Shown here: positions 1-64,000 of the stretch, piece after piece | How positions within the stretch are numbered: position 1 is the stretch's first letter | Layout: each line of letters opens with the position of its first letter | Assembly (NCBI GenBank): GCA_006247105.1 | Contig: CM016926.1 | Coordinates: forward strand, 1,178,001 to 1,242,000 | Direction: 5' to 3' | DNA from: Giardia muris | Lineage: Eukaryota; Fornicata; Diplomonadida; Hexamitidae | DNA length: 64,000 nt | The notes under the pieces: generated by a model | Seen by the model: the letters and a program-made list of their open reading frames with translations, nothing else | What the model was told of the DNA's origin: nothing | Databases searched by the model: none | Position numbers and translations under genes: made by a program

Positions 1-188
1 ACGACCTGGGGGCTCGCCATGTTGAAGGATAGTCCTCCACCTTTTTGCACGTTACTGGGTGGTGACCTTGGACCCTTCGCAGCGCCTGGGGAGGTCTTCA
101 TATACTCGCATTCCCAAACGGCTTCTCCGTTGTTTTTCTAGGAGGCCCCTCCTCCTACCCCACGGACCATCCAGCGTTCTCGAAATAA

Positions 189-425
189 ATGCAGATCTTC
201 GTTAAGACTCTCACCGGGAAGACCGTCACTCTGGACGTCGAGCCGACCGACACGATCACGAACATCAAGGCTAAGATCCAGGACAAGGAGGGGATCCCCC
301 CTGATCAGCAGCGCCTGATCTTCTCCGGGAAGCAGCTCGAGGATAACCGTACGCTCCAGGACTACTCGATCCAGAAGGACGCCACCCTCCACCTCGTCCT
401 CCGCCTCCGCGGTGGCCGCGCGTAA
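189..425 (+). CDS. Ubiquitin (single unit with two-residue tail)
   Basis: 78-residue ubiquitin, the covalent tag joined to lysines of target proteins for proteasomal degradation or signalling. All seven lysines used for chain building are present (K6, K11, K27, K29, K33, K48, K63), as are the L8/I44/V70 hydrophobic patch and the LRLRGG end at 71-76. Two residues, Arg-Ala, follow Gly76, so a deubiquitinase must trim the precursor. It is a single unit, not a polyubiquitin array, and it is not fused to a ribosomal protein. The ATG follows an A-rich initiator (aaataa), as is usual in Giardia. The stop codon TAA directly abuts the first possible ATG of the next gene. Substitutions relative to animal ubiquitin (for example P19-T20 and T24-N25) are typical of divergent protists. 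Confidence 0.97.
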
Positions 426-1124
426 ATGCCCCTTTTGCTTGGTTCCTTTACATTGATCCAGGTGAATGTCTCTATAGACAATATGGACTTTATTGACTTG
501 CCCGTTCCGGAGGAGGAGGACTCCCTACGGGCTCTTTGCGAGGCATCCTTTCCGGTTCGTTACTGCGATCGCTTCTATTCACTGCTTGTTCATCCTTCGC
601 TTCTCAAAGGGGAGTTCTTCGTGAGGGCATTATACCGGCCGAAGCCTTCCGGGCGACTGGGCCGAGAGCTGCTTGGGATGATGTGCTGCCTTATACTCGA
701 GGCTACTGACAAGTTGGCGCAGAATGCGCTATCTCCCCTTCAAGGATGGCCGTTTCGAGTCTTCTTGAATGGGGAGCCAGTACTTCGTCCCTACGGATAT
801 CTGATGTCGATAGCGGTGACTGTGAAACGTTCAGGCTTAGGATCTCGACTCCTTCAAGAGTTTGAGACTCTGATGTGGTCAGCGGGTTGTGTTCTGGTCT
901 TCCTTCATACTAGTGACGACAATGAGATAGCTCATCAGTTCTACACGCATCACGGTTACAAACGCGTACGAGAACAGCGGAACTTCTATTGCTATGGTAA
1001 CCGAATTCATTCCGGACTGGTCTATTTGAAGCCACGTGTTCCAGGGCAAGTATATGCATCACCAGGGAGCCCGATACCGATTATCAGAAGCCGGTTCGAG
1101 ATGTACTATTACTCCCAAAAATGA
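426..1124 (+). CDS. GNAT-family N-alpha-acetyltransferase, NAA60-like
   Basis: Up to 232 residues with a GNAT acetyltransferase fold. The acetyl-CoA loop reads KRSGLG (R/QxxGxG/A type) after the strand 'LMSIAVTV'. Before it lies a segment like the NAA60 N-terminus ('CEASFPVRYCDRFY'), and after it a strand and helix like NAA60 ('FLHTSDDNEIAHQFY', then 'HGYKRVREQRNFY'). NAA60-type enzymes acetylate N-termini of membrane proteins from the cytosolic face; the same role here is inferred. The first ATG touches the ubiquitin stop codon. A second ATG at 483, after 'tagacaat', gives a 213-residue protein that starts closer to the conserved domain and may be the true start. The stop overlaps the next ATG (ATGA). 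Confidence 0.75.
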   Translation: MPLLLGSFTLIQVNVSIDNMDFIDLPVPEEEDSLRALCEASFPVRYCDRFYSLLVHPSLLKGEFFVRALYRPKPSGRLGRELLGMMCCLILEATDKLAQNALSPLQGWPFRVFLNGEPVLRPYGYLMSIAVTVKRSGLGSRLLQEFETLMWSAGCVLVFLHTSDDNEIAHQFYTHHGYKRVREQRNFYCYGNRIHSGLVYLKPRVPGQVYASPGSPIPIIRSRFEMYYYSQK

Positions 1125-1675
1125 GTCATACTGATTTCATTCGACAACAATACGCTCCGAACATCTCTCCTAAGCGGCGAGCAGACCTTCGCGCGAGGTT
1201 CGTGCAGTGCGACGTTGACAATTCGGGCTATATCTCGGCGTTTGAGCTGCAGTCCCTCCTCTCAACTGAGGCAAACCAGTTCCCAACAAGTGCCGCAAGG
1301 ATGCTTGTACGAATCTACTCCCGCCAGGGTCAGATCTCGTTTGAGGAATACGTCCAAATCGAGAGCTTTGTCGAGCTATGTCGGACTGCGTTCCATGGAC
1401 CTAACGGGGAGAACCGTCGCCAACTGAAGCGAGCCGAGGTCTCCGAGGCGTTATTGAGCCTCGGACTCAACTTCACCCCCGAGACCATCTCTCTCCTCTT
1501 TAAGCACTTTGATTCCACGCATACGGGAATCTTGACACTGCCTCAGTGGCATTGTTTTACCTCTTTGTGCCTTCTTGGGCGGCGGCTCTTTAATGAATGG
1601 GATGTCCAGTCAAAAGGAGAACTCATAATCGGCTTGGAACAAACGCTTCTCATTGGAATCTGGTTTCTTGAATGA
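1121..1675 (+). CDS. EF-hand calcium-binding protein, penta-EF-like
   Basis: 184-residue protein with one canonical EF-hand loop at residues 31-42 (D-x-D-x-S-G-Y-I-x-x-x-E), preceded by an amphipathic helix. Later helix-loop-helix units ('FKHFDSTHTGILTLPQW', 'FNEWDVQSKGEL') have lost several calcium ligands. Length and the run of EF-like units suggest the penta-EF/ALG-2 group, but this is tentative. The ATG overlaps the stop of the acetyltransferase gene by four bases, so the two may share a transcript or have a promoter inside the upstream gene. It converges with the phosphatase gene, 27 nt away. Confidence 0.7.
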   Translation: MSHTDFIRQQYAPNISPKRRADLRARFVQCDVDNSGYISAFELQSLLSTEANQFPTSAARMLVRIYSRQGQISFEEYVQIESFVELCRTAFHGPNGENRRQLKRAEVSEALLSLGLNFTPETISLLFKHFDSTHTGILTLPQWHCFTSLCLLGRRLFNEWDVQSKGELIIGLEQTLLIGIWFLE

Positions 1676-1702
1676 TCCTCTAAGAGAAGCCTCTTTTAAG
1701 AT

Positions 1703-3358
1703 TCACGATGATGGATGATATTGAACATTGAGCCGTGGAGATCCTTTGGACATGTCCGTCCTTGTGCTAGCGTCAACATTCGTGCTATCCGTTGGTAGTG
1801 AAAACGAATAGGAAAGTTCGGCTACGGCACCATTGTTATCAGCTTCTTCATAAGCACTAGCTGAGAACACTGTGAAGTGCTCAGGCCGCTGTCGTAGCTC
1901 ACTGGCTGTGAACGTATGTAAATACTCAAATGCCCTATGCTTATTATTAGCGGAGAAATCATGTCTAAGCCCTTCTGCCGCAAATTCATGCCCACGGAAG
2001 AGGACATGTATTTTATTATAGGTGCACCATTTATGGAATAGGGAATATCCATATAGATACCCTAAACGGCGTTGGGAGGGCATGAATCCTTCAGCTGGTT
2101 CGAACTCAGTAGACAGAGGATCATTCCAAGTCAATTCAGCAGCAATGGGATCGATAATTCCCATCGTGCGTTGAATGATGTTCTCATACTTCTCGACACG
2201 AATCTGGCTCGATCCTTGAGTGCATAAGCACGTATATATGCAAGGGGCGCCTCCATGGCAACAAAAGACGCGTATGGATTCGTCGTCTATTTGCGCAAGG
2301 ATACGTGCACCCTCTTCGTCTTGATCGTCTACGGTATGGGACAGGAAGTGATTCATAGCCGAGGCCCGTGATAGAATCCCGTAGTTGGGAGTATAAGCAT
2401 CCGTTCCACTTCGTTGGGTCAAAACCAAACTAAGACACGCGTCATAGATGGAAGATGGAAGGAACGTTAGCTCACAGAAGAAGGGGAGCGATGCGAATGC
2501 CCGCTGTATCGCTTCATAGACCGGGTTATCACGCCCATACACGTTCCGAGCCTCGCGTTCAAAGCCATATATGCTATTGAGGGCACGGCACTCATGATTC
2601 CCCCGGAGGAGGACGAAGTTATATGGATACATAAGCTTTAAGATGCTGAGAAAAACGAAGCATTGAACTCCATATGGACCACGATCAACATAGTCTCCTA
2701 GGAAAACGTAGATGGCATCGAGGGTGGGCCGAAGAGCATGCGCGTCCGATACCTGGCAATGAGTATATACGTCTCGTAGGGCAAAGAGGTCGAAGAGAGT
2801 CAATAAGTCTGCGGCAGACCCATGGATATCCCCAATGATGAAGACAGACTCATCCTCCGCCAGATACCGCCGCACATTCCGCTCGTCTGTGCATTTCTGG
2901 GCGAGGGTGGTGCAGATTTGTGTCACCACCACGCTCTTAAGATGGCAGTGCTCTATCAGTAATATCCTCTTTGCATCCTCGATTAAGGTGAACCGCTGCA
3001 TAGAGGTCAGTACCGTCATATCAAGCATATGATAGTCTTGCTCCGCCACAAGTGCCGGCCAGCGTTGTTGCTCCCGTGCAAGATGAGTGACTCCAAGCTG
3101 CTGCATAGTTGCCTGGTAGCGCTCAAGTGCCTCAAGCCGTATTTCTTGGCCCTTGGTATGGGCCGTTGCTCGACGGTAGAAACGTAACGCCGAGTCAAGC
3201 TTTCCTAGGCAACGATAGATATCACCAATCAAAAGGGCGAGAATGGTCGCATCTGGACTATCTGGCGAGAGAGTATTCAGTGCCCGTAGTCCTGCGTCAA
3301 GGAGGGCCGTCGAGGGCCCGTCTAAGAAGAGTACGGTAAGCTCTTGTGCCAAGGGCAT
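1703..3358 (-). CDS. PPP-family serine/threonine protein phosphatase, PP5-like
   Basis: 551 residues. The catalytic domain has all metal-binding signatures of the PPP family in order: GDIHG, GDYVDRG, GNHE, an HGG motif and RGHE. The N-terminal ~130 residues look like a TPR-type helical hairpin ('LLIGDIYRCLGKLDSALRFY'), which is the layout of PP5. The usual HGGLSP reads HGGAP here. Inserts between GNHE and HGG make the domain longer than in PP1/PP2A. Inferred function: metal-dependent removal of phosphate from Ser/Thr, possibly chaperone-linked if truly PP5. The start codon lies 15 nt from that of the divergent RFC gene. Confidence 0.85.
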   Translation of the reverse strand: MPLAQELTVLFLDGPSTALLDAGLRALNTLSPDSPDATILALLIGDIYRCLGKLDSALRFYRRATAHTKGQEIRLEALERYQATMQQLGVTHLAREQQRWPALVAEQDYHMLDMTVLTSMQRFTLIEDAKRILLIEHCHLKSVVVTQICTTLAQKCTDERNVRRYLAEDESVFIIGDIHGSAADLLTLFDLFALRDVYTHCQVSDAHALRPTLDAIYVFLGDYVDRGPYGVQCFVFLSILKLMYPYNFVLLRGNHECRALNSIYGFEREARNVYGRDNPVYEAIQRAFASLPFFCELTFLPSSIYDACLSLVLTQRSGTDAYTPNYGILSRASAMNHFLSHTVDDQDEEGARILAQIDDESIRVFCCHGGAPCIYTCLCTQGSSQIRVEKYENIIQRTMGIIDPIAAELTWNDPLSTEFEPAEGFMPSQRRLGYLYGYSLFHKWCTYNKIHVLFRGHEFAAEGLRHDFSANNKHRAFEYLHTFTASELRQRPEHFTVFSASAYEEADNNGAVAELSYSFSLPTDSTNVDASTRTDMSKGSPRLNVQYHPSS

Positions 3359-3373
3359 TATTTACCTGACTTA
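3359..3373. promoter_or_regulatory. 15-nt divergent promoter (phosphatase / RFC)
   Basis: Only 15 bases (tatttacctgactta) separate the two start codons of divergent genes. Its A/T-rich ends fit the Giardia initiator, which in this genus is a short A/T-rich element at the start codon. Inference from position and composition. Confidence 0.55.
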
Positions 3374-4360
3374 ATGAGTATCCCTTGGGTCGAGAAGTAC
3401 CGACCCCAACGAGTGGAGGATATGATCGCCCATGAGTCTATTAGGTCGGCGGTCCAGTCACTAGTCCGCCAGGATCGTCTCCCCCATCTTATCTTCCACG
3501 GAAAGCCTGGGACTGGAAAGACCACGTTGGCCCGCGCGCTCGTCCGTGAGCTCTTCAAAGACGCCGTCCCATCCCGGGTACTAGAGTTGAACGCTTCGGA
3601 CGACACGGGCGTCGATATCATCAGAACTCGTATCAAGGCATTCGTTTCAACTACAAGTCTTATGGCATCGCTTTCCGGATCCACCCCCACCGGCTCCAAA
3701 GCCTTGAAGGTCGTTATTCTGGACGAGTGTGACCACATGTCAAATGTGGCTCAAGCGGCCCTTCGTCGGCTTATGGAGAAGACCGTCAAGATTGCTCGCT
3801 TTATCCTCCTTTGCAATTATCCAGACCGTTTACTCCCTGCCCTTCAAAGTAGGTGCTGCTCCTTCCGTTTTCTTCCAATCCCACGAGCGTCATGTGTCTC
3901 CATGTTACAAACTATTTGTGAGGTAGAAGAACTCCTCATTGCTCCAGAAGCACTTCTGGTTGTTCACCGCTTGACTGATGGGGATATGCGGCAAGCTATC
4001 AACCTCCTTCAGAGCTTGCATCTATTCTCTAATAAGAAGTCTGACTCCCAAATTATCACGGTTCCAGATATCTATCAGCTGGCGGCGAAGCCAGACCCAG
4101 AGGCCGGAGTCGCACTTCTCGAGGTTTCCTCCTTCGGAGAGAAGTATAGTCAGATAGTAACGCATATCTCTCAGGGTAGCTCTCTTGAGGACATTATCAC
4201 TTGTGTATTCGATGCCTTGATGAACATCCCAATGGATAGCGGACGAAAAGCTCGGTTCATTAAGGAATTGGGTATTATTGAGGAAGCTCTTGCAATAGGT
4301 GCCTCCCTTGAAAGTCAGATATCTGGTCTTGCCTCATGCCTTGGCCAAGGTTTGCCCTGA
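3374..4360 (+). CDS. Replication factor C small subunit (RFC5-like)
   Basis: About 328 residues from the ATG at 3374 ('MSIPWVEKYRP'); the in-frame ATG 30 nt upstream would run into the divergent gene and is unlikely. It is an AAA+ clamp-loader subunit that helps load PCNA onto primed DNA. Visible motifs: the WVEKYRP RFC box, Walker A GKPGTGKTT, the LELNASDD box, Walker B ILDECD (DEAD in most relatives), and the arginine-finger SRC motif after 'LPALQ'. 'RLPHL', 'DDTGVDIIR' and 'GDMRQAINLLQS' match human RFC5/yeast Rfc3 better than other small subunits. Its 3' end lies 39 nt from the outer border of the large inverted repeat, so it marks unique DNA beside the left arm. Confidence 0.88.
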   Translation: MSIPWVEKYRPQRVEDMIAHESIRSAVQSLVRQDRLPHLIFHGKPGTGKTTLARALVRELFKDAVPSRVLELNASDDTGVDIIRTRIKAFVSTTSLMASLSGSTPTGSKALKVVILDECDHMSNVAQAALRRLMEKTVKIARFILLCNYPDRLLPALQSRCCSFRFLPIPRASCVSMLQTICEVEELLIAPEALLVVHRLTDGDMRQAINLLQSLHLFSNKKSDSQIITVPDIYQLAAKPDPEAGVALLEVSSFGEKYSQIVTHISQGSSLEDIITCVFDALMNIPMDSGRKARFIKELGIIEEALAIGASLESQISGLASCLGQGLP

Positions 4361-4399
4361 CCGCTTTCAGAACTACCCTATGGCTCAGTTAGGTCATTT

Positions 4400-4423
4400 G
4401 CTCTACCACTGAGCTAACCCGGC
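4400..4423 (-). pseudogene. 5' fragment of tRNA-Thr at repeat border
   Basis: The first 24 nt of the tRNA-Thr found whole at 25,304-25,375: acceptor 5' strand GCCGGGT, linker TA and the complete D arm (GCTC...GAGC). After that the sequence changes to unrelated DNA (aaatgacctaactgag on the minus strand). No anticodon arm, T arm or acceptor 3' strand follows, so it cannot give a tRNA. The A-box part of the internal pol III promoter survives. The cut coincides exactly with the end of the inverted repeat. Confidence 0.88.
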
Positions 4424-4437
4424 CCGGCGAAGTGAAA

Positions 4438-5658
4438 ATGCATATCTTCGGGATGCACGATAGACGAGACTGGTTCACGGCGGTCGAGACGAAGGACTAC
4501 GAGCGGGTGGCGGTTCTTCAGCGGCGTTTCCAAACGTCTAGAGACGCGGCAGGCGATACAGCTCTGATCATCGCCGTTCGGAATAACGATCTCAAGCTGA
4601 TTGGAATGCTCGCCGCTGCAGAGGCAGGAATCCGAGGGGCAGACGGAAAGACTGCATGCGCACTTGCGATCGATAATGATAGCCTCAGGGCGTTTCATCT
4701 TCTCCAACCATTTGAACTTCCTGAAAGTGTCCCTTCCGGAACTGCCTGCTCTCTCCCTGTTTCTGAAGAGGTCTACGTACACTTTGCAGCTGCACGGCTC
4801 CGAGTTCTTTATCATGCCCTAACTGCAGGGCTTCTTAGGACAGTCCAGCATGTTGTAGAAAACTCCGCTGCCTGGAATGACGCATACATACGCGCATCAT
4901 TGATGATTGCACTTGTTCATGGGCACCATCACATCGTTGGCTATCTACTCCATCGGGCGATGGACTTGAACTTTCTCAATGGGGTCGATCTCTACCGAGT
5001 AATAGACTGTCCTGATGCAATCGGTTATCCCATCTCAGGGTCCGGGTTTGAAGAGGCAGCGTTATTGCCCATTAAAGACAAGATTGCAGTTCTTAGGCAA
5101 AAGATGACTTCGCTACAAGAGCAATATGTGGCACAGCTTGAATTTGTCCCGACTATGACTTCTCTCAATAAGGATCTTGATCGCTCACACGCACAAGCAG
5201 ACGCTCGGGAATTCGATTCCCTTGCACGTACCCTTCAGGAAGATGTGCAGAAGATCCTGAAAGAGAACGTTGCTCTTCGTAAAGCTATCGAATCAACCAT
5301 GGAAGATGGTACTCAGAGTCTTGTTCAGACATCGGCCGAACTTGTTTCTCTTCGAGAAGAACTAGATCGGAGTATGGAAGAAGTTGCTACTCTTCAAGTG
5401 CGATTGGCTGATTCTCTTCGGGCTACTGAAGGTGTCTCTGCAGACGACTGTGCAGGAATGGATTTGGGAGTGGGTGGAAACAGTGATGCGGTTATTGAGC
5501 TTGGCCGTGAACTTACCCTCGTCCGCAATGAACTGGAGCAGAGAACCCGCGAAGTTAACGAACTTACTACTCAGGTACATAGACTTAAACATGAACTTCG
5601 GCATTATTGCCCACTAGAAGGGCAGATCCGTTGTTTCGATTCGCAGGAACTCATCTAG
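4438..5658 (+). CDS. Ankyrin-repeat / coiled-coil protein (protein 21.1 type), left copy
   Basis: 406 residues from the ATG at 4438. The N-terminal ~100 residues carry ankyrin-type repeats ('AAGDTALIIAVRNNDLKLIG', 'DGKTACALAIDNDSLRAFHL'), and the middle has weaker ankyrin-like helices. Residues ~210-400 are a long heptad-rich coiled coil rich in Glu, Leu and Gln. Giardia has a large family of such ankyrin proteins ('protein 21.1') with scaffold roles and mostly unknown partners. The start lies 14 nt from the 5' end of the truncated tRNA-Thr, in divergent orientation, so its promoter abuts or overlaps tRNA sequence. The stop is 14 nt before the next ATG. Identical copy on the right arm. Confidence 0.82.
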   Translation: MHIFGMHDRRDWFTAVETKDYERVAVLQRRFQTSRDAAGDTALIIAVRNNDLKLIGMLAAAEAGIRGADGKTACALAIDNDSLRAFHLLQPFELPESVPSGTACSLPVSEEVYVHFAAARLRVLYHALTAGLLRTVQHVVENSAAWNDAYIRASLMIALVHGHHHIVGYLLHRAMDLNFLNGVDLYRVIDCPDAIGYPISGSGFEEAALLPIKDKIAVLRQKMTSLQEQYVAQLEFVPTMTSLNKDLDRSHAQADAREFDSLARTLQEDVQKILKENVALRKAIESTMEDGTQSLVQTSAELVSLREELDRSMEEVATLQVRLADSLRATEGVSADDCAGMDLGVGGNSDAVIELGRELTLVRNELEQRTREVNELTTQVHRLKHELRHYCPLEGQIRCFDSQELI

Positions 5659-5672
5659 GCGTACAGAATAAA

Positions 5673-7733
5673 ATGGTCCCGAAAGACTCCATTATCTTCA
5701 CCCCGCTCGGTGCAGGAGAAGAGGTCGGCCGCTCTTGCTTCCTCTTGAGTTTTCAACGTCGAGGGAAGCGTGGTCAAATCATGCTTGACTGTGGCCTTCA
5801 TCCTGGATTGTCGGAGCAGAAGGATGGTTGTGCACAACAGGCTCTCCCCTTTTTTGACGTCCAGAACCTCAACTTGTCACTTATTCTAGTCACACACTTT
5901 CACAATGATCACATTGCAGCTCTTCCTTACTTTGTCAAGTGCTTACGGCAACGGGCTCGCGCAGAGAACCTTCCAGAAGACAAGTACATTCCTCCGATCT
6001 ATATGACATCACCTACACTTACTATCTTTCAAAGCAATGCTACAGACATCGGAACGCAGACACGTCTATATGATGAAAAGGACGTATCGTATCTCTCAAG
6101 TAAGGTGACTCCTCTGAGTAGCTTCTACGAGACCAAGACTGTCAATAGCATCACATTCACAGTTCTTCCTGCTGGACATGTCATAGGAGCCGCAATGTTC
6201 CTCATCAATATTGACGGTTACCAGATCCTCTACACGGGAGATTTCAGTTGCGAGCCTGAAGATCGCCATCTGCATCCAGCCGCGTTCAAAGCTTTGCCAA
6301 CTCGTCTCGATATGCTCATCATTGAGGCAACATATGGGTCAATGACACATACACCCCGTTCAATTCGTGAGACAGAGTTCATTTCAGAGATTGTTGATAC
6401 ACTCAAGAAAGAAGGTCGTGTTCTTTTGCCTGTGTTCACAATAGGAAGGGTTCAAGAACTTCTTCTGATCCTCAGTGAGCACTGGCAGAAGCATCCAGAT
6501 CTTAAGCACTTCCCAATTTACTATATCTCCTCTAGTGCAAAGTCTGCAGAGAACCTCTATGTTGAAGACGTTGGATTCCTGCGTGACCGACATCAACAGA
6601 GTCATGCCTTTGTTAAACGGACGACAAGCGAGCGGAGCATTGGACCACGACCTTGTGTTGTCTTTTGCACTCCTGCAATGCTTCAGGCTGGAGCATCACG
6701 AGCCCTTTTTGAAGAGTGGTGCTCCCGAGATAGTAATCTTCTGTTGGTGACAGGATATGCGACACCTGGCACGCTTCTCTACCGATTACTTGAGGAGAAT
6801 CCACCAGAGCGTATTATGACATCAGCTGGTTTAGCTACAGAACGACGGATCCGGATCAAGAATATCTCTTTCTCAGCTCACTCGGACTTCGCTCAAACAA
6901 GCAGCGTTATTCAGGAGATGAATCCACGAGACGTAGTCTTCATCCATGGGAGCTACAAAAGCATGGAATCCATGCGAAAAGGTATTTTGACGCAATTCCC
7001 AGATAGTTTGACCATTCCCGAAGGGACTCCCGTTCCAGAGGTAGACGATCACCGAGTTCGCTTTCATTACCCCGCAAATGGACAGAGTATTGTCTTCCCC
7101 TTCACGCGCCCAGTTATCGTAGGTTTGAGTCTTGAAAAGCAAGCACAGTTGACAGAGAATTCTATTCAGCGTTTGTATCTCTCACAGAATGGATTTTCAT
7201 GTACAGCCTATGATCTGAAGGGCTTTCAAGCTGCACACAGAGGCCGGTTGAACTCATTAAAACTCACACTCAAAGTTACATGTATGTTCACAGCAGAAGA
7301 GCTTCAAGTCCTCCTATCTGGACATGAATATACTGTGGCACTAGAGGAGGATCGAATTCGTGTTAATTGCCAGCAAGCAGTTGTAGACCTTATACTAGCA
7401 GATCGGCAAATCATGACAACTTTCGAGCTTTATAGTGCAGAAGCCTGTCTACATCTTCGCATCCTCCTTTTGATCCTCAACACACCGGCATCAACTCTAA
7501 AGAAATATTCGGTCGAGAAGATCTTAGATAAGGTGGGTCGAGCTTTCGGGTTTTCATTCGTTGGTGATATGCTCACTATTGGTCAGGAAACACTCCACAT
7601 AGACACGCAACAATGGGAGTTTATAACCATCCCACCAGGTTTACCATACCTGGTCCGTCAGAGACTTCGGGATACCTGTGACTGTGCACGTGCCCTTGCT
7701 AGCTCATGGTTCTCAGACCATATACCTGCGTAG
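5673..7733 (+). CDS. CPSF73-like mRNA 3'-end endonuclease, left copy
   Basis: 686 residues from ATG 5673, which follows gaataaa. It is a metallo-beta-lactamase/beta-CASP nuclease. The zinc motif HFHNDH is at residues 75-80; 'PAGHVIGAAMF', 'LYTGDFS' and 'ISFSAHSDF' are the further motifs of the family. Segment by segment it follows CPSF73, the enzyme that cuts pre-mRNA at the polyadenylation site ('LIIEATYGS', 'LLPVFTIGRVQELLLIL'). The related Int11 is the main alternative. The C-terminal ~220 residues match the weakly conserved CPSF73 tail. Function in the nucleus is inferred; Giardia mRNAs are polyadenylated shortly after AGTRAA signals. An earlier ATG at 5607 overlaps the preceding gene and is rejected. 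Confidence 0.9.
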   Translation: MVPKDSIIFTPLGAGEEVGRSCFLLSFQRRGKRGQIMLDCGLHPGLSEQKDGCAQQALPFFDVQNLNLSLILVTHFHNDHIAALPYFVKCLRQRARAENLPEDKYIPPIYMTSPTLTIFQSNATDIGTQTRLYDEKDVSYLSSKVTPLSSFYETKTVNSITFTVLPAGHVIGAAMFLINIDGYQILYTGDFSCEPEDRHLHPAAFKALPTRLDMLIIEATYGSMTHTPRSIRETEFISEIVDTLKKEGRVLLPVFTIGRVQELLLILSEHWQKHPDLKHFPIYYISSSAKSAENLYVEDVGFLRDRHQQSHAFVKRTTSERSIGPRPCVVFCTPAMLQAGASRALFEEWCSRDSNLLLVTGYATPGTLLYRLLEENPPERIMTSAGLATERRIRIKNISFSAHSDFAQTSSVIQEMNPRDVVFIHGSYKSMESMRKGILTQFPDSLTIPEGTPVPEVDDHRVRFHYPANGQSIVFPFTRPVIVGLSLEKQAQLTENSIQRLYLSQNGFSCTAYDLKGFQAAHRGRLNSLKLTLKVTCMFTAEELQVLLSGHEYTVALEEDRIRVNCQQAVVDLILADRQIMTTFELYSAEACLHLRILLLILNTPASTLKKYSVEKILDKVGRAFGFSFVGDMLTIGQETLHIDTQQWEFITIPPGLPYLVRQRLRDTCDCARALASSWFSDHIPA

Positions 7734-7859
7734 TTAATTATTCATGAGAAGCTGTACTGATGTACCCTCTGGTTGATCGAATGTTCCTGCGTCTGATGTG
7801 CAGATTTGAGGCAGTGTCTTATAGTCTCTATCTCAAGTAAACGTCACTTGACGAACAAA

Positions 7860-9089
7860 ATGCCTTTCACCAAGCTCTCCATCTCCGATGTTGATCTCAA
7901 CGGTAAACGCGTCTTCATCCGCACGGACTACAATGTCCCGCTGGATAAGGAGGGCAAGATCACTAACACGGCCCGCATTGATGCTTCCATCCCTACACTG
8001 AAGTACTGCCTTGAGCATGGTGCAAAGGCGCTTGTCATTGCTTCTCACCTCGGCCGTCCCAAGGGGACGGGTCCCGAGAAGGAGTTCTCTCTTGCTCCAG
8101 TTGCCATTGCCCTTCAGGACATCCTCGGAAAGCCTGTCACTCTTCTGTCAGACTGTGTTGGCCCAGAGGTTGAGAGCAAGTGTGCCGATCCGGCTCCTGG
8201 TAGCGTGATCCTTCTTGAGAACTTGCGCTTCCACAAGGAGGAGACGAATGAGGACGAGTCGAATCCAGACGTTAAGAAGTTTCGTGCCTCACTTGCCAAG
8301 CTCGCTGATATCTACTGTTCGGATGCTTTCGGAACAGCGCACCGTCCTCACTCCTCAATGGTTGGTGAGGGCTACGATATCCGCTGTGCCGGTTTCCTCA
8401 TGCAGAAGGAGCTCGACTACTTCAACATTGCACTGTCTGATCCCAAGAGGCCATATCTCGCCATTCTGGGTGGTGCGAAGGTTGCAGACAAGATCAAGTT
8501 GATCAAAAACCTGATCCCGAAGGTCAACCGTTTGATCATCTGCGGTGGGATGGCGTATACATTTCTCAAGGTCCTCAAGAACATGAAGATCGAGAAATCT
8601 CTCTTCGATGAAGCGGGTTCTAAGACGGTTCCCGAGCTTATGGAGCTGGCGAAGAACCACAACGTCGAGATTATCTTCCCCACTGACTTTGTTGCAGCAT
8701 CGGACTTTAGGGAGGATGCGGAGACGAAGGTCGTCACTCTTGTTGAAGGCATTCCTGATGGCTGGATGGGTCTTGACTGTGGCCCCGATTCCTGCAAGGT
8801 CTTTTCGAATGCAATTATGACCAGCAAGACGATCATTTGGAATGGTCCAGCTGGGGTCTTTGAGATGCCTGCCTTTGCTAAGGGTACGCTTTCGATGGTT
8901 GAAGATGTTGTTAAAGCCACTGAAGCGGGAGCGGTTACGATCATTGGTGGTGGAGACTCAGCAACTGCAGCCAAGAAGGCAGGTGCGACGAAGAAGATCT
9001 CACACGTCAGCACAGGCGGAGGCGCGTCTCTTGAGCTCCTCCAGGGCGATCCACTTCCAGGCGTCGTTCGCCTCTCGGACAAGAAGTAA
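7860..9089 (+). CDS. Phosphoglycerate kinase, left copy
   Basis: 409 residues, the normal length of the family. The enzyme transfers phosphate from 1,3-bisphosphoglycerate to ADP in glycolysis, a main ATP source in this mitochondrion-less cell. Motifs: 'RTDYNVPLD' (substrate basic patch), 'SHLGRPKG', 'LLENLRFHKEE', 'IWNGPAGVFEMPAFAKGT' and 'IGGGDSATA' (nucleotide site). The start is the ATG after gaacaaa; an in-frame ATG-like extension from 7806 lacks similarity to the family. Codon use is G/C-ending and even, as for a highly expressed gene. The stop TAA overlaps an AGTGAA polyadenylation motif. An identical copy lies on the other arm, so gene dose is doubled if the repeat is real. Confidence 0.97.
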   Translation: MPFTKLSISDVDLNGKRVFIRTDYNVPLDKEGKITNTARIDASIPTLKYCLEHGAKALVIASHLGRPKGTGPEKEFSLAPVAIALQDILGKPVTLLSDCVGPEVESKCADPAPGSVILLENLRFHKEETNEDESNPDVKKFRASLAKLADIYCSDAFGTAHRPHSSMVGEGYDIRCAGFLMQKELDYFNIALSDPKRPYLAILGGAKVADKIKLIKNLIPKVNRLIICGGMAYTFLKVLKNMKIEKSLFDEAGSKTVPELMELAKNHNVEIIFPTDFVAASDFREDAETKVVTLVEGIPDGWMGLDCGPDSCKVFSNAIMTSKTIIWNGPAGVFEMPAFAKGTLSMVEDVVKATEAGAVTIIGGGDSATAAKKAGATKKISHVSTGGGASLELLQGDPLPGVVRLSDKK

Positions 9090-9094
9090 GTGAA
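9089..9094 (+). terminator. AGTGAA polyadenylation signal (PGK, left)
   Basis: AGTGAA begins at the last base of the TAA stop. AGTRAA is the established Giardia polyadenylation motif. Confidence 0.7.
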
Positions 9095-9737
9095 GAATCG
9101 GGATTCTTACGGTCCTGCCCGCACTCTTAACGAAATACCGAACCCTCCCCCTGCGAAAGTTCAGCACCCAGCTTTCCCACGGAGTCTCCCGCCGCAGTAC
9201 TCACAGGGCCCGCGCCGGCTTCTCTTGCGAATTCGGAACGAGCTCGCGAGTTGCCCGGCGGGTGTGGCCGAACTGGGGGCAGCAGTCGGGAAAGCCGGGC
9301 GGGAGCATCAACCGGAGGGGGGCGCTTCTCTGTGACCTCCCCGAGCTGCAAGAGGGAGATTAAGATTGATCTCGAGAACGCTTTAACAATATGGAGAGGA
9401 GGGTACGTCCCTTCCTTCCCCATACAAACTGGCTGGAAGAGACACTATTAGACATTTGAGGTACAGGAACCTCCAGGATCACGAGCCGTCCTCTCCCCAA
9501 AGTTCCTTCCGACTGAATGAGTCAGCCTGTATGAGTAAAAAGGTCTCGATCAGTACATCGAGAAGAGACTGCAGGCCTTCCTGTCTTCGGGGAGAGGCGG
9601 AGGTCGTCTCATTCCAATAACAGGGGCCGCATACTGTGGCCCATTTCTCGCTAGTAATAGCGTCCTTGTGGACGGGATCAGAACAAGGCGAGTGTCAGAG
9701 GGTCAGAGAGAGGAGTTAATGGCTAACGAACAAAAAG
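9095..9737. other. Intergenic stretch without recognised gene, left
   Basis: About 640 bases between PGK and the ankyrin-kinase gene. It is G+C-rich in its first half, with short open frames that resemble nothing I know and no tRNA fold. The last bases before the next gene, taacgaacaaaaag, form the A-rich initiator. For this compact genome the gap is large. Confidence 0.6.
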
Positions 9738-11522
9738 ATGTCCTTCACTGAATTGATGAAGGCGGTCAAGAGTGGGGACCTCGAGAGCGTGAAGGCCAAC
9801 CTTGGAGATGCAGGGAAGAAGGACGAGTATGGTCAGACGGCCCTGATATACGCTACAAAGTGGAATCATGCCAATTGCATCCCTCTCCTAGAGAATGAGA
9901 TCGGGATGCAAGACAACGATGGATTGACCGCACTGATGTATGCCGCCTACAATGGCAATGCAGACTGCGCCCGCCTTCTTCTCTCCGAGGCCGGAAAACA
10001 GGCAACGAAGAATAGTGAGTTCACTTTGAATGGCAAAGCAGTTACCTTCCCTCCTGGAACAACAGCTCTCATCCTCGCGGCCCACTTCAACCACCCCGAG
10101 ATCGTTGAGCTCCTCCTCCCCTATGAACAGGGAATGGAAGATTCCAAGGGATATACTGCTCAATGGTACACAAATAACGGTGATTTAGGTGAGGACGACT
10201 TCACTAGTGTTTGTGAGCTCCTCAAGAATGAGGGAACGGAAAGAATTCATCCACCATCGAATCTTGGTGAGGTGCTTAGACTCCAGGAGCACCTTAGCAA
10301 ACTCACAACTGAGAATGAGACCCTCAAAATGGAACTTGCAGACCAGAAGGCCCAGAATCTCGCCCTCGAGAAGGAGATTGCTCGACTGAGAGAGGAGTCT
10401 CTCATATCATCTGCCATCCGAGGAGACATCGAAGGTATCCGAAGACGCCTCAGTCAGGTGAAGTGGCATGATGCCTCAGGCATGACAGCCCTGATGCACG
10501 CCGCCTCCCGAGGCCAGACCGAGGTCGTCCGCCTCCTCCGGCCCCTCGAGGCCCGCCTCCAGGACGGGAGGGGATGGACGGCCCTGATGCATGCAGTGGG
10601 GGGAGGACACGAGGAGTGCGCCGGCCTCCTCCTTCTGGAGAGGGACCTGAAGGACGGGGAGGGCAGGACGGCAGCCGAACACGCGGTAGATGAGAAGATG
10701 CGACAGGTGCTCATGCACCAGCCCTCGTTTCCGAGGCTCCCAGACAGCCTCTCGGGATACCACCTGACCGCTGTGCTCGGAAAAGGAGCCTTCGGAGCTG
10801 TCTATACGGCACATGGAAATGGCCAGAACGTGGCGGTCAAGGTCATCGATCTTGGAAAATACAATGAGAAGGGGCGGGAACTGCTTCGCAGAGAGGCGGA
10901 GATACTCCTCTCCCTTGACCATCCGAACATCCTCCAGTGCCTCGGGACAGGGGAGAACGACGATGATGATACATACATCATTGTGACAGAACTCTGCTGT
11001 GGGGATCTCCGTGGGGAGATGAAGGAACGGAAGAAGACAGGACGTTCCTACACCAATCAGGAAGTATGGAAGATGGTTCGAGAGATGGCAGCCGCCCTCG
11101 TGTACCTCCATAGGAAGAGGCACGTCCACAGAGACCTGAAGCCCGAAAATATTTTCATCACCTCGAACGGTCGATGTGTCTTGGGGGACTTCGGACTTAC
11201 AAAGGTACTTGAGGACTCATCTCAGATGGGTACATGTGTGGGGACCCTTGCATATATGGCCCCTGAGATCCACCGGAAGGAAAGCTACGATAAGTCTGTA
11301 GACGTCTGGGCCTTGGGAGTGGCAGCGTACGAGATGTGCACCGGAGATCGTCCGTTCAAAGATCCGGCAGTAATCCTTGAAAAGAAGCCCGCTCCTCCTC
11401 TTAGGGGTCGTCCTTCAGAACTTGCTGATCTCATCGCCTGGATGCTCTCAAAGAATCCCAAAGATCGTCCAACAGCACAAGAGGTCATCAAGGAGGCAGA
11501 ACGGAACAAGCAGGCGGACTGA
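9738..11522 (+). CDS. Ankyrin-coiled coil-ankyrin-protein kinase (NEK-like), left copy
   Basis: 594 residues. Residues 1-190 hold ankyrin repeats ('YGQTALIYATKWNHANCIPL', 'DGLTALMYAAYNGNADCARL'). A coiled coil (~190-230) follows, then a second ankyrin block (~250-325), and a C-terminal protein kinase domain from ~338. The kinase looks active: glycine loop from G348 (GKGAFGAV), VAVK lysine K368, HRDLKPEN with D466, DFG with D484, APE and 'DVWALGV'. The kinase resembles the NEK family, greatly expanded in Giardia, where many members are predicted inactive and the kinase usually comes first. Here the order is reversed. The N-terminal ankyrin module is related to that of the broken ankyrin-RING gene in the spacer. 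Identical copy on the right arm. Confidence 0.88.
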   Translation: MSFTELMKAVKSGDLESVKANLGDAGKKDEYGQTALIYATKWNHANCIPLLENEIGMQDNDGLTALMYAAYNGNADCARLLLSEAGKQATKNSEFTLNGKAVTFPPGTTALILAAHFNHPEIVELLLPYEQGMEDSKGYTAQWYTNNGDLGEDDFTSVCELLKNEGTERIHPPSNLGEVLRLQEHLSKLTTENETLKMELADQKAQNLALEKEIARLREESLISSAIRGDIEGIRRRLSQVKWHDASGMTALMHAASRGQTEVVRLLRPLEARLQDGRGWTALMHAVGGGHEECAGLLLLERDLKDGEGRTAAEHAVDEKMRQVLMHQPSFPRLPDSLSGYHLTAVLGKGAFGAVYTAHGNGQNVAVKVIDLGKYNEKGRELLRREAEILLSLDHPNILQCLGTGENDDDDTYIIVTELCCGDLRGEMKERKKTGRSYTNQEVWKMVREMAAALVYLHRKRHVHRDLKPENIFITSNGRCVLGDFGLTKVLEDSSQMGTCVGTLAYMAPEIHRKESYDKSVDVWALGVAAYEMCTGDRPFKDPAVILEKKPAPPLRGRPSELADLIAWMLSKNPKDRPTAQEVIKEAERNKQAD

Positions 11523-12463
11523 CGTGTTGAAGACACGAACCCCGATCCTCAGGCCGGTCCTGACGCAGCAGTCTCACAGTTGGGCATGCAGGGGTGCTCA
11601 CATGTGTCTCCCCCTGTTCCAGTGAGTCAGTGGTCCTTCCTCTCCATCCTCGAACTGGTGGAACTCACGTCTCCCGATATCCCGCGGACCAGCAACTCTC
11701 GACCCTTTCAGTGAAGTAACACTTGTTTTTCGAGCTACTCTCATCAGCAAATGGGGGGAGACCAAGCAGCGGCCTCAGGACCACTGGGACCCGAGGAGGA
11801 TGTGTCATCGAACTCTCAGTATTAGGACCACCTCAAGTGTAAGTCCCAGCTTGCAGACCAGCAGAAATCTCCAGGTCCTCGTTGATGATGTCCCCGGGGG
11901 CCTTCGGAGCTGAGCTCCTGAGGTATCAAGACAGCAAAAGGAAAAATCGTTTTCGGGCTTGCAGGAGTCTGGGAAGGTCCGGGACAGTGATATGTTGCTC
12001 CGGAGGCTGTAAAACGAAGAGAGGGGTCCAGATGTATTGGTGATTGATGAGGTCCATGGAATTGCTTCGGCATGGCGGTACCATAGCCTCTGCTCAGTGG
12101 GACTCCTCGGCCAAGACCCACCATCGAAGATGTCTTTCATCAACAAGAGATTGGGCTCATACGGCAGCTCCCTTCAGGGACGAGGGAGTCTCAAGACTCG
12201 TGCAGTCGAGGCGGCTGGCAGGGGTGGTCTCCTCTGTCCGAAGCCTCTGAGTGAACACGTCTGTCGACAACCCCGAGACCGCCAGATGCGGGATGTTCCT
12301 CCCCTCCAAGAGTCCTCCATCTTAGGTTTCGTGACTTCTCGAATAACTTCAGGAATGGAAGGCCCAGCACCTTCTGGCTCCCCACCATCCATCTTTTAAT
12401 AAGAAGGCACCAACTTTTTCGCGAAATATTTTTGAAGGGGCGATCAGCTTCAAAAAACTAGTG
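11523..12463. other. Long intergenic stretch with possible kinase relic, left
   Basis: About 940 bases with no convincing gene. The 13 bases gccttcggagctg at 11,900-11,912 repeat the glycine-loop codons of the upstream kinase (10,788-10,800), and some frames carry vague kinase-like words, so a heavily decayed kinase copy is possible but unproved. The last ~50 bases turn A/T-rich (gcgaaatatttttgaagg, then caaaaaactagtg) and form the likely VSP promoter/initiator. Confidence 0.45.
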
Positions 12464-14035
12464 ATGTTAGTTACTGTAGGGCTTTTAATTAGCGTTGCCG
12501 TTGCAGTTCACGTCGAGGCCAAATCTCGAGCAACTCCTACTCCTGGAGCCTGCAGTCCTGCCATCGCGGACTGTACAGAAGGCAAGTGCCTAAAGATCGG
12601 GAGCACGCAGGTCTGCACAGTATGTGCCAGCACCCACGCTCCGATCAACGGGACCTGCGTAGCAGCAGCTGATGCTGAAGCGAAAGGGTGTAAGACCTCG
12701 GGCGACGCTACGCCAGACGCTGGTGTATGCGGGAAGTGCGGAGCCAACTACGTCCTCTTCCAGGGCGGCTGCTACCATGTCAACTCGACTAGTCCCATCT
12801 GCACGGCAACGGATCCCACTGACACCTTCAAGTGCACGACGTGCGGAGACGGACTGATTCCAAACACAGCTGCAACTGCGACGACCGAAACCTGCGACCT
12901 CTGCGACTCGACCTGCAAGACATGCGAGGCGAAAGAGGACTCCACGAAGTGCAAAACTTGCTATAGTGGTACACCCACAAATGGCGCATGTCCCTCAACC
13001 CCGGCTTCTACGTGCAGTGTTGAGAACTGCAAGACGTGCGTCACTGACAAGACGAACGAGTGTGAGACCTGCAACGATGGTTATTACGTCAATTCCAAGA
13101 AGACCTGCACGCAGTGCTCTGCGGACTGCAAGAGCTGTGCCGATTTTGGCCTCGGGGTCGTCTGCACCGCCTGCAACAACGGGAAGGTCCCGGTCGATGG
13201 AAAGTGCGTTGACTCGAATACAAAGGTTTGCACCGAGCCAACGGCCTCCGACGGCACATGCATCTCCTGCAAGAACGGGTACATGCTCTACCAGAAAGGC
13301 TGCATCTCCTCCTACAAGGCGAACGCGATGGGTCTCTGTGCCAACAGCAACCAGTTCCTCGTCGGGGAGGCCCTCGTCTGCAAGGAGTGCAATGCCGGGT
13401 TCGTCCCGATTGATGGGACCTGCACTGAGCTCGGGTCGACTCTCTCGAGGGCGACCATCAACGACGCCTGCAAGAAGGCCGACGGGACGACCGCCGTTGA
13501 TGCGAAGGCCACGAAGTGCGAGAACTGCTCGACCGTTGGGAGCGTCAGCTACTTCCTCTTCGAGGGCGGGTGCTATCCTGCAGACTCGACCCCCGGGACT
13601 TCGGTCGGAAGCACTCTCTGCTCAGCAGTCACTGATGGGAAGTGCTCTACTGCTGCCACCAACTCCCCCTTCCCTCTCGCCAATGGCGTCTTCACCCTCT
13701 GCCCGGCTGGATGCAAGAGGTGCTCCATCCCAGCTGGAAGCACAGACCCCACCTGCGATGAATGTGCCCTCGGATACTTCAACTCGGCCTCTAGTGGTAC
13801 CACCTGCACTGCATGTCCGACTGGCTGCACGGTCTGCACCGATGCGACCACCTGCACGACCTGCTGGAATGGAAACAGCCCCGACGCCAGTGGGAAGTGT
13901 CCCGATCCCCCCTCCTACTCCAGTTCTTCGGGGCTCTCGGGGGGCGCCATTGCGGGAATCGTCATTGCCGTCCTTCTGGTGCTGGGAGGTCTCGGGGGCT
14001 TCCTCGGTTGGTGGTTCGGATGCAGGGGGAAGTGA
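12464..14035 (+). CDS. Variant-specific surface protein (VSP), left copy
   Basis: 523 residues from the ATG at 12,464; a GTG just before it is in frame. Signal peptide: 'MLVTVGLLISVAVAVHVEA'. The ectodomain is Thr/Ser/Gly-rich with 19 CXXC motifs by my count, several followed by the GY/NG-type loops typical of VSPs. Near the C-terminus lie a hydrophobic helix ('GGAIAGIVIAVLLVLGGLGG') and the cytoplasmic tail CRGK, the VSP hallmark. VSPs coat the trophozoite, and one is expressed at a time, controlled post-transcriptionally. The stop overlaps an AGTGAA motif. The gene ends 8 bp before the repeat's inner border and faces its twin tail to tail across the spacer. Confidence 0.96.
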   Translation: MLVTVGLLISVAVAVHVEAKSRATPTPGACSPAIADCTEGKCLKIGSTQVCTVCASTHAPINGTCVAAADAEAKGCKTSGDATPDAGVCGKCGANYVLFQGGCYHVNSTSPICTATDPTDTFKCTTCGDGLIPNTAATATTETCDLCDSTCKTCEAKEDSTKCKTCYSGTPTNGACPSTPASTCSVENCKTCVTDKTNECETCNDGYYVNSKKTCTQCSADCKSCADFGLGVVCTACNNGKVPVDGKCVDSNTKVCTEPTASDGTCISCKNGYMLYQKGCISSYKANAMGLCANSNQFLVGEALVCKECNAGFVPIDGTCTELGSTLSRATINDACKKADGTTAVDAKATKCENCSTVGSVSYFLFEGGCYPADSTPGTSVGSTLCSAVTDGKCSTAATNSPFPLANGVFTLCPAGCKRCSIPAGSTDPTCDECALGYFNSASSGTTCTACPTGCTVCTDATTCTTCWNGNSPDASGKCPDPPSYSSSSGLSGGAIAGIVIAVLLVLGGLGGFLGWWFGCRGK

Positions 14036-14040
14036 GTGAA
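14035..14040 (+). terminator. AGTGAA polyadenylation signal (VSP, left)
   Basis: AGTGAA begins on the last base of the TGA stop of the VSP, the classical arrangement for Giardia VSP genes. Confidence 0.75.
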
Positions 14041-14129
14041 TGGTGAAGGGGAGACCTGGAGCGAGAGGTGACATCGAGCTCATTATAGACCTCCAGCTCA
14101 TCTGGATGGACGGAGAGGGGGTCATATGG

Positions 14130-15331
14130 CTACACATCCGGCCACTCAGGATACTCGACGACAAGGGCCTCGTCGGCCTTCCCCCGGCAGTACGGACAGC
14201 AGTGCTCGATCTGATCAGCACAGACGACGAGGTGCCGGCAGGGAAGGATGACCGCGTCCTTCTGGCGTGAGAGGCAGACGATGCACCCGTCAACCATCTC
14301 GTCCTCACAGAAGGCGTCGTCCAGTGCTCCGGGCTCGCAGAGGAGTGCCGACCAGACCATCTCTCCGAGCTCCCGGGCCTCCGACTGCTCGATTGGGGAC
14401 AGGATGGCCAGGACGTGGTGCGGGCTGAGCATCTCCAGCCTCTCCCGTACCTTCCGCATGACCGCCTCCTCCAGGGCATCTGCAACTGCTCGGTACGTCC
14501 TTGAAGAGTGAGTCAGGCCACTCCCGAACAAGCTCTCGGATCCCCTCGATGTGCATTCTTCCGTCCCCTTCGTGGACTGCCGCCTCGTCCGCCAGGAGTC
14601 TTGCACACTCGACCCGGCCCTCCTGGAGTGCAAGCAGAAGGGCCGTCTCCTTCCGGTCGTTGAACAGCCCCCTCGAGTGGGAGGAGCAGGAGGACAGATG
14701 GGGGGCATCCGTGATAGGCGGCCATCATCAGGGCTGCATCCCATGAGCCTCGTTGCCCACGTGTAGTGTTCCTGACTCCAAGGACGTCCCCGGCCACTGC
14801 AGACGTCAGAAGCAGTAGCGGTTCCTTCGGGGGAGGGATGTGTTCTGATCTCTCATTCTCGAGGAGCTGGCGGACCCGAGTGAAGTCGTCTTCGTCTGGA
14901 CTGTTGTTCGCATGCCATCTGTGTGGCCTTTGGAGTCAGTCCCTGCTCATGGGAAGAGGAGTTCAACGACCTCGGGATAGTTCTCGTGGGCTGCCATCAT
15001 GAGAGCAGTCGTTCCGGAAGGGAAGAAGACCATTCTGCCATCTGAGGTAAACCTACTATTCTTCGTCGTTTGCTTCCCTGATTCAGAGAGGAGGGGTCGA
15101 ACGTAGTCTGTCTTGCCAGTGAAGGGGGCCCACATCAGTGCGGTCCGTCCTCGGTTGTCCCTCATTCCAACCTCTTCTCGAGGAGGGGGATGAAGTTAGA
15201 ATACCCTTCCCCTACCGCCCACATCAGGGCCGTGCTGCCACTTTTGTTCCCCTTCCCAACCTCATGGAGATTCCTTTTCAGCCCTCGAGGTCTCCTCTCC
15301 TGACTGCCTCCATCAACTCAATGAGGGGCAT
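14130..15331 (-). pseudogene. Broken ankyrin-repeat / RING gene in the palindrome spacer
   Basis: Read on the minus strand from an ATG at 15,331 ('MPLIELMEAVRRGDLEG', then a stop). Ankyrin repeats continue in shifting frames: 'STALMWAVGEGYSNFIPLLE', 'RGRTALMWAPFTGKTDYVRP', 'GTTALMMAAHENYPEVVELL', 'DEDDFTRVRQLLENERSEHI'. The last ~120 residues are open and end in a RING finger with CIVC, CRH, CAD and CPYC elements (14,130-~14,260). At least two stops and about three frameshifts interrupt it. Its N-terminal part resembles the ankyrin module of the ankyrin-kinase gene on both arms, while the end resembles the ankyrin-RING gene at 36,831. As written it cannot make a full protein; sequencing errors could account for some breaks. 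Confidence 0.8.
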
Positions 15332-15683
15332 GTTTGAGCATCAAGCATCAATCCCCTCCTCCCCGCCTGAACACACCTTCCCCGACGCCCCATCCTCGAA
15401 TGGGCACAAGAGGACCTCTCGGAACGGTCTCCCCGGGCGGACAGAGGCCCCACGTCCGTTCACTCCTCCACAGCCCTACTCGTGCCTCCAGGCCCGCGGG
15501 GATGACTACCACCCCGCCCCAAGAGGAGCACCTCTCACCATCCCAGGTGGCGAATCCGTCCCCGACGACAGGGAGGCCTTGCAGGGACATGGGCCTCCGG
15601 GTCATCCGAGCACTCCCAGGACGCTTTGGTGTCCAGATCCCATGTCTGCACCTCCCGGACATCATCGTGCTTCCTCCTCACTT
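15332..15683. other. Unassigned part of the spacer
   Basis: About 350 unique bases between the ankyrin-RING relic and the right arm. G+C-rich, with overlapping open frames on both strands that have Pro/Arg/Gly-rich, low-information translations. I recognise no gene, tRNA or repeat in it. Confidence 0.5.
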
Positions 15684-15686
15684 CCA

Positions 15687-15692
15687 TTCACT
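15687..15692 (-). terminator. AGTGAA polyadenylation signal (VSP, right)
   Basis: Mirror of 14,035-14,040; overlaps the stop codon of the right VSP. Lies 3 bp inside the arm border. Confidence 0.75.
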
Positions 15693-17263
15693 CACTTCCC
15701 CCTGCATCCGAACCACCAACCGAGGAAGCCCCCGAGACCTCCCAGCACCAGAAGGACGGCAATGACGATTCCCGCAATGGCGCCCCCCGAGAGCCCCGAA
15801 GAACTGGAGTAGGAGGGGGGATCGGGACACTTCCCACTGGCGTCGGGGCTGTTTCCATTCCAGCAGGTCGTGCAGGTGGTCGCATCGGTGCAGACCGTGC
15901 AGCCAGTCGGACATGCAGTGCAGGTGGTACCACTAGAGGCCGAGTTGAAGTATCCGAGGGCACATTCATCGCAGGTGGGGTCTGTGCTTCCAGCTGGGAT
16001 GGAGCACCTCTTGCATCCAGCCGGGCAGAGGGTGAAGACGCCATTGGCGAGAGGGAAGGGGGAGTTGGTGGCAGCAGTAGAGCACTTCCCATCAGTGACT
16101 GCTGAGCAGAGAGTGCTTCCGACCGAAGTCCCGGGGGTCGAGTCTGCAGGATAGCACCCGCCCTCGAAGAGGAAGTAGCTGACGCTCCCAACGGTCGAGC
16201 AGTTCTCGCACTTCGTGGCCTTCGCATCAACGGCGGTCGTCCCGTCGGCCTTCTTGCAGGCGTCGTTGATGGTCGCCCTCGAGAGAGTCGACCCGAGCTC
16301 AGTGCAGGTCCCATCAATCGGGACGAACCCGGCATTGCACTCCTTGCAGACGAGGGCCTCCCCGACGAGGAACTGGTTGCTGTTGGCACAGAGACCCATC
16401 GCGTTCGCCTTGTAGGAGGAGATGCAGCCTTTCTGGTAGAGCATGTACCCGTTCTTGCAGGAGATGCATGTGCCGTCGGAGGCCGTTGGCTCGGTGCAAA
16501 CCTTTGTATTCGAGTCAACGCACTTTCCATCGACCGGGACCTTCCCGTTGTTGCAGGCGGTGCAGACGACCCCGAGGCCAAAATCGGCACAGCTCTTGCA
16601 GTCCGCAGAGCACTGCGTGCAGGTCTTCTTGGAATTGACGTAATAACCATCGTTGCAGGTCTCACACTCGTTCGTCTTGTCAGTGACGCACGTCTTGCAG
16701 TTCTCAACACTGCACGTAGAAGCCGGGGTTGAGGGACATGCGCCATTTGTGGGTGTACCACTATAGCAAGTTTTGCACTTCGTGGAGTCCTCTTTCGCCT
16801 CGCATGTCTTGCAGGTCGAGTCGCAGAGGTCGCAGGTTTCGGTCGTCGCAGTTGCAGCTGTGTTTGGAATCAGTCCGTCTCCGCACGTCGTGCACTTGAA
16901 GGTGTCAGTGGGATCCGTTGCCGTGCAGATGGGACTAGTCGAGTTGACATGGTAGCAGCCGCCCTGGAAGAGGACGTAGTTGGCTCCGCACTTCCCGCAT
17001 ACACCAGCGTCTGGCGTAGCGTCGCCCGAGGTCTTACACCCTTTCGCTTCAGCATCAGCTGCTGCTACGCAGGTCCCGTTGATCGGAGCGTGGGTGCTGG
17101 CACATACTGTGCAGACCTGCGTGCTCCCGATCTTTAGGCACTTGCCTTCTGTACAGTCCGCGATGGCAGGACTGCAGGCTCCAGGAGTAGGAGTTGCTCG
17201 AGATTTGGCCTCGACGTGAACTGCAACGGCAACGCTAATTAAAAGCCCTACAGTAACTAACAT
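15692..17263 (-). CDS. Variant-specific surface protein (VSP), right copy
   Basis: Second copy of the 523-residue VSP, with an identical translation: signal peptide, 19 CXXC motifs, one C-terminal membrane helix and the CRGK tail. It points toward the spacer, so the two VSPs are tail to tail about 1.66 kb apart. Identical VSPs in inverted orientation are good substrates for gene conversion and for antisense or read-through transcription between them. If both are transcribed, their mRNAs could not be told apart, which matters for the RNA-based control of VSP choice known in Giardia. Confidence 0.95.
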   Translation of the reverse strand: MLVTVGLLISVAVAVHVEAKSRATPTPGACSPAIADCTEGKCLKIGSTQVCTVCASTHAPINGTCVAAADAEAKGCKTSGDATPDAGVCGKCGANYVLFQGGCYHVNSTSPICTATDPTDTFKCTTCGDGLIPNTAATATTETCDLCDSTCKTCEAKEDSTKCKTCYSGTPTNGACPSTPASTCSVENCKTCVTDKTNECETCNDGYYVNSKKTCTQCSADCKSCADFGLGVVCTACNNGKVPVDGKCVDSNTKVCTEPTASDGTCISCKNGYMLYQKGCISSYKANAMGLCANSNQFLVGEALVCKECNAGFVPIDGTCTELGSTLSRATINDACKKADGTTAVDAKATKCENCSTVGSVSYFLFEGGCYPADSTPGTSVGSTLCSAVTDGKCSTAATNSPFPLANGVFTLCPAGCKRCSIPAGSTDPTCDECALGYFNSASSGTTCTACPTGCTVCTDATTCTTCWNGNSPDASGKCPDPPSYSSSSGLSGGAIAGIVIAVLLVLGGLGGFLGWWFGCRGK

Positions 17264-18204
17264 CACTAGTTTTTTGAAGCTGATCGCCCCTTCAAAAATA
17301 TTTCGCGAAAAAGTTGGTGCCTTCTTATTAAAAGATGGATGGTGGGGAGCCAGAAGGTGCTGGGCCTTCCATTCCTGAAGTTATTCGAGAAGTCACGAAA
17401 CCTAAGATGGAGGACTCTTGGAGGGGAGGAACATCCCGCATCTGGCGGTCTCGGGGTTGTCGACAGACGTGTTCACTCAGAGGCTTCGGACAGAGGAGAC
17501 CACCCCTGCCAGCCGCCTCGACTGCACGAGTCTTGAGACTCCCTCGTCCCTGAAGGGAGCTGCCGTATGAGCCCAATCTCTTGTTGATGAAAGACATCTT
17601 CGATGGTGGGTCTTGGCCGAGGAGTCCCACTGAGCAGAGGCTATGGTACCGCCATGCCGAAGCAATTCCATGGACCTCATCAATCACCAATACATCTGGA
17701 CCCCTCTCTTCGTTTTACAGCCTCCGGAGCAACATATCACTGTCCCGGACCTTCCCAGACTCCTGCAAGCCCGAAAACGATTTTTCCTTTTGCTGTCTTG
17801 ATACCTCAGGAGCTCAGCTCCGAAGGCCCCCGGGGACATCATCAACGAGGACCTGGAGATTTCTGCTGGTCTGCAAGCTGGGACTTACACTTGAGGTGGT
17901 CCTAATACTGAGAGTTCGATGACACATCCTCCTCGGGTCCCAGTGGTCCTGAGGCCGCTGCTTGGTCTCCCCCCATTTGCTGATGAGAGTAGCTCGAAAA
18001 ACAAGTGTTACTTCACTGAAAGGGTCGAGAGTTGCTGGTCCGCGGGATATCGGGAGACGTGAGTTCCACCAGTTCGAGGATGGAGAGGAAGGACCACTGA
18101 CTCACTGGAACAGGGGGAGACACATGTGAGCACCCCTGCATGCCCAACTGTGAGACTGCTGCGTCAGGACCGGCCTGAGGATCGGGGTTCGTGTCTTCAA
18201 CACG
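17264..18204. other. Long intergenic stretch, right copy
   Basis: Mirror of 11,523-12,463: A/T-rich VSP promoter area at the 17,264-17,320 end, then about 880 bases without a recognised gene, including the 13-base match to kinase glycine-loop codons at 17,815-17,827. Confidence 0.45.
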
Positions 18205-19989
18205 TCAGTCCGCCTGCTTGTTCCGTTCTGCCTCCTTGATGACCTCTTGTGCTGTTGGACGATCTTTGGGATTCTTTGAGAGCATCCAGGCGATGAGATC
18301 AGCAAGTTCTGAAGGACGACCCCTAAGAGGAGGAGCGGGCTTCTTTTCAAGGATTACTGCCGGATCTTTGAACGGACGATCTCCGGTGCACATCTCGTAC
18401 GCTGCCACTCCCAAGGCCCAGACGTCTACAGACTTATCGTAGCTTTCCTTCCGGTGGATCTCAGGGGCCATATATGCAAGGGTCCCCACACATGTACCCA
18501 TCTGAGATGAGTCCTCAAGTACCTTTGTAAGTCCGAAGTCCCCCAAGACACATCGACCGTTCGAGGTGATGAAAATATTTTCGGGCTTCAGGTCTCTGTG
18601 GACGTGCCTCTTCCTATGGAGGTACACGAGGGCGGCTGCCATCTCTCGAACCATCTTCCATACTTCCTGATTGGTGTAGGAACGTCCTGTCTTCTTCCGT
18701 TCCTTCATCTCCCCACGGAGATCCCCACAGCAGAGTTCTGTCACAATGATGTATGTATCATCATCGTCGTTCTCCCCTGTCCCGAGGCACTGGAGGATGT
18801 TCGGATGGTCAAGGGAGAGGAGTATCTCCGCCTCTCTGCGAAGCAGTTCCCGCCCCTTCTCATTGTATTTTCCAAGATCGATGACCTTGACCGCCACGTT
18901 CTGGCCATTTCCATGTGCCGTATAGACAGCTCCGAAGGCTCCTTTTCCGAGCACAGCGGTCAGGTGGTATCCCGAGAGGCTGTCTGGGAGCCTCGGAAAC
19001 GAGGGCTGGTGCATGAGCACCTGTCGCATCTTCTCATCTACCGCGTGTTCGGCTGCCGTCCTGCCCTCCCCGTCCTTCAGGTCCCTCTCCAGAAGGAGGA
19101 GGCCGGCGCACTCCTCGTGTCCTCCCCCCACTGCATGCATCAGGGCCGTCCATCCCCTCCCGTCCTGGAGGCGGGCCTCGAGGGGCCGGAGGAGGCGGAC
19201 GACCTCGGTCTGGCCTCGGGAGGCGGCGTGCATCAGGGCTGTCATGCCTGAGGCATCATGCCACTTCACCTGACTGAGGCGTCTTCGGATACCTTCGATG
19301 TCTCCTCGGATGGCAGATGATATGAGAGACTCCTCTCTCAGTCGAGCAATCTCCTTCTCGAGGGCGAGATTCTGGGCCTTCTGGTCTGCAAGTTCCATTT
19401 TGAGGGTCTCATTCTCAGTTGTGAGTTTGCTAAGGTGCTCCTGGAGTCTAAGCACCTCACCAAGATTCGATGGTGGATGAATTCTTTCCGTTCCCTCATT
19501 CTTGAGGAGCTCACAAACACTAGTGAAGTCGTCCTCACCTAAATCACCGTTATTTGTGTACCATTGAGCAGTATATCCCTTGGAATCTTCCATTCCCTGT
19601 TCATAGGGGAGGAGGAGCTCAACGATCTCGGGGTGGTTGAAGTGGGCCGCGAGGATGAGAGCTGTTGTTCCAGGAGGGAAGGTAACTGCTTTGCCATTCA
19701 AAGTGAACTCACTATTCTTCGTTGCCTGTTTTCCGGCCTCGGAGAGAAGAAGGCGGGCGCAGTCTGCATTGCCATTGTAGGCGGCATACATCAGTGCGGT
19801 CAATCCATCGTTGTCTTGCATCCCGATCTCATTCTCTAGGAGAGGGATGCAATTGGCATGATTCCACTTTGTAGCGTATATCAGGGCCGTCTGACCATAC
19901 TCGTCCTTCTTCCCTGCATCTCCAAGGTTGGCCTTCACGCTCTCGAGGTCCCCACTCTTGACCGCCTTCATCAATTCAGTGAAGGACAT
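18205..19989 (-). CDS. Ankyrin-coiled coil-ankyrin-protein kinase (NEK-like), right copy
   Basis: Identical 594-residue partner of the gene at 9,738-11,522: two ankyrin blocks split by a coiled coil, and a C-terminal kinase with intact K368, D466 and D484. The identity extends through the flanking non-coding DNA, which shows that the copies arose by segmental duplication rather than by retention of selected coding sequence. Substrate and partners are unknown; ankyrin repeats in Giardia NEKs are thought to target them to cytoskeletal structures. Confidence 0.88.
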   Translation of the reverse strand: MSFTELMKAVKSGDLESVKANLGDAGKKDEYGQTALIYATKWNHANCIPLLENEIGMQDNDGLTALMYAAYNGNADCARLLLSEAGKQATKNSEFTLNGKAVTFPPGTTALILAAHFNHPEIVELLLPYEQGMEDSKGYTAQWYTNNGDLGEDDFTSVCELLKNEGTERIHPPSNLGEVLRLQEHLSKLTTENETLKMELADQKAQNLALEKEIARLREESLISSAIRGDIEGIRRRLSQVKWHDASGMTALMHAASRGQTEVVRLLRPLEARLQDGRGWTALMHAVGGGHEECAGLLLLERDLKDGEGRTAAEHAVDEKMRQVLMHQPSFPRLPDSLSGYHLTAVLGKGAFGAVYTAHGNGQNVAVKVIDLGKYNEKGRELLRREAEILLSLDHPNILQCLGTGENDDDDTYIIVTELCCGDLRGEMKERKKTGRSYTNQEVWKMVREMAAALVYLHRKRHVHRDLKPENIFITSNGRCVLGDFGLTKVLEDSSQMGTCVGTLAYMAPEIHRKESYDKSVDVWALGVAAYEMCTGDRPFKDPAVILEKKPAPPLRGRPSELADLIAWMLSKNPKDRPTAQEVIKEAERNKQAD

Positions 19990-20632
19990 CTTTTTGTTCG
20001 TTAGCCATTAACTCCTCTCTCTGACCCTCTGACACTCGCCTTGTTCTGATCCCGTCCACAAGGACGCTATTACTAGCGAGAAATGGGCCACAGTATGCGG
20101 CCCCTGTTATTGGAATGAGACGACCTCCGCCTCTCCCCGAAGACAGGAAGGCCTGCAGTCTCTTCTCGATGTACTGATCGAGACCTTTTTACTCATACAG
20201 GCTGACTCATTCAGTCGGAAGGAACTTTGGGGAGAGGACGGCTCGTGATCCTGGAGGTTCCTGTACCTCAAATGTCTAATAGTGTCTCTTCCAGCCAGTT
20301 TGTATGGGGAAGGAAGGGACGTACCCTCCTCTCCATATTGTTAAAGCGTTCTCGAGATCAATCTTAATCTCCCTCTTGCAGCTCGGGGAGGTCACAGAGA
20401 AGCGCCCCCCTCCGGTTGATGCTCCCGCCCGGCTTTCCCGACTGCTGCCCCCAGTTCGGCCACACCCGCCGGGCAACTCGCGAGCTCGTTCCGAATTCGC
20501 AAGAGAAGCCGGCGCGGGCCCTGTGAGTACTGCGGCGGGAGACTCCGTGGGAAAGCTGGGTGCTGAACTTTCGCAGGGGGAGGGTTCGGTATTTCGTTAA
20601 GAGTGCGGGCAGGACCGTAAGAATCCCGATTC
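19990..20632. other. Intergenic stretch without recognised gene, right
   Basis: Mirror of 9,095-9,737. A-rich initiator (ctttttgttcgtta on the plus strand) beside the kinase start; nothing else recognised. Confidence 0.55.
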
Positions 20633-20638
20633 TTCACT
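20633..20638 (-). terminator. AGTGAA polyadenylation signal (PGK, right)
   Basis: Mirror of 9,089-9,094; overlaps the TAA stop of the right PGK gene. Confidence 0.7.
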
Positions 20639-21867
20639 TACTTCTTGTCCGAGAGGCGAACGACGCCTGGAAGTGGATCGCCCTGGAGGAGCTCAAGAGA
20701 CGCGCCTCCGCCTGTGCTGACGTGTGAGATCTTCTTCGTCGCACCTGCCTTCTTGGCTGCAGTTGCTGAGTCTCCACCACCAATGATCGTAACCGCTCCC
20801 GCTTCAGTGGCTTTAACAACATCTTCAACCATCGAAAGCGTACCCTTAGCAAAGGCAGGCATCTCAAAGACCCCAGCTGGACCATTCCAAATGATCGTCT
20901 TGCTGGTCATAATTGCATTCGAAAAGACCTTGCAGGAATCGGGGCCACAGTCAAGACCCATCCAGCCATCAGGAATGCCTTCAACAAGAGTGACGACCTT
21001 CGTCTCCGCATCCTCCCTAAAGTCCGATGCTGCAACAAAGTCAGTGGGGAAGATAATCTCGACGTTGTGGTTCTTCGCCAGCTCCATAAGCTCGGGAACC
21101 GTCTTAGAACCCGCTTCATCGAAGAGAGATTTCTCGATCTTCATGTTCTTGAGGACCTTGAGAAATGTATACGCCATCCCACCGCAGATGATCAAACGGT
21201 TGACCTTCGGGATCAGGTTTTTGATCAACTTGATCTTGTCTGCAACCTTCGCACCACCCAGAATGGCGAGATATGGCCTCTTGGGATCAGACAGTGCAAT
21301 GTTGAAGTAGTCGAGCTCCTTCTGCATGAGGAAACCGGCACAGCGGATATCGTAGCCCTCACCAACCATTGAGGAGTGAGGACGGTGCGCTGTTCCGAAA
21401 GCATCCGAACAGTAGATATCAGCGAGCTTGGCAAGTGAGGCACGAAACTTCTTAACGTCTGGATTCGACTCGTCCTCATTCGTCTCCTCCTTGTGGAAGC
21501 GCAAGTTCTCAAGAAGGATCACGCTACCAGGAGCCGGATCGGCACACTTGCTCTCAACCTCTGGGCCAACACAGTCTGACAGAAGAGTGACAGGCTTTCC
21601 GAGGATGTCCTGAAGGGCAATGGCAACTGGAGCAAGAGAGAACTCCTTCTCGGGACCCGTCCCCTTGGGACGGCCGAGGTGAGAAGCAATGACAAGCGCC
21701 TTTGCACCATGCTCAAGGCAGTACTTCAGTGTAGGGATGGAAGCATCAATGCGGGCCGTGTTAGTGATCTTGCCCTCCTTATCCAGCGGGACATTGTAGT
21801 CCGTGCGGATGAAGACGCGTTTACCGTTGAGATCAACATCGGAGATGGAGAGCTTGGTGAAAGGCAT
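20638..21867 (-). CDS. Phosphoglycerate kinase, right copy
   Basis: Identical 409-residue phosphoglycerate kinase with all family motifs intact (see 7,860-9,089 for residues). It keeps the same promoter-side sequence (gaacaaa before the ATG) and the same polyadenylation motif, so both copies should be expressed alike. A second identical gene for a central glycolytic enzyme is unexpected in a streamlined genome, and makes this locus a good place to test the duplication by read depth. Confidence 0.96.
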   Translation of the reverse strand: MPFTKLSISDVDLNGKRVFIRTDYNVPLDKEGKITNTARIDASIPTLKYCLEHGAKALVIASHLGRPKGTGPEKEFSLAPVAIALQDILGKPVTLLSDCVGPEVESKCADPAPGSVILLENLRFHKEETNEDESNPDVKKFRASLAKLADIYCSDAFGTAHRPHSSMVGEGYDIRCAGFLMQKELDYFNIALSDPKRPYLAILGGAKVADKIKLIKNLIPKVNRLIICGGMAYTFLKVLKNMKIEKSLFDEAGSKTVPELMELAKNHNVEIIFPTDFVAASDFREDAETKVVTLVEGIPDGWMGLDCGPDSCKVFSNAIMTSKTIIWNGPAGVFEMPAFAKGTLSMVEDVVKATEAGAVTIIGGGDSATAAKKAGATKKISHVSTGGGASLELLQGDPLPGVVRLSDKK

Positions 21868-21993
21868 TTTGTTCGTCAAGTGACGTTTACTTGAGATAGA
21901 GACTATAAGACACTGCCTCAAATCTGCACATCAGACGCAGGAACATTCGATCAACCAGAGGGTACATCAGTACAGCTTCTCATGAATAATTAA

Positions 21994-24054
21994 CTACGCA
22001 GGTATATGGTCTGAGAACCATGAGCTAGCAAGGGCACGTGCACAGTCACAGGTATCCCGAAGTCTCTGACGGACCAGGTATGGTAAACCTGGTGGGATGG
22101 TTATAAACTCCCATTGTTGCGTGTCTATGTGGAGTGTTTCCTGACCAATAGTGAGCATATCACCAACGAATGAAAACCCGAAAGCTCGACCCACCTTATC
22201 TAAGATCTTCTCGACCGAATATTTCTTTAGAGTTGATGCCGGTGTGTTGAGGATCAAAAGGAGGATGCGAAGATGTAGACAGGCTTCTGCACTATAAAGC
22301 TCGAAAGTTGTCATGATTTGCCGATCTGCTAGTATAAGGTCTACAACTGCTTGCTGGCAATTAACACGAATTCGATCCTCCTCTAGTGCCACAGTATATT
22401 CATGTCCAGATAGGAGGACTTGAAGCTCTTCTGCTGTGAACATACATGTAACTTTGAGTGTGAGTTTTAATGAGTTCAACCGGCCTCTGTGTGCAGCTTG
22501 AAAGCCCTTCAGATCATAGGCTGTACATGAAAATCCATTCTGTGAGAGATACAAACGCTGAATAGAATTCTCTGTCAACTGTGCTTGCTTTTCAAGACTC
22601 AAACCTACGATAACTGGGCGCGTGAAGGGGAAGACAATACTCTGTCCATTTGCGGGGTAATGAAAGCGAACTCGGTGATCGTCTACCTCTGGAACGGGAG
22701 TCCCTTCGGGAATGGTCAAACTATCTGGGAATTGCGTCAAAATACCTTTTCGCATGGATTCCATGCTTTTGTAGCTCCCATGGATGAAGACTACGTCTCG
22801 TGGATTCATCTCCTGAATAACGCTGCTTGTTTGAGCGAAGTCCGAGTGAGCTGAGAAAGAGATATTCTTGATCCGGATCCGTCGTTCTGTAGCTAAACCA
22901 GCTGATGTCATAATACGCTCTGGTGGATTCTCCTCAAGTAATCGGTAGAGAAGCGTGCCAGGTGTCGCATATCCTGTCACCAACAGAAGATTACTATCTC
23001 GGGAGCACCACTCTTCAAAAAGGGCTCGTGATGCTCCAGCCTGAAGCATTGCAGGAGTGCAAAAGACAACACAAGGTCGTGGTCCAATGCTCCGCTCGCT
23101 TGTCGTCCGTTTAACAAAGGCATGACTCTGTTGATGTCGGTCACGCAGGAATCCAACGTCTTCAACATAGAGGTTCTCTGCAGACTTTGCACTAGAGGAG
23201 ATATAGTAAATTGGGAAGTGCTTAAGATCTGGATGCTTCTGCCAGTGCTCACTGAGGATCAGAAGAAGTTCTTGAACCCTTCCTATTGTGAACACAGGCA
23301 AAAGAACACGACCTTCTTTCTTGAGTGTATCAACAATCTCTGAAATGAACTCTGTCTCACGAATTGAACGGGGTGTATGTGTCATTGACCCATATGTTGC
23401 CTCAATGATGAGCATATCGAGACGAGTTGGCAAAGCTTTGAACGCGGCTGGATGCAGATGGCGATCTTCAGGCTCGCAACTGAAATCTCCCGTGTAGAGG
23501 ATCTGGTAACCGTCAATATTGATGAGGAACATTGCGGCTCCTATGACATGTCCAGCAGGAAGAACTGTGAATGTGATGCTATTGACAGTCTTGGTCTCGT
23601 AGAAGCTACTCAGAGGAGTCACCTTACTTGAGAGATACGATACGTCCTTTTCATCATATAGACGTGTCTGCGTTCCGATGTCTGTAGCATTGCTTTGAAA
23701 GATAGTAAGTGTAGGTGATGTCATATAGATCGGAGGAATGTACTTGTCTTCTGGAAGGTTCTCTGCGCGAGCCCGTTGCCGTAAGCACTTGACAAAGTAA
23801 GGAAGAGCTGCAATGTGATCATTGTGAAAGTGTGTGACTAGAATAAGTGACAAGTTGAGGTTCTGGACGTCAAAAAAGGGGAGAGCCTGTTGTGCACAAC
23901 CATCCTTCTGCTCCGACAATCCAGGATGAAGGCCACAGTCAAGCATGATTTGACCACGCTTCCCTCGACGTTGAAAACTCAAGAGGAAGCAAGAGCGGCC
24001 GACCTCTTCTCCTGCACCGAGCGGGGTGAAGATAATGGAGTCTTTCGGGACCAT
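21994..24054 (-). CDS. CPSF73-like mRNA 3'-end endonuclease, right copy
   Basis: Identical 686-residue metallo-beta-lactamase/beta-CASP nuclease with HxHxDH at residues 75-80. The ATG at 24,054 is 14 nt from the stop of the ankyrin gene upstream on the same strand. Normally a single-copy essential component of the cleavage and polyadenylation complex; the extra copy comes from the palindrome rather than from independent duplication. Confidence 0.9.
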   Translation of the reverse strand: MVPKDSIIFTPLGAGEEVGRSCFLLSFQRRGKRGQIMLDCGLHPGLSEQKDGCAQQALPFFDVQNLNLSLILVTHFHNDHIAALPYFVKCLRQRARAENLPEDKYIPPIYMTSPTLTIFQSNATDIGTQTRLYDEKDVSYLSSKVTPLSSFYETKTVNSITFTVLPAGHVIGAAMFLINIDGYQILYTGDFSCEPEDRHLHPAAFKALPTRLDMLIIEATYGSMTHTPRSIRETEFISEIVDTLKKEGRVLLPVFTIGRVQELLLILSEHWQKHPDLKHFPIYYISSSAKSAENLYVEDVGFLRDRHQQSHAFVKRTTSERSIGPRPCVVFCTPAMLQAGASRALFEEWCSRDSNLLLVTGYATPGTLLYRLLEENPPERIMTSAGLATERRIRIKNISFSAHSDFAQTSSVIQEMNPRDVVFIHGSYKSMESMRKGILTQFPDSLTIPEGTPVPEVDDHRVRFHYPANGQSIVFPFTRPVIVGLSLEKQAQLTENSIQRLYLSQNGFSCTAYDLKGFQAAHRGRLNSLKLTLKVTCMFTAEELQVLLSGHEYTVALEEDRIRVNCQQAVVDLILADRQIMTTFELYSAEACLHLRILLLILNTPASTLKKYSVEKILDKVGRAFGFSFVGDMLTIGQETLHIDTQQWEFITIPPGLPYLVRQRLRDTCDCARALASSWFSDHIPA

Positions 24055-24068
24055 TTTATTCTGTACGC

Positions 24069-25289
24069 CTAGATGAGTTCCTGCGAATCGAAACAACGGA
24101 TCTGCCCTTCTAGTGGGCAATAATGCCGAAGTTCATGTTTAAGTCTATGTACCTGAGTAGTAAGTTCGTTAACTTCGCGGGTTCTCTGCTCCAGTTCATT
24201 GCGGACGAGGGTAAGTTCACGGCCAAGCTCAATAACCGCATCACTGTTTCCACCCACTCCCAAATCCATTCCTGCACAGTCGTCTGCAGAGACACCTTCA
24301 GTAGCCCGAAGAGAATCAGCCAATCGCACTTGAAGAGTAGCAACTTCTTCCATACTCCGATCTAGTTCTTCTCGAAGAGAAACAAGTTCGGCCGATGTCT
24401 GAACAAGACTCTGAGTACCATCTTCCATGGTTGATTCGATAGCTTTACGAAGAGCAACGTTCTCTTTCAGGATCTTCTGCACATCTTCCTGAAGGGTACG
24501 TGCAAGGGAATCGAATTCCCGAGCGTCTGCTTGTGCGTGTGAGCGATCAAGATCCTTATTGAGAGAAGTCATAGTCGGGACAAATTCAAGCTGTGCCACA
24601 TATTGCTCTTGTAGCGAAGTCATCTTTTGCCTAAGAACTGCAATCTTGTCTTTAATGGGCAATAACGCTGCCTCTTCAAACCCGGACCCTGAGATGGGAT
24701 AACCGATTGCATCAGGACAGTCTATTACTCGGTAGAGATCGACCCCATTGAGAAAGTTCAAGTCCATCGCCCGATGGAGTAGATAGCCAACGATGTGATG
24801 GTGCCCATGAACAAGTGCAATCATCAATGATGCGCGTATGTATGCGTCATTCCAGGCAGCGGAGTTTTCTACAACATGCTGGACTGTCCTAAGAAGCCCT
24901 GCAGTTAGGGCATGATAAAGAACTCGGAGCCGTGCAGCTGCAAAGTGTACGTAGACCTCTTCAGAAACAGGGAGAGAGCAGGCAGTTCCGGAAGGGACAC
25001 TTTCAGGAAGTTCAAATGGTTGGAGAAGATGAAACGCCCTGAGGCTATCATTATCGATCGCAAGTGCGCATGCAGTCTTTCCGTCTGCCCCTCGGATTCC
25101 TGCCTCTGCAGCGGCGAGCATTCCAATCAGCTTGAGATCGTTATTCCGAACGGCGATGATCAGAGCTGTATCGCCTGCCGCGTCTCTAGACGTTTGGAAA
25201 CGCCGCTGAAGAACCGCCACCCGCTCGTAGTCCTTCGTCTCGACCGCCGTGAACCAGTCTCGTCTATCGTGCATCCCGAAGATATGCAT
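24069..25289 (-). CDS. Ankyrin-repeat / coiled-coil protein (protein 21.1 type), right copy
   Basis: Identical 406-residue ankyrin plus coiled-coil protein. An upstream in-frame ATG at 25,334 would add 15 residues, but they are encoded by the antisense of tRNA-Thr and differ from the left copy, so the start at 25,289 is preferred. Here the divergent neighbour is the complete tRNA-Thr, 14 nt away; in the left copy it is the truncated one. The two copies therefore form a natural comparison of promoter context. Confidence 0.82.
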   Translation of the reverse strand: MHIFGMHDRRDWFTAVETKDYERVAVLQRRFQTSRDAAGDTALIIAVRNNDLKLIGMLAAAEAGIRGADGKTACALAIDNDSLRAFHLLQPFELPESVPSGTACSLPVSEEVYVHFAAARLRVLYHALTAGLLRTVQHVVENSAAWNDAYIRASLMIALVHGHHHIVGYLLHRAMDLNFLNGVDLYRVIDCPDAIGYPISGSGFEEAALLPIKDKIAVLRQKMTSLQEQYVAQLEFVPTMTSLNKDLDRSHAQADAREFDSLARTLQEDVQKILKENVALRKAIESTMEDGTQSLVQTSAELVSLREELDRSMEEVATLQVRLADSLRATEGVSADDCAGMDLGVGGNSDAVIELGRELTLVRNELEQRTREVNELTTQVHRLKHELRHYCPLEGQIRCFDSQELI

Positions 25290-25303
25290 TTTCACTTCGC
25301 CGG
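25290..25303. promoter_or_regulatory. 14-nt divergent gap: ankyrin gene / tRNA-Thr
   Basis: The bases ttcacttcgccg with flanks separate an mRNA start codon from a divergent pol III gene. A pol II initiator for the ankyrin gene must lie here or inside the tRNA gene. Mirrored at 4,424-4,437, where the tRNA is cut. Confidence 0.5.
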
Positions 25304-25375
25304 GCCGGGTTAGCTCAGTGGTAGAGCGAAGCACTCGTAATGCTTAGGTCGTGGGTTCGACTCCCGCACTCGGCT
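25304..25375 (+). tRNA. tRNA-Thr (anticodon CGT)
   Basis: 72-nt cloverleaf that I folded by hand. Acceptor GCCGGGT/ACTCGGC pairs throughout (one G-U), with discriminator T. D arm GCTC/GAGC has a 7-nt loop. Anticodon arm AAGCA/TGCTT has loop CTCGTAA, giving anticodon CGT for codon ACG (threonine). Variable loop AGGTC. T arm GTGGG/CCCGC has loop TTCGACT. No intron; CCA is not encoded. The internal A box (tagctcagtggtagagc) and B box (ggttcgactcc) are good. The large inverted repeat ends at its 24th base. Confidence 0.95.
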
Positions 25376-25419
25376 TTCGGGCGATCTTTCGGCATCTCCA
25401 ATAATCTTTAGGTCACTCA

Positions 25420-27777
25420 ATGGACGATCCCGATCGGGATACCTTCCCTCTAGGATCTTTCTACGTTGTTGTCCGTGTTCGGCCCGAAAATGAGAAGGAG
25501 AAGACGTTGGGTGATCGCTGTGTGATTCAGATAACGGGAGATACATCTCTGGTCTTTGACCCTCGTCCACGCGAAGTTCGGTCACACAACCCTGGTGATC
25601 ATCGTTATCGCGAGCTATCTTTTACATATGATCGAGTCTTCGATCAAGAATCGACTAACAGCCAGGTCTATGAGGATACAGGACGACGACTTATCCTGCC
25701 TCTTCTTAGCGGGTACAATTGCTCTCTCTTCGCATATGGGGCGACGGGCTCGGGGAAGACGCATACGATGTCCGGGAAGGATGCGTCTGGCGGAGGGGTT
25801 ATTCCGAACATGATTGGGGATCTTTTCAAAGCTGTCGAAGCACGAAAGGCTGGGAATGAGACGTTATCGATTCGGCTATTCATCTCTTATCTTGAGATAT
25901 ATAACGAGACCATTCGGGACCTATTAAATAGCACTGGTCGTTCTCTACCTCTCCAGGAGAACCCTGTGTTGGGGACTGTGGTTGCAGGCCTTACGGAAAT
26001 AGAACTCAAGACGCCTCAGGAGGTCTTTGCTCGAATTGCTCAGGCAGCGAATGCGCGTGCGCAAGGTGCCACCAATGAGAACGCCACCAGCTCGCGAAGC
26101 CATGCTATTCTTCAATTGCGGATAGAGCAGTCTGGGGGCGACTCGCTGCAGTCAGTAGTATCGAAGCTCTCGTTGATAGATCTAGCGGGGTCTGAGAGAG
26201 CGAAGAAGACCTCTGCCACTGGCGAGCGCCTTACAGAAGGTATTAACATCAATAAGTCGTTGCTCACGCTTGGAAACTGTATTAACGCGCTCGTCCAGGC
26301 TAGTAATCGCAGACCCAATGGAAACATCCAGAACACTCTTCATACAGCGATGTCAGGCCCATATATCCCGTATAGGAACTCAAAACTGACGAGACTTCTT
26401 AAGGATAGCCTAGGGGGAGCGTGTAAGACCATCATGATCGCAAACGTTAGTCCCTCTTCCTATCACTTTGACGATACACATTCTACTCTCATGTACGCGA
26501 AGAGGGCAAAGTCAATCCGTATCAATGCTGTCAAGAATGTCCGTGAGATCAGCTATACGAAGACGGAATTGACACGAATGGTAGCTGACCTTACCGAGGA
26601 GGCGGGCCGTCTACGCAAAGAGGTCTCGACGCTTCGTGCTTTATTGGATCGTGGCACGAGTAATGAAGACCCTCCAAGGCCAGACGAGCAGCAAAAGTCT
26701 TTGGAAGGGTCTGGCTCCGGCGCGAGTGTAGATCAAAGTAAGAATTCCAAGGCCATGCTGGCGAACGACATCCGTCACTTCGCACATCTAAAGCAACAGC
26801 TCCAGGAGGCAATTTCGAGGGTTTTGGAGTATAGCCGGGAGCTCTTTGACGTCCGTGCTGATAAGCGTCGTATCCAGCTGAAGCTTCGGCGATTAGATGC
26901 CCAGCGACAGCACGCTATAGAGGCGAGGCGGCGGAGAGTAGAACTGCCGGGCATCGCTCAAAGCGCGATCGAGGCAGAGAGATATACCCTTCAGCAACAG
27001 TTGCGGACGTGCAACACACTCGAGGAAAACGCCAATGTCAAGTGTGAGCGTGCAAAGCAGGTTCTCCTTCAACAGAGGGAGTCGATCACCGCGTTCACCA
27101 ATCAGCCTCTACGCGAGGGGTTACTTGATATCCTCCGCACCGTTGGCCAACAATTGAAATCGGTTGTCGCGGTGGTCTCTGCCGAGATGTACCATGAAAA
27201 CGCTCGAGACATGTCACTGGCTATTCAGGAATGCCATGACGTCTTCAATAGTGCATGTGTGCGGGCTGTTGACGACTTGTTCGGAATCGCAGTCATCGCA
27301 GATCCCGATGGGGCTGCCGCCGCTCTCCAACTGTTCAACAACGCACGCTTCAGTGTCGATTTCCTCAGCTTTAATTACTTCACTAGCGAGACAGCGGCAA
27401 CAACGTTACCACCGTTAGACGCGTCAACTTTACCCGGGGCGTCCATAATACGTACCACAACCATGCCATCTACAACAATTGATGTTCCTACATCCCTTCC
27501 ACCGCTTCCCTCTTTAGAACAATCCTCATTTCCTCAACAAGGACAAGCCCAAAGCCAAGCTCATCAGCTCTTACACTCCACGGCACAACCCATGACGCGT
27601 GCATCCATGGTCAATAAGGGGTACAGAAACCCTGGTCCCGAAAGACACGTGATGCGACGTAGCCAGACGGAACGGCAAAGCTACTCGACAACTCTCCAGA
27701 TGCTTGAGCAAAGCTTGATGAAGAGCAATCTGACCGCGTCTCGGCACAATCCTAAACGGCGGCCGGATATCCGGTGA
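25420..27777 (+). CDS. Kinesin motor protein, kinesin-8-like
   Basis: 785 residues. N-terminal motor domain (~residues 10-375): P-loop GATGSGKT at 107-114, switch I 'SSRSHA', switch II 'LIDLAGSE', and the microtubule-binding 'YIPYRNSKLTRLLKDSLGG'. The neck-linker region 'YHFDDTHSTLMYAKRAKSIR' resembles kinesin-8 (KIF18/19), whose members walk to plus ends and shorten microtubules; length control of flagella or spindle is inferred. A short coiled coil (~385-420), a helical basic region (~450-560) and a low-complexity Ser/Thr/Pro/Gln tail follow. Starts 44 nt after tRNA-Thr. The stop TGA overlaps an AGTGAA motif, followed by an A-rich run that opens the TFIIB frame. Confidence 0.92.
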   Translation: MDDPDRDTFPLGSFYVVVRVRPENEKEKTLGDRCVIQITGDTSLVFDPRPREVRSHNPGDHRYRELSFTYDRVFDQESTNSQVYEDTGRRLILPLLSGYNCSLFAYGATGSGKTHTMSGKDASGGGVIPNMIGDLFKAVEARKAGNETLSIRLFISYLEIYNETIRDLLNSTGRSLPLQENPVLGTVVAGLTEIELKTPQEVFARIAQAANARAQGATNENATSSRSHAILQLRIEQSGGDSLQSVVSKLSLIDLAGSERAKKTSATGERLTEGININKSLLTLGNCINALVQASNRRPNGNIQNTLHTAMSGPYIPYRNSKLTRLLKDSLGGACKTIMIANVSPSSYHFDDTHSTLMYAKRAKSIRINAVKNVREISYTKTELTRMVADLTEEAGRLRKEVSTLRALLDRGTSNEDPPRPDEQQKSLEGSGSGASVDQSKNSKAMLANDIRHFAHLKQQLQEAISRVLEYSRELFDVRADKRRIQLKLRRLDAQRQHAIEARRRRVELPGIAQSAIEAERYTLQQQLRTCNTLEENANVKCERAKQVLLQQRESITAFTNQPLREGLLDILRTVGQQLKSVVAVVSAEMYHENARDMSLAIQECHDVFNSACVRAVDDLFGIAVIADPDGAAAALQLFNNARFSVDFLSFNYFTSETAATTLPPLDASTLPGASIIRTTTMPSTTIDVPTSLPPLPSLEQSSFPQQGQAQSQAHQLLHSTAQPMTRASMVNKGYRNPGPERHVMRRSQTERQSYSTTLQMLEQSLMKSNLTASRHNPKRRPDIR

Positions 27778-27782
27778 GTGAA
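27777..27782 (+). terminator. AGTGAA polyadenylation signal (kinesin)
   Basis: AGTGAA begins at the last base of the kinesin stop codon and runs into a 9-A tract. Confidence 0.65.
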
Positions 27783-28828
27783 AAAAAAAGATATCTTCGA
27801 CGGCTTGCGAGTGTGGGGCGCCGCCTGGGGATATCCAGAAGGACATCCAGGCCGGCTATCTTGTCTGTCTTCGGTGTAGACGGGTACTCTCAGATATCGT
27901 CGATGAAGGCCAGGAATGGCGAAACTTCCAAGATAATGCCGCGTCCGACTCACGCCGTCGAACAGGGCATAGATACGAGGCTATAGAGACGCAGCTCTAC
28001 CATAGGGCTAATAAGACATCATTGGCGGCACCGGCGATAGCGAATGCGCGTCAGGAGATTAATAAGCTATGTGCACGTTGCGGTATTGGAGGGGACTGTG
28101 CGCAGCATGCCCTTCTGATTTTTAACGAGTATAAGAAGAAGAAAGAGAGTCATCTGAAGAGCAGAAGCATGTTCGTCATTGCAGCGAGCTGTATCCTTCT
28201 AGCATATGAGCTAGACTTCCAACAAGATATGAAGCGACAAGCTCAGCTTACAGGGACGACAGTTCAGCCGATGGTGATGAAGCGCTCGGCGGCTGCAGCT
28301 TCATTGGCGTCGATAAGGAGTCGGCTTGAGCGGGAGATAACGGGATATGGACGTGCTGGTGGGAAGATGAGCCAGCTCGATCGCCAATCGAAGGACATCA
28401 AGAGCGTCATCGACTTCACCGCCTTGAATAGCGTCCCAGGGCAAATTTCTGACGTCGGGTCCTTCCTCAACTTCGAGCCACCCCTTCTTGAGGCGATCGG
28501 AAGGCTACGAAGGGCTCTCCAAGCTGTTGAGGACGAGAAGGTTCCAAAGGTTTACACACCACAGAGATATGTGATGCTACTCATCTACCTCGTGGTCAAT
28601 AGCCTGATTAAGCACCCGAAAATTAGTCCGGAGGCCCGTGACGCCCTCAACATCCAGGTCCTTTGTGCACGCGCCATGGCATCTTATGAAGAGATTAAGT
28701 CGGCGGCCGAGATCTTATATAAGCGTGAACGTGACGACATAGACCCAGTTCTGGATGACCTACGGGATCGTTTCCAGGCCGACCCGTCCATTTTCTATAA
28801 GGTGGGAAACAACGAGGACGGTGCATGA
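27782..28828 (+). CDS. Transcription factor TFIIB, start codon not visible
   Basis: An open frame of about 348 codons runs from 27,782 to a TGA at 28,826. Near its beginning is a TFIIB zinc ribbon: cysteine codons at 27,806, 27,812, 27,866 and 27,875, with 'GDIQKDIQAGYLVCLRC' and then 'SDIVDEGQEWRNF' (compare the conserved GSEWR stretch of TFIIB). The rest gives cyclin-like helices ('MFVIAASCILLAYE', 'PQRYVMLLIYLVVNSLI'). TFIIB bridges TBP and RNA polymerase II. There is no ATG in frame before the ribbon; the frame opens after a TGA at 27,779 within gtgagtga followed by nine A's and gatatct. A non-AUG start (ATA at 27,791), a spliced leader exon or a base error are the options. Gene finders starting at the first usable codon would miss the ribbon. 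Confidence 0.85.
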   Translation, partial: KKKISSTACECGAPPGDIQKDIQAGYLVCLRCRRVLSDIVDEGQEWRNFQDNAASDSRRRTGHRYEAIETQLYHRANKTSLAAPAIANARQEINKLCARCGIGGDCAQHALLIFNEYKKKKESHLKSRSMFVIAASCILLAYELDFQQDMKRQAQLTGTTVQPMVMKRSAAAASLASIRSRLEREITGYGRAGGKMSQLDRQSKDIKSVIDFTALNSVPGQISDVGSFLNFEPPLLEAIGRLRRALQAVEDEKVPKVYTPQRYVMLLIYLVVNSLIKHPKISPEARDALNIQVLCARAMASYEEIKSAAEILYKRERDDIDPVLDDLRDRFQADPSIFYKVGNNEDGA

Positions 28829-28862
28829 GCCACGCTCCCTTGCCCTCTATTCTGTTGCTCAG

Positions 28863-29222
28863 TCATTCCTCCTTCGGGGGAACTATTCTTTCTGTCCCAT
28901 GGAACGTCTCGAGGATGGCGTTGTACCCTCCCTCGACGACGTAAATTGTCTTCTTTGGAAAGATCGTGGCGAGATGGGTCGCCGCTGCGGGGCCTCTTTG
29001 CATCGAGAACATGCAATAGCAAGCGATGGTCTGGTAGCGTTGTAGACTGGTTAGGGTTTCAGCCGTGGAGTCAAGGATGACCTTGATGGGAATGTTGATC
29101 GAGTCACGGAAATGACCACCCTCATCGTAGTCATTATCACGCACGTCGAGGGCGACTGCTGCCCCTCCTAGAAGACTAGGGAGCTCGACGGGTCTAATCG
29201 TCTTGAATGGGCATGCAGACAT
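28863..29222 (-). CDS. Small Cdc25/Acr2-like rhodanese-domain phosphatase
   Basis: 119 residues from the ATG at 29,222 ('MSACPFKTIRP'). This is a single rhodanese fold with the Cdc25 type of active-site loop: 'CYCMFSMQRGPAAA' gives the C-x5-R motif, where the last Cys before Met is the nucleophile. It is preceded by 'VALDVRDNDYDEGGHFRDSI' and followed by 'IYVVEGGYNAI' as in Cdc25. The size matches stand-alone Cdc25-like/arsenate reductase (Acr2/Arath-Cdc25) proteins rather than full Cdc25 with a regulatory N-terminus. It may remove inhibitory phosphates from CDK or reduce arsenate; sequence alone cannot decide. An in-frame extension to 29,357 lacks similarity. Converges with TFIIB, 34 nt apart. 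Confidence 0.78.
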   Translation of the reverse strand: MSACPFKTIRPVELPSLLGGAAVALDVRDNDYDEGGHFRDSINIPIKVILDSTAETLTSLQRYQTIACYCMFSMQRGPAAATHLATIFPKKTIYVVEGGYNAILETFHGTERIVPPKEE

Positions 29223-29657
29223 TTTCCTATCATGGATAGAACTGGGATGACTTGGTGGAGCTCTATCTTCTTCCCCCCATTCACATGCTAATGTTACCTT
29301 ATTGAGTGTAAACCCTGAAGGGTGAGAATTAAGATGTATGCGACTTGCGAATGACATCAGTGGATACTTGCTTAGGTCCTCGGTATTAAAGAAGAGGCGG
29401 ATCTACCTCGCCAACCGTTCTTCGTGTATGCTATAAAGTGATAATCATGGTATCTCTACCGTATTGATGGTTATACTCTTCTTCTTGTTCAAGTATAGGA
29501 AGATACTCAAGATATGTCACAAAACTACCCAATCTGAGCCCTATTCTCTCATGGAGAGGAAGAGATTTCACCTTTGCGATATCAGACCATTAGAAGGTAA
29601 TATCTCGAAGACCCCTCTCCTCATATCCTCAGAGAACGCCAATCCAAACCCTCAGAA
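29223..29657. other. Intergenic, nothing recognised
   Basis: About 435 A/T-richer bases between the phosphatase start and the aldo-keto reductase end. Short open frames only; no tRNA fold found by eye. Confidence 0.5.
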
Positions 29658-29663
29658 TTCACT
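29658..29663 (-). terminator. AGTGAA polyadenylation signal (aldo-keto reductase)
   Basis: On the minus strand the TAA stop is followed in overlap by AGTGAA. Confidence 0.65.
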
Positions 29664-30574
29664 TAGTCAAACAAGGGGATACCCCAGAAGATGATGGGAG
29701 AGCACATGCGCATGTGCTTCGTGATCCCGTTGATGGCCTTCATCTCCTCATCTGTCAGATCCACCTTAAGACACTCGAAGTTCTCGACGACACGAGAAGG
29801 AGTGGAACTCTTCGGGATGATGTTGTACATCGGAGAGTCCCACTTCTTGAGGTGCCAAGCCAAGACGACCTGCTGTGGGCTGATCCCCTTCTTCCGTGCA
29901 ATCTCACTGACAGTCTCATCCTCGGAGATTAGCATACGTCCCTCATAGGAACCACCCATGGGGGAGTATGCGGTGATCCCAATCCCCTTCTCGAGACAGA
30001 ACTTGATCGTCGCATCATTGGGGAGCCAAGGATGAACCTCGATCTGGTTCACCAGAGGCTTGATACGGCAATAACTGAGGATGTCAACGATAAGAGGGAC
30101 GGTATAGTTGGAGACCCCAATGTGCTTGACAAGGCCCTCATCGACGAGCTTCTCCATCGCACGCCAGGTGTCTTGGAGCGAGACGTTGTCAAGAAGGATG
30201 TTCTTATTCTCGTCACGTGGAAACAAATCAGTCCCGGAACGGAATGCAAAAGGAAGAGGCCAATGAATAAGGAAGAGATCAAGATACTTCAACTTGAGGT
30301 CCTTCAAGGTCTTAAGGCATTGCTCCTTAACCTTCTCTGGACGATGGTACGTATTCCAAAGCTTTGAGGTGATCCAAACGTCTTCACGCTTGATCCCGGA
30401 GGATGGATCGTTAAAGACCGCTTCAAAAGCCTGACCAACTTCGTTTTCATTCTCATAGACGTGAGCACAGTCGATATAACGGTAACCCGTGCGGAGGGCC
30501 GTCTCCACCGCCTTCTGGACAACCGTAGGAGGTGCCTGCCAAGTACCAAACCCAAGGCGAGGAGGGTATTGCAT
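29663..30574 (-). CDS. Aldo-keto reductase
   Basis: 303 residues from the ATG at 30,574. NADPH-dependent reductase of aldehydes/ketones with a TIM-barrel fold. The catalytic tetrad is visible: D35, Y40, K71 and H104 in 'YIDCAHVYENE', 'WITSKLWN' and 'LFLIHWP'. 'NQIEVHPWL', 'GITAYSPMG' and 'IIPKSSTPSRVVEN' are the family's cofactor and substrate signatures. The substrate cannot be told from sequence; relatives reduce aldoses or detoxify aldehydes. An extension to 30,610 adds 12 residues that do not match the family. The stop overlaps AGTGAA. Confidence 0.93.
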   Translation of the reverse strand: MQYPPRLGFGTWQAPPTVVQKAVETALRTGYRYIDCAHVYENENEVGQAFEAVFNDPSSGIKREDVWITSKLWNTYHRPEKVKEQCLKTLKDLKLKYLDLFLIHWPLPFAFRSGTDLFPRDENKNILLDNVSLQDTWRAMEKLVDEGLVKHIGVSNYTVPLIVDILSYCRIKPLVNQIEVHPWLPNDATIKFCLEKGIGITAYSPMGGSYEGRMLISEDETVSEIARKKGISPQQVVLAWHLKKWDSPMYNIIPKSSTPSRVVENFECLKVDLTDEEMKAINGITKHMRMCSPIIFWGIPLFD

Positions 30575-30632
30575 TTTTGTTACCGAGCAATCGATTGCAC
30601 AATCCAACATTGATTGTACAAACTGTATGGGG

Positions 30633-31097
30633 TCATTGAATGTCGGCTAGGACTACGTTACTGAAGAGGTCAAGAATGACGTCAGGGGAGACCTCATCCG
30701 AACGTTGTCCAGTGAACGTCTCGGTTACGTCTCGTAACTCATCAATCGTTACCTCATAACCGAAATCGTGCATAAGAGCCTCAAGGTCTGGAAGAGTAAA
30801 GACTAAACGGCTTCCACGTAAACGTGAAAGGAGGTTAGTCAAGACCTCACGGGATTGAGTGACGGAGAGGAGGTTATTCTCCTTGATGAAGTCCAAGACC
30901 TCTACGAAGTCAAGGGCGGGTTCTCTAGTTGAGGATAGATGATCTATAAGGCCACGGATATTGAGGCCATCTAGGGCAGTGGGGCCATACATCCGTGAGA
31001 AAAGGTCACGTACCTCATCCTCATCGAGTCTGCCATTCTGATCGCGGTCAAGAAGGGAGAAGATGGAGGCGCATAAAGAGACTTGACGATCGACCAT
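30633..31097 (-). CDS. EF-hand calcium-binding protein
   Basis: 154 residues, calmodulin-sized. The first EF loop at residues 17-28 (D-R-D-Q-N-G-R-L-D-E-D-E) is canonical. Later units ('DALMHDFGYEVTIDELRDV' region and others) keep the helices but have lost most ligands, so it probably binds one calcium ion. Partner unknown. It lies 8 nt downstream of the stop of the Cys-rich membrane protein gene on the same strand, so its promoter must lie inside that gene's end or the two are co-transcribed. Confidence 0.78.
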   Translation of the reverse strand: MVDRQVSLCASIFSLLDRDQNGRLDEDEVRDLFSRMYGPTALDGLNIRGLIDHLSSTREPALDFVEVLDFIKENNLLSVTQSREVLTNLLSRLRGSRLVFTLPDLEALMHDFGYEVTIDELRDVTETFTGQRSDEVSPDVILDLFSNVVLADIQ

Positions 31098-31105
31098 TTT
31101 GAGGA

Positions 31106-31456
31106 CTATAGCTTAGCATTCTTCTTCTGTCTCTTACGGTCACGTAGGTAGTTGACTAAGCATACGATCCCCACGATCAAGCCGAAAAGGAGGACGATGC
31201 TAAGGAGGGAGATGAAGGTGAACTCAGTACCGGAGAAACCAAAGATCTTTTTGGGGATGCAATAGCTACTTCCGAAGTTGGTAACGATCTTAAAATCGGG
31301 GTCACAAGAGGTACAGATGGGACCCTTGAGGGTAGCGTCATATATGCAAGCAAAGCAATTACTGATCCCATGGGTTTCATCATCGCAGCAATAACATTGC
31401 CCATTCACTAGGAAAGAGCCATTCTCACACCCTGGACATGCTGAATTCTGTGTCAT
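31106..31456 (-). CDS. Small Cys-rich single-pass membrane protein
   Basis: 116 residues from the ATG at 31,456. About 75 residues with ten cysteines in CxxC-like pairs ('CPGC', 'CYCC', 'CFAC', 'CTSC') are followed by one strong membrane helix ('FISLLSIVLLFGLIVGIVCL') and a basic tail ending 'RKRQKKNAKL'. It resembles Giardia high-cysteine membrane proteins in miniature but has no clear signal peptide and no CRGK tail, so it is not a VSP. The helix may act as signal-anchor. Function unknown. Confidence 0.65.
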   Translation of the reverse strand: MTQNSACPGCENGSFLVNGQCYCCDDETHGISNCFACIYDATLKGPICTSCDPDFKIVTNFGSSYCIPKKIFGFSGTEFTFISLLSIVLLFGLIVGIVCLVNYLRDRKRQKKNAKL

Positions 31457-31607
31457 ATCCACAGAAAGAATTTACTGAACCCACTCAAATATTACTTCTT
31501 ACTAGAATGTGTGTGTTCTGGCACCAGTAGTGATAATAGTGAATAGAGTATGGAGACGATTCTGAACTACAGTGCATAAGAACTGCTCAGGAAATAAAGC
31601 ATTAGCG

Positions 31608-32075
31608 ATGAGTATATCGGCCAGGGTGATACAATCCACCTCTGAAGGATTAATAGGGTCACCTGAACCAATGCTTATTGGTCTTGTCATTCCCTTGACC
31701 AATGATGACCCCATTCAACTTGTTGGAGAATATCCCAATCAGATGGGTAGAGCTTTCAATTACTCACTCAAGAACTTCACTCATGCTATTCAAGTTGGTA
31801 TGACTATTCAGCTATATGATCGTGAAGTCATGAAGCTGACGTTGATCTTCGAAAACCCCACCGTTACCGTCAATAGATTCATCTCCGACCTTCGGAACCA
31901 CATCCCCTTCGTTACTAGCCTTCATAGTGCTAAACCTCAGGTCAATGAGAAAAAGAACCACACACAAATAGAAGAGAATATTCAGGCCATCCTTACTGAC
32001 CCCACCTTCCCGGACTTCGTTGATAATGTCGAGCGCATCATTTGTCGTCTGGTTTTGTCGAAGGAGTCGCCATGA
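31608..32075 (+). CDS. Hypothetical protein
   Basis: 155 residues from the first ATG ('MSISARVIQ'). I do not recognise a family. Alternating strands and helices ('GLVIPLTNDDPIQLVGEY', 'AIQVGMTIQLYDREVMKLTL') suggest a small globular alpha/beta protein; there is no signal peptide or membrane helix. Its last 38 bases overlap the 3' end of the convergent TB2/DP1 gene. The reading frame is well used and contains no low-complexity bias, so I think it is real. Confidence 0.55.
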   Translation: MSISARVIQSTSEGLIGSPEPMLIGLVIPLTNDDPIQLVGEYPNQMGRAFNYSLKNFTHAIQVGMTIQLYDREVMKLTLIFENPTVTVNRFISDLRNHIPFVTSLHSAKPQVNEKKNHTQIEENIQAILTDPTFPDFVDNVERIICRLVLSKESP

Positions 32076-32505
32076 TTTCCTTCAATCGATCCTTCACCTT
32101 ATTGACCATATCCTTGGCCGTCGTCTTTGATGGACTCCCTATAGTCCCAGCCACCACGCTCACCCGCTTGAACAGGTATGCAGTACCATTCCCCAATGTT
32201 AGCCAGATGTAGAAGAATAGCTTTATGAGCTCGTAGAAAGGAATGATACACAAAATTGGGTCAACAAGCCCCTCCAATATCAAGGCGAGCCCCAGAACGA
32301 TCCAGTACGGTAGTTGTTGCACTAACTCGTCCACTTGCTCATCACGTAGGAGAATCTGTTGCGTATGGTAGTCCGTATGCGGGTTTGCGGGCATCGGATA
32401 GACCGTCCCACTAAGGACCATCGCCAGGCGCCTGACGGGGACGAGGTAACAGACGACCGCGCGGATGACGCTGATGACAGGTGATTTCACACTCCCTACG
32501 TACAT
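32038..32505 (-). CDS. TB2/DP1/HVA22 (REEP-like) ER-shaping membrane protein
   Basis: 155 residues. The central part carries the TB2/DP1 signature: 'LPYWIVLGLALILEGLVDPI', then 'IPFYELIKLFFYIWLTL' and 'NGTAYLFKRV', matching the YW...E...D...PFY...K...W...G...Y order of REEP5. These hairpin proteins bend ER membranes into tubules. A further hydrophobic stretch sits at the N-terminus, and the C-terminal ~35 residues form a charged amphipathic helix. The divergent partner, Rpt3, starts 15 nt away. Confidence 0.85.
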   Translation of the reverse strand: MYVGSVKSPVISVIRAVVCYLVPVRRLAMVLSGTVYPMPANPHTDYHTQQILLRDEQVDELVQQLPYWIVLGLALILEGLVDPILCIIPFYELIKLFFYIWLTLGNGTAYLFKRVSVVAGTIGSPSKTTAKDMVNKVKDRLKEIMATPSTKPDDK

Positions 32506-32520
32506 TTTCCCTTAAGCAAA
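32506..32520. promoter_or_regulatory. 15-nt divergent promoter (TB2/DP1 / Rpt3)
   Basis: The bases tttcccttaagcaaa are all that lie between two divergent ATGs; A/T-rich at both ends. Confidence 0.5.
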
Positions 32521-33687
32521 ATGGATTCATTCCATGCCCTTCAACAAGCAGAACAGGAGCTGCAGTTCCTTCAGTCCCAGATCTCGTTCGTCCACAACGA
32601 CTTCCAGCACCTCCAGGCGCTCCATGACGCGCTCGTGGCGCAGCTGCAACAGAACTGCGTCACACCCCTCGTCGTCGGGCAGTTTGTCGAGCTTGCAGAT
32701 GACGATCACGCGGTCGTGCAACCCTCCACCTCCCTCGGGAACTCTCTCGTCCGAATCAGCAGTTCGGTAGATAGGTTGAAGTTGAAACCAATGGCGACAT
32801 TAGCCCTTGCTCGGAACTCCCTTGCGATCATGAAGGTGCTCCCCTCCGATAACGAGATGCGCTCGAACGTCGTCACTGTAGAGAGCCGGCCCACGGTAAC
32901 GTATGCGGACGTTGGGGGATACGATAACGCGAAGCTTGAGCTTCGTGAGGCCATTGAATTCCCATTGAAGAACCCCGAGCTTTTCGCCTCCTTAAATATC
33001 CAGCCGCCGAATGCCGTCCTACTCCATGGACCTCCTGGTTGTGCCAAATCTCTTTTGGTCAAGGCGTGTGCTAATAGCTGCGATTGCACCTTCATTTCCG
33101 TAACTTCCAGTGCTTGTGTCTCGAAGTACTTAGGAGAGGGCGCTCGTATCATCCGTGACACCTTCCGTTTGGCACGAGAGTGTGCCCCTTCAATCATCTT
33201 CTTCGACGAGGTCGATGCCATCGCTAACCGGCGCAGCGATAATGCGAGCGAGGGTGATAGGGAAATGGCTCGGCTTCTGATGGAGCTTCTGACGAACCTG
33301 GACGGGTTTGACAACGACGCGGGCTTGAAGGATGGAAAGGTAGTCAAGACGATTTTCGCCACAAATAAGCCAGAAAGCTTGGATCCTGCACTTCTTCGGA
33401 CTGGGCGTGCTGATCGAAAGATCCTAATGGATTACCCATCCAAGCGTGACAAACGGCTCATCTTCCAGGTCTGCTCGAAGGATATGACTTTGGCCTCAGA
33501 TGTAGACTTCGAAGTCTTTGTAGCGAAGAATGACAAGGTCTCCGGTGCTGACATCGCGGCCATTTGTACGGAAGCTGGTATGGTTGCCATACGGAGCGGC
33601 CGTTATATCGTTTGCATGGATGATTTCGAGCAAGCATATGTGACGATTGTAGGTCGACGTGTCACCGATGCTTCTGCCTTCCAGTGA
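32521..33687 (+). CDS. 26S proteasome regulatory ATPase Rpt3
   Basis: 388 residues. One of six AAA+ ATPases at the base of the 19S cap that unfold ubiquitinated proteins. An N-terminal coiled coil (~5-48), an OB domain, then the AAA domain with Walker A GPPGCAKS (residues 170-177) and Walker B 'IIFFDEVDAIA' (D229, E230). The C-terminal part 'DKVSGADIAAICTEAGMVAI' and 'LASDVDFEVFVAKND' align best with Rpt3 (PSMC4). Odd points: the usual GPPGCGKT reads GPPGCAKS, and LRPGRLDRK reads LRTGRADRK. The end is 'SAFQ', a weak HbYX-type tail with Phe for Tyr. The stop overlaps AGTGAA. Confidence 0.92.
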   Translation: MDSFHALQQAEQELQFLQSQISFVHNDFQHLQALHDALVAQLQQNCVTPLVVGQFVELADDDHAVVQPSTSLGNSLVRISSSVDRLKLKPMATLALARNSLAIMKVLPSDNEMRSNVVTVESRPTVTYADVGGYDNAKLELREAIEFPLKNPELFASLNIQPPNAVLLHGPPGCAKSLLVKACANSCDCTFISVTSSACVSKYLGEGARIIRDTFRLARECAPSIIFFDEVDAIANRRSDNASEGDREMARLLMELLTNLDGFDNDAGLKDGKVVKTIFATNKPESLDPALLRTGRADRKILMDYPSKRDKRLIFQVCSKDMTLASDVDFEVFVAKNDKVSGADIAAICTEAGMVAIRSGRYIVCMDDFEQAYVTIVGRRVTDASAFQ

Positions 33688-33688
33688 A
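33683..33688 (+). terminator. AGTGAA polyadenylation signal (Rpt3)
   Basis: AGTGAA spans the TGA stop of Rpt3, only 8 bases from the stop of the convergent NEK gene. Confidence 0.65.
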
Positions 33689-33695
33689 CCCAACT

Positions 33696-36600
33696 TTACA
33701 TTCTCGGTCTAGTCTCACCACGATACCGGGATTGCTGTTCAATGGCTTCGTGGAGCGCTGCAAGTGCTCCATTTGATGCGTACTCTTCAGCATAGTCCTC
33801 GGCTCCCTTACCATCGCTCTGGAATATCTTCCCCTCCTGATCGAAGAGAAGTCTACAAGCACCGCCAAAGTTTGCAAGTGCAGCGGCCATGAGGGCAGTG
33901 AAGCCGGAACCCCATTGGAAAAGCCTAGTGGTCGTAAGTCCAGTTTCCTTGGGTGCTAGAATCCGGACACATTCAAGGTATGCATCCGTATTCCCATGCT
34001 GTGAGAGACAAATCGTGTTGGGTATCTTTCCTGGTAGTCCAATCTCGCGATCGGCCAAGATATAATCCACTTCGACGAGTGAATGGAAACTTGCGGCCAT
34101 TAGCGCCGTCCACCCATCTCGACGCTGAAGTCCACCCTCACAATCAGCCAGGACTGCAACAAGGTCCGAGTACCCATGGGACGCCGCGAGCATCAATGCA
34201 GTACGCCCATAGATGTCTCTTTTCCCCGCCTCTGGAAGGAGCATCTGGACGCTATACATGTCACCCATATGAACGGCCCACATCAGCGCCGTCCAACCTG
34301 AGCCGTCTTGAATGTTCAGCTCCGCGTTTATGAGAATCTCGGCAACGGCCCGGTGTCTGTGCATGATGGCTAGCATCAATGCCGTCATCCCCGTGATGTC
34401 CTGTAGTCGGGCCTCATGGATGCTCGCTAATGCCGTCTCAAGGTCTCCGGCGATCGCGGCCTTCATGAGAGAGGTCTTACCCCGGAAGTTACTCTTCGGT
34501 GGCCGAGGCATTCGCGCCGTATAGGACGGATGTTGCTCACTTTCAATCGACTCATCAGTGATAGTCTTCTGACGCCCTGGAACGACATATGGCTTCTCCA
34601 CAAAGATCGCCTGAGAGTCCGACGATGGAGGGACTCGATCGAGTGTCGCACGAGATGTGTTGAAAAAGGATGGTGTTGTGGTGGCCATGAAGGGGGAGAT
34701 GCTAGGAAGAGCTGAGGAATCAGATCTAGGCGTCTTTGGGAGAGTGCTTATCATCGCAGACGTATCGCCTTGACGTCGTTCGGCCATGACCCTCTCCACT
34801 TGCACTTGGAAGGATGGTCCTTTCGACCTCATTCGACTAGAAGGACGCGGAAGGCCAGAGATTATAGATCCCTGTGGTTGTGTCCACGAGGCCTCATTTA
34901 AGCACGTATCATCTTTTGAAATAGGTCGAGGGCTGAAATAGTCACTAGCCGCAATGGTAGAAAGTGGTAAGTGCTCCTCAGCAGGCAACTCGTGTTCCTG
35001 TTGTAGGTTGTTAGGATTCTCCACTGAAAGGGGCTTCAAAGAACTATCCATACTTGGATTTGGATAGTCCGATAGTGGATGACTCATCGCCAATGAAGGC
35101 TCAAGAGATTGGCCCATGGATTCCAACGGTGCCGCCTCGGCGAATGAATCATTTCCTTGTCGAGTAATAAGCTGCGATGGGTCACCACCACCAAGACAAC
35201 TCGAGTCCATTGATAAGGTTTTGTCTCGAGTTGGTTCTTCCATGGTCCATTGAGAAGTATTTGCATCATCCACCTCGATTTGCTTACCCGGGGTCTCAGT
35301 GTCGTCATCTGGGACGTGCTCGGTGACGGAGACGATTGGAACCTCCCAGGTCTGCTCTACGTTCTTCTCACTCTCGTCATACAAATAGGTGTCGATGTTC
35401 TGAGGTGCTGCGGGGACGATACCAGTCATTCCCATGGTGACACTTAGACGAGGGATCCCAGCATCAAGACGGGCTGCAAGACTAGCCTCGTGGCTCATTG
35501 GGCTTTGGCGAGTATTGTCATAGGTGTATGTGTTCCGGTGCTCACCTACGGTCGGGGGGGAGGCACGTCTATCCGAATCCGGACCAGGCGGCTGTTTCAA
35601 AAGAAGAGAAGGTTCGATCGTCGTCGATTCATCATTGACGGTGGGATGTTCGAAGGACTCTTCGGATAGCTCAATGACTGCGCTGATCTGTCCCTCCTCA
35701 CTAACCTTGTGTGGTACTCTCCGTAATGGAGAGACTTCCTCCGGCTGTGTGCCTAATTCTGCGGAGGAGAAGCCCAAATCCCGCTTGTAACGAACTGGCT
35801 GGACGACGATCTCGGAGTTCTTATCCATCTTCGCGATATTGACAACTAAAGGCTGGTGAGCGTTGTTAGGGGTTGGAAGTGTTCGAAGATTTGAGTGAAT
35901 ACCCGTATTGGAGGCATCCTCGGAGAAGATAACGTCACAGTTCGCAATGTGGGGGTGCTCTGAAAGCTCCACGGCCGTGGGACGTTGTAGAGGGTTAACC
36001 GAAAGGAGCTTATGTATCGCCGAGATTAAGACCTCGGAGTAGTTGGCATGGGTCTTATCAAGTCCTACACATATTCCGTTAACAATTCGTTGTTTCAGTT
36101 CCGCTATGGTCTCACCAGTGAAACAAGGGGTACCGGTACACATGAAATACATTACACAGCCCAATGACCAAAGGTCTGATTTAAGAGAGAACATTCCTCC
36201 TCCTGTGAGCATCTCGGGGGCCATATATGCTATCTCGTCAAGAGTGTTCAAAGAGATAATATCTTGTGGTGTCATTGGGAGGTGGAAATCAGAGAGTACG
36301 GCGGTCCCATCCGCAAGGATGTAGATCGAATCCGGATGAATCCCACGATGAGGGATTCGTCCTATAATAACGGTTTCCCCATTACTATCCACATACTTTT
36401 TGGTCCAGGAACTATGGAGATAGATCAACCCGGAGACCATCTGTGCCGTTAGACGCCAGACCTCCTCCTCAGGAAGTGGTCGTCCCATCGCTAACGACCG
36501 TTGAACAAGATCCGTTAGTGTGGTCGATACTCTATCAAGAACCACACAATAGCTACACTTATATGGCGAGTAGATGATGTCTATGACCCGCACCAGGTTC

Positions 36601-36812
36601 GGATGCTGAAGAAACTTGAGAATAGCTGTCTGACCGATGACCTCGTTATGGTCTGCAAGGGAGTCAGCCAGGTACCGTGCCTGGCGGACGGTGCAGAGCG
36701 CCCCGAGGTGTGAGTCAGAGAGCTGGGCCATCAGAGTGGCCGTCGTCTGCAGGATAACGCGCTCGACGACGTATTGAGGGGGCAAATCAAGAACGGCTCT
36801 CTCTAATCGCAT
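33696..36812 (-). CDS. NEK-family pseudokinase with C-terminal ankyrin repeats
   Basis: About 1,038 residues from the ATG at 36,812 (another in-frame ATG at 36,821 would leave only 9 nt to the divergent gene). Residues ~1-290 form a kinase fold that is clearly degenerate: no VAIK lysine in 'LCTVRQARYLADSL', HRD reads HRG (36,342-36,350) and DFG reads DFH, while 'IAYMAPEML' and 'SDLWSLGCVMYFMCTG' are kept. A ~500-residue Ser/Pro/Glu-rich linker follows, then about seven ankyrin repeats ('GMTALMLAIMHRHRAVAEIL', 'GRTALMLAASHGYSDLVAVL'). This is the standard layout of Giardia NEKs, many of which are inactive and probably act as scaffolds. Confidence 0.87.
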   Translation of the reverse strand: MRLERAVLDLPPQYVVERVILQTTATLMAQLSDSHLGALCTVRQARYLADSLADHNEVIGQTAILKFLQHPNLVRVIDIIYSPYKCSYCVVLDRVSTTLTDLVQRSLAMGRPLPEEEVWRLTAQMVSGLIYLHSSWTKKYVDSNGETVIIGRIPHRGIHPDSIYILADGTAVLSDFHLPMTPQDIISLNTLDEIAYMAPEMLTGGGMFSLKSDLWSLGCVMYFMCTGTPCFTGETIAELKQRIVNGICVGLDKTHANYSEVLISAIHKLLSVNPLQRPTAVELSEHPHIANCDVIFSEDASNTGIHSNLRTLPTPNNAHQPLVVNIAKMDKNSEIVVQPVRYKRDLGFSSAELGTQPEEVSPLRRVPHKVSEEGQISAVIELSEESFEHPTVNDESTTIEPSLLLKQPPGPDSDRRASPPTVGEHRNTYTYDNTRQSPMSHEASLAARLDAGIPRLSVTMGMTGIVPAAPQNIDTYLYDESEKNVEQTWEVPIVSVTEHVPDDDTETPGKQIEVDDANTSQWTMEEPTRDKTLSMDSSCLGGGDPSQLITRQGNDSFAEAAPLESMGQSLEPSLAMSHPLSDYPNPSMDSSLKPLSVENPNNLQQEHELPAEEHLPLSTIAASDYFSPRPISKDDTCLNEASWTQPQGSIISGLPRPSSRMRSKGPSFQVQVERVMAERRQGDTSAMISTLPKTPRSDSSALPSISPFMATTTPSFFNTSRATLDRVPPSSDSQAIFVEKPYVVPGRQKTITDESIESEQHPSYTARMPRPPKSNFRGKTSLMKAAIAGDLETALASIHEARLQDITGMTALMLAIMHRHRAVAEILINAELNIQDGSGWTALMWAVHMGDMYSVQMLLPEAGKRDIYGRTALMLAASHGYSDLVAVLADCEGGLQRRDGWTALMAASFHSLVEVDYILADREIGLPGKIPNTICLSQHGNTDAYLECVRILAPKETGLTTTRLFQWGSGFTALMAAALANFGGACRLLFDQEGKIFQSDGKGAEDYAEEYASNGALAALHEAIEQQSRYRGETRPRM

Positions 36813-36830
36813 TTTAATCATCAAAAAAGC
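36813..36830. promoter_or_regulatory. 18-nt divergent promoter (NEK / ankyrin-RING)
   Basis: The bases tttaatcatcaaaaaagc separate two divergent start codons (9 nt if the NEK starts at 36,821). A/T-rich initiator-like on both sides. Confidence 0.5.
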
Positions 36831-38549
36831 ATGGAGACGAGGCTGATGCGCGCCGTGAATGAGCGCCGGATGGACGTAATCACCGGAACGCTCCTCCTGG
36901 ACAAGGGCGCGCAGGATGAGCAGGGCTGGACCGCTCTGATGTATGCGGCGCAGAATGGTTATCTTGAGGCTGTTAATAAGCTAATTCACCATGAGAAACG
37001 TATCCGTGACAATAAGGGACGGACGGCTCTCATCCACGCCGTCGGAAGCGGAGACGTTGATGTAGTTAAGGCAATTATTCCCTTCGAGGCTGGGATGTCC
37101 GACGAGACTGGCCGGACCGCACTCATGTACGCCGCTCGGGCACGTAACATCCAGCTTTGCCAGCTACTCGCCGGAAAGGAGCTTGGCCTTACCGACAACC
37201 AGAAGTGGACGGCCCTTATGCATTGCCTTGATGCCCGATACGATGGCGTAGATGAATCTTTAGTCGACCCGACCCTTCCCGGGGGTTCCCGACAGGCCAG
37301 GGCCGAGATCGTCCAGATGCTTGCGGCTCGCGAGGCAGGCCATCAATCCTCGACAGGAATCACCGCTTTGATGCTTGCAGCAGAGACCGGAATAGATGAG
37401 TGCGCGGTCATTCTGATGGGACGTGAGCTTGGAAAGCAGACCGAGGATGGACGCACAGCCCTCATGTATGCGGCACAGTTCGGATTCCGACGAATTGTTC
37501 GCTCCCTCCAGAAGGAGAGAGGCCTTAGAACAGACCTTGGGTGCACAGCCTTGATGTATGCGGCACAATATGGTCATGCAGACTGCATTCCATTTCTCAT
37601 CGAGGAGGCTGGGAACTCTCGAAAGGATGGGTTGACAGCACTCATGCTCGCAGCGCGTGGGGGGCATATCGAGTGCGTGAAGCTTCTAGTCAAGCAAGAG
37701 GCGGGGATGGTCACCTCGACCGGGATGACTGCGTATCTCTACGCATTGGAGGAGAAGCACACGGAATGTGCCGAGTTTCTCGAGGAAGCAGAGCAGAAGG
37801 CAACCTCGATGTCTCAAACCGTCCGGAATCGTGTCAAAAGTCAAACCGAAATCAATGACTCTCTTGCTTCCCTTTTAGCCACGACCGCAATGCATGAGAA
37901 CCTTGACGTTGCAGCTCTTGAAACGACCACCCTCACCAAGGAACTCACGAGTCTTAAGGAGCAGTTACGAGAAAAAGAACGGGACATCGAGTCTCTTTCG
38001 ACGGAGGTCAATAGACTACGGATCGAACTTCGTAAGCGTGATAACCTCATTGTGAAGAAGGATGGAGAGCTACTTGAGGCACAAGATAAATTGAAGGTGT
38101 CACGAGAGACGGTTCGACAGCTCCAGCATGATCTATCAGCCAAGGAAGCAGAGCTTGCGGTCTTTCAGACGGAAAAGGAGGCAAACAAAGAAAATAGTCA
38201 AACTGGACAGTTGGGTCGTAGCCTAAGTGGCCTTAAGGATAGCAACACAAAGGTGGCGCTTGACCTTCCTCTCAATCCGGATGTACTCAATGGACTAACC
38301 CATCAGCAGCTCTCGGAACTGGATGAGCGCCTTTGGCGCGCCGTCGATATTGTGAAGATGGCAAAGAGTAACATCCTCTCAACGACGTTCCACCTCTGTA
38401 CGATCTGCCTCGAGCAGCCTGCAACGGTCTTCTACCTTCCTTGTCAACATCTTGTAACGTGTAAGTCGTGCGAGATGGCGATGAGGGATAACAAGTGTCC
38501 GATCTGCCGTGCAAATATTGCATCATCCTACGTCGTATATTCTTCCTGA
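36831..38549 (+). CDS. Ankyrin-repeat, coiled-coil, RING-finger protein
   Basis: 572 residues. About nine ankyrin repeats in the first 340 ('GWTALMYAAQNGYLEAVNKL', 'GRTALMYAAQFGFRRIVRSL'), a coiled coil at ~360-460, and a C-terminal RING finger: CTIC, then 'PCQHLVTCKSC' and 'CPIC'. The RING suggests a ubiquitin ligase, with ankyrin repeats choosing the substrate; this is inferred from the domain pair. Giardia 'protein 21.1' members with RING ends are of this form. The spacer pseudogene at 14,130-15,331 shares the ankyrin-plus-RING plan. Converges with GPRT, 9 nt apart. Confidence 0.85.
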   Translation: METRLMRAVNERRMDVITGTLLLDKGAQDEQGWTALMYAAQNGYLEAVNKLIHHEKRIRDNKGRTALIHAVGSGDVDVVKAIIPFEAGMSDETGRTALMYAARARNIQLCQLLAGKELGLTDNQKWTALMHCLDARYDGVDESLVDPTLPGGSRQARAEIVQMLAAREAGHQSSTGITALMLAAETGIDECAVILMGRELGKQTEDGRTALMYAAQFGFRRIVRSLQKERGLRTDLGCTALMYAAQYGHADCIPFLIEEAGNSRKDGLTALMLAARGGHIECVKLLVKQEAGMVTSTGMTAYLYALEEKHTECAEFLEEAEQKATSMSQTVRNRVKSQTEINDSLASLLATTAMHENLDVAALETTTLTKELTSLKEQLREKERDIESLSTEVNRLRIELRKRDNLIVKKDGELLEAQDKLKVSRETVRQLQHDLSAKEAELAVFQTEKEANKENSQTGQLGRSLSGLKDSNTKVALDLPLNPDVLNGLTHQQLSELDERLWRAVDIVKMAKSNILSTTFHLCTICLEQPATVFYLPCQHLVTCKSCEMAMRDNKCPICRANIASSYVVYSS

Positions 38550-38553
38550 CGCG

Positions 38554-38559
38554 TTCACT
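38554..38559 (-). terminator. AGTGAA polyadenylation signal (GPRT)
   Basis: Overlaps the TGA stop of the GPRT gene on the minus strand, inside the 9-base gap to the convergent gene. Confidence 0.65.
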
Positions 38560-39260
38560 CACCAGTTAGGCACCGGTAGTGAGGCCCTGAGCTCGTCCAA
38601 TGCTCTTGTAAAGCGGCCACGAAACTCGAAAATGGCCTCTTGGTCCCCACCCTTGACGAAGATATGAGGCCAGCCTCTTCTTATCCCAAGGTCATCAAGC
38701 CCAAAACCAATGAGCCATGCAGGGTTCGGGAGTTCCGAGTATCCGCAGAACTCGGGGGTAAAGTCTCGGGACGTTGCTCCTTCCCGGTCGGATGCTTGGC
38801 GAGCAAAGGCTGCACAGACCACGGCATGAGGAACGTGGGCCTTAATGGCATAGACGGTATTACCGGAATCGATCAACTCGTCGATAATCACGACGTGCTC
38901 GGTCTTCCCAAGCGCCGGAATGTCGGTCACGTCGAGTTTGACATTCTGCTGGACTTGGCCCGAGTAGGATGATACCTTAACGAAATGGACGTGATAAGGG
39001 AAGCGGAGGTGAGGGAGCAACAGGGCTATGAAGTAGAAGGCGCCCGTGAGGAGTCCGAGGAGGTGGACGGGCTTGTCATCGAGGCGAGAGGCATAGTAAT
39101 CATTGAGCTTCCTAGCGACCTCACGGACGATGAGGTCACACTCGTCCCGAGTTATGAGGATCGCATAATCCCGAGCCTCCTCCTCGGAGATGTCACCGAT
39201 GGTCGCTAAGAAGCTCGCCCGCATTTCATCGAGAGGCCTGTGAGTAACAACGCAATTCAT
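38559..39260 (-). CDS. Guanine phosphoribosyltransferase
   Basis: 233 residues from the ATG at 39,260 ('MNCVVTHRPLDEM'). A type I PRTase that makes GMP from guanine and PRPP. Giardia cannot make purines and depends on salvage, so this is central. The PRPP loop reads 'VVIIDELIDSGNT', where other family members have EDIxDTGxT; the hood and substrate region contains 'FVKVSSYSG' and 'PAWLIGFGLDDLG'. The divergent PRPP loop is like that reported for the Giardia enzyme, which is specific for guanine. The extension to 39,335 is out of keeping with family length (~230 residues). Confidence 0.88.
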   Translation of the reverse strand: MNCVVTHRPLDEMRASFLATIGDISEEEARDYAILITRDECDLIVREVARKLNDYYASRLDDKPVHLLGLLTGAFYFIALLLPHLRFPYHVHFVKVSSYSGQVQQNVKLDVTDIPALGKTEHVVIIDELIDSGNTVYAIKAHVPHAVVCAAFARQASDREGATSRDFTPEFCGYSELPNPAWLIGFGLDDLGIRRGWPHIFVKGGDQEAIFEFRGRFTRALDELRASLPVPNW

Positions 39261-39394
39261 TTTCCCTCCAATTGGGACCCAGTCGGGAAACGCCACTAGC
39301 TTCAGCTCCACACAGCCAAGGCTATTTATACGCACGAGTTGGTACTAGGGTGGAAGATACATATGGCCCCACTAGATCGAGAGAAGCGTGTCTG

Positions 39395-42300
39395 TCATGC
39401 ATCAAGCATGCTCAAGATGCTTCGAAAACGTTCCTCAACGGCTGCTGGTCGTCCATCGCCAACGTCACATGACGAACGTGTTGATAATGGATCTTCAACC
39501 TCACTCAATAGGCGAAGTGACTCATCATTGGGGATCTCTTTGGATTCCTGTGCGTTACTTAACTGGCGGTGGTGAGGCAAGGGTGCTGGAAAGACAGTAG
39601 GAAGCTCCACAAGAGGTTTTGGTATCGGTTCGGCAGGTATATCAGAAGTATTTGCTATTGAATAATGAGTGCTCAACTTCGTCCGAGGTGCCGCCCCATG
39701 AAAGATAAGGCGAGAGCCTACCTCCTCACGGATCGTCTCCGATGATAATAGGGATAAAGTACTCGGAATATTTGATGGAACCCCATCCCCATGATTCAAA
39801 AAGGATGACGCCTCAATCGGATCCTGACTATCAATAGGAACTTCCAGAAGGGGTTTAGTGGTGGTGGCAGATGTGATGGGGTTCTGATTCAATGCTTGAG
39901 GAGTGGCCACAAAAGGACTGCTTCGAAAGCTAGATAATAGCCCATGGACTTCTATATCTGTCCTTTGCAGAGGAGGAGTCTTTGGCTCCGGGGGTACCTC
40001 AGAGGTGTCCATCTCACGCACAGGGCTTTGTGCTCGACTTAGAACCTCCAAATAACGGGTTTTGAGCCCGGAGAGCTCAAGCTGGAACTTCTCTAATTGT
40101 CTATCCTTATCACAAACGCTTTGCTGTAATTCGTCAATCATCTCACGATATTTCTGAGCAGGAAGCTGTGTCTTTAACAGATTCAGCGTCCTATTAGCAT
40201 TCTCTAACCTTCCTTTCAAGCCTGCTAGGACCGTCGAATCCACCCGTTCGGGTGATGGTAGTGGTTCTTTCATCGGGTCTGTTTGTATGCCGACGACCAC
40301 AAGGTCTGGAAGGTCCACCTCCAATGCAGATATCGAAGCATCAATGGTCTCCAAGTAGATGGAGGTCTGGACCCCTCGATAGATCCCGGAGGCGGGTTGG
40401 ACCTCTATTGACTCATCAACTTGGATAGTCATTGCGATTATACTCTCCAGAGGACTACAAGAACGAGAGATTTGAAGTGGAGACGAACAGAAGTCTTCTA
40501 TCAACCATTGTGTTGCACGATACGTTGTTGGACCCATTTCGCACTGGATACCTACGACATTGGTTCGACCATCTGAATGACTACGGTCTTCTTCAGGACC
40601 GGTCTGTATGGCAACAAACCTCACCGCTGGAACATCTGCTTGTATCCCTACGCTTTGGTCCAGTTCAGAATCGACTTCTGAGGGGGTTGAAGGTGAGGAT
40701 TTGGCTAAGAGCTCGCATTGTACTCCCACATATCGCACAGAGGGCGCTTCGGATTGGATTCCAGCCGTTTTCCGAGAACGACTCTGTCGTTGTGTAAGGA
40801 TTTGAACGTAGAGCTGAAGGGCATTATCCAAAGTCTCGTCAGTTAGATCATCCGCCACGAACTGAATATGAAGCTTTTCGATTATTGAGGAGGGTATGAT
40901 TGAGCACGTGACGCCGAATGACCTATTCTGGACGTCCTCGAGTATGGAGAGGTCACGGTATGTAAGGTCTGTCTCGGTTAAGGTAGTCATAGTGCAGTTC
41001 TTGGTGGTATCAATAACTTGTCTGCTCAAATTGATCGGGCTGGAGGCCTTCTCTTCGAGTGTGAAGGCTATTGTCTGACAGGAGACGTCTTGCGTTGGAT
41101 TAATGAGCTCGTCCACTTGAATGGCTACGCCTTGGTTCTCTTCCAATTCATCTGTCTGGAATCCTTGTGAGGAAGTGTCAATATCGAGGAGGTATGTAAC
41201 TTGACAACCGAAATCCAAATCCCCGGTGTTACGAATCTCAATGTATCGCTTCTCCTCCAGGTATTGCTTCTGTAGGATAGCCTTAAGTGCATCGAGCTCA
41301 GTGCACGCGTTATTATAGTCTGTCTCCAGCTCAGAAACCCGGACGTATAACGCTTCATTCTCCTCTCTAAGTATCTCCCTAGCTGAGAGCAAATCTTGTA
41401 TCTTATCCGTCGTGCGCTCAAGAGCAGTCTCGCTTGAAGCCAACTTCGCTGTGAGTAGGCCAAGAGTCGTGACGACGTAGGTTGAGAAGTCATCGTGTGT
41501 AACTACATTGATATTCAGCCTTTTCTTTATGGCTTCGACAACGGCATCAGGAAGCTGGATGCATTCAGCCACAGAATCATGAAGCTCGGAGATCAAGGCC
41601 AATTGGTCAGTGGTTTGTTTATGAAATGCCTCTGCTGCATGATTAACCACACTCAGTTGATTTCTCAGTTCCTCGATGGTTGCATCTCTTTTGGAGACGA
41701 GTGATGATACGTTGGCGAGCTCCTGATCTCTGATGGACAACTGTTCTTGCAAAGATCCAATCGTTGCGGTGAGGTCTTCTTGCTTCTTAGCGGCCTGATG
41801 GTGTAGCACCCCTCCATGCACCCGCTCACGTAGGAGGCGGTTATCGAACGAGAGCATGAAGAGCCTACGCCGATAGGAGTGAAGGATGCTCATGTAACCA
41901 GAAACACCCTCGGGAATTGGGTATTGAAGCGCGGCCAATCCCTCCTGTTTTCCGAGTATTTCTTCCAAGGCTGCCACCTGATGACGAAGAAAGCCAAGCT
42001 CATCCACTTGGGAGGCTCGTATGAGTTCTTGTTTATCACCATAGGTGATCGTCTCTTCGGGCTGCAAAGCCGCCTTAAGTTGTTCATTTTGACGCCGTAG
42101 AAGCTCTATCTCGTCGTCATGAGCCCGAAGGGCCTCCGTCAGTCTTATCAGCTCATCATGCAGATATTTGTTCTCGCCTTGAAGAGTATGCAAGGATTCG
42201 ACCTCAATGACACGTTCACCCTCCTTAAGGACGACGAGGGACTCTAGAGCATCAGTTTGGACCTCTTCCGAAACAAATTGGGGCGTGTTATGTACGTCCA

Positions 42301-43177
42301 CATGCGTATTACGTGTACGGTCTGGTTTCGGATGTATTCGGAGCTCTGAGTCTCTATTTGTAAGTGTGAGGCTACTTTGTGAGATGGTGGACGTCCAGTG
42401 CTTATCAAGAGAGCCGGGAGTCGGAGTAGTAGCACGGCCGAAGACTATCACATGCTCATTGACAACCATCTCAGCACCACCTCGTTGGCCGCGTAGGACA
42501 CTTGATCGAACCGAGGAACGTGCTCTTCCATCTTCCGGCTGGGTCTGAGTTGGTGCGGGTGGAAGAGGAGGTATTTCCAGACGGGAGGGATTGGAACCAT
42601 CTATAATAGAGCTCTCTGGGCCTTCCTTCCGATCAGCGAGCGTGGATAAGGTAAGATCTTTTTCCTTGACCACGAAGTTGTCGTTTAGGACTCGAAGGGT
42701 GGGGACACTCTTCAAAACCTGTTCCGTAAAGTCGGACATCAAGGCACACACGGGGTTTGCGGAGAGATTAAGAGACTCGAGCATGGGGAGGTCGAGGACA
42801 GGCCGAATGTTATCAAGAGACTGAATGGCATTGAAGCTGAGGTCCACTCGCCGGACGGACTGAGGTATTTGGATGGAAATCGTCGTTATTTGGTTATGTG
42901 ACAGGTCCAATAAGTCTAACTTCGGGAAAGGAAGAACGTGGCAGACCTCGGCTATCCGGTTGTGAGAAAGCACGAGCTCGCGGAGGCAGAACATTGGGAC
43001 GAGTCCCGCGATGCTGGTGAGCCGGTTGCGTGAGGCACTAAAGACCTCCGCTTGGGTCGACACTAGAGGGATGAGGTTCTCTAGAATATCGAGGTCGAGC
43101 CCGTCGAGCAAAACCCGGCGCTCGGGCCCATTGGGAGCCAGGTTCTTGACGAGTTCCACGATCTTAGTTGATAGCAT
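39395..43177 (-). CDS. LRR / coiled-coil protein with GIQTD-motif array
   Basis: 1,260 residues. Residues ~20-170 are SDS22-like leucine-rich repeats ('LRELVLSHNRIAEV', 'LDLLDLSHNQITTI'). A disordered part (to ~300) includes 'VVNEHVIVFGRATTP'. Coiled coil spans ~320-650 and ~985-1,050. Between them (~670-970) lie about eleven short motifs of the form G/A-I/V/F-Q-T/V/S/C/A-D/E, plus one near residue 307. The extreme end is 'RFRSILSMLDA'. LRR plus coiled-coil proteins of this sort are often axonemal or basal-body components; this is inference. The gene at 45,480 is a paralogue that shares the LRR, the 'NEH.I.F' segment, 'YRR+LF' and the C-terminal helix but not the motif array. Confidence 0.8.
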   Translation of the reverse strand: MLSTKIVELVKNLAPNGPERRVLLDGLDLDILENLIPLVSTQAEVFSASRNRLTSIAGLVPMFCLRELVLSHNRIAEVCHVLPFPKLDLLDLSHNQITTISIQIPQSVRRVDLSFNAIQSLDNIRPVLDLPMLESLNLSANPVCALMSDFTEQVLKSVPTLRVLNDNFVVKEKDLTLSTLADRKEGPESSIIDGSNPSRLEIPPLPPAPTQTQPEDGRARSSVRSSVLRGQRGGAEMVVNEHVIVFGRATTPTPGSLDKHWTSTISQSSLTLTNRDSELRIHPKPDRTRNTHVDVHNTPQFVSEEVQTDALESLVVLKEGERVIEVESLHTLQGENKYLHDELIRLTEALRAHDDEIELLRRQNEQLKAALQPEETITYGDKQELIRASQVDELGFLRHQVAALEEILGKQEGLAALQYPIPEGVSGYMSILHSYRRRLFMLSFDNRLLRERVHGGVLHHQAAKKQEDLTATIGSLQEQLSIRDQELANVSSLVSKRDATIEELRNQLSVVNHAAEAFHKQTTDQLALISELHDSVAECIQLPDAVVEAIKKRLNINVVTHDDFSTYVVTTLGLLTAKLASSETALERTTDKIQDLLSAREILREENEALYVRVSELETDYNNACTELDALKAILQKQYLEEKRYIEIRNTGDLDFGCQVTYLLDIDTSSQGFQTDELEENQGVAIQVDELINPTQDVSCQTIAFTLEEKASSPINLSRQVIDTTKNCTMTTLTETDLTYRDLSILEDVQNRSFGVTCSIIPSSIIEKLHIQFVADDLTDETLDNALQLYVQILTQRQSRSRKTAGIQSEAPSVRYVGVQCELLAKSSPSTPSEVDSELDQSVGIQADVPAVRFVAIQTGPEEDRSHSDGRTNVVGIQCEMGPTTYRATQWLIEDFCSSPLQISRSCSPLESIIAMTIQVDESIEVQPASGIYRGVQTSIYLETIDASISALEVDLPDLVVVGIQTDPMKEPLPSPERVDSTVLAGLKGRLENANRTLNLLKTQLPAQKYREMIDELQQSVCDKDRQLEKFQLELSGLKTRYLEVLSRAQSPVREMDTSEVPPEPKTPPLQRTDIEVHGLLSSFRSSPFVATPQALNQNPITSATTTKPLLEVPIDSQDPIEASSFLNHGDGVPSNIPSTLSLLSSETIREEVGSRLIFHGAAPRTKLSTHYSIANTSDIPAEPIPKPLVELPTVFPAPLPHHRQLSNAQESKEIPNDESLRLLSEVEDPLSTRSSCDVGDGRPAAVEERFRSILSMLDA
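40270..41165 (-). repeat. Array of GIQxD/E (LC8-binding-like) motifs within the LRR protein
   Basis: Reading the protein in order: GFQTDE, AIQVDE, SCQTIA, GIQSEA, GVQCEL, GIQADV, AIQTGP, GIQCEM, TIQVDE, GVQTSI and GIQTDP, with VQTDAL alone near 42,255. Dynein light chain LC8 binds extended motifs with a central Gln, either TQT or GIQVD (as in nNOS). The motifs are short, spaced irregularly (~12-60 residues) and separated by poorly conserved sequence. Confidence 0.65.
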
Positions 43178-43212
43178 TCGGAGTTTATAGATTAGGTAGG
43201 CTTTTCAGCTAC

Positions 43213-44253
43213 TCAGTTGCTCGTGCACCAGCAGAAGTGTACTGGTTCGATCAGAGTCTTCCCATAGTCACGGAGCCCATCCAGGCCTCTAACCTCTGCA
43301 GGGCGTAATGGACTTAAGATCAAATCAAAGTCATCATAAAGACTCATCAGCTGGTCGATGTACTTCTGCTGCATTAGAGCACGGCTTCTACACATGAAGC
43401 ATGGACTATTCTCGTTCGCGTCAAGAAGGAAGTTAACGACGATCGTATGACAGTCCATATCTAGGACGGCAAGCTGTTGTACTAGGCGTTCTGTCTCGTA
43501 GATGGAAAGGAACTCGGGGATACAGACGGCGATGAACGTGCAGAGCGAAGGGTCACGGAACTCGGTACAGACCCGTTCGACGCTAGAAAGGATTGGTTGG
43601 ACACGGTCTAGCATCTCGAAGATGCCGGTACTATCCGTCCCCATCATCGATGTGATCATGTTCAGGATTCCTGACATGTTGTTACGGATTTCGAGGACTG
43701 TCTTAAGAAGCTTCTTCATCGTCTCAGGGAGGCCAAGGAACCGAAGGGTATGGCCTGTTGGAGCGGTATCGAAAATGACTGCGGCATACTCCGCAGACTC
43801 AACAAGCTTGATGACCTTTGAGAAGAAGACGAATTCGTCCATCCCAGGCCCACCCATAGCGCCGTCTTTAAGGAAGCCCGTCAAAGACTTCAACATGGTG
43901 TTGAAGTTCATTAAGTCCTGAGCCTCTTGAGCATCCGTGGTTGATTGACTCGCTTGAGGATCTTGTATGGATTCGGTGATCTTGGCCATCTCATCGGTAG
44001 GATTGATCTCGGCGACGAACAGGTTCGTCACTCCGTCGACCACCGAGGGCTCTGGTCCGAATTGCTGGTTGAAGGCGTCAGATAGATTATGGGCTGGGTC
44101 TGTAGATATAAGTAGGAATCGCTCGTCCGGTCGGGCTTCAGCCATACGGAGAGCGAGGGCCGACGAGGTCGTCGTCTTCCCGACCCCGCCTTTACCCCCG
44201 ACAAAAATCCAACGGTACGTGAGTTGATCCAGAATGCCTTGGATAGACCGCAT
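43213..44253 (-). CDS. GET3/ArsA-family ATPase
   Basis: 346 residues from the ATG at 44,253. Cytosolic dimeric ATPase that delivers tail-anchored proteins to the ER. The deviant Walker A is GGKGGVGKTT, with the signature lysines K21 and K26; 'LISTDPAHNLSDAF' is switch I, and 'FDTAPTGHTLRFLGLP' is switch II. 'NSPCFMCRSR' holds the CxxC that binds zinc between subunits in Get3 and marks it apart from bacterial ArsA. It ends 36 nt upstream of the LRR gene's start on the same strand. The divergent neighbour begins 12 nt away. Confidence 0.93.
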   Translation of the reverse strand: MRSIQGILDQLTYRWIFVGGKGGVGKTTTSSALALRMAEARPDERFLLISTDPAHNLSDAFNQQFGPEPSVVDGVTNLFVAEINPTDEMAKITESIQDPQASQSTTDAQEAQDLMNFNTMLKSLTGFLKDGAMGGPGMDEFVFFSKVIKLVESAEYAAVIFDTAPTGHTLRFLGLPETMKKLLKTVLEIRNNMSGILNMITSMMGTDSTGIFEMLDRVQPILSSVERVCTEFRDPSLCTFIAVCIPEFLSIYETERLVQQLAVLDMDCHTIVVNFLLDANENSPCFMCRSRALMQQKYIDQLMSLYDDFDLILSPLRPAEVRGLDGLRDYGKTLIEPVHFCWCTSN

Positions 44254-44265
44254 CTGCAAAAAAAA
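44254..44265. promoter_or_regulatory. 12-nt divergent promoter (GET3 / Cys-rich protein)
   Basis: The whole gap is tgcaaaaaaaaa. A poly-A tract abutting one ATG (poly-T for the other strand) is the only possible initiator; shortest divergent gap in the window. Confidence 0.55.
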
Positions 44266-45462
44266 ATGTTATTCCCAATCTTCGTGATTGGTGCATCTTT
44301 GACAGCGACCAACAATTGCGCCTCCTACACGAGCTGCGACCAATGTCTACAAAACTCCGAAGGATGCTTCTGGTGTGCCACGGGCTCCGGGTCGTGCAAG
44401 TCGAAGATGAACGAGCTTGAGTCTTGTAGTTATGTTGAGTCCCATGATTTGATTTACAATGCCACTACCTGCTGTTCGACGGCAAGATCCTATCAGGAGT
44501 GTACGGACAGGAGCCGTCTATCCTATTGCGCATGGGCTCCCCAGGTGAAGGACCCTAATATCAACGGTGCATGCATGTATATCTATGATCAGTCAGCGAT
44601 TACAAAGTTTGCGGATAGCCCCTTGGAGCGCTTCGCTCCGTGTTCTGTCTATAGAAGATGTGGAGAGTGCCGAGCAAGCTTGGTATGTGGCTGGTGCGAG
44701 GAAACTAGTTCTTGCGTACCCATCGATGGATCGACATGTTCCCGTCTAGCAGATACCTGTTGCTTCGACTACCAGAACTGTGTCGATTGCTTCGACCAGT
44801 CTGGCTCATCCTTTGAGACTCCTCAATGCGTCTGGGTACCGAATGGGAAGGAATCGAGCAGTAACAACGGGGGAGTGTGCGAATCCTATAAGAACATAGC
44901 CCAGACGACGGACAAGGCCTTTAATCGTTTCGGTCTTGAGTATTGCGACGATCATTGCGTCGCAGCATCTGCAGGGTGTGATTCCTGTGTCAAGGCATCC
45001 GGTTGCGTCTGGGTCACAGGGGTTAAATGGTTGTCTGTCGATCCCACAAAACCATTGCCAACGTCGTTATGTCTTCGTGGTTCCCTATCTGGGCCCAAGG
45101 ATAGTGCAATCTTTTACCGGGCAAAGAAGACCGACACGGCCCCGATCACCCACTCGTTCACAATCTCGGCCTATTATTCCACCTCGTGCAGTATCAAAGG
45201 GACGCAGGTCATCGGCTTGATTGCTGGGTCCGTCGTCGTATTCGTAGTCGCTATTATCGCCACCTTCATCGGTATTTCCGTCTCCAAGCGCATCAAGTAT
45301 GCCAAGAAGCTCCAGCAGGCAAAGAAGGAGAACATGATAGTTTCGTCACCGGGACGCGAGGTCTCCGGAAGTGGGCTTCCACTAACCTCTCCTGACGACG
45401 ATGCAACTGCTATGGACGACGAGGCACCGTTCCTTCAGAAGGAGGTTCCGTGGGAAGACTGA
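44266..45462 (+). CDS. Cys-rich type I membrane protein with PSI-like repeats
   Basis: 398 residues from the ATG at 44,266, which follows nine A's. Signal peptide 'MLFPIFVIGASLTATNN'. The ectodomain (~20-325) has repeated PSI-like cysteine patterns: 'CASYTSCDQCLQNSEGCFWC', 'CRASLVCGWCEETSSC' and 'CDSCVKASGCVWV'. One membrane helix ('VIGLIAGSVVVFVVAIIATF') leads to a ~60-residue basic-then-acidic tail with 'DDEAPFLQKE', a possible acidic sorting signal. Not a VSP: no CRGK, and Trp follows the Cys pairs. Proteins of this design in Giardia could act in secretory-vesicle sorting; the role is unknown. Confidence 0.78.
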   Translation: MLFPIFVIGASLTATNNCASYTSCDQCLQNSEGCFWCATGSGSCKSKMNELESCSYVESHDLIYNATTCCSTARSYQECTDRSRLSYCAWAPQVKDPNINGACMYIYDQSAITKFADSPLERFAPCSVYRRCGECRASLVCGWCEETSSCVPIDGSTCSRLADTCCFDYQNCVDCFDQSGSSFETPQCVWVPNGKESSSNNGGVCESYKNIAQTTDKAFNRFGLEYCDDHCVAASAGCDSCVKASGCVWVTGVKWLSVDPTKPLPTSLCLRGSLSGPKDSAIFYRAKKTDTAPITHSFTISAYYSTSCSIKGTQVIGLIAGSVVVFVVAIIATFIGISVSKRIKYAKKLQQAKKENMIVSSPGREVSGSGLPLTSPDDDATAMDDEAPFLQKEVPWED

Positions 45463-45479
45463 TCCGAACCGTAAATAAA

Positions 45480-48272
45480 ATGTCTCTCGCTCGTTTAACA
45501 CGCCCGTTGATGGAAAGCGTGGCGAAGACGGTTCGCCCCTATGGAGACATCATCGAGCTCGATTTCCAACGGAACAACTTGGATCTTCTTGAGAACCTGA
45601 AGCCCTTGACTGGGACTGAGCTCCAGGTCCTCAACCTATCGTATAATCGTCTTCAGTCTTTACAGAACCTCGTCCCCATCCATACCCTCCGGGAGCTCTA
45701 CGCCGCGTCGAACTCCCTGCTCAACGTCAACGTTGCATTGCCCTTTCCGCGCTTACAGGTGCTCGACCTTTCGGAGAACAAAATATTCCAGATCACCGCA
45801 GAACTCCCCGACAGTATCATCGAGCTCAACCTACGTGGTAACTTGATTTGTACCTTCGAAAACATTGACCCCATCTTCAGGCTCACTAACCTAAGGAATC
45901 TGGACCTCCGTCAGAACCCCATTCTGGAGAAGTACGTGAGCCCCGAGGCCTTCTATGGCTACGTCCTGAAGCTCCTACCACAGCTCGAGGTGATTAATGG
46001 CCTTTCCGCACGTACCCTCCTTACTGAATCCGGTACACTCATCCCTCACCACGTATCTACTCCTTCTAGCGAGTCCCACCTCAGCCAGCCCGAAGATGAC
46101 CTCGTCCTTACTGGAATAGACCATGCTCAGTCGACACAACCCATGCTTTTGAAAACAAGATCAACCCGTCCTACAAGCGCTCCTCTCTATGACCTTACCG
46201 AATCTCGCCTGAGCTCTATTGTCCTCCGTGATAGCGTTCCCACCGATGGGCTGGCCTCCCGCACCCGCTCAAGTGCCACTTCCGGAGACGAACAACGTCA
46301 CGTCAATGTCAAGATCTATTCGAACTATTACGAGCGAACGGATGCTTCTCCGACCAGGAGAAAGTCTATAGCCGACTCCCAACGCCTTGTTAACGAGCAT
46401 ATCATCCTTTTCCGAAGTCCTACGCGTAGTCGCCCATCAAGTGCTCGTGTGAAACAGCAGACAAGTACCTCTATTGGGTCACGGCCACTTAGTGCTGGTA
46501 CACCTCTACGTGAGAAGAACTCTCAGGTCGGTTACCTTTCACAAGCAAAGACTACATCGTCTTTCGCTTCTAGCTCCCTCGTTCTCGATGAGAAGATGCG
46601 TCCGGCTCCCCAGACGGACTTCGCTGATTCGGAGATGTGCAATGTTGAGGTTGCAGTCGATGGAAAGGCCATCGCTCAGCTTCAGATTCCTTTGACTAAG
46701 GATGAGTCCAACGAGCTAAAAAGCCATCACGACGAGCTCGAAAGGTTGAAGGCGGAGCTGGACGCGGCATTGCAGCTAGTCAAGAAGGAGGAGGCCCTGA
46801 ACTTGGGGAAAGATGGTCAACAATCCACAATAAGAGATTACAAGCCAACGATCAAGAGCTCTAAAGAGCTTAGGTCTCTCATGGCCGAGACCGATATGAC
46901 GGAGACCGACATACTTCGCGCCGAGGTTCGGGCCTTGGAGGAGGCCGTAGGAGCGCTTGAGCTTCAAAGTGTTGTAACATATCCCCATCCAGAGATCAAA
47001 CAGGAGCAGCTACATGCTGCTCTGTATAATTATAGACGGAAGCTGTTCCAAACCATTCTTGACCACGACCGTGTCCTTGCCGCCGAGAAGAGGGCGCGCC
47101 AAAGCGACCTGGAACAGAGCGCTTTTCTACGAAAGCAGGTACAAGAGGGGAGACAACGGGAAGAGATGCTTCAACGGACTATCGATGAATTACGTGACGA
47201 GCTTAAAACAGCTAAGAACGTTGTCTCTAATGATGAGGTCGCGTGGCTCAAAACGCAGGTTTCCAGCTACTCACAGGCCTTCGAAACGATGAGCAAGTTA
47301 ATCGGGCCGAACGGAACCTTCCAGTCGTTTATCGATGGGACCTTCTTGGAAGATTTCGAGCAACACCTTCTCTCGCATCTTGAAGGCCTGAATGAGCGTC
47401 TTGGAAGGCTGGCAGCATGGTTCTCGTCGCATTGGGACATACGACGACGGTTTCAAGGCCGTCTCGAGGCCATGGCTGAGAGCCTTGAGGACTGTAACCA
47501 GCGGCTGAGTCTTCTACAAACGGATTATAACGCTCTGAAGAGTCGTCATGCCACCCTTCGCGAGACCCATAAGGCGCTTCAGTTGGAAAAGCTACGTATA
47601 GAACAAGAGGTAGAAGAACGAGCAGATGCAATACAACGGCCACCCTGTGCTAACTTCGCGGTACAAGTATGGCCAGCCTCTGAGGCTACACCCATACGGA
47701 CGAACGAGCCTTCTCATCGTCGCGGTTCTCTTGGTAGAGCTCGATCGATGTCAAGTGGTACAGCTCTTCGGATCACTAACGATGGCTTCATGACATACGA
47801 GACGGATAACAGCCCTGCGATCCACATCAGTGGGGTTAATGACTCAAACATCACCTTTCGGGCGCGTGGAGGAAGTACTCGTGTTCCAGCCATCAAGGTG
47901 TTGGGGTACGAGCCAGATGCCGACTCATCGATGACCTCGATCCCCATCACGAGTGCGAGACCTTCGGATGCAGGAGGAGATGTCTCCGTTTCAGTTGCAA
48001 CCCCCGCCAATGTGGCACTCACATATGACGTTAGTATGTGCGAGGATGGGATACCCATCGTCAGTCTGCGGCCGCATGGGCCGTCTAGTGTCATTGGAGA
48101 GGGCAGGCGTAGCCTTGGAGAGGCGGAACCGGGTGCTGGTGAATTACGGCTCGAATCCCTAAAGCCGCGAGCCATAAGCTCTGGGAGCTCACGGTACGGT
48201 GACGAGAACCGGGAACGCGCAGAGCGGATAATGGGGATGCTCAACAAGCTCGATGCCTTGATGAAGGAGTGA
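45480..48272 (+). CDS. LRR / coiled-coil protein, paralogue of the 43,177 gene
   Basis: 930 residues from the ATG at 45,480 (after cgtaaataaa). Leucine-rich repeats at ~20-185 ('LQVLNLSYNRLQSL', 'LQVLDLSENKIFQI'), a disordered Ser/Thr/Arg-rich part with 'RLVNEHIILFRSPTR', coiled coils at ~400-730, and a C-terminal helix 'RAERIMGMLNKLDALM'. Each of these has a counterpart in the 1,260-residue protein encoded on the other strand 2.3 kb away. Short segments such as 'ALYNYRRKLFQTILDHDRVL' versus 'ILHSYRRRLFMLSFDNRLLR' make common origin clear. Only one or two QTD-like motifs are present. Cytoskeletal role inferred. The stop overlaps AGTGAA, five bases before the next ATG. Confidence 0.82.
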   Translation: MSLARLTRPLMESVAKTVRPYGDIIELDFQRNNLDLLENLKPLTGTELQVLNLSYNRLQSLQNLVPIHTLRELYAASNSLLNVNVALPFPRLQVLDLSENKIFQITAELPDSIIELNLRGNLICTFENIDPIFRLTNLRNLDLRQNPILEKYVSPEAFYGYVLKLLPQLEVINGLSARTLLTESGTLIPHHVSTPSSESHLSQPEDDLVLTGIDHAQSTQPMLLKTRSTRPTSAPLYDLTESRLSSIVLRDSVPTDGLASRTRSSATSGDEQRHVNVKIYSNYYERTDASPTRRKSIADSQRLVNEHIILFRSPTRSRPSSARVKQQTSTSIGSRPLSAGTPLREKNSQVGYLSQAKTTSSFASSSLVLDEKMRPAPQTDFADSEMCNVEVAVDGKAIAQLQIPLTKDESNELKSHHDELERLKAELDAALQLVKKEEALNLGKDGQQSTIRDYKPTIKSSKELRSLMAETDMTETDILRAEVRALEEAVGALELQSVVTYPHPEIKQEQLHAALYNYRRKLFQTILDHDRVLAAEKRARQSDLEQSAFLRKQVQEGRQREEMLQRTIDELRDELKTAKNVVSNDEVAWLKTQVSSYSQAFETMSKLIGPNGTFQSFIDGTFLEDFEQHLLSHLEGLNERLGRLAAWFSSHWDIRRRFQGRLEAMAESLEDCNQRLSLLQTDYNALKSRHATLRETHKALQLEKLRIEQEVEERADAIQRPPCANFAVQVWPASEATPIRTNEPSHRRGSLGRARSMSSGTALRITNDGFMTYETDNSPAIHISGVNDSNITFRARGGSTRVPAIKVLGYEPDADSSMTSIPITSARPSDAGGDVSVSVATPANVALTYDVSMCEDGIPIVSLRPHGPSSVIGEGRRSLGEAEPGAGELRLESLKPRAISSGSSRYGDENRERAERIMGMLNKLDALMKE

Positions 48273-48273
48273 A
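48268..48273 (+). terminator. AGTGAA polyadenylation signal between two same-strand genes
   Basis: AGTGAA covers the TGA stop of the LRR gene and ends 4 bases before the ATG at 48,278 of the next gene, so one gene's 3' signal lies in the next gene's initiator. Confidence 0.6.
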
Positions 48274-48277
48274 CAAA

Positions 48278-51200
48278 ATGTCGTACTTCGATACAGACAT
48301 TGGGGCTCGACGGATCGATTATATCGGAGACGTCGCCTCGAGACACGTCCTCTCGAAGAGCGTACGGCCGGGGCATCCTCATGCGCCCGTCCCGGTCGAG
48401 GTTAAGGCCGCCATCGCAGATATCACGGGGATCTCCGGCTTCACATCCCACCTCCTTCTTGACCCGAATCGGCCTCCCATGGGGGCCGTCTGCAAGGGGA
48501 TCTACTTACCCGTTGTTAGACGCTCAAGCATACGCGTCGGCCCAACCACTCAGTCAAATCCATTCTTCTCGACTACTGACAGTTCCTTGGTCGCAGGATG
48601 TCGGATTGCAAACGCGTTTGGGCCCTTAGCGCGGGGCTGGAAGGTTGCTGCAGACCAGACCACAGCGATCGTCCTATGTCCATCTTCTGTAGCCCGTCGT
48701 TATCTCTATAGCGTTGGAGAACATACGGGGAGCACCTACAATTATCTGAAGACGAGTGGATCCGACGTCCTCCTGGTTTTCAATACTGTCGATCTATCTT
48801 TGATGCACCTCGTCCCGCTAAGTGCCTATCAAGGGATTGGCCCTTGTTGTAGCCTTTCACTTCTTCCTACCGAAATAACAGAAGCATATCTCTCGAATTA
48901 CCTTCAGGCTGGAGGAACCGGAGGTCAAATCCCTCTATGTGCGGCCGTTCTGGCCTGCTACGATGGTCGTATTTATCTCTGCGTCGCAATCAATAGAAGA
49001 CTTCGTTATATTCAGCTTTTGACCATTATACAGCCCGTCCCACACCTCTTCTTCTCAACCATTACGGCCATCTCTTTACAGGCTCTTACAGATGCAAACG
49101 CGAACATAGGCGATAAAGGACCACAATTGGCACTTCTGGTAGCTGGTCCCTTAGCCTTTTCAACTCCGAGGATGAGTATCAAAGGTCTTTGGGAACGTGC
49201 CGATAGATTACCAACACCCGCTGCTGCGATCTTCACATTGAGCTTTTCAACCAGTCAACGCTCATTGATGGTCACTTCAAGACTCACTGTAACATCTTTT
49301 GGGAATCTCCTTGTTGAGAGTCTTCCCAGTCACCTCCTAAGCTGTTGTCTCGTCCGAAATGCGCAGCAATGCCCGTTTTACATGGCTTCCAGTTGTAGTG
49401 AGGTCGTAGGGATTCTTTTCAATAGGCGTGGCGGCTCGACCATATCGTCGATGCGTTCCTATTGTGACCCAGCAGAGACTCAACGTGGGCCCCCAACGGG
49501 CGATGGGACACTCAAACCGACAGGGGACCAACTGGAGAAGCTGCGTCGTCAGTTTGCGAAGACGATTGTCCCATTGACGTCAGGTGCTCGATATCGTACC
49601 CACATCCTCATGTTCCTCTATCTTCTCCTTGCCAATGCTTATTACCTCGTCCGCTTCTGTATTGATATCCTCGCCTTTGTAGTGCGCAAGGTTGCTAAGA
49701 CATCCACATCCACAGAGGTGGTAAGCGACTCTTATGTCGTCCCAACACGTATCTGCCTTGCTGTCTATGATCGACCTGGGAAGTCTTATCATTTGCTCCT
49801 TCATATGTCGAATGGAGCCCTCATCGGTGCTAAGACTATGAAAGTCAATGCTGTAGAGGCCGTGCAAATGGAGAAGAAGCTTGGAGAGTTGGGAGTAGCT
49901 CTAACCTCTCTTTATCTCTTCAAGCATGAAGCGTACCCCATTTCTGGAGGACTACAGATCAATGACATTTGCGTCTGGCCCATCCTCCTTTGTAATGAAT
50001 ATGACGAGATCGCAACGCGCCAGACGCTTGGGATCCAATTGTCCCACCTATTGGACTGTTCACGGAATCCATCCACGTTTGATGCAGAGGGAAATACAAG
50101 GGAAAGTCTATTGGCCAGCAGTATCGTCATCGCCGAGGATCCAGCAGCTCAGATCTTGGGATGTGCGAGCTATCAGGAAAACACTGATGCACTTCTTCAA
50201 GACCTTACACGGCATATACGCGCTACTCCGAGCGCAAGGGATTCGGGCCTCCGCTCGACCTCCAATCTTGAGGAACGGTTTATGGAGCAGGTACCCATTC
50301 TCTTCCTGGCCTGCAGCTCCTATTCGGATGCGTCTATTACCCTTATTGCATGTACTCTCTCAGCAAATCCGAGCGTGCCCTTCAGTTCGGAGTACCTATT
50401 CGACGTATCCACGCTCGAGCAGGTTGATTATCCGAAGTTATACGCCAACGGCCTCTGTACGCAACAGGTGACTGCGATAGGGAAGCCTCGTCATCGTTGC
50501 AGTCCGTTGATACACGACTCTTCAGCATACGATCAAATAGATTCCGAGCTCGGACAACATGAGGGTGGAGAGTCTGATATACCGATGCCTATCGGTGTCA
50601 CTTCAAGAACAACCATCCGGCGTGATCGGTCACGACAGTCTGTGTATGACCCTGTCATCAGTCTTGGGATCCATCTTCTACCTTCAACATTACAAATGGC
50701 GAGTCCTGGGCGAGTCTTTGTCGACTTTTCTAGTCCTTTAACCGCACCCGTCTCATCTCGAGGTCCTAGTACTCCTGGCCACGGACCGTTGGATCCAGAA
50801 GGAGAGTACTCGCTTGTTATGCTTCCCATTGTTCGAGATATTGACATCCCATCCTGTGGCGTAGGTGGGATGGGGGTTTATACCGCGATGCGGGCCCTTC
50901 CTCTGTCACTTGGTTGTCCCGCAAGCCTGGGGATCAGCTCCTTCGAGATAACCTTTGCCCTTCAGAAGACTAGCTATATGAAGCGCGTCGTTGAGGAGGC
51001 GCTCAAGGCTCGGCCCGAGTCTCTTGAGCCCATGCAACGTGCCCAGGATCTATTGAGGCAATACCATGGGTCTCGTAAGCTAACGATTGAGCCGGTACCG
51101 CATGTGACTGACGATGTCCCCATGCTTTCCAAGAAGCTGGTAGTTGATTATACGGGGGCCTTATTATCCTTGCTGCAGACACTCCCGTTCAATTATGCCC

Positions 51201-54200
51201 TACTAGATACTGTTGTCATCACCTTCGAGAAGGGCCCAGCATTGGTATTTGACCTCCTCCGTAAGACGCCGATTTTGCAGCTAGTGGGAAGGTATGCCGA
51301 GGTGCGCATGCTTTGCCGCCAGCTCATTCACTCAACCTGCAAAAGGCTTGTGGTTTTGGGCTTACAGGGGGAAACCGCAAGAACGGTCGCCCTCTGCCGC
51401 TTCCTGTCGCTCATTGACTTACTTGGGATACAGATCGGCTTGACAGCCCTATTGACAAGAGCGATGGCAAAGGCCATGAAAAACGTCGAGCATAGCATCA
51501 ACCTACACTGGCAAAGCTCGGCGGCCACGGGAAAGGAGATGCTCCGGGCGTTGGAACAGGACCGTAGTATCGAGGAGTATTACCTTCACGGTCCAAATGA
51601 CAATGCCTCTCCCTATTTCCTCTCCTACCTGACTTTGGTGGCATATGTGGAGAAGCTTACAGGCCTCCCTTGCGGCGATGACCTCTCAAGTGAGTCTCCC
51701 ACCGGAACAGATGCTGCTGAACGTTTGACACGCTACAATACCGTAACCTTCCTTTCCGCATGTAGGCGTGTTTCAGATCTCGTGGGCCATGACGTCCCCT
51801 GTATCCCCGGGTTCTTGGGCGCGAACCTTGACATCTTCGTACATCCTCATCGCAATGGAGGCGCACATGCTTTTACAGAAGTCGATAGTAGCTCTCCAGC
51901 CGCACTATCACATCAGGTTCGACAGCGACTATACTATCAGGCCATCTTCCTCTTTCTTCAGGAGCTTCGTAGCACAAACCGGATTTTTATCCGTTATGAG
52001 AACCTTTCTTGGCAACATGGACCAGAGATTCCCCTTCTACGCCTATGTCCTCTTTCGCATTACATTAAAGATTCGGCATCGAGCGAGACTGATCGAATAC
52101 GAAACCTTCTTCTCTTTACCACGGCATCGAACTTACTGAACCGAGCGGATGAGCTCATTTCCAATCCCACGGCCGAGGACCAGAAAACGGCTCGGACGGT
52201 TCTGTGTGTTGAGCTTTGCGACGCATTGCTAAGTGCCGCACTTGGGACTCAGGATGCTAAGGACTTATTAGCGAGTACAAGGACGCCGATTACATGCTCA
52301 CAAGAAATTGATGACGACCCTATTGATATTTGTTCTCCTCATGTCCCGCTTGAACCTGCAAGATCTACTACAGTAGGTTTCCAGGACAGTAGCTCGGAGG
52401 TAACGCATCTGTTAGACTCCGTGAGTGCTTATATTGGGATGTCCACGACGATCTATTACTTCTTTGGATACACATTTGATGCCTCACGTTTCTCGGTGAC
52501 CTTTAAATCCGTTCCTAACACTCCTCACATTGCATGTAAGTCTCCTGTGATCAAGATCGAGTCAAAAAGTACTCCGGTAAGTCGTCTTCAAGACACAGTT
52601 AGACCAAAGCTTGACCAGGCACATGCCTTGATTCGGGAATATATCAAGCGGTACTTAAGCGAGCTTGTGGCAACGAAGCTTGCCGCGGGCTCCGTGGACG
52701 GACTCTCCCTCCTTCTGGAAACCGTGGTTCACTCTGATATTATCGATATCCTTAGTATGCCAGACTTGTCGGTTCTTTACGTCAGAATCAAGGGATATGA
52801 GCACCTCAAGGCGTATCTCAACTCCAACAGTCAAGTTTCAGATTATCTAGCTCTTGTCCTTCGTCAAGGAACTGGTCCCTCATCTCTTTCTCAAAGATCC
52901 ATGCCACGTTTAGTTTGGCAGGAGTTTTTACGGCTTCCACCCTGGGTACTACTATTTATCCTTTTATTGGCATCGCAGTCCACCAATAAGGATGGATACA
53001 GTCTTGAAGGCCCCTGGTTAGATACCTATCTCAAAACTATCAGCAATGACTGTACAAGTCAAGAAGGTAACACACCAAATCTGGACATGAAAGCGCTGAT
53101 AGACGTTGCATTAAGAGAGACACTGGATTCCTTCGTCCGCCTCTTCATTAGTGATGTACGTAACGAATCCTATACTTCCGAGTTGTTCTATGAAGCATTA
53201 GTCCCACCCTTACAAACGCATTTCCTTTCCCATTGTTTCACAGCCATCTATCACTATTTTGCATGTGCCCAGCCACGTCCTATAGAACATCCAACCATAG
53301 AGGCAGTCATTCCTTCCTTTTTACTGTTGGAAACGTCGCAGACTTCAAGCCAGAATCAAAATCGAGGTATCCCACTATTACAAACCGCTATTCGAACTTC
53401 TTCTCTAGTAGACTACGTATCTCTAGAGCAGTTCCGTCCATTGGTCTGCTTCCTTTACCTTGTTGCTGGTATGCAGGATATGAGCATGGCCACCTCATCA
53501 TTGCTTTCAGACCTGGTCTCTAATATTCTTTCGGGGCCATGTAGACTGTGTACCAGTGCGGTCTCACTCCAGCGCATCGAGGAGCTGTACAAGGCGATGC
53601 GAATAGGCTCGGAAAAGGTGGTCCTCTCACCTTTGACCTGCCTACGTCTAGCCAGTACGTCGTCTCATGATGACATTTATCTAATCTTTCAGAAGTACGT
53701 GCGTGGCCTTCTTCGACAGCAGAAGGAGTCGGAGGAGACCGAAGGGACCATTGCTTGTAATGAGAACTCTCCCGATGCAGGTCTGCAGGCCCTTCTGGCC
53801 TTAACGAAGCAGGGGTGTGTGTTCGAGGGGATTGACCCTTTGCCTGCAATAGTTCTGGAGTCTCTACTTGAGGAGGTTAGAAGACCCATTCTATTTGTCG
53901 TGGATCGTTTTGATTATTTCGACCAGGCCGTTGGTCTATTCTTTCGGGGTCTTGAGGAGAAGTATGGAGTGGTCGAGCCCGAGGAGAGTAAGAGACTATA
54001 TGGAGAACTATTGAAAAAGCTCACCTTCATCCTTAGCGTTCTTAATGGGATTCCTATGCCCTCGACGACGCACGAATTCTCCCGGTATGTAGCCGCGTTG
54101 CATGCGTTTGCAGGGCTTCGGGCCCAGGTGGGTCTTCTGGTTGACATGGGAGAAATATACGTACAAGGCTTCTCTAGGCTCAAATGGATCTGCAGACCCC

Positions 54201-57200
54201 TTCCAGACTCTCCTCTGATTCAGGTGCTAAGGGATGCCGCCTCAATAGAGCTTAGCATTGTCTCTCTATGGGAAGAGGCCTATAACTACTTCCTTGACGT
54301 GGCATACTACATATGTAACGGCTTTGCCCCGCCGGACCCCACATATCTTCCACTTCCAATTCTACGCATATTATGCTCATGTGCGAGTGTGTTGGGCTCG
54401 AATAAGGACACCGTTGCAGACTGTCTACCGAAGTTCATTGGGTGCGTCGCTATCGTCTCCCTCTTCTGCTACGCACCTCTTCCCGAGGGAGCTACGTATC
54501 CCAGTCAGTCCTCATCGGGGTCGTTATATGAACGCATTGTCAGACTCGTTGCAGAGTCGAAGTATGAGGAAGAGACTGTAGTACCTACGTCAAACATCTC
54601 GCTAAGCTCCTTGTCGCTAAGTCGTACGCTTTCCACGATGAAGGGAGATGTATTTGGAATACGTGATAAGGCTGCGAACGAGATCTTCCACAATCGGTAT
54701 CGGAGGCAGGGATGTATCTTCTCCAACGTCCTCACAGCCGTCTTTCTATGCGAAATTTTGCGTTGTAACATCTGTGGTCAAGCCGAGACCCCTATTGGAG
54801 AAAGGTTATTGAGGCTCTGTGTAGAAGAACCGATCTCGAAGTTATCTTCGAGTCTTCAACCAATCTTCATCCAGACTCCCATCTTGTCCCTCCTTACTCT
54901 ATCGCCTCCGGGGTTGGAAGATATCCTCGTCACCATTGCGCTTCGTTATAAGCAGGGACCCCAACCCGGGATTCTGTTATATCTCTCGCTTATTGGTTCT
55001 TCTAAGCTATCTCTTCCGGTTCTGTCTCCGGAGATGGCGGGTTACTACGCATCCTCGACTCGTAAAGAGCTCATTGTGGCCGCATGTAATCTCCTTTCTC
55101 TTTCCATTCCAGAATCTTCTATTCGACAGTTCTCAAGCACCACCGACCCCTTATACGAGGCATTTCTGCTGGCGATGCGTAGCAGCCCACATGAAGAGAC
55201 AGTTCTATCAGCGTCTGACATGTCCTTGGCAGATCTACTAATGGAGGCACCTAAAACAATTATTCCGGTCCAGCCATTCCACACTATTCTTCCTCTACCT
55301 TTCTTGCCCTATCAGGAGGTTGAGGTGTTGGTCCTTGAGGCCTTTCGTTCCGATACTTCATTCATGGGTGTTGCTGCTAAGAATCAACCAGCTCAACAAG
55401 ATATCGACACTCCCTTTGGTAAGGTCTGTACGCAATTGGCTGCAAACTCTTCAGACTTTGACCCTCAAGTCTTAGTTCAGGCCATTCTCAATGTGCAACA
55501 CGAGATTTTTAGCATGGAGGGAATGTATTCCACCGTTCGTCTTCTTCATGCCTGCTTGAGGGCCAATTGTGATCGTCTTTGCCAAGCCATTGGTGCATTC
55601 CTTGACATCTACCTGAAGTACTTTTACATCCTCTCCAAATATTGTGATGAGACGTTGGAGCCGATATTAACGATCTATACACATCTTGGTGAGTTGGTCA
55701 GCAGGTTTGGTGCGACCCAATTCCCTAAAGAGTTACTCATCCGTGTCGCAGCTTCCCACATCACTTCCTCTTCATCTTCCGAGCCTTCCATTATCCGATT
55801 TCTCTTCAAACAAGTAGGTGGCACTCCTCTCGAGTTCCTAACAGAGTTGTTGCCATTTTTGACTCCTCTTAGAAAGACTTGGTTTTCTTCCTGGATTTCT
55901 GAGGGGTTACTCGCTTCAGCCCTTCAGATTCCCAAGGAAACCATTCAGAAAGAGTTAAAAACCCTATACGAGGCCGCTATGCTTTCACCCTCTGAACCGG
56001 AAGTTCTTTCTCTCCTCATGGATTATTTCGGTCTTAGTGAGAGACGGCAGGCTATAATAGCGTATCAGCAGGCCCTAGAGCGCGTTCTAGTGAGTGCTGA
56101 GAAGAACTGTGATCTAAGTGAGTGCTTCCCGATACTCTTCACAATAATTGGAATACTTGAGTCAGATGACTCCGATACTGAAGAATATGTGCCTCGTCTA
56201 AGATCCATTTACCTATCGTTCGTCAAAAAGCTGATTGAGACCTGTGGGACGGACACAGCCCGCATGGTTCGGGTGATTTCCACTCTTTCGGATATATTCC
56301 TTGATCGCACTAAGTTCAGAACTGACAGATACCACGTGGTCGCACCCCTCATCATTGGTACGACCTTGTACGCCTTTACATCATCTTCCACAGGTTTCAC
56401 GCTTTCAACGACTCAGATGAATCAGAAACAGATCCATGACACCGCAGTTAGTACCATCAGAGCCTCTTGTGGCTGGGACTCGTCAGATGATGAGCCTCGT
56501 GCTCCAATCAAGACGTCGGGATGGCAGAATAGCGATACGGAGGAGGAGCCCGTTCCACTTAAATACTCATCCGGCAACAAGTGGGAGGTAACAAGCGAGG
56601 AATCCACTAATGACACTCAATCTAAGCCCTTGTCTTCTGAGCCTTTAAACGTCTCGAGCGTCGTGCCATCTTCTATTATTGATGCTATTGGCGCGCTCAT
56701 TGAAGGACTTGCTGCCAACGAAGACATTGTTCTTACTACGACAACGGCTTGTCTACTATATTCCAGCCTCTTCCAACCTCCAACTGTTCGATTCCCCATG
56801 GAAGTACGTTGCTCTCTACTGCTCCGTCATCGTCCCGCAATGGCTCTTCTCGCCGGGGACTTTCTTTTGGCGACACTCGGATATCAGTTCGGATGCCTGA
56901 ATGCAATCCATCCTCTTCTTTCGACAGATGTTCAAGCACATGTTGAGGTGTCAGGGTCTGAGACTTCTGCTCATAAGTGCATAGCTGGCCTCATTGCGTG
57001 CATTATATCGGTTCAGCACCCTTCAGAATCCATTCCTACCTGGCTCTTTGCGGAGGTATTTGGGCGTGGCTGTCCAAGAAAATACGTCCATGCTGCACGG
57101 CGACTAAGAGATGCAAGCCTGGAAGCCATTAAAACGAGAGGTTTGATAGTCTCCTGTTCAGTGGATCAACTGTTACGTGTGTGCCTACATGAGCACGGAT

Positions 57201-58456
57201 CAGAATACACCATCATGGTAGCTAGAGCTCTTATTTCCCTCGTAGGTGACTTTTGCACTCTATTGAAGTACAAGTTATCGGATGAAGCTGATGTGCTATT
57301 ACCACTTCACCCTAGTGCCTCACACTTCGCTCAGTCCGGTTTGAGGTTGATAGACCTTGCACTTGCAGAAGCCATCTCATCTGGGCTTATACCTGGTACA
57401 GTATTATTGGCACATGCCTGTCTGGTCGCAGTACATGATATCTCAACGAACAACGGCCTGGAAGGGGTTGAAAGGCCACTCTCACGTGCTGTTGAGTCTT
57501 ATGTGTGTAGAAGCGTGAGCCTTACCGTCGCAAAGGCGATTGGTGATAATATTGGTTTGAAGTCCGAGGTGGTGACAGAAGATTTCATCAAGCACAACTT
57601 GGAAGCTGTTCTTCAATATTGTCGAGCATTGTGCCTGTCACGGGAGGCGCTCCTGGTCCCGTTGGGGGGCGCACACCACCGTTCCAATATACGGTTCGTG
57701 GAGGACACCCGTTCTCTTCTGGAACAAGCAATTGAGACTACCATACCAGCCCCTATCATCCCAGACATATTAGAGTACGATACTATGGTGAAACTGGTGC
57801 CATATCTTGTCCAAACCGTTATTCGTCTCCTCGTTGAGAGTCGAGAACCGGACAAGTATTATCTCCTTTTCTGGGAGGTAGTTGACCTGCATCTACGGGC
57901 CACACATCCTTCCGACCCCAAGAAGACCTTATCTCGCCTGGAAAAGCTCTTGCACGGATTTGATACGGACCCTGAGGCTAATGATCGGCTCCTCGTCATT
58001 TACTTATCCTTTCTTACGCACCCCGGCCTCAAGAAGTACCAAGCGCTTGTCTTGGACCGCACCCTCACCATCATCAAGACCGCAGCTATAATGTCAACTC
58101 CTGTCTATAACCCCCAGTCCTACTCTCTCATCCTCCCGCCTTGTGAGTACCTGGCGAACAAGGCATCGATTCCTTTGCCTATCCTATTGGCACTAAAAGG
58201 AACCGTCATACTTGATGAAATGGAAGGAACCGATTTTCAACGCATCATCCTTGGACTACCAGATATATCACTTGACGCGCTGTATGACCCCTCCCCCTAC
58301 ATCACAGACCTTCTAGGGGTGGAATATGCAGCACTCGCGACGCACTTCAGACTTTACACTGGGGGATACAAACAAACCCAACCAAGACGGCTATTGGACT
58401 TCTCCAAGAGCGTCATCAGCTCCATCTCGTCGAGCGTATACTCCGACCGCAAGTAG
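48278..58456 (+). CDS. Giant 3,392-residue protein of unknown function
   Basis: One uninterrupted frame of 10.2 kb. The first ~500 residues alternate short strands and loops as in a beta-propeller ('GSDVLLVFNTVDLSLMHLV', 'DGRIYLCVAINRRLRYIQLL'). One hydrophobic stretch lies near 443-470 ('MFLYLLLANAYYLVRFCIDI'), and most of the rest is Leu-rich helix pairs suggesting an alpha-solenoid. Near residues 2,730-2,780 (56,467-56,607) is an acidic Ser-rich segment with spaced tryptophans ('GWDSSDDEP', 'GWQNSDTEEEP', 'KWEVTSEES'). I do not recognise the family. Propeller-plus-solenoid giants include NBAS, Rod/KNTC1 and coat proteins, but no specific match can be claimed. Start chosen at the ATG after gaacaaa. 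Confidence 0.85.
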   Translation: MSYFDTDIGARRIDYIGDVASRHVLSKSVRPGHPHAPVPVEVKAAIADITGISGFTSHLLLDPNRPPMGAVCKGIYLPVVRRSSIRVGPTTQSNPFFSTTDSSLVAGCRIANAFGPLARGWKVAADQTTAIVLCPSSVARRYLYSVGEHTGSTYNYLKTSGSDVLLVFNTVDLSLMHLVPLSAYQGIGPCCSLSLLPTEITEAYLSNYLQAGGTGGQIPLCAAVLACYDGRIYLCVAINRRLRYIQLLTIIQPVPHLFFSTITAISLQALTDANANIGDKGPQLALLVAGPLAFSTPRMSIKGLWERADRLPTPAAAIFTLSFSTSQRSLMVTSRLTVTSFGNLLVESLPSHLLSCCLVRNAQQCPFYMASSCSEVVGILFNRRGGSTISSMRSYCDPAETQRGPPTGDGTLKPTGDQLEKLRRQFAKTIVPLTSGARYRTHILMFLYLLLANAYYLVRFCIDILAFVVRKVAKTSTSTEVVSDSYVVPTRICLAVYDRPGKSYHLLLHMSNGALIGAKTMKVNAVEAVQMEKKLGELGVALTSLYLFKHEAYPISGGLQINDICVWPILLCNEYDEIATRQTLGIQLSHLLDCSRNPSTFDAEGNTRESLLASSIVIAEDPAAQILGCASYQENTDALLQDLTRHIRATPSARDSGLRSTSNLEERFMEQVPILFLACSSYSDASITLIACTLSANPSVPFSSEYLFDVSTLEQVDYPKLYANGLCTQQVTAIGKPRHRCSPLIHDSSAYDQIDSELGQHEGGESDIPMPIGVTSRTTIRRDRSRQSVYDPVISLGIHLLPSTLQMASPGRVFVDFSSPLTAPVSSRGPSTPGHGPLDPEGEYSLVMLPIVRDIDIPSCGVGGMGVYTAMRALPLSLGCPASLGISSFEITFALQKTSYMKRVVEEALKARPESLEPMQRAQDLLRQYHGSRKLTIEPVPHVTDDVPMLSKKLVVDYTGALLSLLQTLPFNYALLDTVVITFEKGPALVFDLLRKTPILQLVGRYAEVRMLCRQLIHSTCKRLVVLGLQGETARTVALCRFLSLIDLLGIQIGLTALLTRAMAKAMKNVEHSINLHWQSSAATGKEMLRALEQDRSIEEYYLHGPNDNASPYFLSYLTLVAYVEKLTGLPCGDDLSSESPTGTDAAERLTRYNTVTFLSACRRVSDLVGHDVPCIPGFLGANLDIFVHPHRNGGAHAFTEVDSSSPAALSHQVRQRLYYQAIFLFLQELRSTNRIFIRYENLSWQHGPEIPLLRLCPLSHYIKDSASSETDRIRNLLLFTTASNLLNRADELISNPTAEDQKTARTVLCVELCDALLSAALGTQDAKDLLASTRTPITCSQEIDDDPIDICSPHVPLEPARSTTVGFQDSSSEVTHLLDSVSAYIGMSTTIYYFFGYTFDASRFSVTFKSVPNTPHIACKSPVIKIESKSTPVSRLQDTVRPKLDQAHALIREYIKRYLSELVATKLAAGSVDGLSLLLETVVHSDIIDILSMPDLSVLYVRIKGYEHLKAYLNSNSQVSDYLALVLRQGTGPSSLSQRSMPRLVWQEFLRLPPWVLLFILLLASQSTNKDGYSLEGPWLDTYLKTISNDCTSQEGNTPNLDMKALIDVALRETLDSFVRLFISDVRNESYTSELFYEALVPPLQTHFLSHCFTAIYHYFACAQPRPIEHPTIEAVIPSFLLLETSQTSSQNQNRGIPLLQTAIRTSSLVDYVSLEQFRPLVCFLYLVAGMQDMSMATSSLLSDLVSNILSGPCRLCTSAVSLQRIEELYKAMRIGSEKVVLSPLTCLRLASTSSHDDIYLIFQKYVRGLLRQQKESEETEGTIACNENSPDAGLQALLALTKQGCVFEGIDPLPAIVLESLLEEVRRPILFVVDRFDYFDQAVGLFFRGLEEKYGVVEPEESKRLYGELLKKLTFILSVLNGIPMPSTTHEFSRYVAALHAFAGLRAQVGLLVDMGEIYVQGFSRLKWICRPLPDSPLIQVLRDAASIELSIVSLWEEAYNYFLDVAYYICNGFAPPDPTYLPLPILRILCSCASVLGSNKDTVADCLPKFIGCVAIVSLFCYAPLPEGATYPSQSSSGSLYERIVRLVAESKYEEETVVPTSNISLSSLSLSRTLSTMKGDVFGIRDKAANEIFHNRYRRQGCIFSNVLTAVFLCEILRCNICGQAETPIGERLLRLCVEEPISKLSSSLQPIFIQTPILSLLTLSPPGLEDILVTIALRYKQGPQPGILLYLSLIGSSKLSLPVLSPEMAGYYASSTRKELIVAACNLLSLSIPESSIRQFSSTTDPLYEAFLLAMRSSPHEETVLSASDMSLADLLMEAPKTIIPVQPFHTILPLPFLPYQEVEVLVLEAFRSDTSFMGVAAKNQPAQQDIDTPFGKVCTQLAANSSDFDPQVLVQAILNVQHEIFSMEGMYSTVRLLHACLRANCDRLCQAIGAFLDIYLKYFYILSKYCDETLEPILTIYTHLGELVSRFGATQFPKELLIRVAASHITSSSSSEPSIIRFLFKQVGGTPLEFLTELLPFLTPLRKTWFSSWISEGLLASALQIPKETIQKELKTLYEAAMLSPSEPEVLSLLMDYFGLSERRQAIIAYQQALERVLVSAEKNCDLSECFPILFTIIGILESDDSDTEEYVPRLRSIYLSFVKKLIETCGTDTARMVRVISTLSDIFLDRTKFRTDRYHVVAPLIIGTTLYAFTSSSTGFTLSTTQMNQKQIHDTAVSTIRASCGWDSSDDEPRAPIKTSGWQNSDTEEEPVPLKYSSGNKWEVTSEESTNDTQSKPLSSEPLNVSSVVPSSIIDAIGALIEGLAANEDIVLTTTTACLLYSSLFQPPTVRFPMEVRCSLLLRHRPAMALLAGDFLLATLGYQFGCLNAIHPLLSTDVQAHVEVSGSETSAHKCIAGLIACIISVQHPSESIPTWLFAEVFGRGCPRKYVHAARRLRDASLEAIKTRGLIVSCSVDQLLRVCLHEHGSEYTIMVARALISLVGDFCTLLKYKLSDEADVLLPLHPSASHFAQSGLRLIDLALAEAISSGLIPGTVLLAHACLVAVHDISTNNGLEGVERPLSRAVESYVCRSVSLTVAKAIGDNIGLKSEVVTEDFIKHNLEAVLQYCRALCLSREALLVPLGGAHHRSNIRFVEDTRSLLEQAIETTIPAPIIPDILEYDTMVKLVPYLVQTVIRLLVESREPDKYYLLFWEVVDLHLRATHPSDPKKTLSRLEKLLHGFDTDPEANDRLLVIYLSFLTHPGLKKYQALVLDRTLTIIKTAAIMSTPVYNPQSYSLILPPCEYLANKASIPLPILLALKGTVILDEMEGTDFQRIILGLPDISLDALYDPSPYITDLLGVEYAALATHFRLYTGGYKQTQPRRLLDFSKSVISSISSSVYSDRK

Positions 58457-58459
58457 CTG

Positions 58460-61045
58460 TCAGTCACGGACACGAGACCTCATGTATCTGGAGTTCGAGC
58501 GGGCAGTCGCCGCCACGACCGCCTCCGGCACAATCGACGGATCAATTGGCGAGCTTCTCTCAAGTGCCCCGTGGGTTAGCGTCGTCTCTAGACTCAAAGT
58601 GCGGGCCGTTAGCCGACGGATCTCCTCGTCACGGACAAATATCTCCTGCTTCAAATACGCATTGTCCTCGGTTATGCGAGCGTTGTTGCTCCGAAGCGAG
58701 TGAATGGTCTCCTCCCTACGCGCCACCTCAATGCTACTCCGTTGCTCCAGCTCCCGAAGCCTATCGGCGTTGGTGCTGTTCTGCAGGTGTAATGTCGCTA
58801 GGAGCGCAGCATGTGCTCTCTCACGCTCCTGACTCTCCTTGAGGCTGGCCGAGAGTGTGGCGATCTGGGCAACGAGTGGCTCGGTAGCACTCGCATTACT
58901 CTGTGGACTACTACGAAGCCTCTTCAGCTCTTCTTCAGCATCCTTGAGTTGCTTCTCGAGATCAGAGATCTGTTTGACCTTTTTGCGTAAAGTCGACTCA
59001 AGCTTCCCAATCTCGCTCTCCGTATACTTTGATAACGGAGGAGCCACCTCAGGGAAATGAGATGTCGAGACACTGACGGCACGCACCCTGACAATAGGCG
59101 CGTCAATTTCAGCGTCCCGAACTGTCGGCTTTGAAGTAGGTCCAGCCTCCACTTGAACGGCAGTTGTAACACTATCCACAAGGGATGCCGTTCGGACGAC
59201 GCTGGCCCCGCTAGTATAACTCTTTTCAAGGGTGCGCACCTTGTCGGTCTGAGCCTGGACCAATTGCTTCTTCGTATCCTGTAGCTCCCGTTGAAGTTCG
59301 GCGATCTGAGTGACCTGATCTGCAGACTCTTCCTGCAAACGTTCCACCTCCCGTCGGAGATATTCCATTGGCCTGGGTGGATCCGTAGGAGAGCCAACAA
59401 TCCCGGTGACAATTCCTTCCGGTGACATGTTGCCTCTCTGAGCATTAAGAAGCTCGATTGTATGGTCAATGGCATCCCCAACGTAGGCGCCAATGGATGA
59501 AACAGAGCCTCGGTCGCTCGAGATCTGGCTAGCGTCGTCCGATATTTTCTCGCTATGAGTATGAAACCCAAACTCATGACGAAGCTCCTTGAGCTGCTTG
59601 AACCCGTTCTTCAGTTTGGCCTTATCATGTCTTAGCTTCTTGTTTTCCTCCTTAAGGCGAACAACGAGGTTCTCAAGGGTGCGCACTTCTTCTGTCAGAT
59701 GTTCAGCGGAAGCCCCCCTGGTGGGAGGAATACCTGTACTTAATGCCCCATCTCCTGGAACATCGGCACTAGTGGCGGAGAAACTTGAAGCTTCGAAGGT
59801 GGGTTCAATATCCTCCATTTGTATGCGGGTAGCGGTGCTGGGACGGCTCCCAGTACCCGACACCGTGGCCATGAGTGCTCGCGTTGAGAGGGCCTCCAAG
59901 CGCTGGAGCTGTCCACTGATCAGGTCAATATTCTGATCACTTAATTGCTCGCGAAGTTCGTTGACTAGAGCCTCAAGACTAACGACCTGTTCATGTAGCC
60001 CAATGGCCTCTCCAGTCGTTGTCAAGTGTAGGGACTGACGGTGCTCAGATTGCAGTTTGAGGTGTTCGGCCTTTAGTGTGGCCAGTTCGTCTTCGAGGTC
60101 ATTACAGTAGTTCTTGAGGCGTTCGCACTCACTTGACGCCGTAGTTAGTTCTATCTGTAGGATCTCGACGTGCTGGCGCATGGCCTCGTCATCGACCCCC
60201 CGGTTCTGGAGAGCATACCTCAGCTCTTGAGTTTCTCGCTCCGATGTATCGCACCTGGTGCGAAGGTCGATAACCTCCTGGTGGGCCTCTGCCAGCCGCT
60301 TTTCGGCCTCGTACGCGCGGGTTTCGAAGAGCTTCGAGCGCTCGACCTGGTATTCAAAGCTTTCATTGGTCGACCCGGTCGAGGTTTGCGCCAACGCGGA
60401 ATCTAGTTGCTGACGCAGGAGCAAGCTTTGGTACATGCTATCGGCGATTAACTGAAGGAGCCGACGGACCTTCTGCGCATCTGTCGCGTCCGGGTACGTT
60501 TCGTCAAGAGTTCTCGCCAAGGCTTCGATAGAAACTCCTTGACGCGCCATCCGTAGCTGGTCCTCGTCAGAAGGGGGTGGGGCTGCAAAGTTAATCGGAA
60601 TCGAGGCCGTATTGAGTGGTGTGGAAGAAGTTTGGCCTGTCTGTCCGAGTGGTAGGGTTGACGCACGATGGAGGGTCGACGCCATGATAGACTGCTGGGT
60701 ATTGAGTTCTGCGAAGCGTGAGGTCTTCAACCCGGCCGTAGGAAGCGGAATTGCAGAGTTGATGAGCCCACTTTCCCCACCAGACGTATCCCAGACATCT
60801 TGGACCTCCACGTACCCACTTATGTTGGAGGAGGACGCATCACCCTCGAGATGCGGGATTGGAAGGACGATTTCGGCATGCGGGACCCGTAACCCAGCAA
60901 ACCCCGGAACCTGGTCCTGGGCGCCCCCCGGGGACGACTCGCTGATACTGGCCATTGGAAGTTGCGATTCCGGCCCCGACATGCTAATTTCTGGCCCACT
61001 AAGGTCATAAGGGTCAGTCGTGCTTGGCTCGGAATCTCTGATCAT
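58460..61045 (-). CDS. Long coiled-coil protein
   Basis: 861 residues from the ATG at 61,045. The first ~180 residues are Ser/Pro-rich and disordered. From ~190 to ~835 most of the chain is heptad-patterned, with long runs of Glu, Leu, Gln and Arg ('RLAEAHQEVIDLRTRCDTSE', 'EVERLQEESADQVTQIAELQ'), broken by linkers near 395-430, 500-540 and 630-680. The basic C-terminus ends 'RSNSRYMRSRVRD'. No catalytic domain. Such proteins in Giardia are often basal-body, flagellar or disc components; this is inference from form only. It ends 3 nt from the stop of the giant convergent gene. Confidence 0.78.
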   Translation of the reverse strand: MIRDSEPSTTDPYDLSGPEISMSGPESQLPMASISESSPGGAQDQVPGFAGLRVPHAEIVLPIPHLEGDASSSNISGYVEVQDVWDTSGGESGLINSAIPLPTAGLKTSRFAELNTQQSIMASTLHRASTLPLGQTGQTSSTPLNTASIPINFAAPPPSDEDQLRMARQGVSIEALARTLDETYPDATDAQKVRRLLQLIADSMYQSLLLRQQLDSALAQTSTGSTNESFEYQVERSKLFETRAYEAEKRLAEAHQEVIDLRTRCDTSERETQELRYALQNRGVDDEAMRQHVEILQIELTTASSECERLKNYCNDLEDELATLKAEHLKLQSEHRQSLHLTTTGEAIGLHEQVVSLEALVNELREQLSDQNIDLISGQLQRLEALSTRALMATVSGTGSRPSTATRIQMEDIEPTFEASSFSATSADVPGDGALSTGIPPTRGASAEHLTEEVRTLENLVVRLKEENKKLRHDKAKLKNGFKQLKELRHEFGFHTHSEKISDDASQISSDRGSVSSIGAYVGDAIDHTIELLNAQRGNMSPEGIVTGIVGSPTDPPRPMEYLRREVERLQEESADQVTQIAELQRELQDTKKQLVQAQTDKVRTLEKSYTSGASVVRTASLVDSVTTAVQVEAGPTSKPTVRDAEIDAPIVRVRAVSVSTSHFPEVAPPLSKYTESEIGKLESTLRKKVKQISDLEKQLKDAEEELKRLRSSPQSNASATEPLVAQIATLSASLKESQERERAHAALLATLHLQNSTNADRLRELEQRSSIEVARREETIHSLRSNNARITEDNAYLKQEIFVRDEEIRRLTARTLSLETTLTHGALERSSPIDPSIVPEAVVAATARSNSRYMRSRVRD

Positions 61046-61127
61046 TTTCTTTATCCCTCTAAGGTTACATCACCATTCAACGTGGTATACTACTCAGTAC
61101 CTAATAGAAGGTGCCGTACGAAAGAAA

Positions 61128-63176
61128 ATGTCAACGGCGGAGATGTTCGACCGACCGGCGGCGCCGCAGGGCACGCCCGGAGCACGGTCGGCGCGAGTCC
61201 CGACGTACGTCTCTCACGGAGACGGGGCGGGCGTTGCAGGGGCACTGCTTCACGTCGTCCAGCAGGCACTCATCCTTCGACGACTTGTTCTCCCTCCCCA
61301 ACCAGACCCCGACGACGAGCCGGGCGCGGGCCTCTGGCTCACGGCGCTCCGGACGGCCCTCGAGGCGAGGGACGGAGACCCTGTCGATCTTACCCCTCTC
61401 GCAGCCCTCGTCCCCGGTACAGACTTCTCTGCAGTTCACACGCTTCTTCGTCAACTCCCCCGGACGCTTCGGGACGCGCTCTTCGGGGCTTCCTGCCAGG
61501 CCTGCCGGACGTTCTCCCTCGTCTCCGGGCCTGCCTGCCCCACATGTGGAGCACCCATTCCTGCTCCCTTCCTCAGTGTCCTCCCCTGTCAGTCCGATGC
61601 CGCCGTTTCCCGTTGCATCGAGGGACCCCGACGCTGGCTTGTCGCTCTCCTCACGACCGCCACTCCTGCCCTATGCATCTTCGCTCGTCCAGGCTCCGGA
61701 GCTCCGAGCCGCGACAGGATCTACGCCCTCTTTGCCCCCGAGGGCTCCGCCATCCGTGCTGAGAGTGCCCGGGCCGCCGAGCTGACCTACCTCCGTGGGG
61801 AGCGCGTCGCCGCTTACCTTCTGGGGGGAGATGAAGGGGCGAGGTTTCGTCGCAAATATGGGACTCCTCAGGTGACTATATTCCTCAACCCAGTTTATCT
61901 TGCCCCTCAGGATCGCCGAATCCTGGCACTGAGTCTAGATGTACCCGATATTGTTTCGACCACATATCCTTTCGTGACAGGTGACAGTGGCTATCCTCAT
62001 ATGGAATACTACGATGAGACCCCACTCACACATTTGCACCCCCCCATAGGAGTGGATTCGGTATACAATCATACGGCTGATCTAGAGAATTCGCCGGGCG
62101 ATGTCCAGGTGGTTCCTGGAAATGCGTCCATGCGACGAAAGGACTATCTTGTCGGGCAGTCGACTCTACGGACGCGGGTAGCTGTTGTTGAACCAAAGGG
62201 AGTGTGTAGTAACTTTCGGGAGAATATGCTCCTCTACGCACTTATCATTGGCCTCTCGGTGCTCGTCCTTCTGGATATCATCCTGGCATGCATCTTCTTT
62301 GGGCGAATGAAAGCCGGGCGTTTCCGGAATATGTACGTTCGAAACTATGCGACCTTTGGTATTGGCTCGGAATCAGGACGACCATCTGTAGATACTTATG
62401 CGTCTGATGTCTACATCTTCAATGGTACCACAGATCAAGCTACATGTACAAATAGCTTGATTGAGAACTGGACTGTTGAACAAAAATTGACAATACAGAA
62501 TGACTTTACCGCGAAAAGGGTGTTTGCCAGAGATTTGAAGGCAAACAGCATCATAGGTTCTGGAGCTGAGCCAAAAGCATGCTATACTAGTCAACACTTT
62601 GTCTGCGAGATAGGGCAGTTTCGAGTCTCGAGCTATGATCTTTCTGAACTAGAAACAGATGACCTGCTTTTTACCGGATTAATTAAAGCGAATAATGTAA
62701 CAGCGAGGAGTGCAACACTTGCAAATACAGTATATTGTACAAATGACGCCTTAATCGGTACTCTTCTGACTACCAACATGCAGTGTAAGAATTTAACCGT
62801 CTCCACTACCATCAGTGCGAGTGAGGGCTGTAATGTACTACTTGATAGTGTTACTCTTCCTAAGAAGCCTTCGAACGTCCCCCAAACTCTATCATTTACA
62901 GATATCCAAGTCAATACTTTGACTACGACTTACGTTAACGCGTCTAACTTCACTATATCCGCGATGTTCTCCCCTACAAAAGCCGTGCCCCTCCCCTCCT
63001 TGGCTATCGGTGACTTCCTCTTCAATAACTCCGGAATGTACTACACATCGGCATCTGGAGGCGCTCTGATTCATGACGCCACCGAGCTCCATGCTGGGGA
63101 GCTGACCGCTAAAAACTGCACAGCCAATGTGACATCCTCGACTGAGTGTCACATGGGGGGGCTATTTGTAGAGTGA
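61128..63176 (+). CDS. Single-pass membrane protein with zinc-ribbon-like N-terminus
   Basis: 682 residues from the ATG at 61,128 (after acgaaagaaa). The N-terminal ~230 residues are Ala/Arg/Pro/Leu-rich and hold two Cys pairs from residue 123 ('CQACRTF...CPTC'), like a zinc ribbon. A membrane helix lies at ~366-392 ('LLYALIIGLSVLVLLDIILA'). The C-terminal ~280 residues are Thr/Asn/Ser-rich with many possible N-glycosylation sites and a regular strand pattern ('TGLIKANNVTARSATLANTV'), like a beta-solenoid. Base composition shifts sharply: 80% G+C in 61,321-61,380 against 38% in 62,461-62,520 (my counts). Family not recognised. Its 3' end overlaps CTP synthase by 15 bp. Confidence 0.72.
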   Translation: MSTAEMFDRPAAPQGTPGARSARVPTYVSHGDGAGVAGALLHVVQQALILRRLVLPPQPDPDDEPGAGLWLTALRTALEARDGDPVDLTPLAALVPGTDFSAVHTLLRQLPRTLRDALFGASCQACRTFSLVSGPACPTCGAPIPAPFLSVLPCQSDAAVSRCIEGPRRWLVALLTTATPALCIFARPGSGAPSRDRIYALFAPEGSAIRAESARAAELTYLRGERVAAYLLGGDEGARFRRKYGTPQVTIFLNPVYLAPQDRRILALSLDVPDIVSTTYPFVTGDSGYPHMEYYDETPLTHLHPPIGVDSVYNHTADLENSPGDVQVVPGNASMRRKDYLVGQSTLRTRVAVVEPKGVCSNFRENMLLYALIIGLSVLVLLDIILACIFFGRMKAGRFRNMYVRNYATFGIGSESGRPSVDTYASDVYIFNGTTDQATCTNSLIENWTVEQKLTIQNDFTAKRVFARDLKANSIIGSGAEPKACYTSQHFVCEIGQFRVSSYDLSELETDDLLFTGLIKANNVTARSATLANTVYCTNDALIGTLLTTNMQCKNLTVSTTISASEGCNVLLDSVTLPKKPSNVPQTLSFTDIQVNTLTTTYVNASNFTISAMFSPTKAVPLPSLAIGDFLFNNSGMYYTSASGGALIHDATELHAGELTAKNCTANVTSSTECHMGGLFVE

Positions 63177-64000
63177 TTCGATGAATCCTACAAAGATCTC
63201 GTGAGGAGCCCTATGCTTCGATGCAAACTCTGGATGAAACTGCGTCGCGAAGAAGAACTTGTGCTCGGGTAGCTCTATCCCAAGGACAAGCTGGTCTGTA
63301 CTATCCCATATCGATCCAACGAGTCCCTTCTCTTCCAGACGGCAAAAAAGTGACATATTCGCACCGTACGAATGCCAGTGGCGTTCAGAGGCCACTTTTC
63401 GTCCTCCATAGAGCTTGCTCGCGATGGTTCCCGGTCTGATATGAACTGGAAGGTCCCCAAGTCGCATGTAGCCGTATTTGGCCGACGTACCTTGATTTGC
63501 AGAAGCCGCCTGGAGTGGTTTGATGATCTCCATCTCGACCATGGCCTGTATCGAGTGAATAAGAGGGTAAGGGGTTTCACGATCCATCTCCGAGCTGTTA
63601 GCCCCCTTCATCCCGCACTCGTTACGCGCAAACTCGCAGATCGCCATCTGCATCCCAAGACAGAGACCAAGAAATGATATATTATTCTTACGTGCATACC
63701 TAATCGAGAGTATCAAGCCATCGACCCCAACGTTCCCAAAACCACCTGGGAGAATGATTCCATGCGCTGGTTGGAGAATGGTACAATAGTTCTCCTCATT
63801 AAGGACGGTAGGATCGATCCACATGAAGCTAAAGGTGTATCCGGGCCGTCTTCGCCGGAAGGTGGATCGTAAAGCTTCTAAGACTGAAAGATAGGACTCC
63901 TCTCGGGTGACAAACTTCCCAACAATGGCAATAATGCGCGGGACAAGCTCCAGTTTGTGCTCATTCTTGCACCGAAGCGTAGTGGCTGCTGTAACTACGC
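63162..64000 (-). CDS. CTP synthase, C-terminal part (cut by window end)
   Basis: The frame is open from the window edge at 64,000 to the stop at 63,162, about 278 residues, all from the glutamine amidotransferase half of CTP synthase. Seen in order: 'IAIVGKFVTREESYLSVLEA' (start of the amidotransferase domain), 'GIILPGGFGNVGVDG' (oxyanion region), the nucleophile in 'FLGLCLGMQMA', and the His-Glu pair in 'ATQFHPEFASKHRAP'. The enzyme makes CTP from UTP using glutamine nitrogen. The N-terminal synthetase domain lies beyond the window. An internal ATG at 63,824 is not the start. Confidence 0.93.
   Translation of the reverse strand, partial: VVTAATTLRCKNEHKLELVPRIIAIVGKFVTREESYLSVLEALRSTFRRRRPGYTFSFMWIDPTVLNEENYCTILQPAHGIILPGGFGNVGVDGLILSIRYARKNNISFLGLCLGMQMAICEFARNECGMKGANSSEMDRETPYPLIHSIQAMVEMEIIKPLQAASANQGTSAKYGYMRLGDLPVHIRPGTIASKLYGGRKVASERHWHSYGANMSLFCRLEEKGLVGSIWDSTDQLVLGIELPEHKFFFATQFHPEFASKHRAPHEIFVGFIESLYK

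Follow-up and report, generated by a model that had tools for sequence, protein, structure and literature searches.

How does a stretch of DNA that carries a phosphoglycerate kinase (PGK) gene come to lie twice in the Giardia muris genome, in inverted orientation and without a single difference between the two copies? The window, that is the whole stretch of 64,000 nucleotides that was analysed, holds a palindrome (P1) for which the first-pass annotation had proposed two identical 9,644-bp arms around a 1,640-bp centre. Position-by-position comparison of 4400-14043 with the reverse complement of 15684-25327 bears this out, with 0 mismatches over 9,644 positions, and identity is lost at the very next base at the outer and at the inner border of both arms. 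The gene set that had been assigned to each arm, comprising an ankyrin protein, a CPSF73-like protein, a full PGK, an ankyrin-kinase and a VSP, is confirmed by open reading frames and Pfam matches. Comparison of the window with itself by BLAST (E up to 1e-5, rows of at least 40 bp) gave, besides the arms, just one 73% ankyrin match. The arms and their genes are as follows.

4400..14043, + strand: left arm, 9,644 bp, 0 mismatches to the right arm
15684..25327, - strand: right arm, 9,644 bp, 0 mismatches to the left arm
4438..5658, + strand (left) and 24069-25289, - strand (right): ankyrin protein (PF12796, ORFs)
5673..7733, + strand (left) and 21994-24054, - strand (right): CPSF73-like beta-CASP protein (PF10996, PF00753, PF07521, ORFs)
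7860..9089, + strand (left) and 20638-21867, - strand (right): PGK (PF00162, 493 bits)
9738..11522, + strand (left) and 18205-19989, - strand (right): ankyrin-kinase (PF00069, PF12796)
12464..14035, + strand: left VSP copy, 523 aa (PF03302, 98 bits), tail GCRGK
15692..17263, - strand: right VSP copy, 523 aa, 100% identical to the left copy

The VSP pair itself is already known. Table 3 of the G. muris genome paper (Xu et al. 2020, PMC7641422) gives a pair 22301/22304 on chromosome 2, tail-to-tail, coding for 523 aa, 1,656 bp apart and with psi-ARP-2 between the genes; the pair of the window (14035 to 15692) agrees with it in length, orientation and spacing. The paper states GCRGK as the VSP tail of G. 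muris, and the ankyrin-kinase of the P1 arms is of the NEK type in its usage. The parts of the paper covered here give gene pairs and their spacing without arm lengths, and mention no arms that reach PGK, CPSF73 or a tRNA; its Figure 1 is drawn from BLAST matches over 1 kb and the string 'palindrom' has 0 occurrences in its main text. Among the titles and abstract openings found in the open-licence literature none places palindromes at Giardia VSP pairs. As far as the literature covered goes, long palindromes as a family-wide feature around G. muris VSP pairs have not been described.

Genome searches, which covered the 9.74-Mb HGAP/PacBio assembly of project PRJNA524057 with its 52 contigs, find PGK twice, both times inside the P1 arms. 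The segment 4400-9700 used as a DNA query gives 10 matches, two of which are the arms while the other eight fall on one stretch of about 180 bp (9144-9324). The outer part of the P1 arm is single-copy besides its two arms, at the sensitivity of that search.

The centre of the palindrome and the frame that it holds are located as follows.

14044..15683, no strand: spacer, psi-ARP-2 segment with copies elsewhere in the genome (psi-ARP-2 as named in Table 3 of PMC7641422)
14130..14744, - strand: frame with a RING finger (PF13920, 36.3 bits, cut-off 27)

The spacer had been taken for unique, which holds within the window alone. It recurs in full at C1:1965667-1967306 (97%), where it is the spacer of another palindrome, and nearly complete at C2:896352-897930 (94%), and the reading of a unique spacer was rejected because of these two copies. 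A genome search with the spacer gave at least 93 matches, 40 of 154 candidates being scored. Among the spacer copies listed that are longer than 600 bp and at least 83% identical (at least 40), at least 16 start 12-14 bp beyond the codon at which a VSP match ends. A single VSP at C2:895168 precedes an almost complete spacer and a second VSP was not found in the 9 kb of C2:890001-899000, so that this VSP with its spacer is a possible half-palindrome; an inverted repeat of 375-393 bp (98-99%) encloses both.

The palindrome of the window might have been a lone oddity, as it first appeared, but it belongs to a family of seven centred on VSP genes. When the two sides of each two-gene inverted pair in Table 3 were compared with each other, all seven such pairs turned out to be the cores of palindromes, with arms of 5,795-11,435 bp that are 99.77-100% identical. 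These related cores are found on four large contigs, and their orientations all agree with Table 3 (five tail-to-tail, two head-to-head).

P0, C1:827852-852176: arms of 11,158 bp, 17 mismatches, spacer 2,009 bp, tail-to-tail
P1, the palindrome of the window: arms of 9,644 bp, 0 mismatches, spacer 1,640 bp, tail-to-tail
P2, C1:1956617-1976354: arms of 9,056 bp, 0 mismatches, spacer 1,626 bp, tail-to-tail (BLAST extension to 9,059 bp with one mismatch)
P3, C1:2370209-2386500: arms of 6,575 bp, 15 mismatches, spacer 3,142 bp, tail-to-tail
P4, C2:587240-602995: arms of 5,795 bp, 1 mismatch, spacer 4,166 bp, head-to-head
P5, C4:951115-977033: arms of 11,435 bp, 12 mismatches, spacer 3,049 bp, tail-to-tail
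P6, C5:721000-738161: arms of about 6,900 bp, 10 mismatches and 4 gap positions, spacer 3,362 bp, head-to-head

The eighth row of Table 3 corresponds to four VSP copies near C2:2.03-2.07 Mb, inverted and direct, that are 99.2-99.8% identical over 2.8-4.3 kb in the part of the locus covered. The repeat of about 180 bp of the P1 arm recurs at the outer border of P4 (C2:587237-587411) and also within the inner arms of P3 (C1:2375579-2375742) and P5 (C4:961343-961516). Just outside both ends of P0 lies a direct repeat of 1,777 bp, 100% identical (C1:825985-827761 and C1:852776-854552), with a gene coding for an EGF-like domain inside.

P1 and P2 have 0 arm differences, so that neither palindrome by itself shows conversion; allelic heterozygosity is just 0.016%. 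P3 and P5 are carried by different contigs and have VSP, flanks and spacer in common; their spacers are 95-97% identical and their inner borders coincide to the nucleotide. Compared over about 3.7 kb, the arms are 0.19-0.38% different within a locus and 4.5-4.8% different between loci. Of the variable sites, 162 distinguish one locus from the other, 21 are singletons, and 0 unite a P3 arm with a P5 arm. Such a comparison applies to these inner sequences, the outer single-copy arms of P1 having no homologous palindrome. A related pattern is found in P0, P1 and P2, whose spacer ends are 96-97% alike while the middle of the P0 spacer reaches just 71-73%, and the inner borders of P0 and P1 are at the same nucleotide. 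The VSPs of these three palindromes are 68-74% identical between loci and have 0 or 1 differing sites within a locus. VSP sequence has thus been exchanged at these loci, and yet the two arms agree in it. The inner border of P2 is 8 bp further in than that of P1, the bases of one end being found on both sides, and would fit a conversion tract. The borders that P0, P1 and P2 share, which coincide with the conserved VSP tail, could be mimicked by independent palindromes formed around one spacer type. GCRRK is the tail of the left VSP of P0; the right copy has a different base at one position only, which lies in this tail (C1 position 838993).

Differences between arms are present in five of the seven palindromes, P1 and P2 being those with none. 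In P0, P3 and P5, the three palindromes tested, they are clustered (0 of 10,000 shuffles as clustered in each), as conversion tracts might leave them; P1 has no differences, and those of P6 are mostly outside repeated sequence. In the six palindromes with arms of equal length, 40 of the 45 differences are in sequence that recurs among the loci compared, which accounts for 34,834 of their 53,663 arm bases. For P6 the figures are 4 of 14 differing positions in such sequence and 10 of 14 outside it, which speaks against import from other loci. No exact donor for the clusters was found among the sequences compared, and the left and the right version resemble other copies to about the same degree. 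As a source of the arm differences, import from other loci is possible, though the case for it is weak, and consensus calling in repeats can both conceal and create differences.

The outer borders of P1 involve a tRNA gene.

25303..25376, + strand: whole tRNA-Thr (CGT), found by ARAGORN, spanning the right outer border
4400..4424, - strand: tRNA-Thr stub of 25 nt at the left outer border, mirror image of 25303-25327

Frames of unequal length also cross the borders of other palindromes. In P2 a 934-aa frame runs across the right border and a 434-aa frame across the left; in P6 a 1,630-aa frame runs across the left border and a 362-aa frame across the right; and in P5 a 239-aa frame spans the right border, the left having no frame of at least 110 aa. 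The three longer frames gave no Pfam match. A gene that is intact on one side is truncated on the other in P1, P2 and P6, and probably in P5, while no cut frame was found at the borders of P0, P3 and P4. Stretches in common between loci are found near the VSPs, the kinases and the spacers; the outermost arm parts are locus-specific except in P4, and there the two arms of any one locus match fully or almost fully. The one-sided cuts fit copying from the side with the whole gene to the other side, from which we infer that copying proceeded outward. The idea that tRNA genes form a general border was not supported; of the border loci scanned, the P2 arms alone hold a tRNA gene (Lys), located inside the arm.

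We consider it rather probable that P1 is a genuine VSP palindrome, in which copying between the arms homogenises an inverted pair and copying of one flank onto the other lengthens it. The core would be one VSP gene present as an inverted pair around the psi-ARP-2 spacer. Its arms would be kept alike by gene conversion between the inverted repeats, or by break-induced replication templated by the opposite arm. Copying that continues past the VSP into single-copy DNA would make the palindrome longer on the opposite side, with duplication of the contents there. In P1 such outward copying would have doubled the kinase, PGK, the CPSF73-like protein and the ankyrin protein; it could stop anywhere, and here would have done so within a tRNA gene. 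The right side, with the whole tRNA-Thr, would be the template and the left side, with the 25-nt stub, the copy.

The first-pass annotation had named a recent rearrangement, a palindrome maintained by conversion and an assembly fold-back as possible origins. Homogenisation by conversion is the best supported, on the grounds of the family of seven, the P3/P5 comparison, the VSP comparison and the clustered differences; fold-back is unlikely, and a recent event may still account for the outer part of P1. The main rival to continuing conversion is that each locus underwent a single recent inverted duplication and that its arms are identical because they are young. The absence of differences in P1 and P2, which is no more than alleles show (0.016%), agrees with this, as do the one-sided cut genes, which fit a single copying event, and the existence of other local perfect inverted repeats. 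Such an explanation nevertheless needs seven independent young events at VSP pairs, and has to face the same inner borders of P3 and P5 with 162 locus-specific sites against 0 shared and the VSPs that were replaced between loci yet are the same in both arms; on balance we regard it as unlikely. The assembly might also have created the palindromes, by fold-back reads or by a misjoin through repeats. The perfect arms are about as long as typical reads of the assembly's platform, and further perfect inverted repeats lie nearby. Against an artefact stand the arm differences present in five of the seven palindromes, the asymmetric spacers of 1.6-4.2 kb, the differing outer flanks and the clustered differences in several palindromes. 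A fold-back is expected to lack a real spacer and a flank of its own on one side, whereas P1 has an asymmetric 1,640-bp spacer and distinct flanks, the very features that had been held against a simple fold-back read. In G. lamblia, moreover, inverted VSP pairs are reported to have come to light independently, one of them before the genome was sequenced, and an artefact appears improbable.

RNA-based VSP silencing occurs in Giardia, and a palindrome could be kept for its product, either through doubled gene dosage or through a hairpin RNA made by read-through of tail-to-tail VSPs that would feed this silencing. Five of the seven pairs have the tail-to-tail geometry that a hairpin needs, and the assembly has PGK at P1 only, twice. 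The two head-to-head pairs are however incapable of giving such a hairpin, and the other palindromes have different genes in their outer arms, which leaves the family unexplained by PGK dosage; selection for a product is the least probable of these explanations, and a very improbable one.

Homogenised VSP palindromes have counterparts in known systems. According to the parts of the study covered here, G. lamblia has 14 identical inverted vsp pairs, 10 tail-to-tail and 4 head-to-head, spaced by 2,190-3,847 bp and diverging 139-729 bp from the ORFs (Adam et al. 2010, PMC2996952); for the tail-to-tail pairs these parts state no outer extent, and 2 of the 14 pairs are more than 10 kb from a contig end. 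Like them, P1 has two 100% identical inverted VSP ORFs and abrupt divergence outside the genes, identity ending 8 bp past the stop codon, while its VSP spacing of 1,656 bp is shorter than their 2.2-3.8 kb. P1 is one of the Giardia inverted identical VSP pairs. Mammalian sex-chromosome palindromes maintained by conversion, the subject of PMC3723533 among other papers, come nearest in how they work; they likewise have arms more than 99% identical around a spacer, genes inside and homogeneity within the locus. All seven G. muris palindromes have arms above 99% (99.77-100%) around an asymmetric spacer, and P3 and P5 have arms more alike within the locus than between homologues with the same borders. 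Sequence comparison supports placing the family among palindromes maintained by conversion, through P3 and P5; the outer arms of P1 may belong there as well. Unlike those of sex chromosomes, the G. muris palindromes are located at antigen genes of a unicellular parasite and have arms of 6-11 kb. A further difference is that the single-copy part of the P1 arm shows no GC rise as a trace of biased conversion (49.1% against 50.8% and 51.1% in the flanks).

A broader and more tentative proposal, possible rather than probable, is that in G. muris the loci with a pair of intact VSPs are palindromes that copy themselves. A new VSP sequence would be copied from arm to arm so that both antigens change together, and the palindromes would creep outward, duplicate housekeeping genes and leave a cut gene at the advancing end. 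If so, antigen variation would drive the dosage of housekeeping genes in a genome that ranks among the most compact of eukaryotes, and these palindromes would be a single-celled counterpart of those of sex chromosomes. The identical inverted vsp pairs of G. lamblia were termed 'an interesting, but cryptic observation' in the section concerned (PMC2996952). Long palindromes with locus-specific outer arms suggest a testable mechanism by which identical pairs may persist while VSPs at different loci diverge. PGK and the other arm genes are two-copy loci, to be treated together in genetic or expression studies.

Inverted repeats are also found without a VSP. Two shorter perfect ones lie in the remaining 43,072 bp of the window, and one search there gave just matches of 48 and 72 bp. 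A perfect inverted repeat of at least 449 bp (window 1-449 and C2:1176890-1177338), with at most 662 bp between its copies, contains a ubiquitin gene (window 189-425). The other, of 709 bp (window 61123-61831 and C2:1249859-1250567, about 10 kb apart), covers the beginning of a frame of 682 aa that has no Pfam match. These two repeats argue against VSP specificity, and the idea that palindromes are confined to VSP loci was not supported. The flanks of P3 and P4 gave no inverted repeat over the 11,447 bp scanned, and the roughly 54.5 kb scanned are too small a sample to judge long palindromes elsewhere. Inverted kinase-type matches, with scores equal within each pair, were observed at C5:528745-529758 and C5:558908-559921, where they flank the internal VSP array of that contig, and at C2:1831161-1832342 and C2:1834618-1835799; both pairs are possibly further palindromes.
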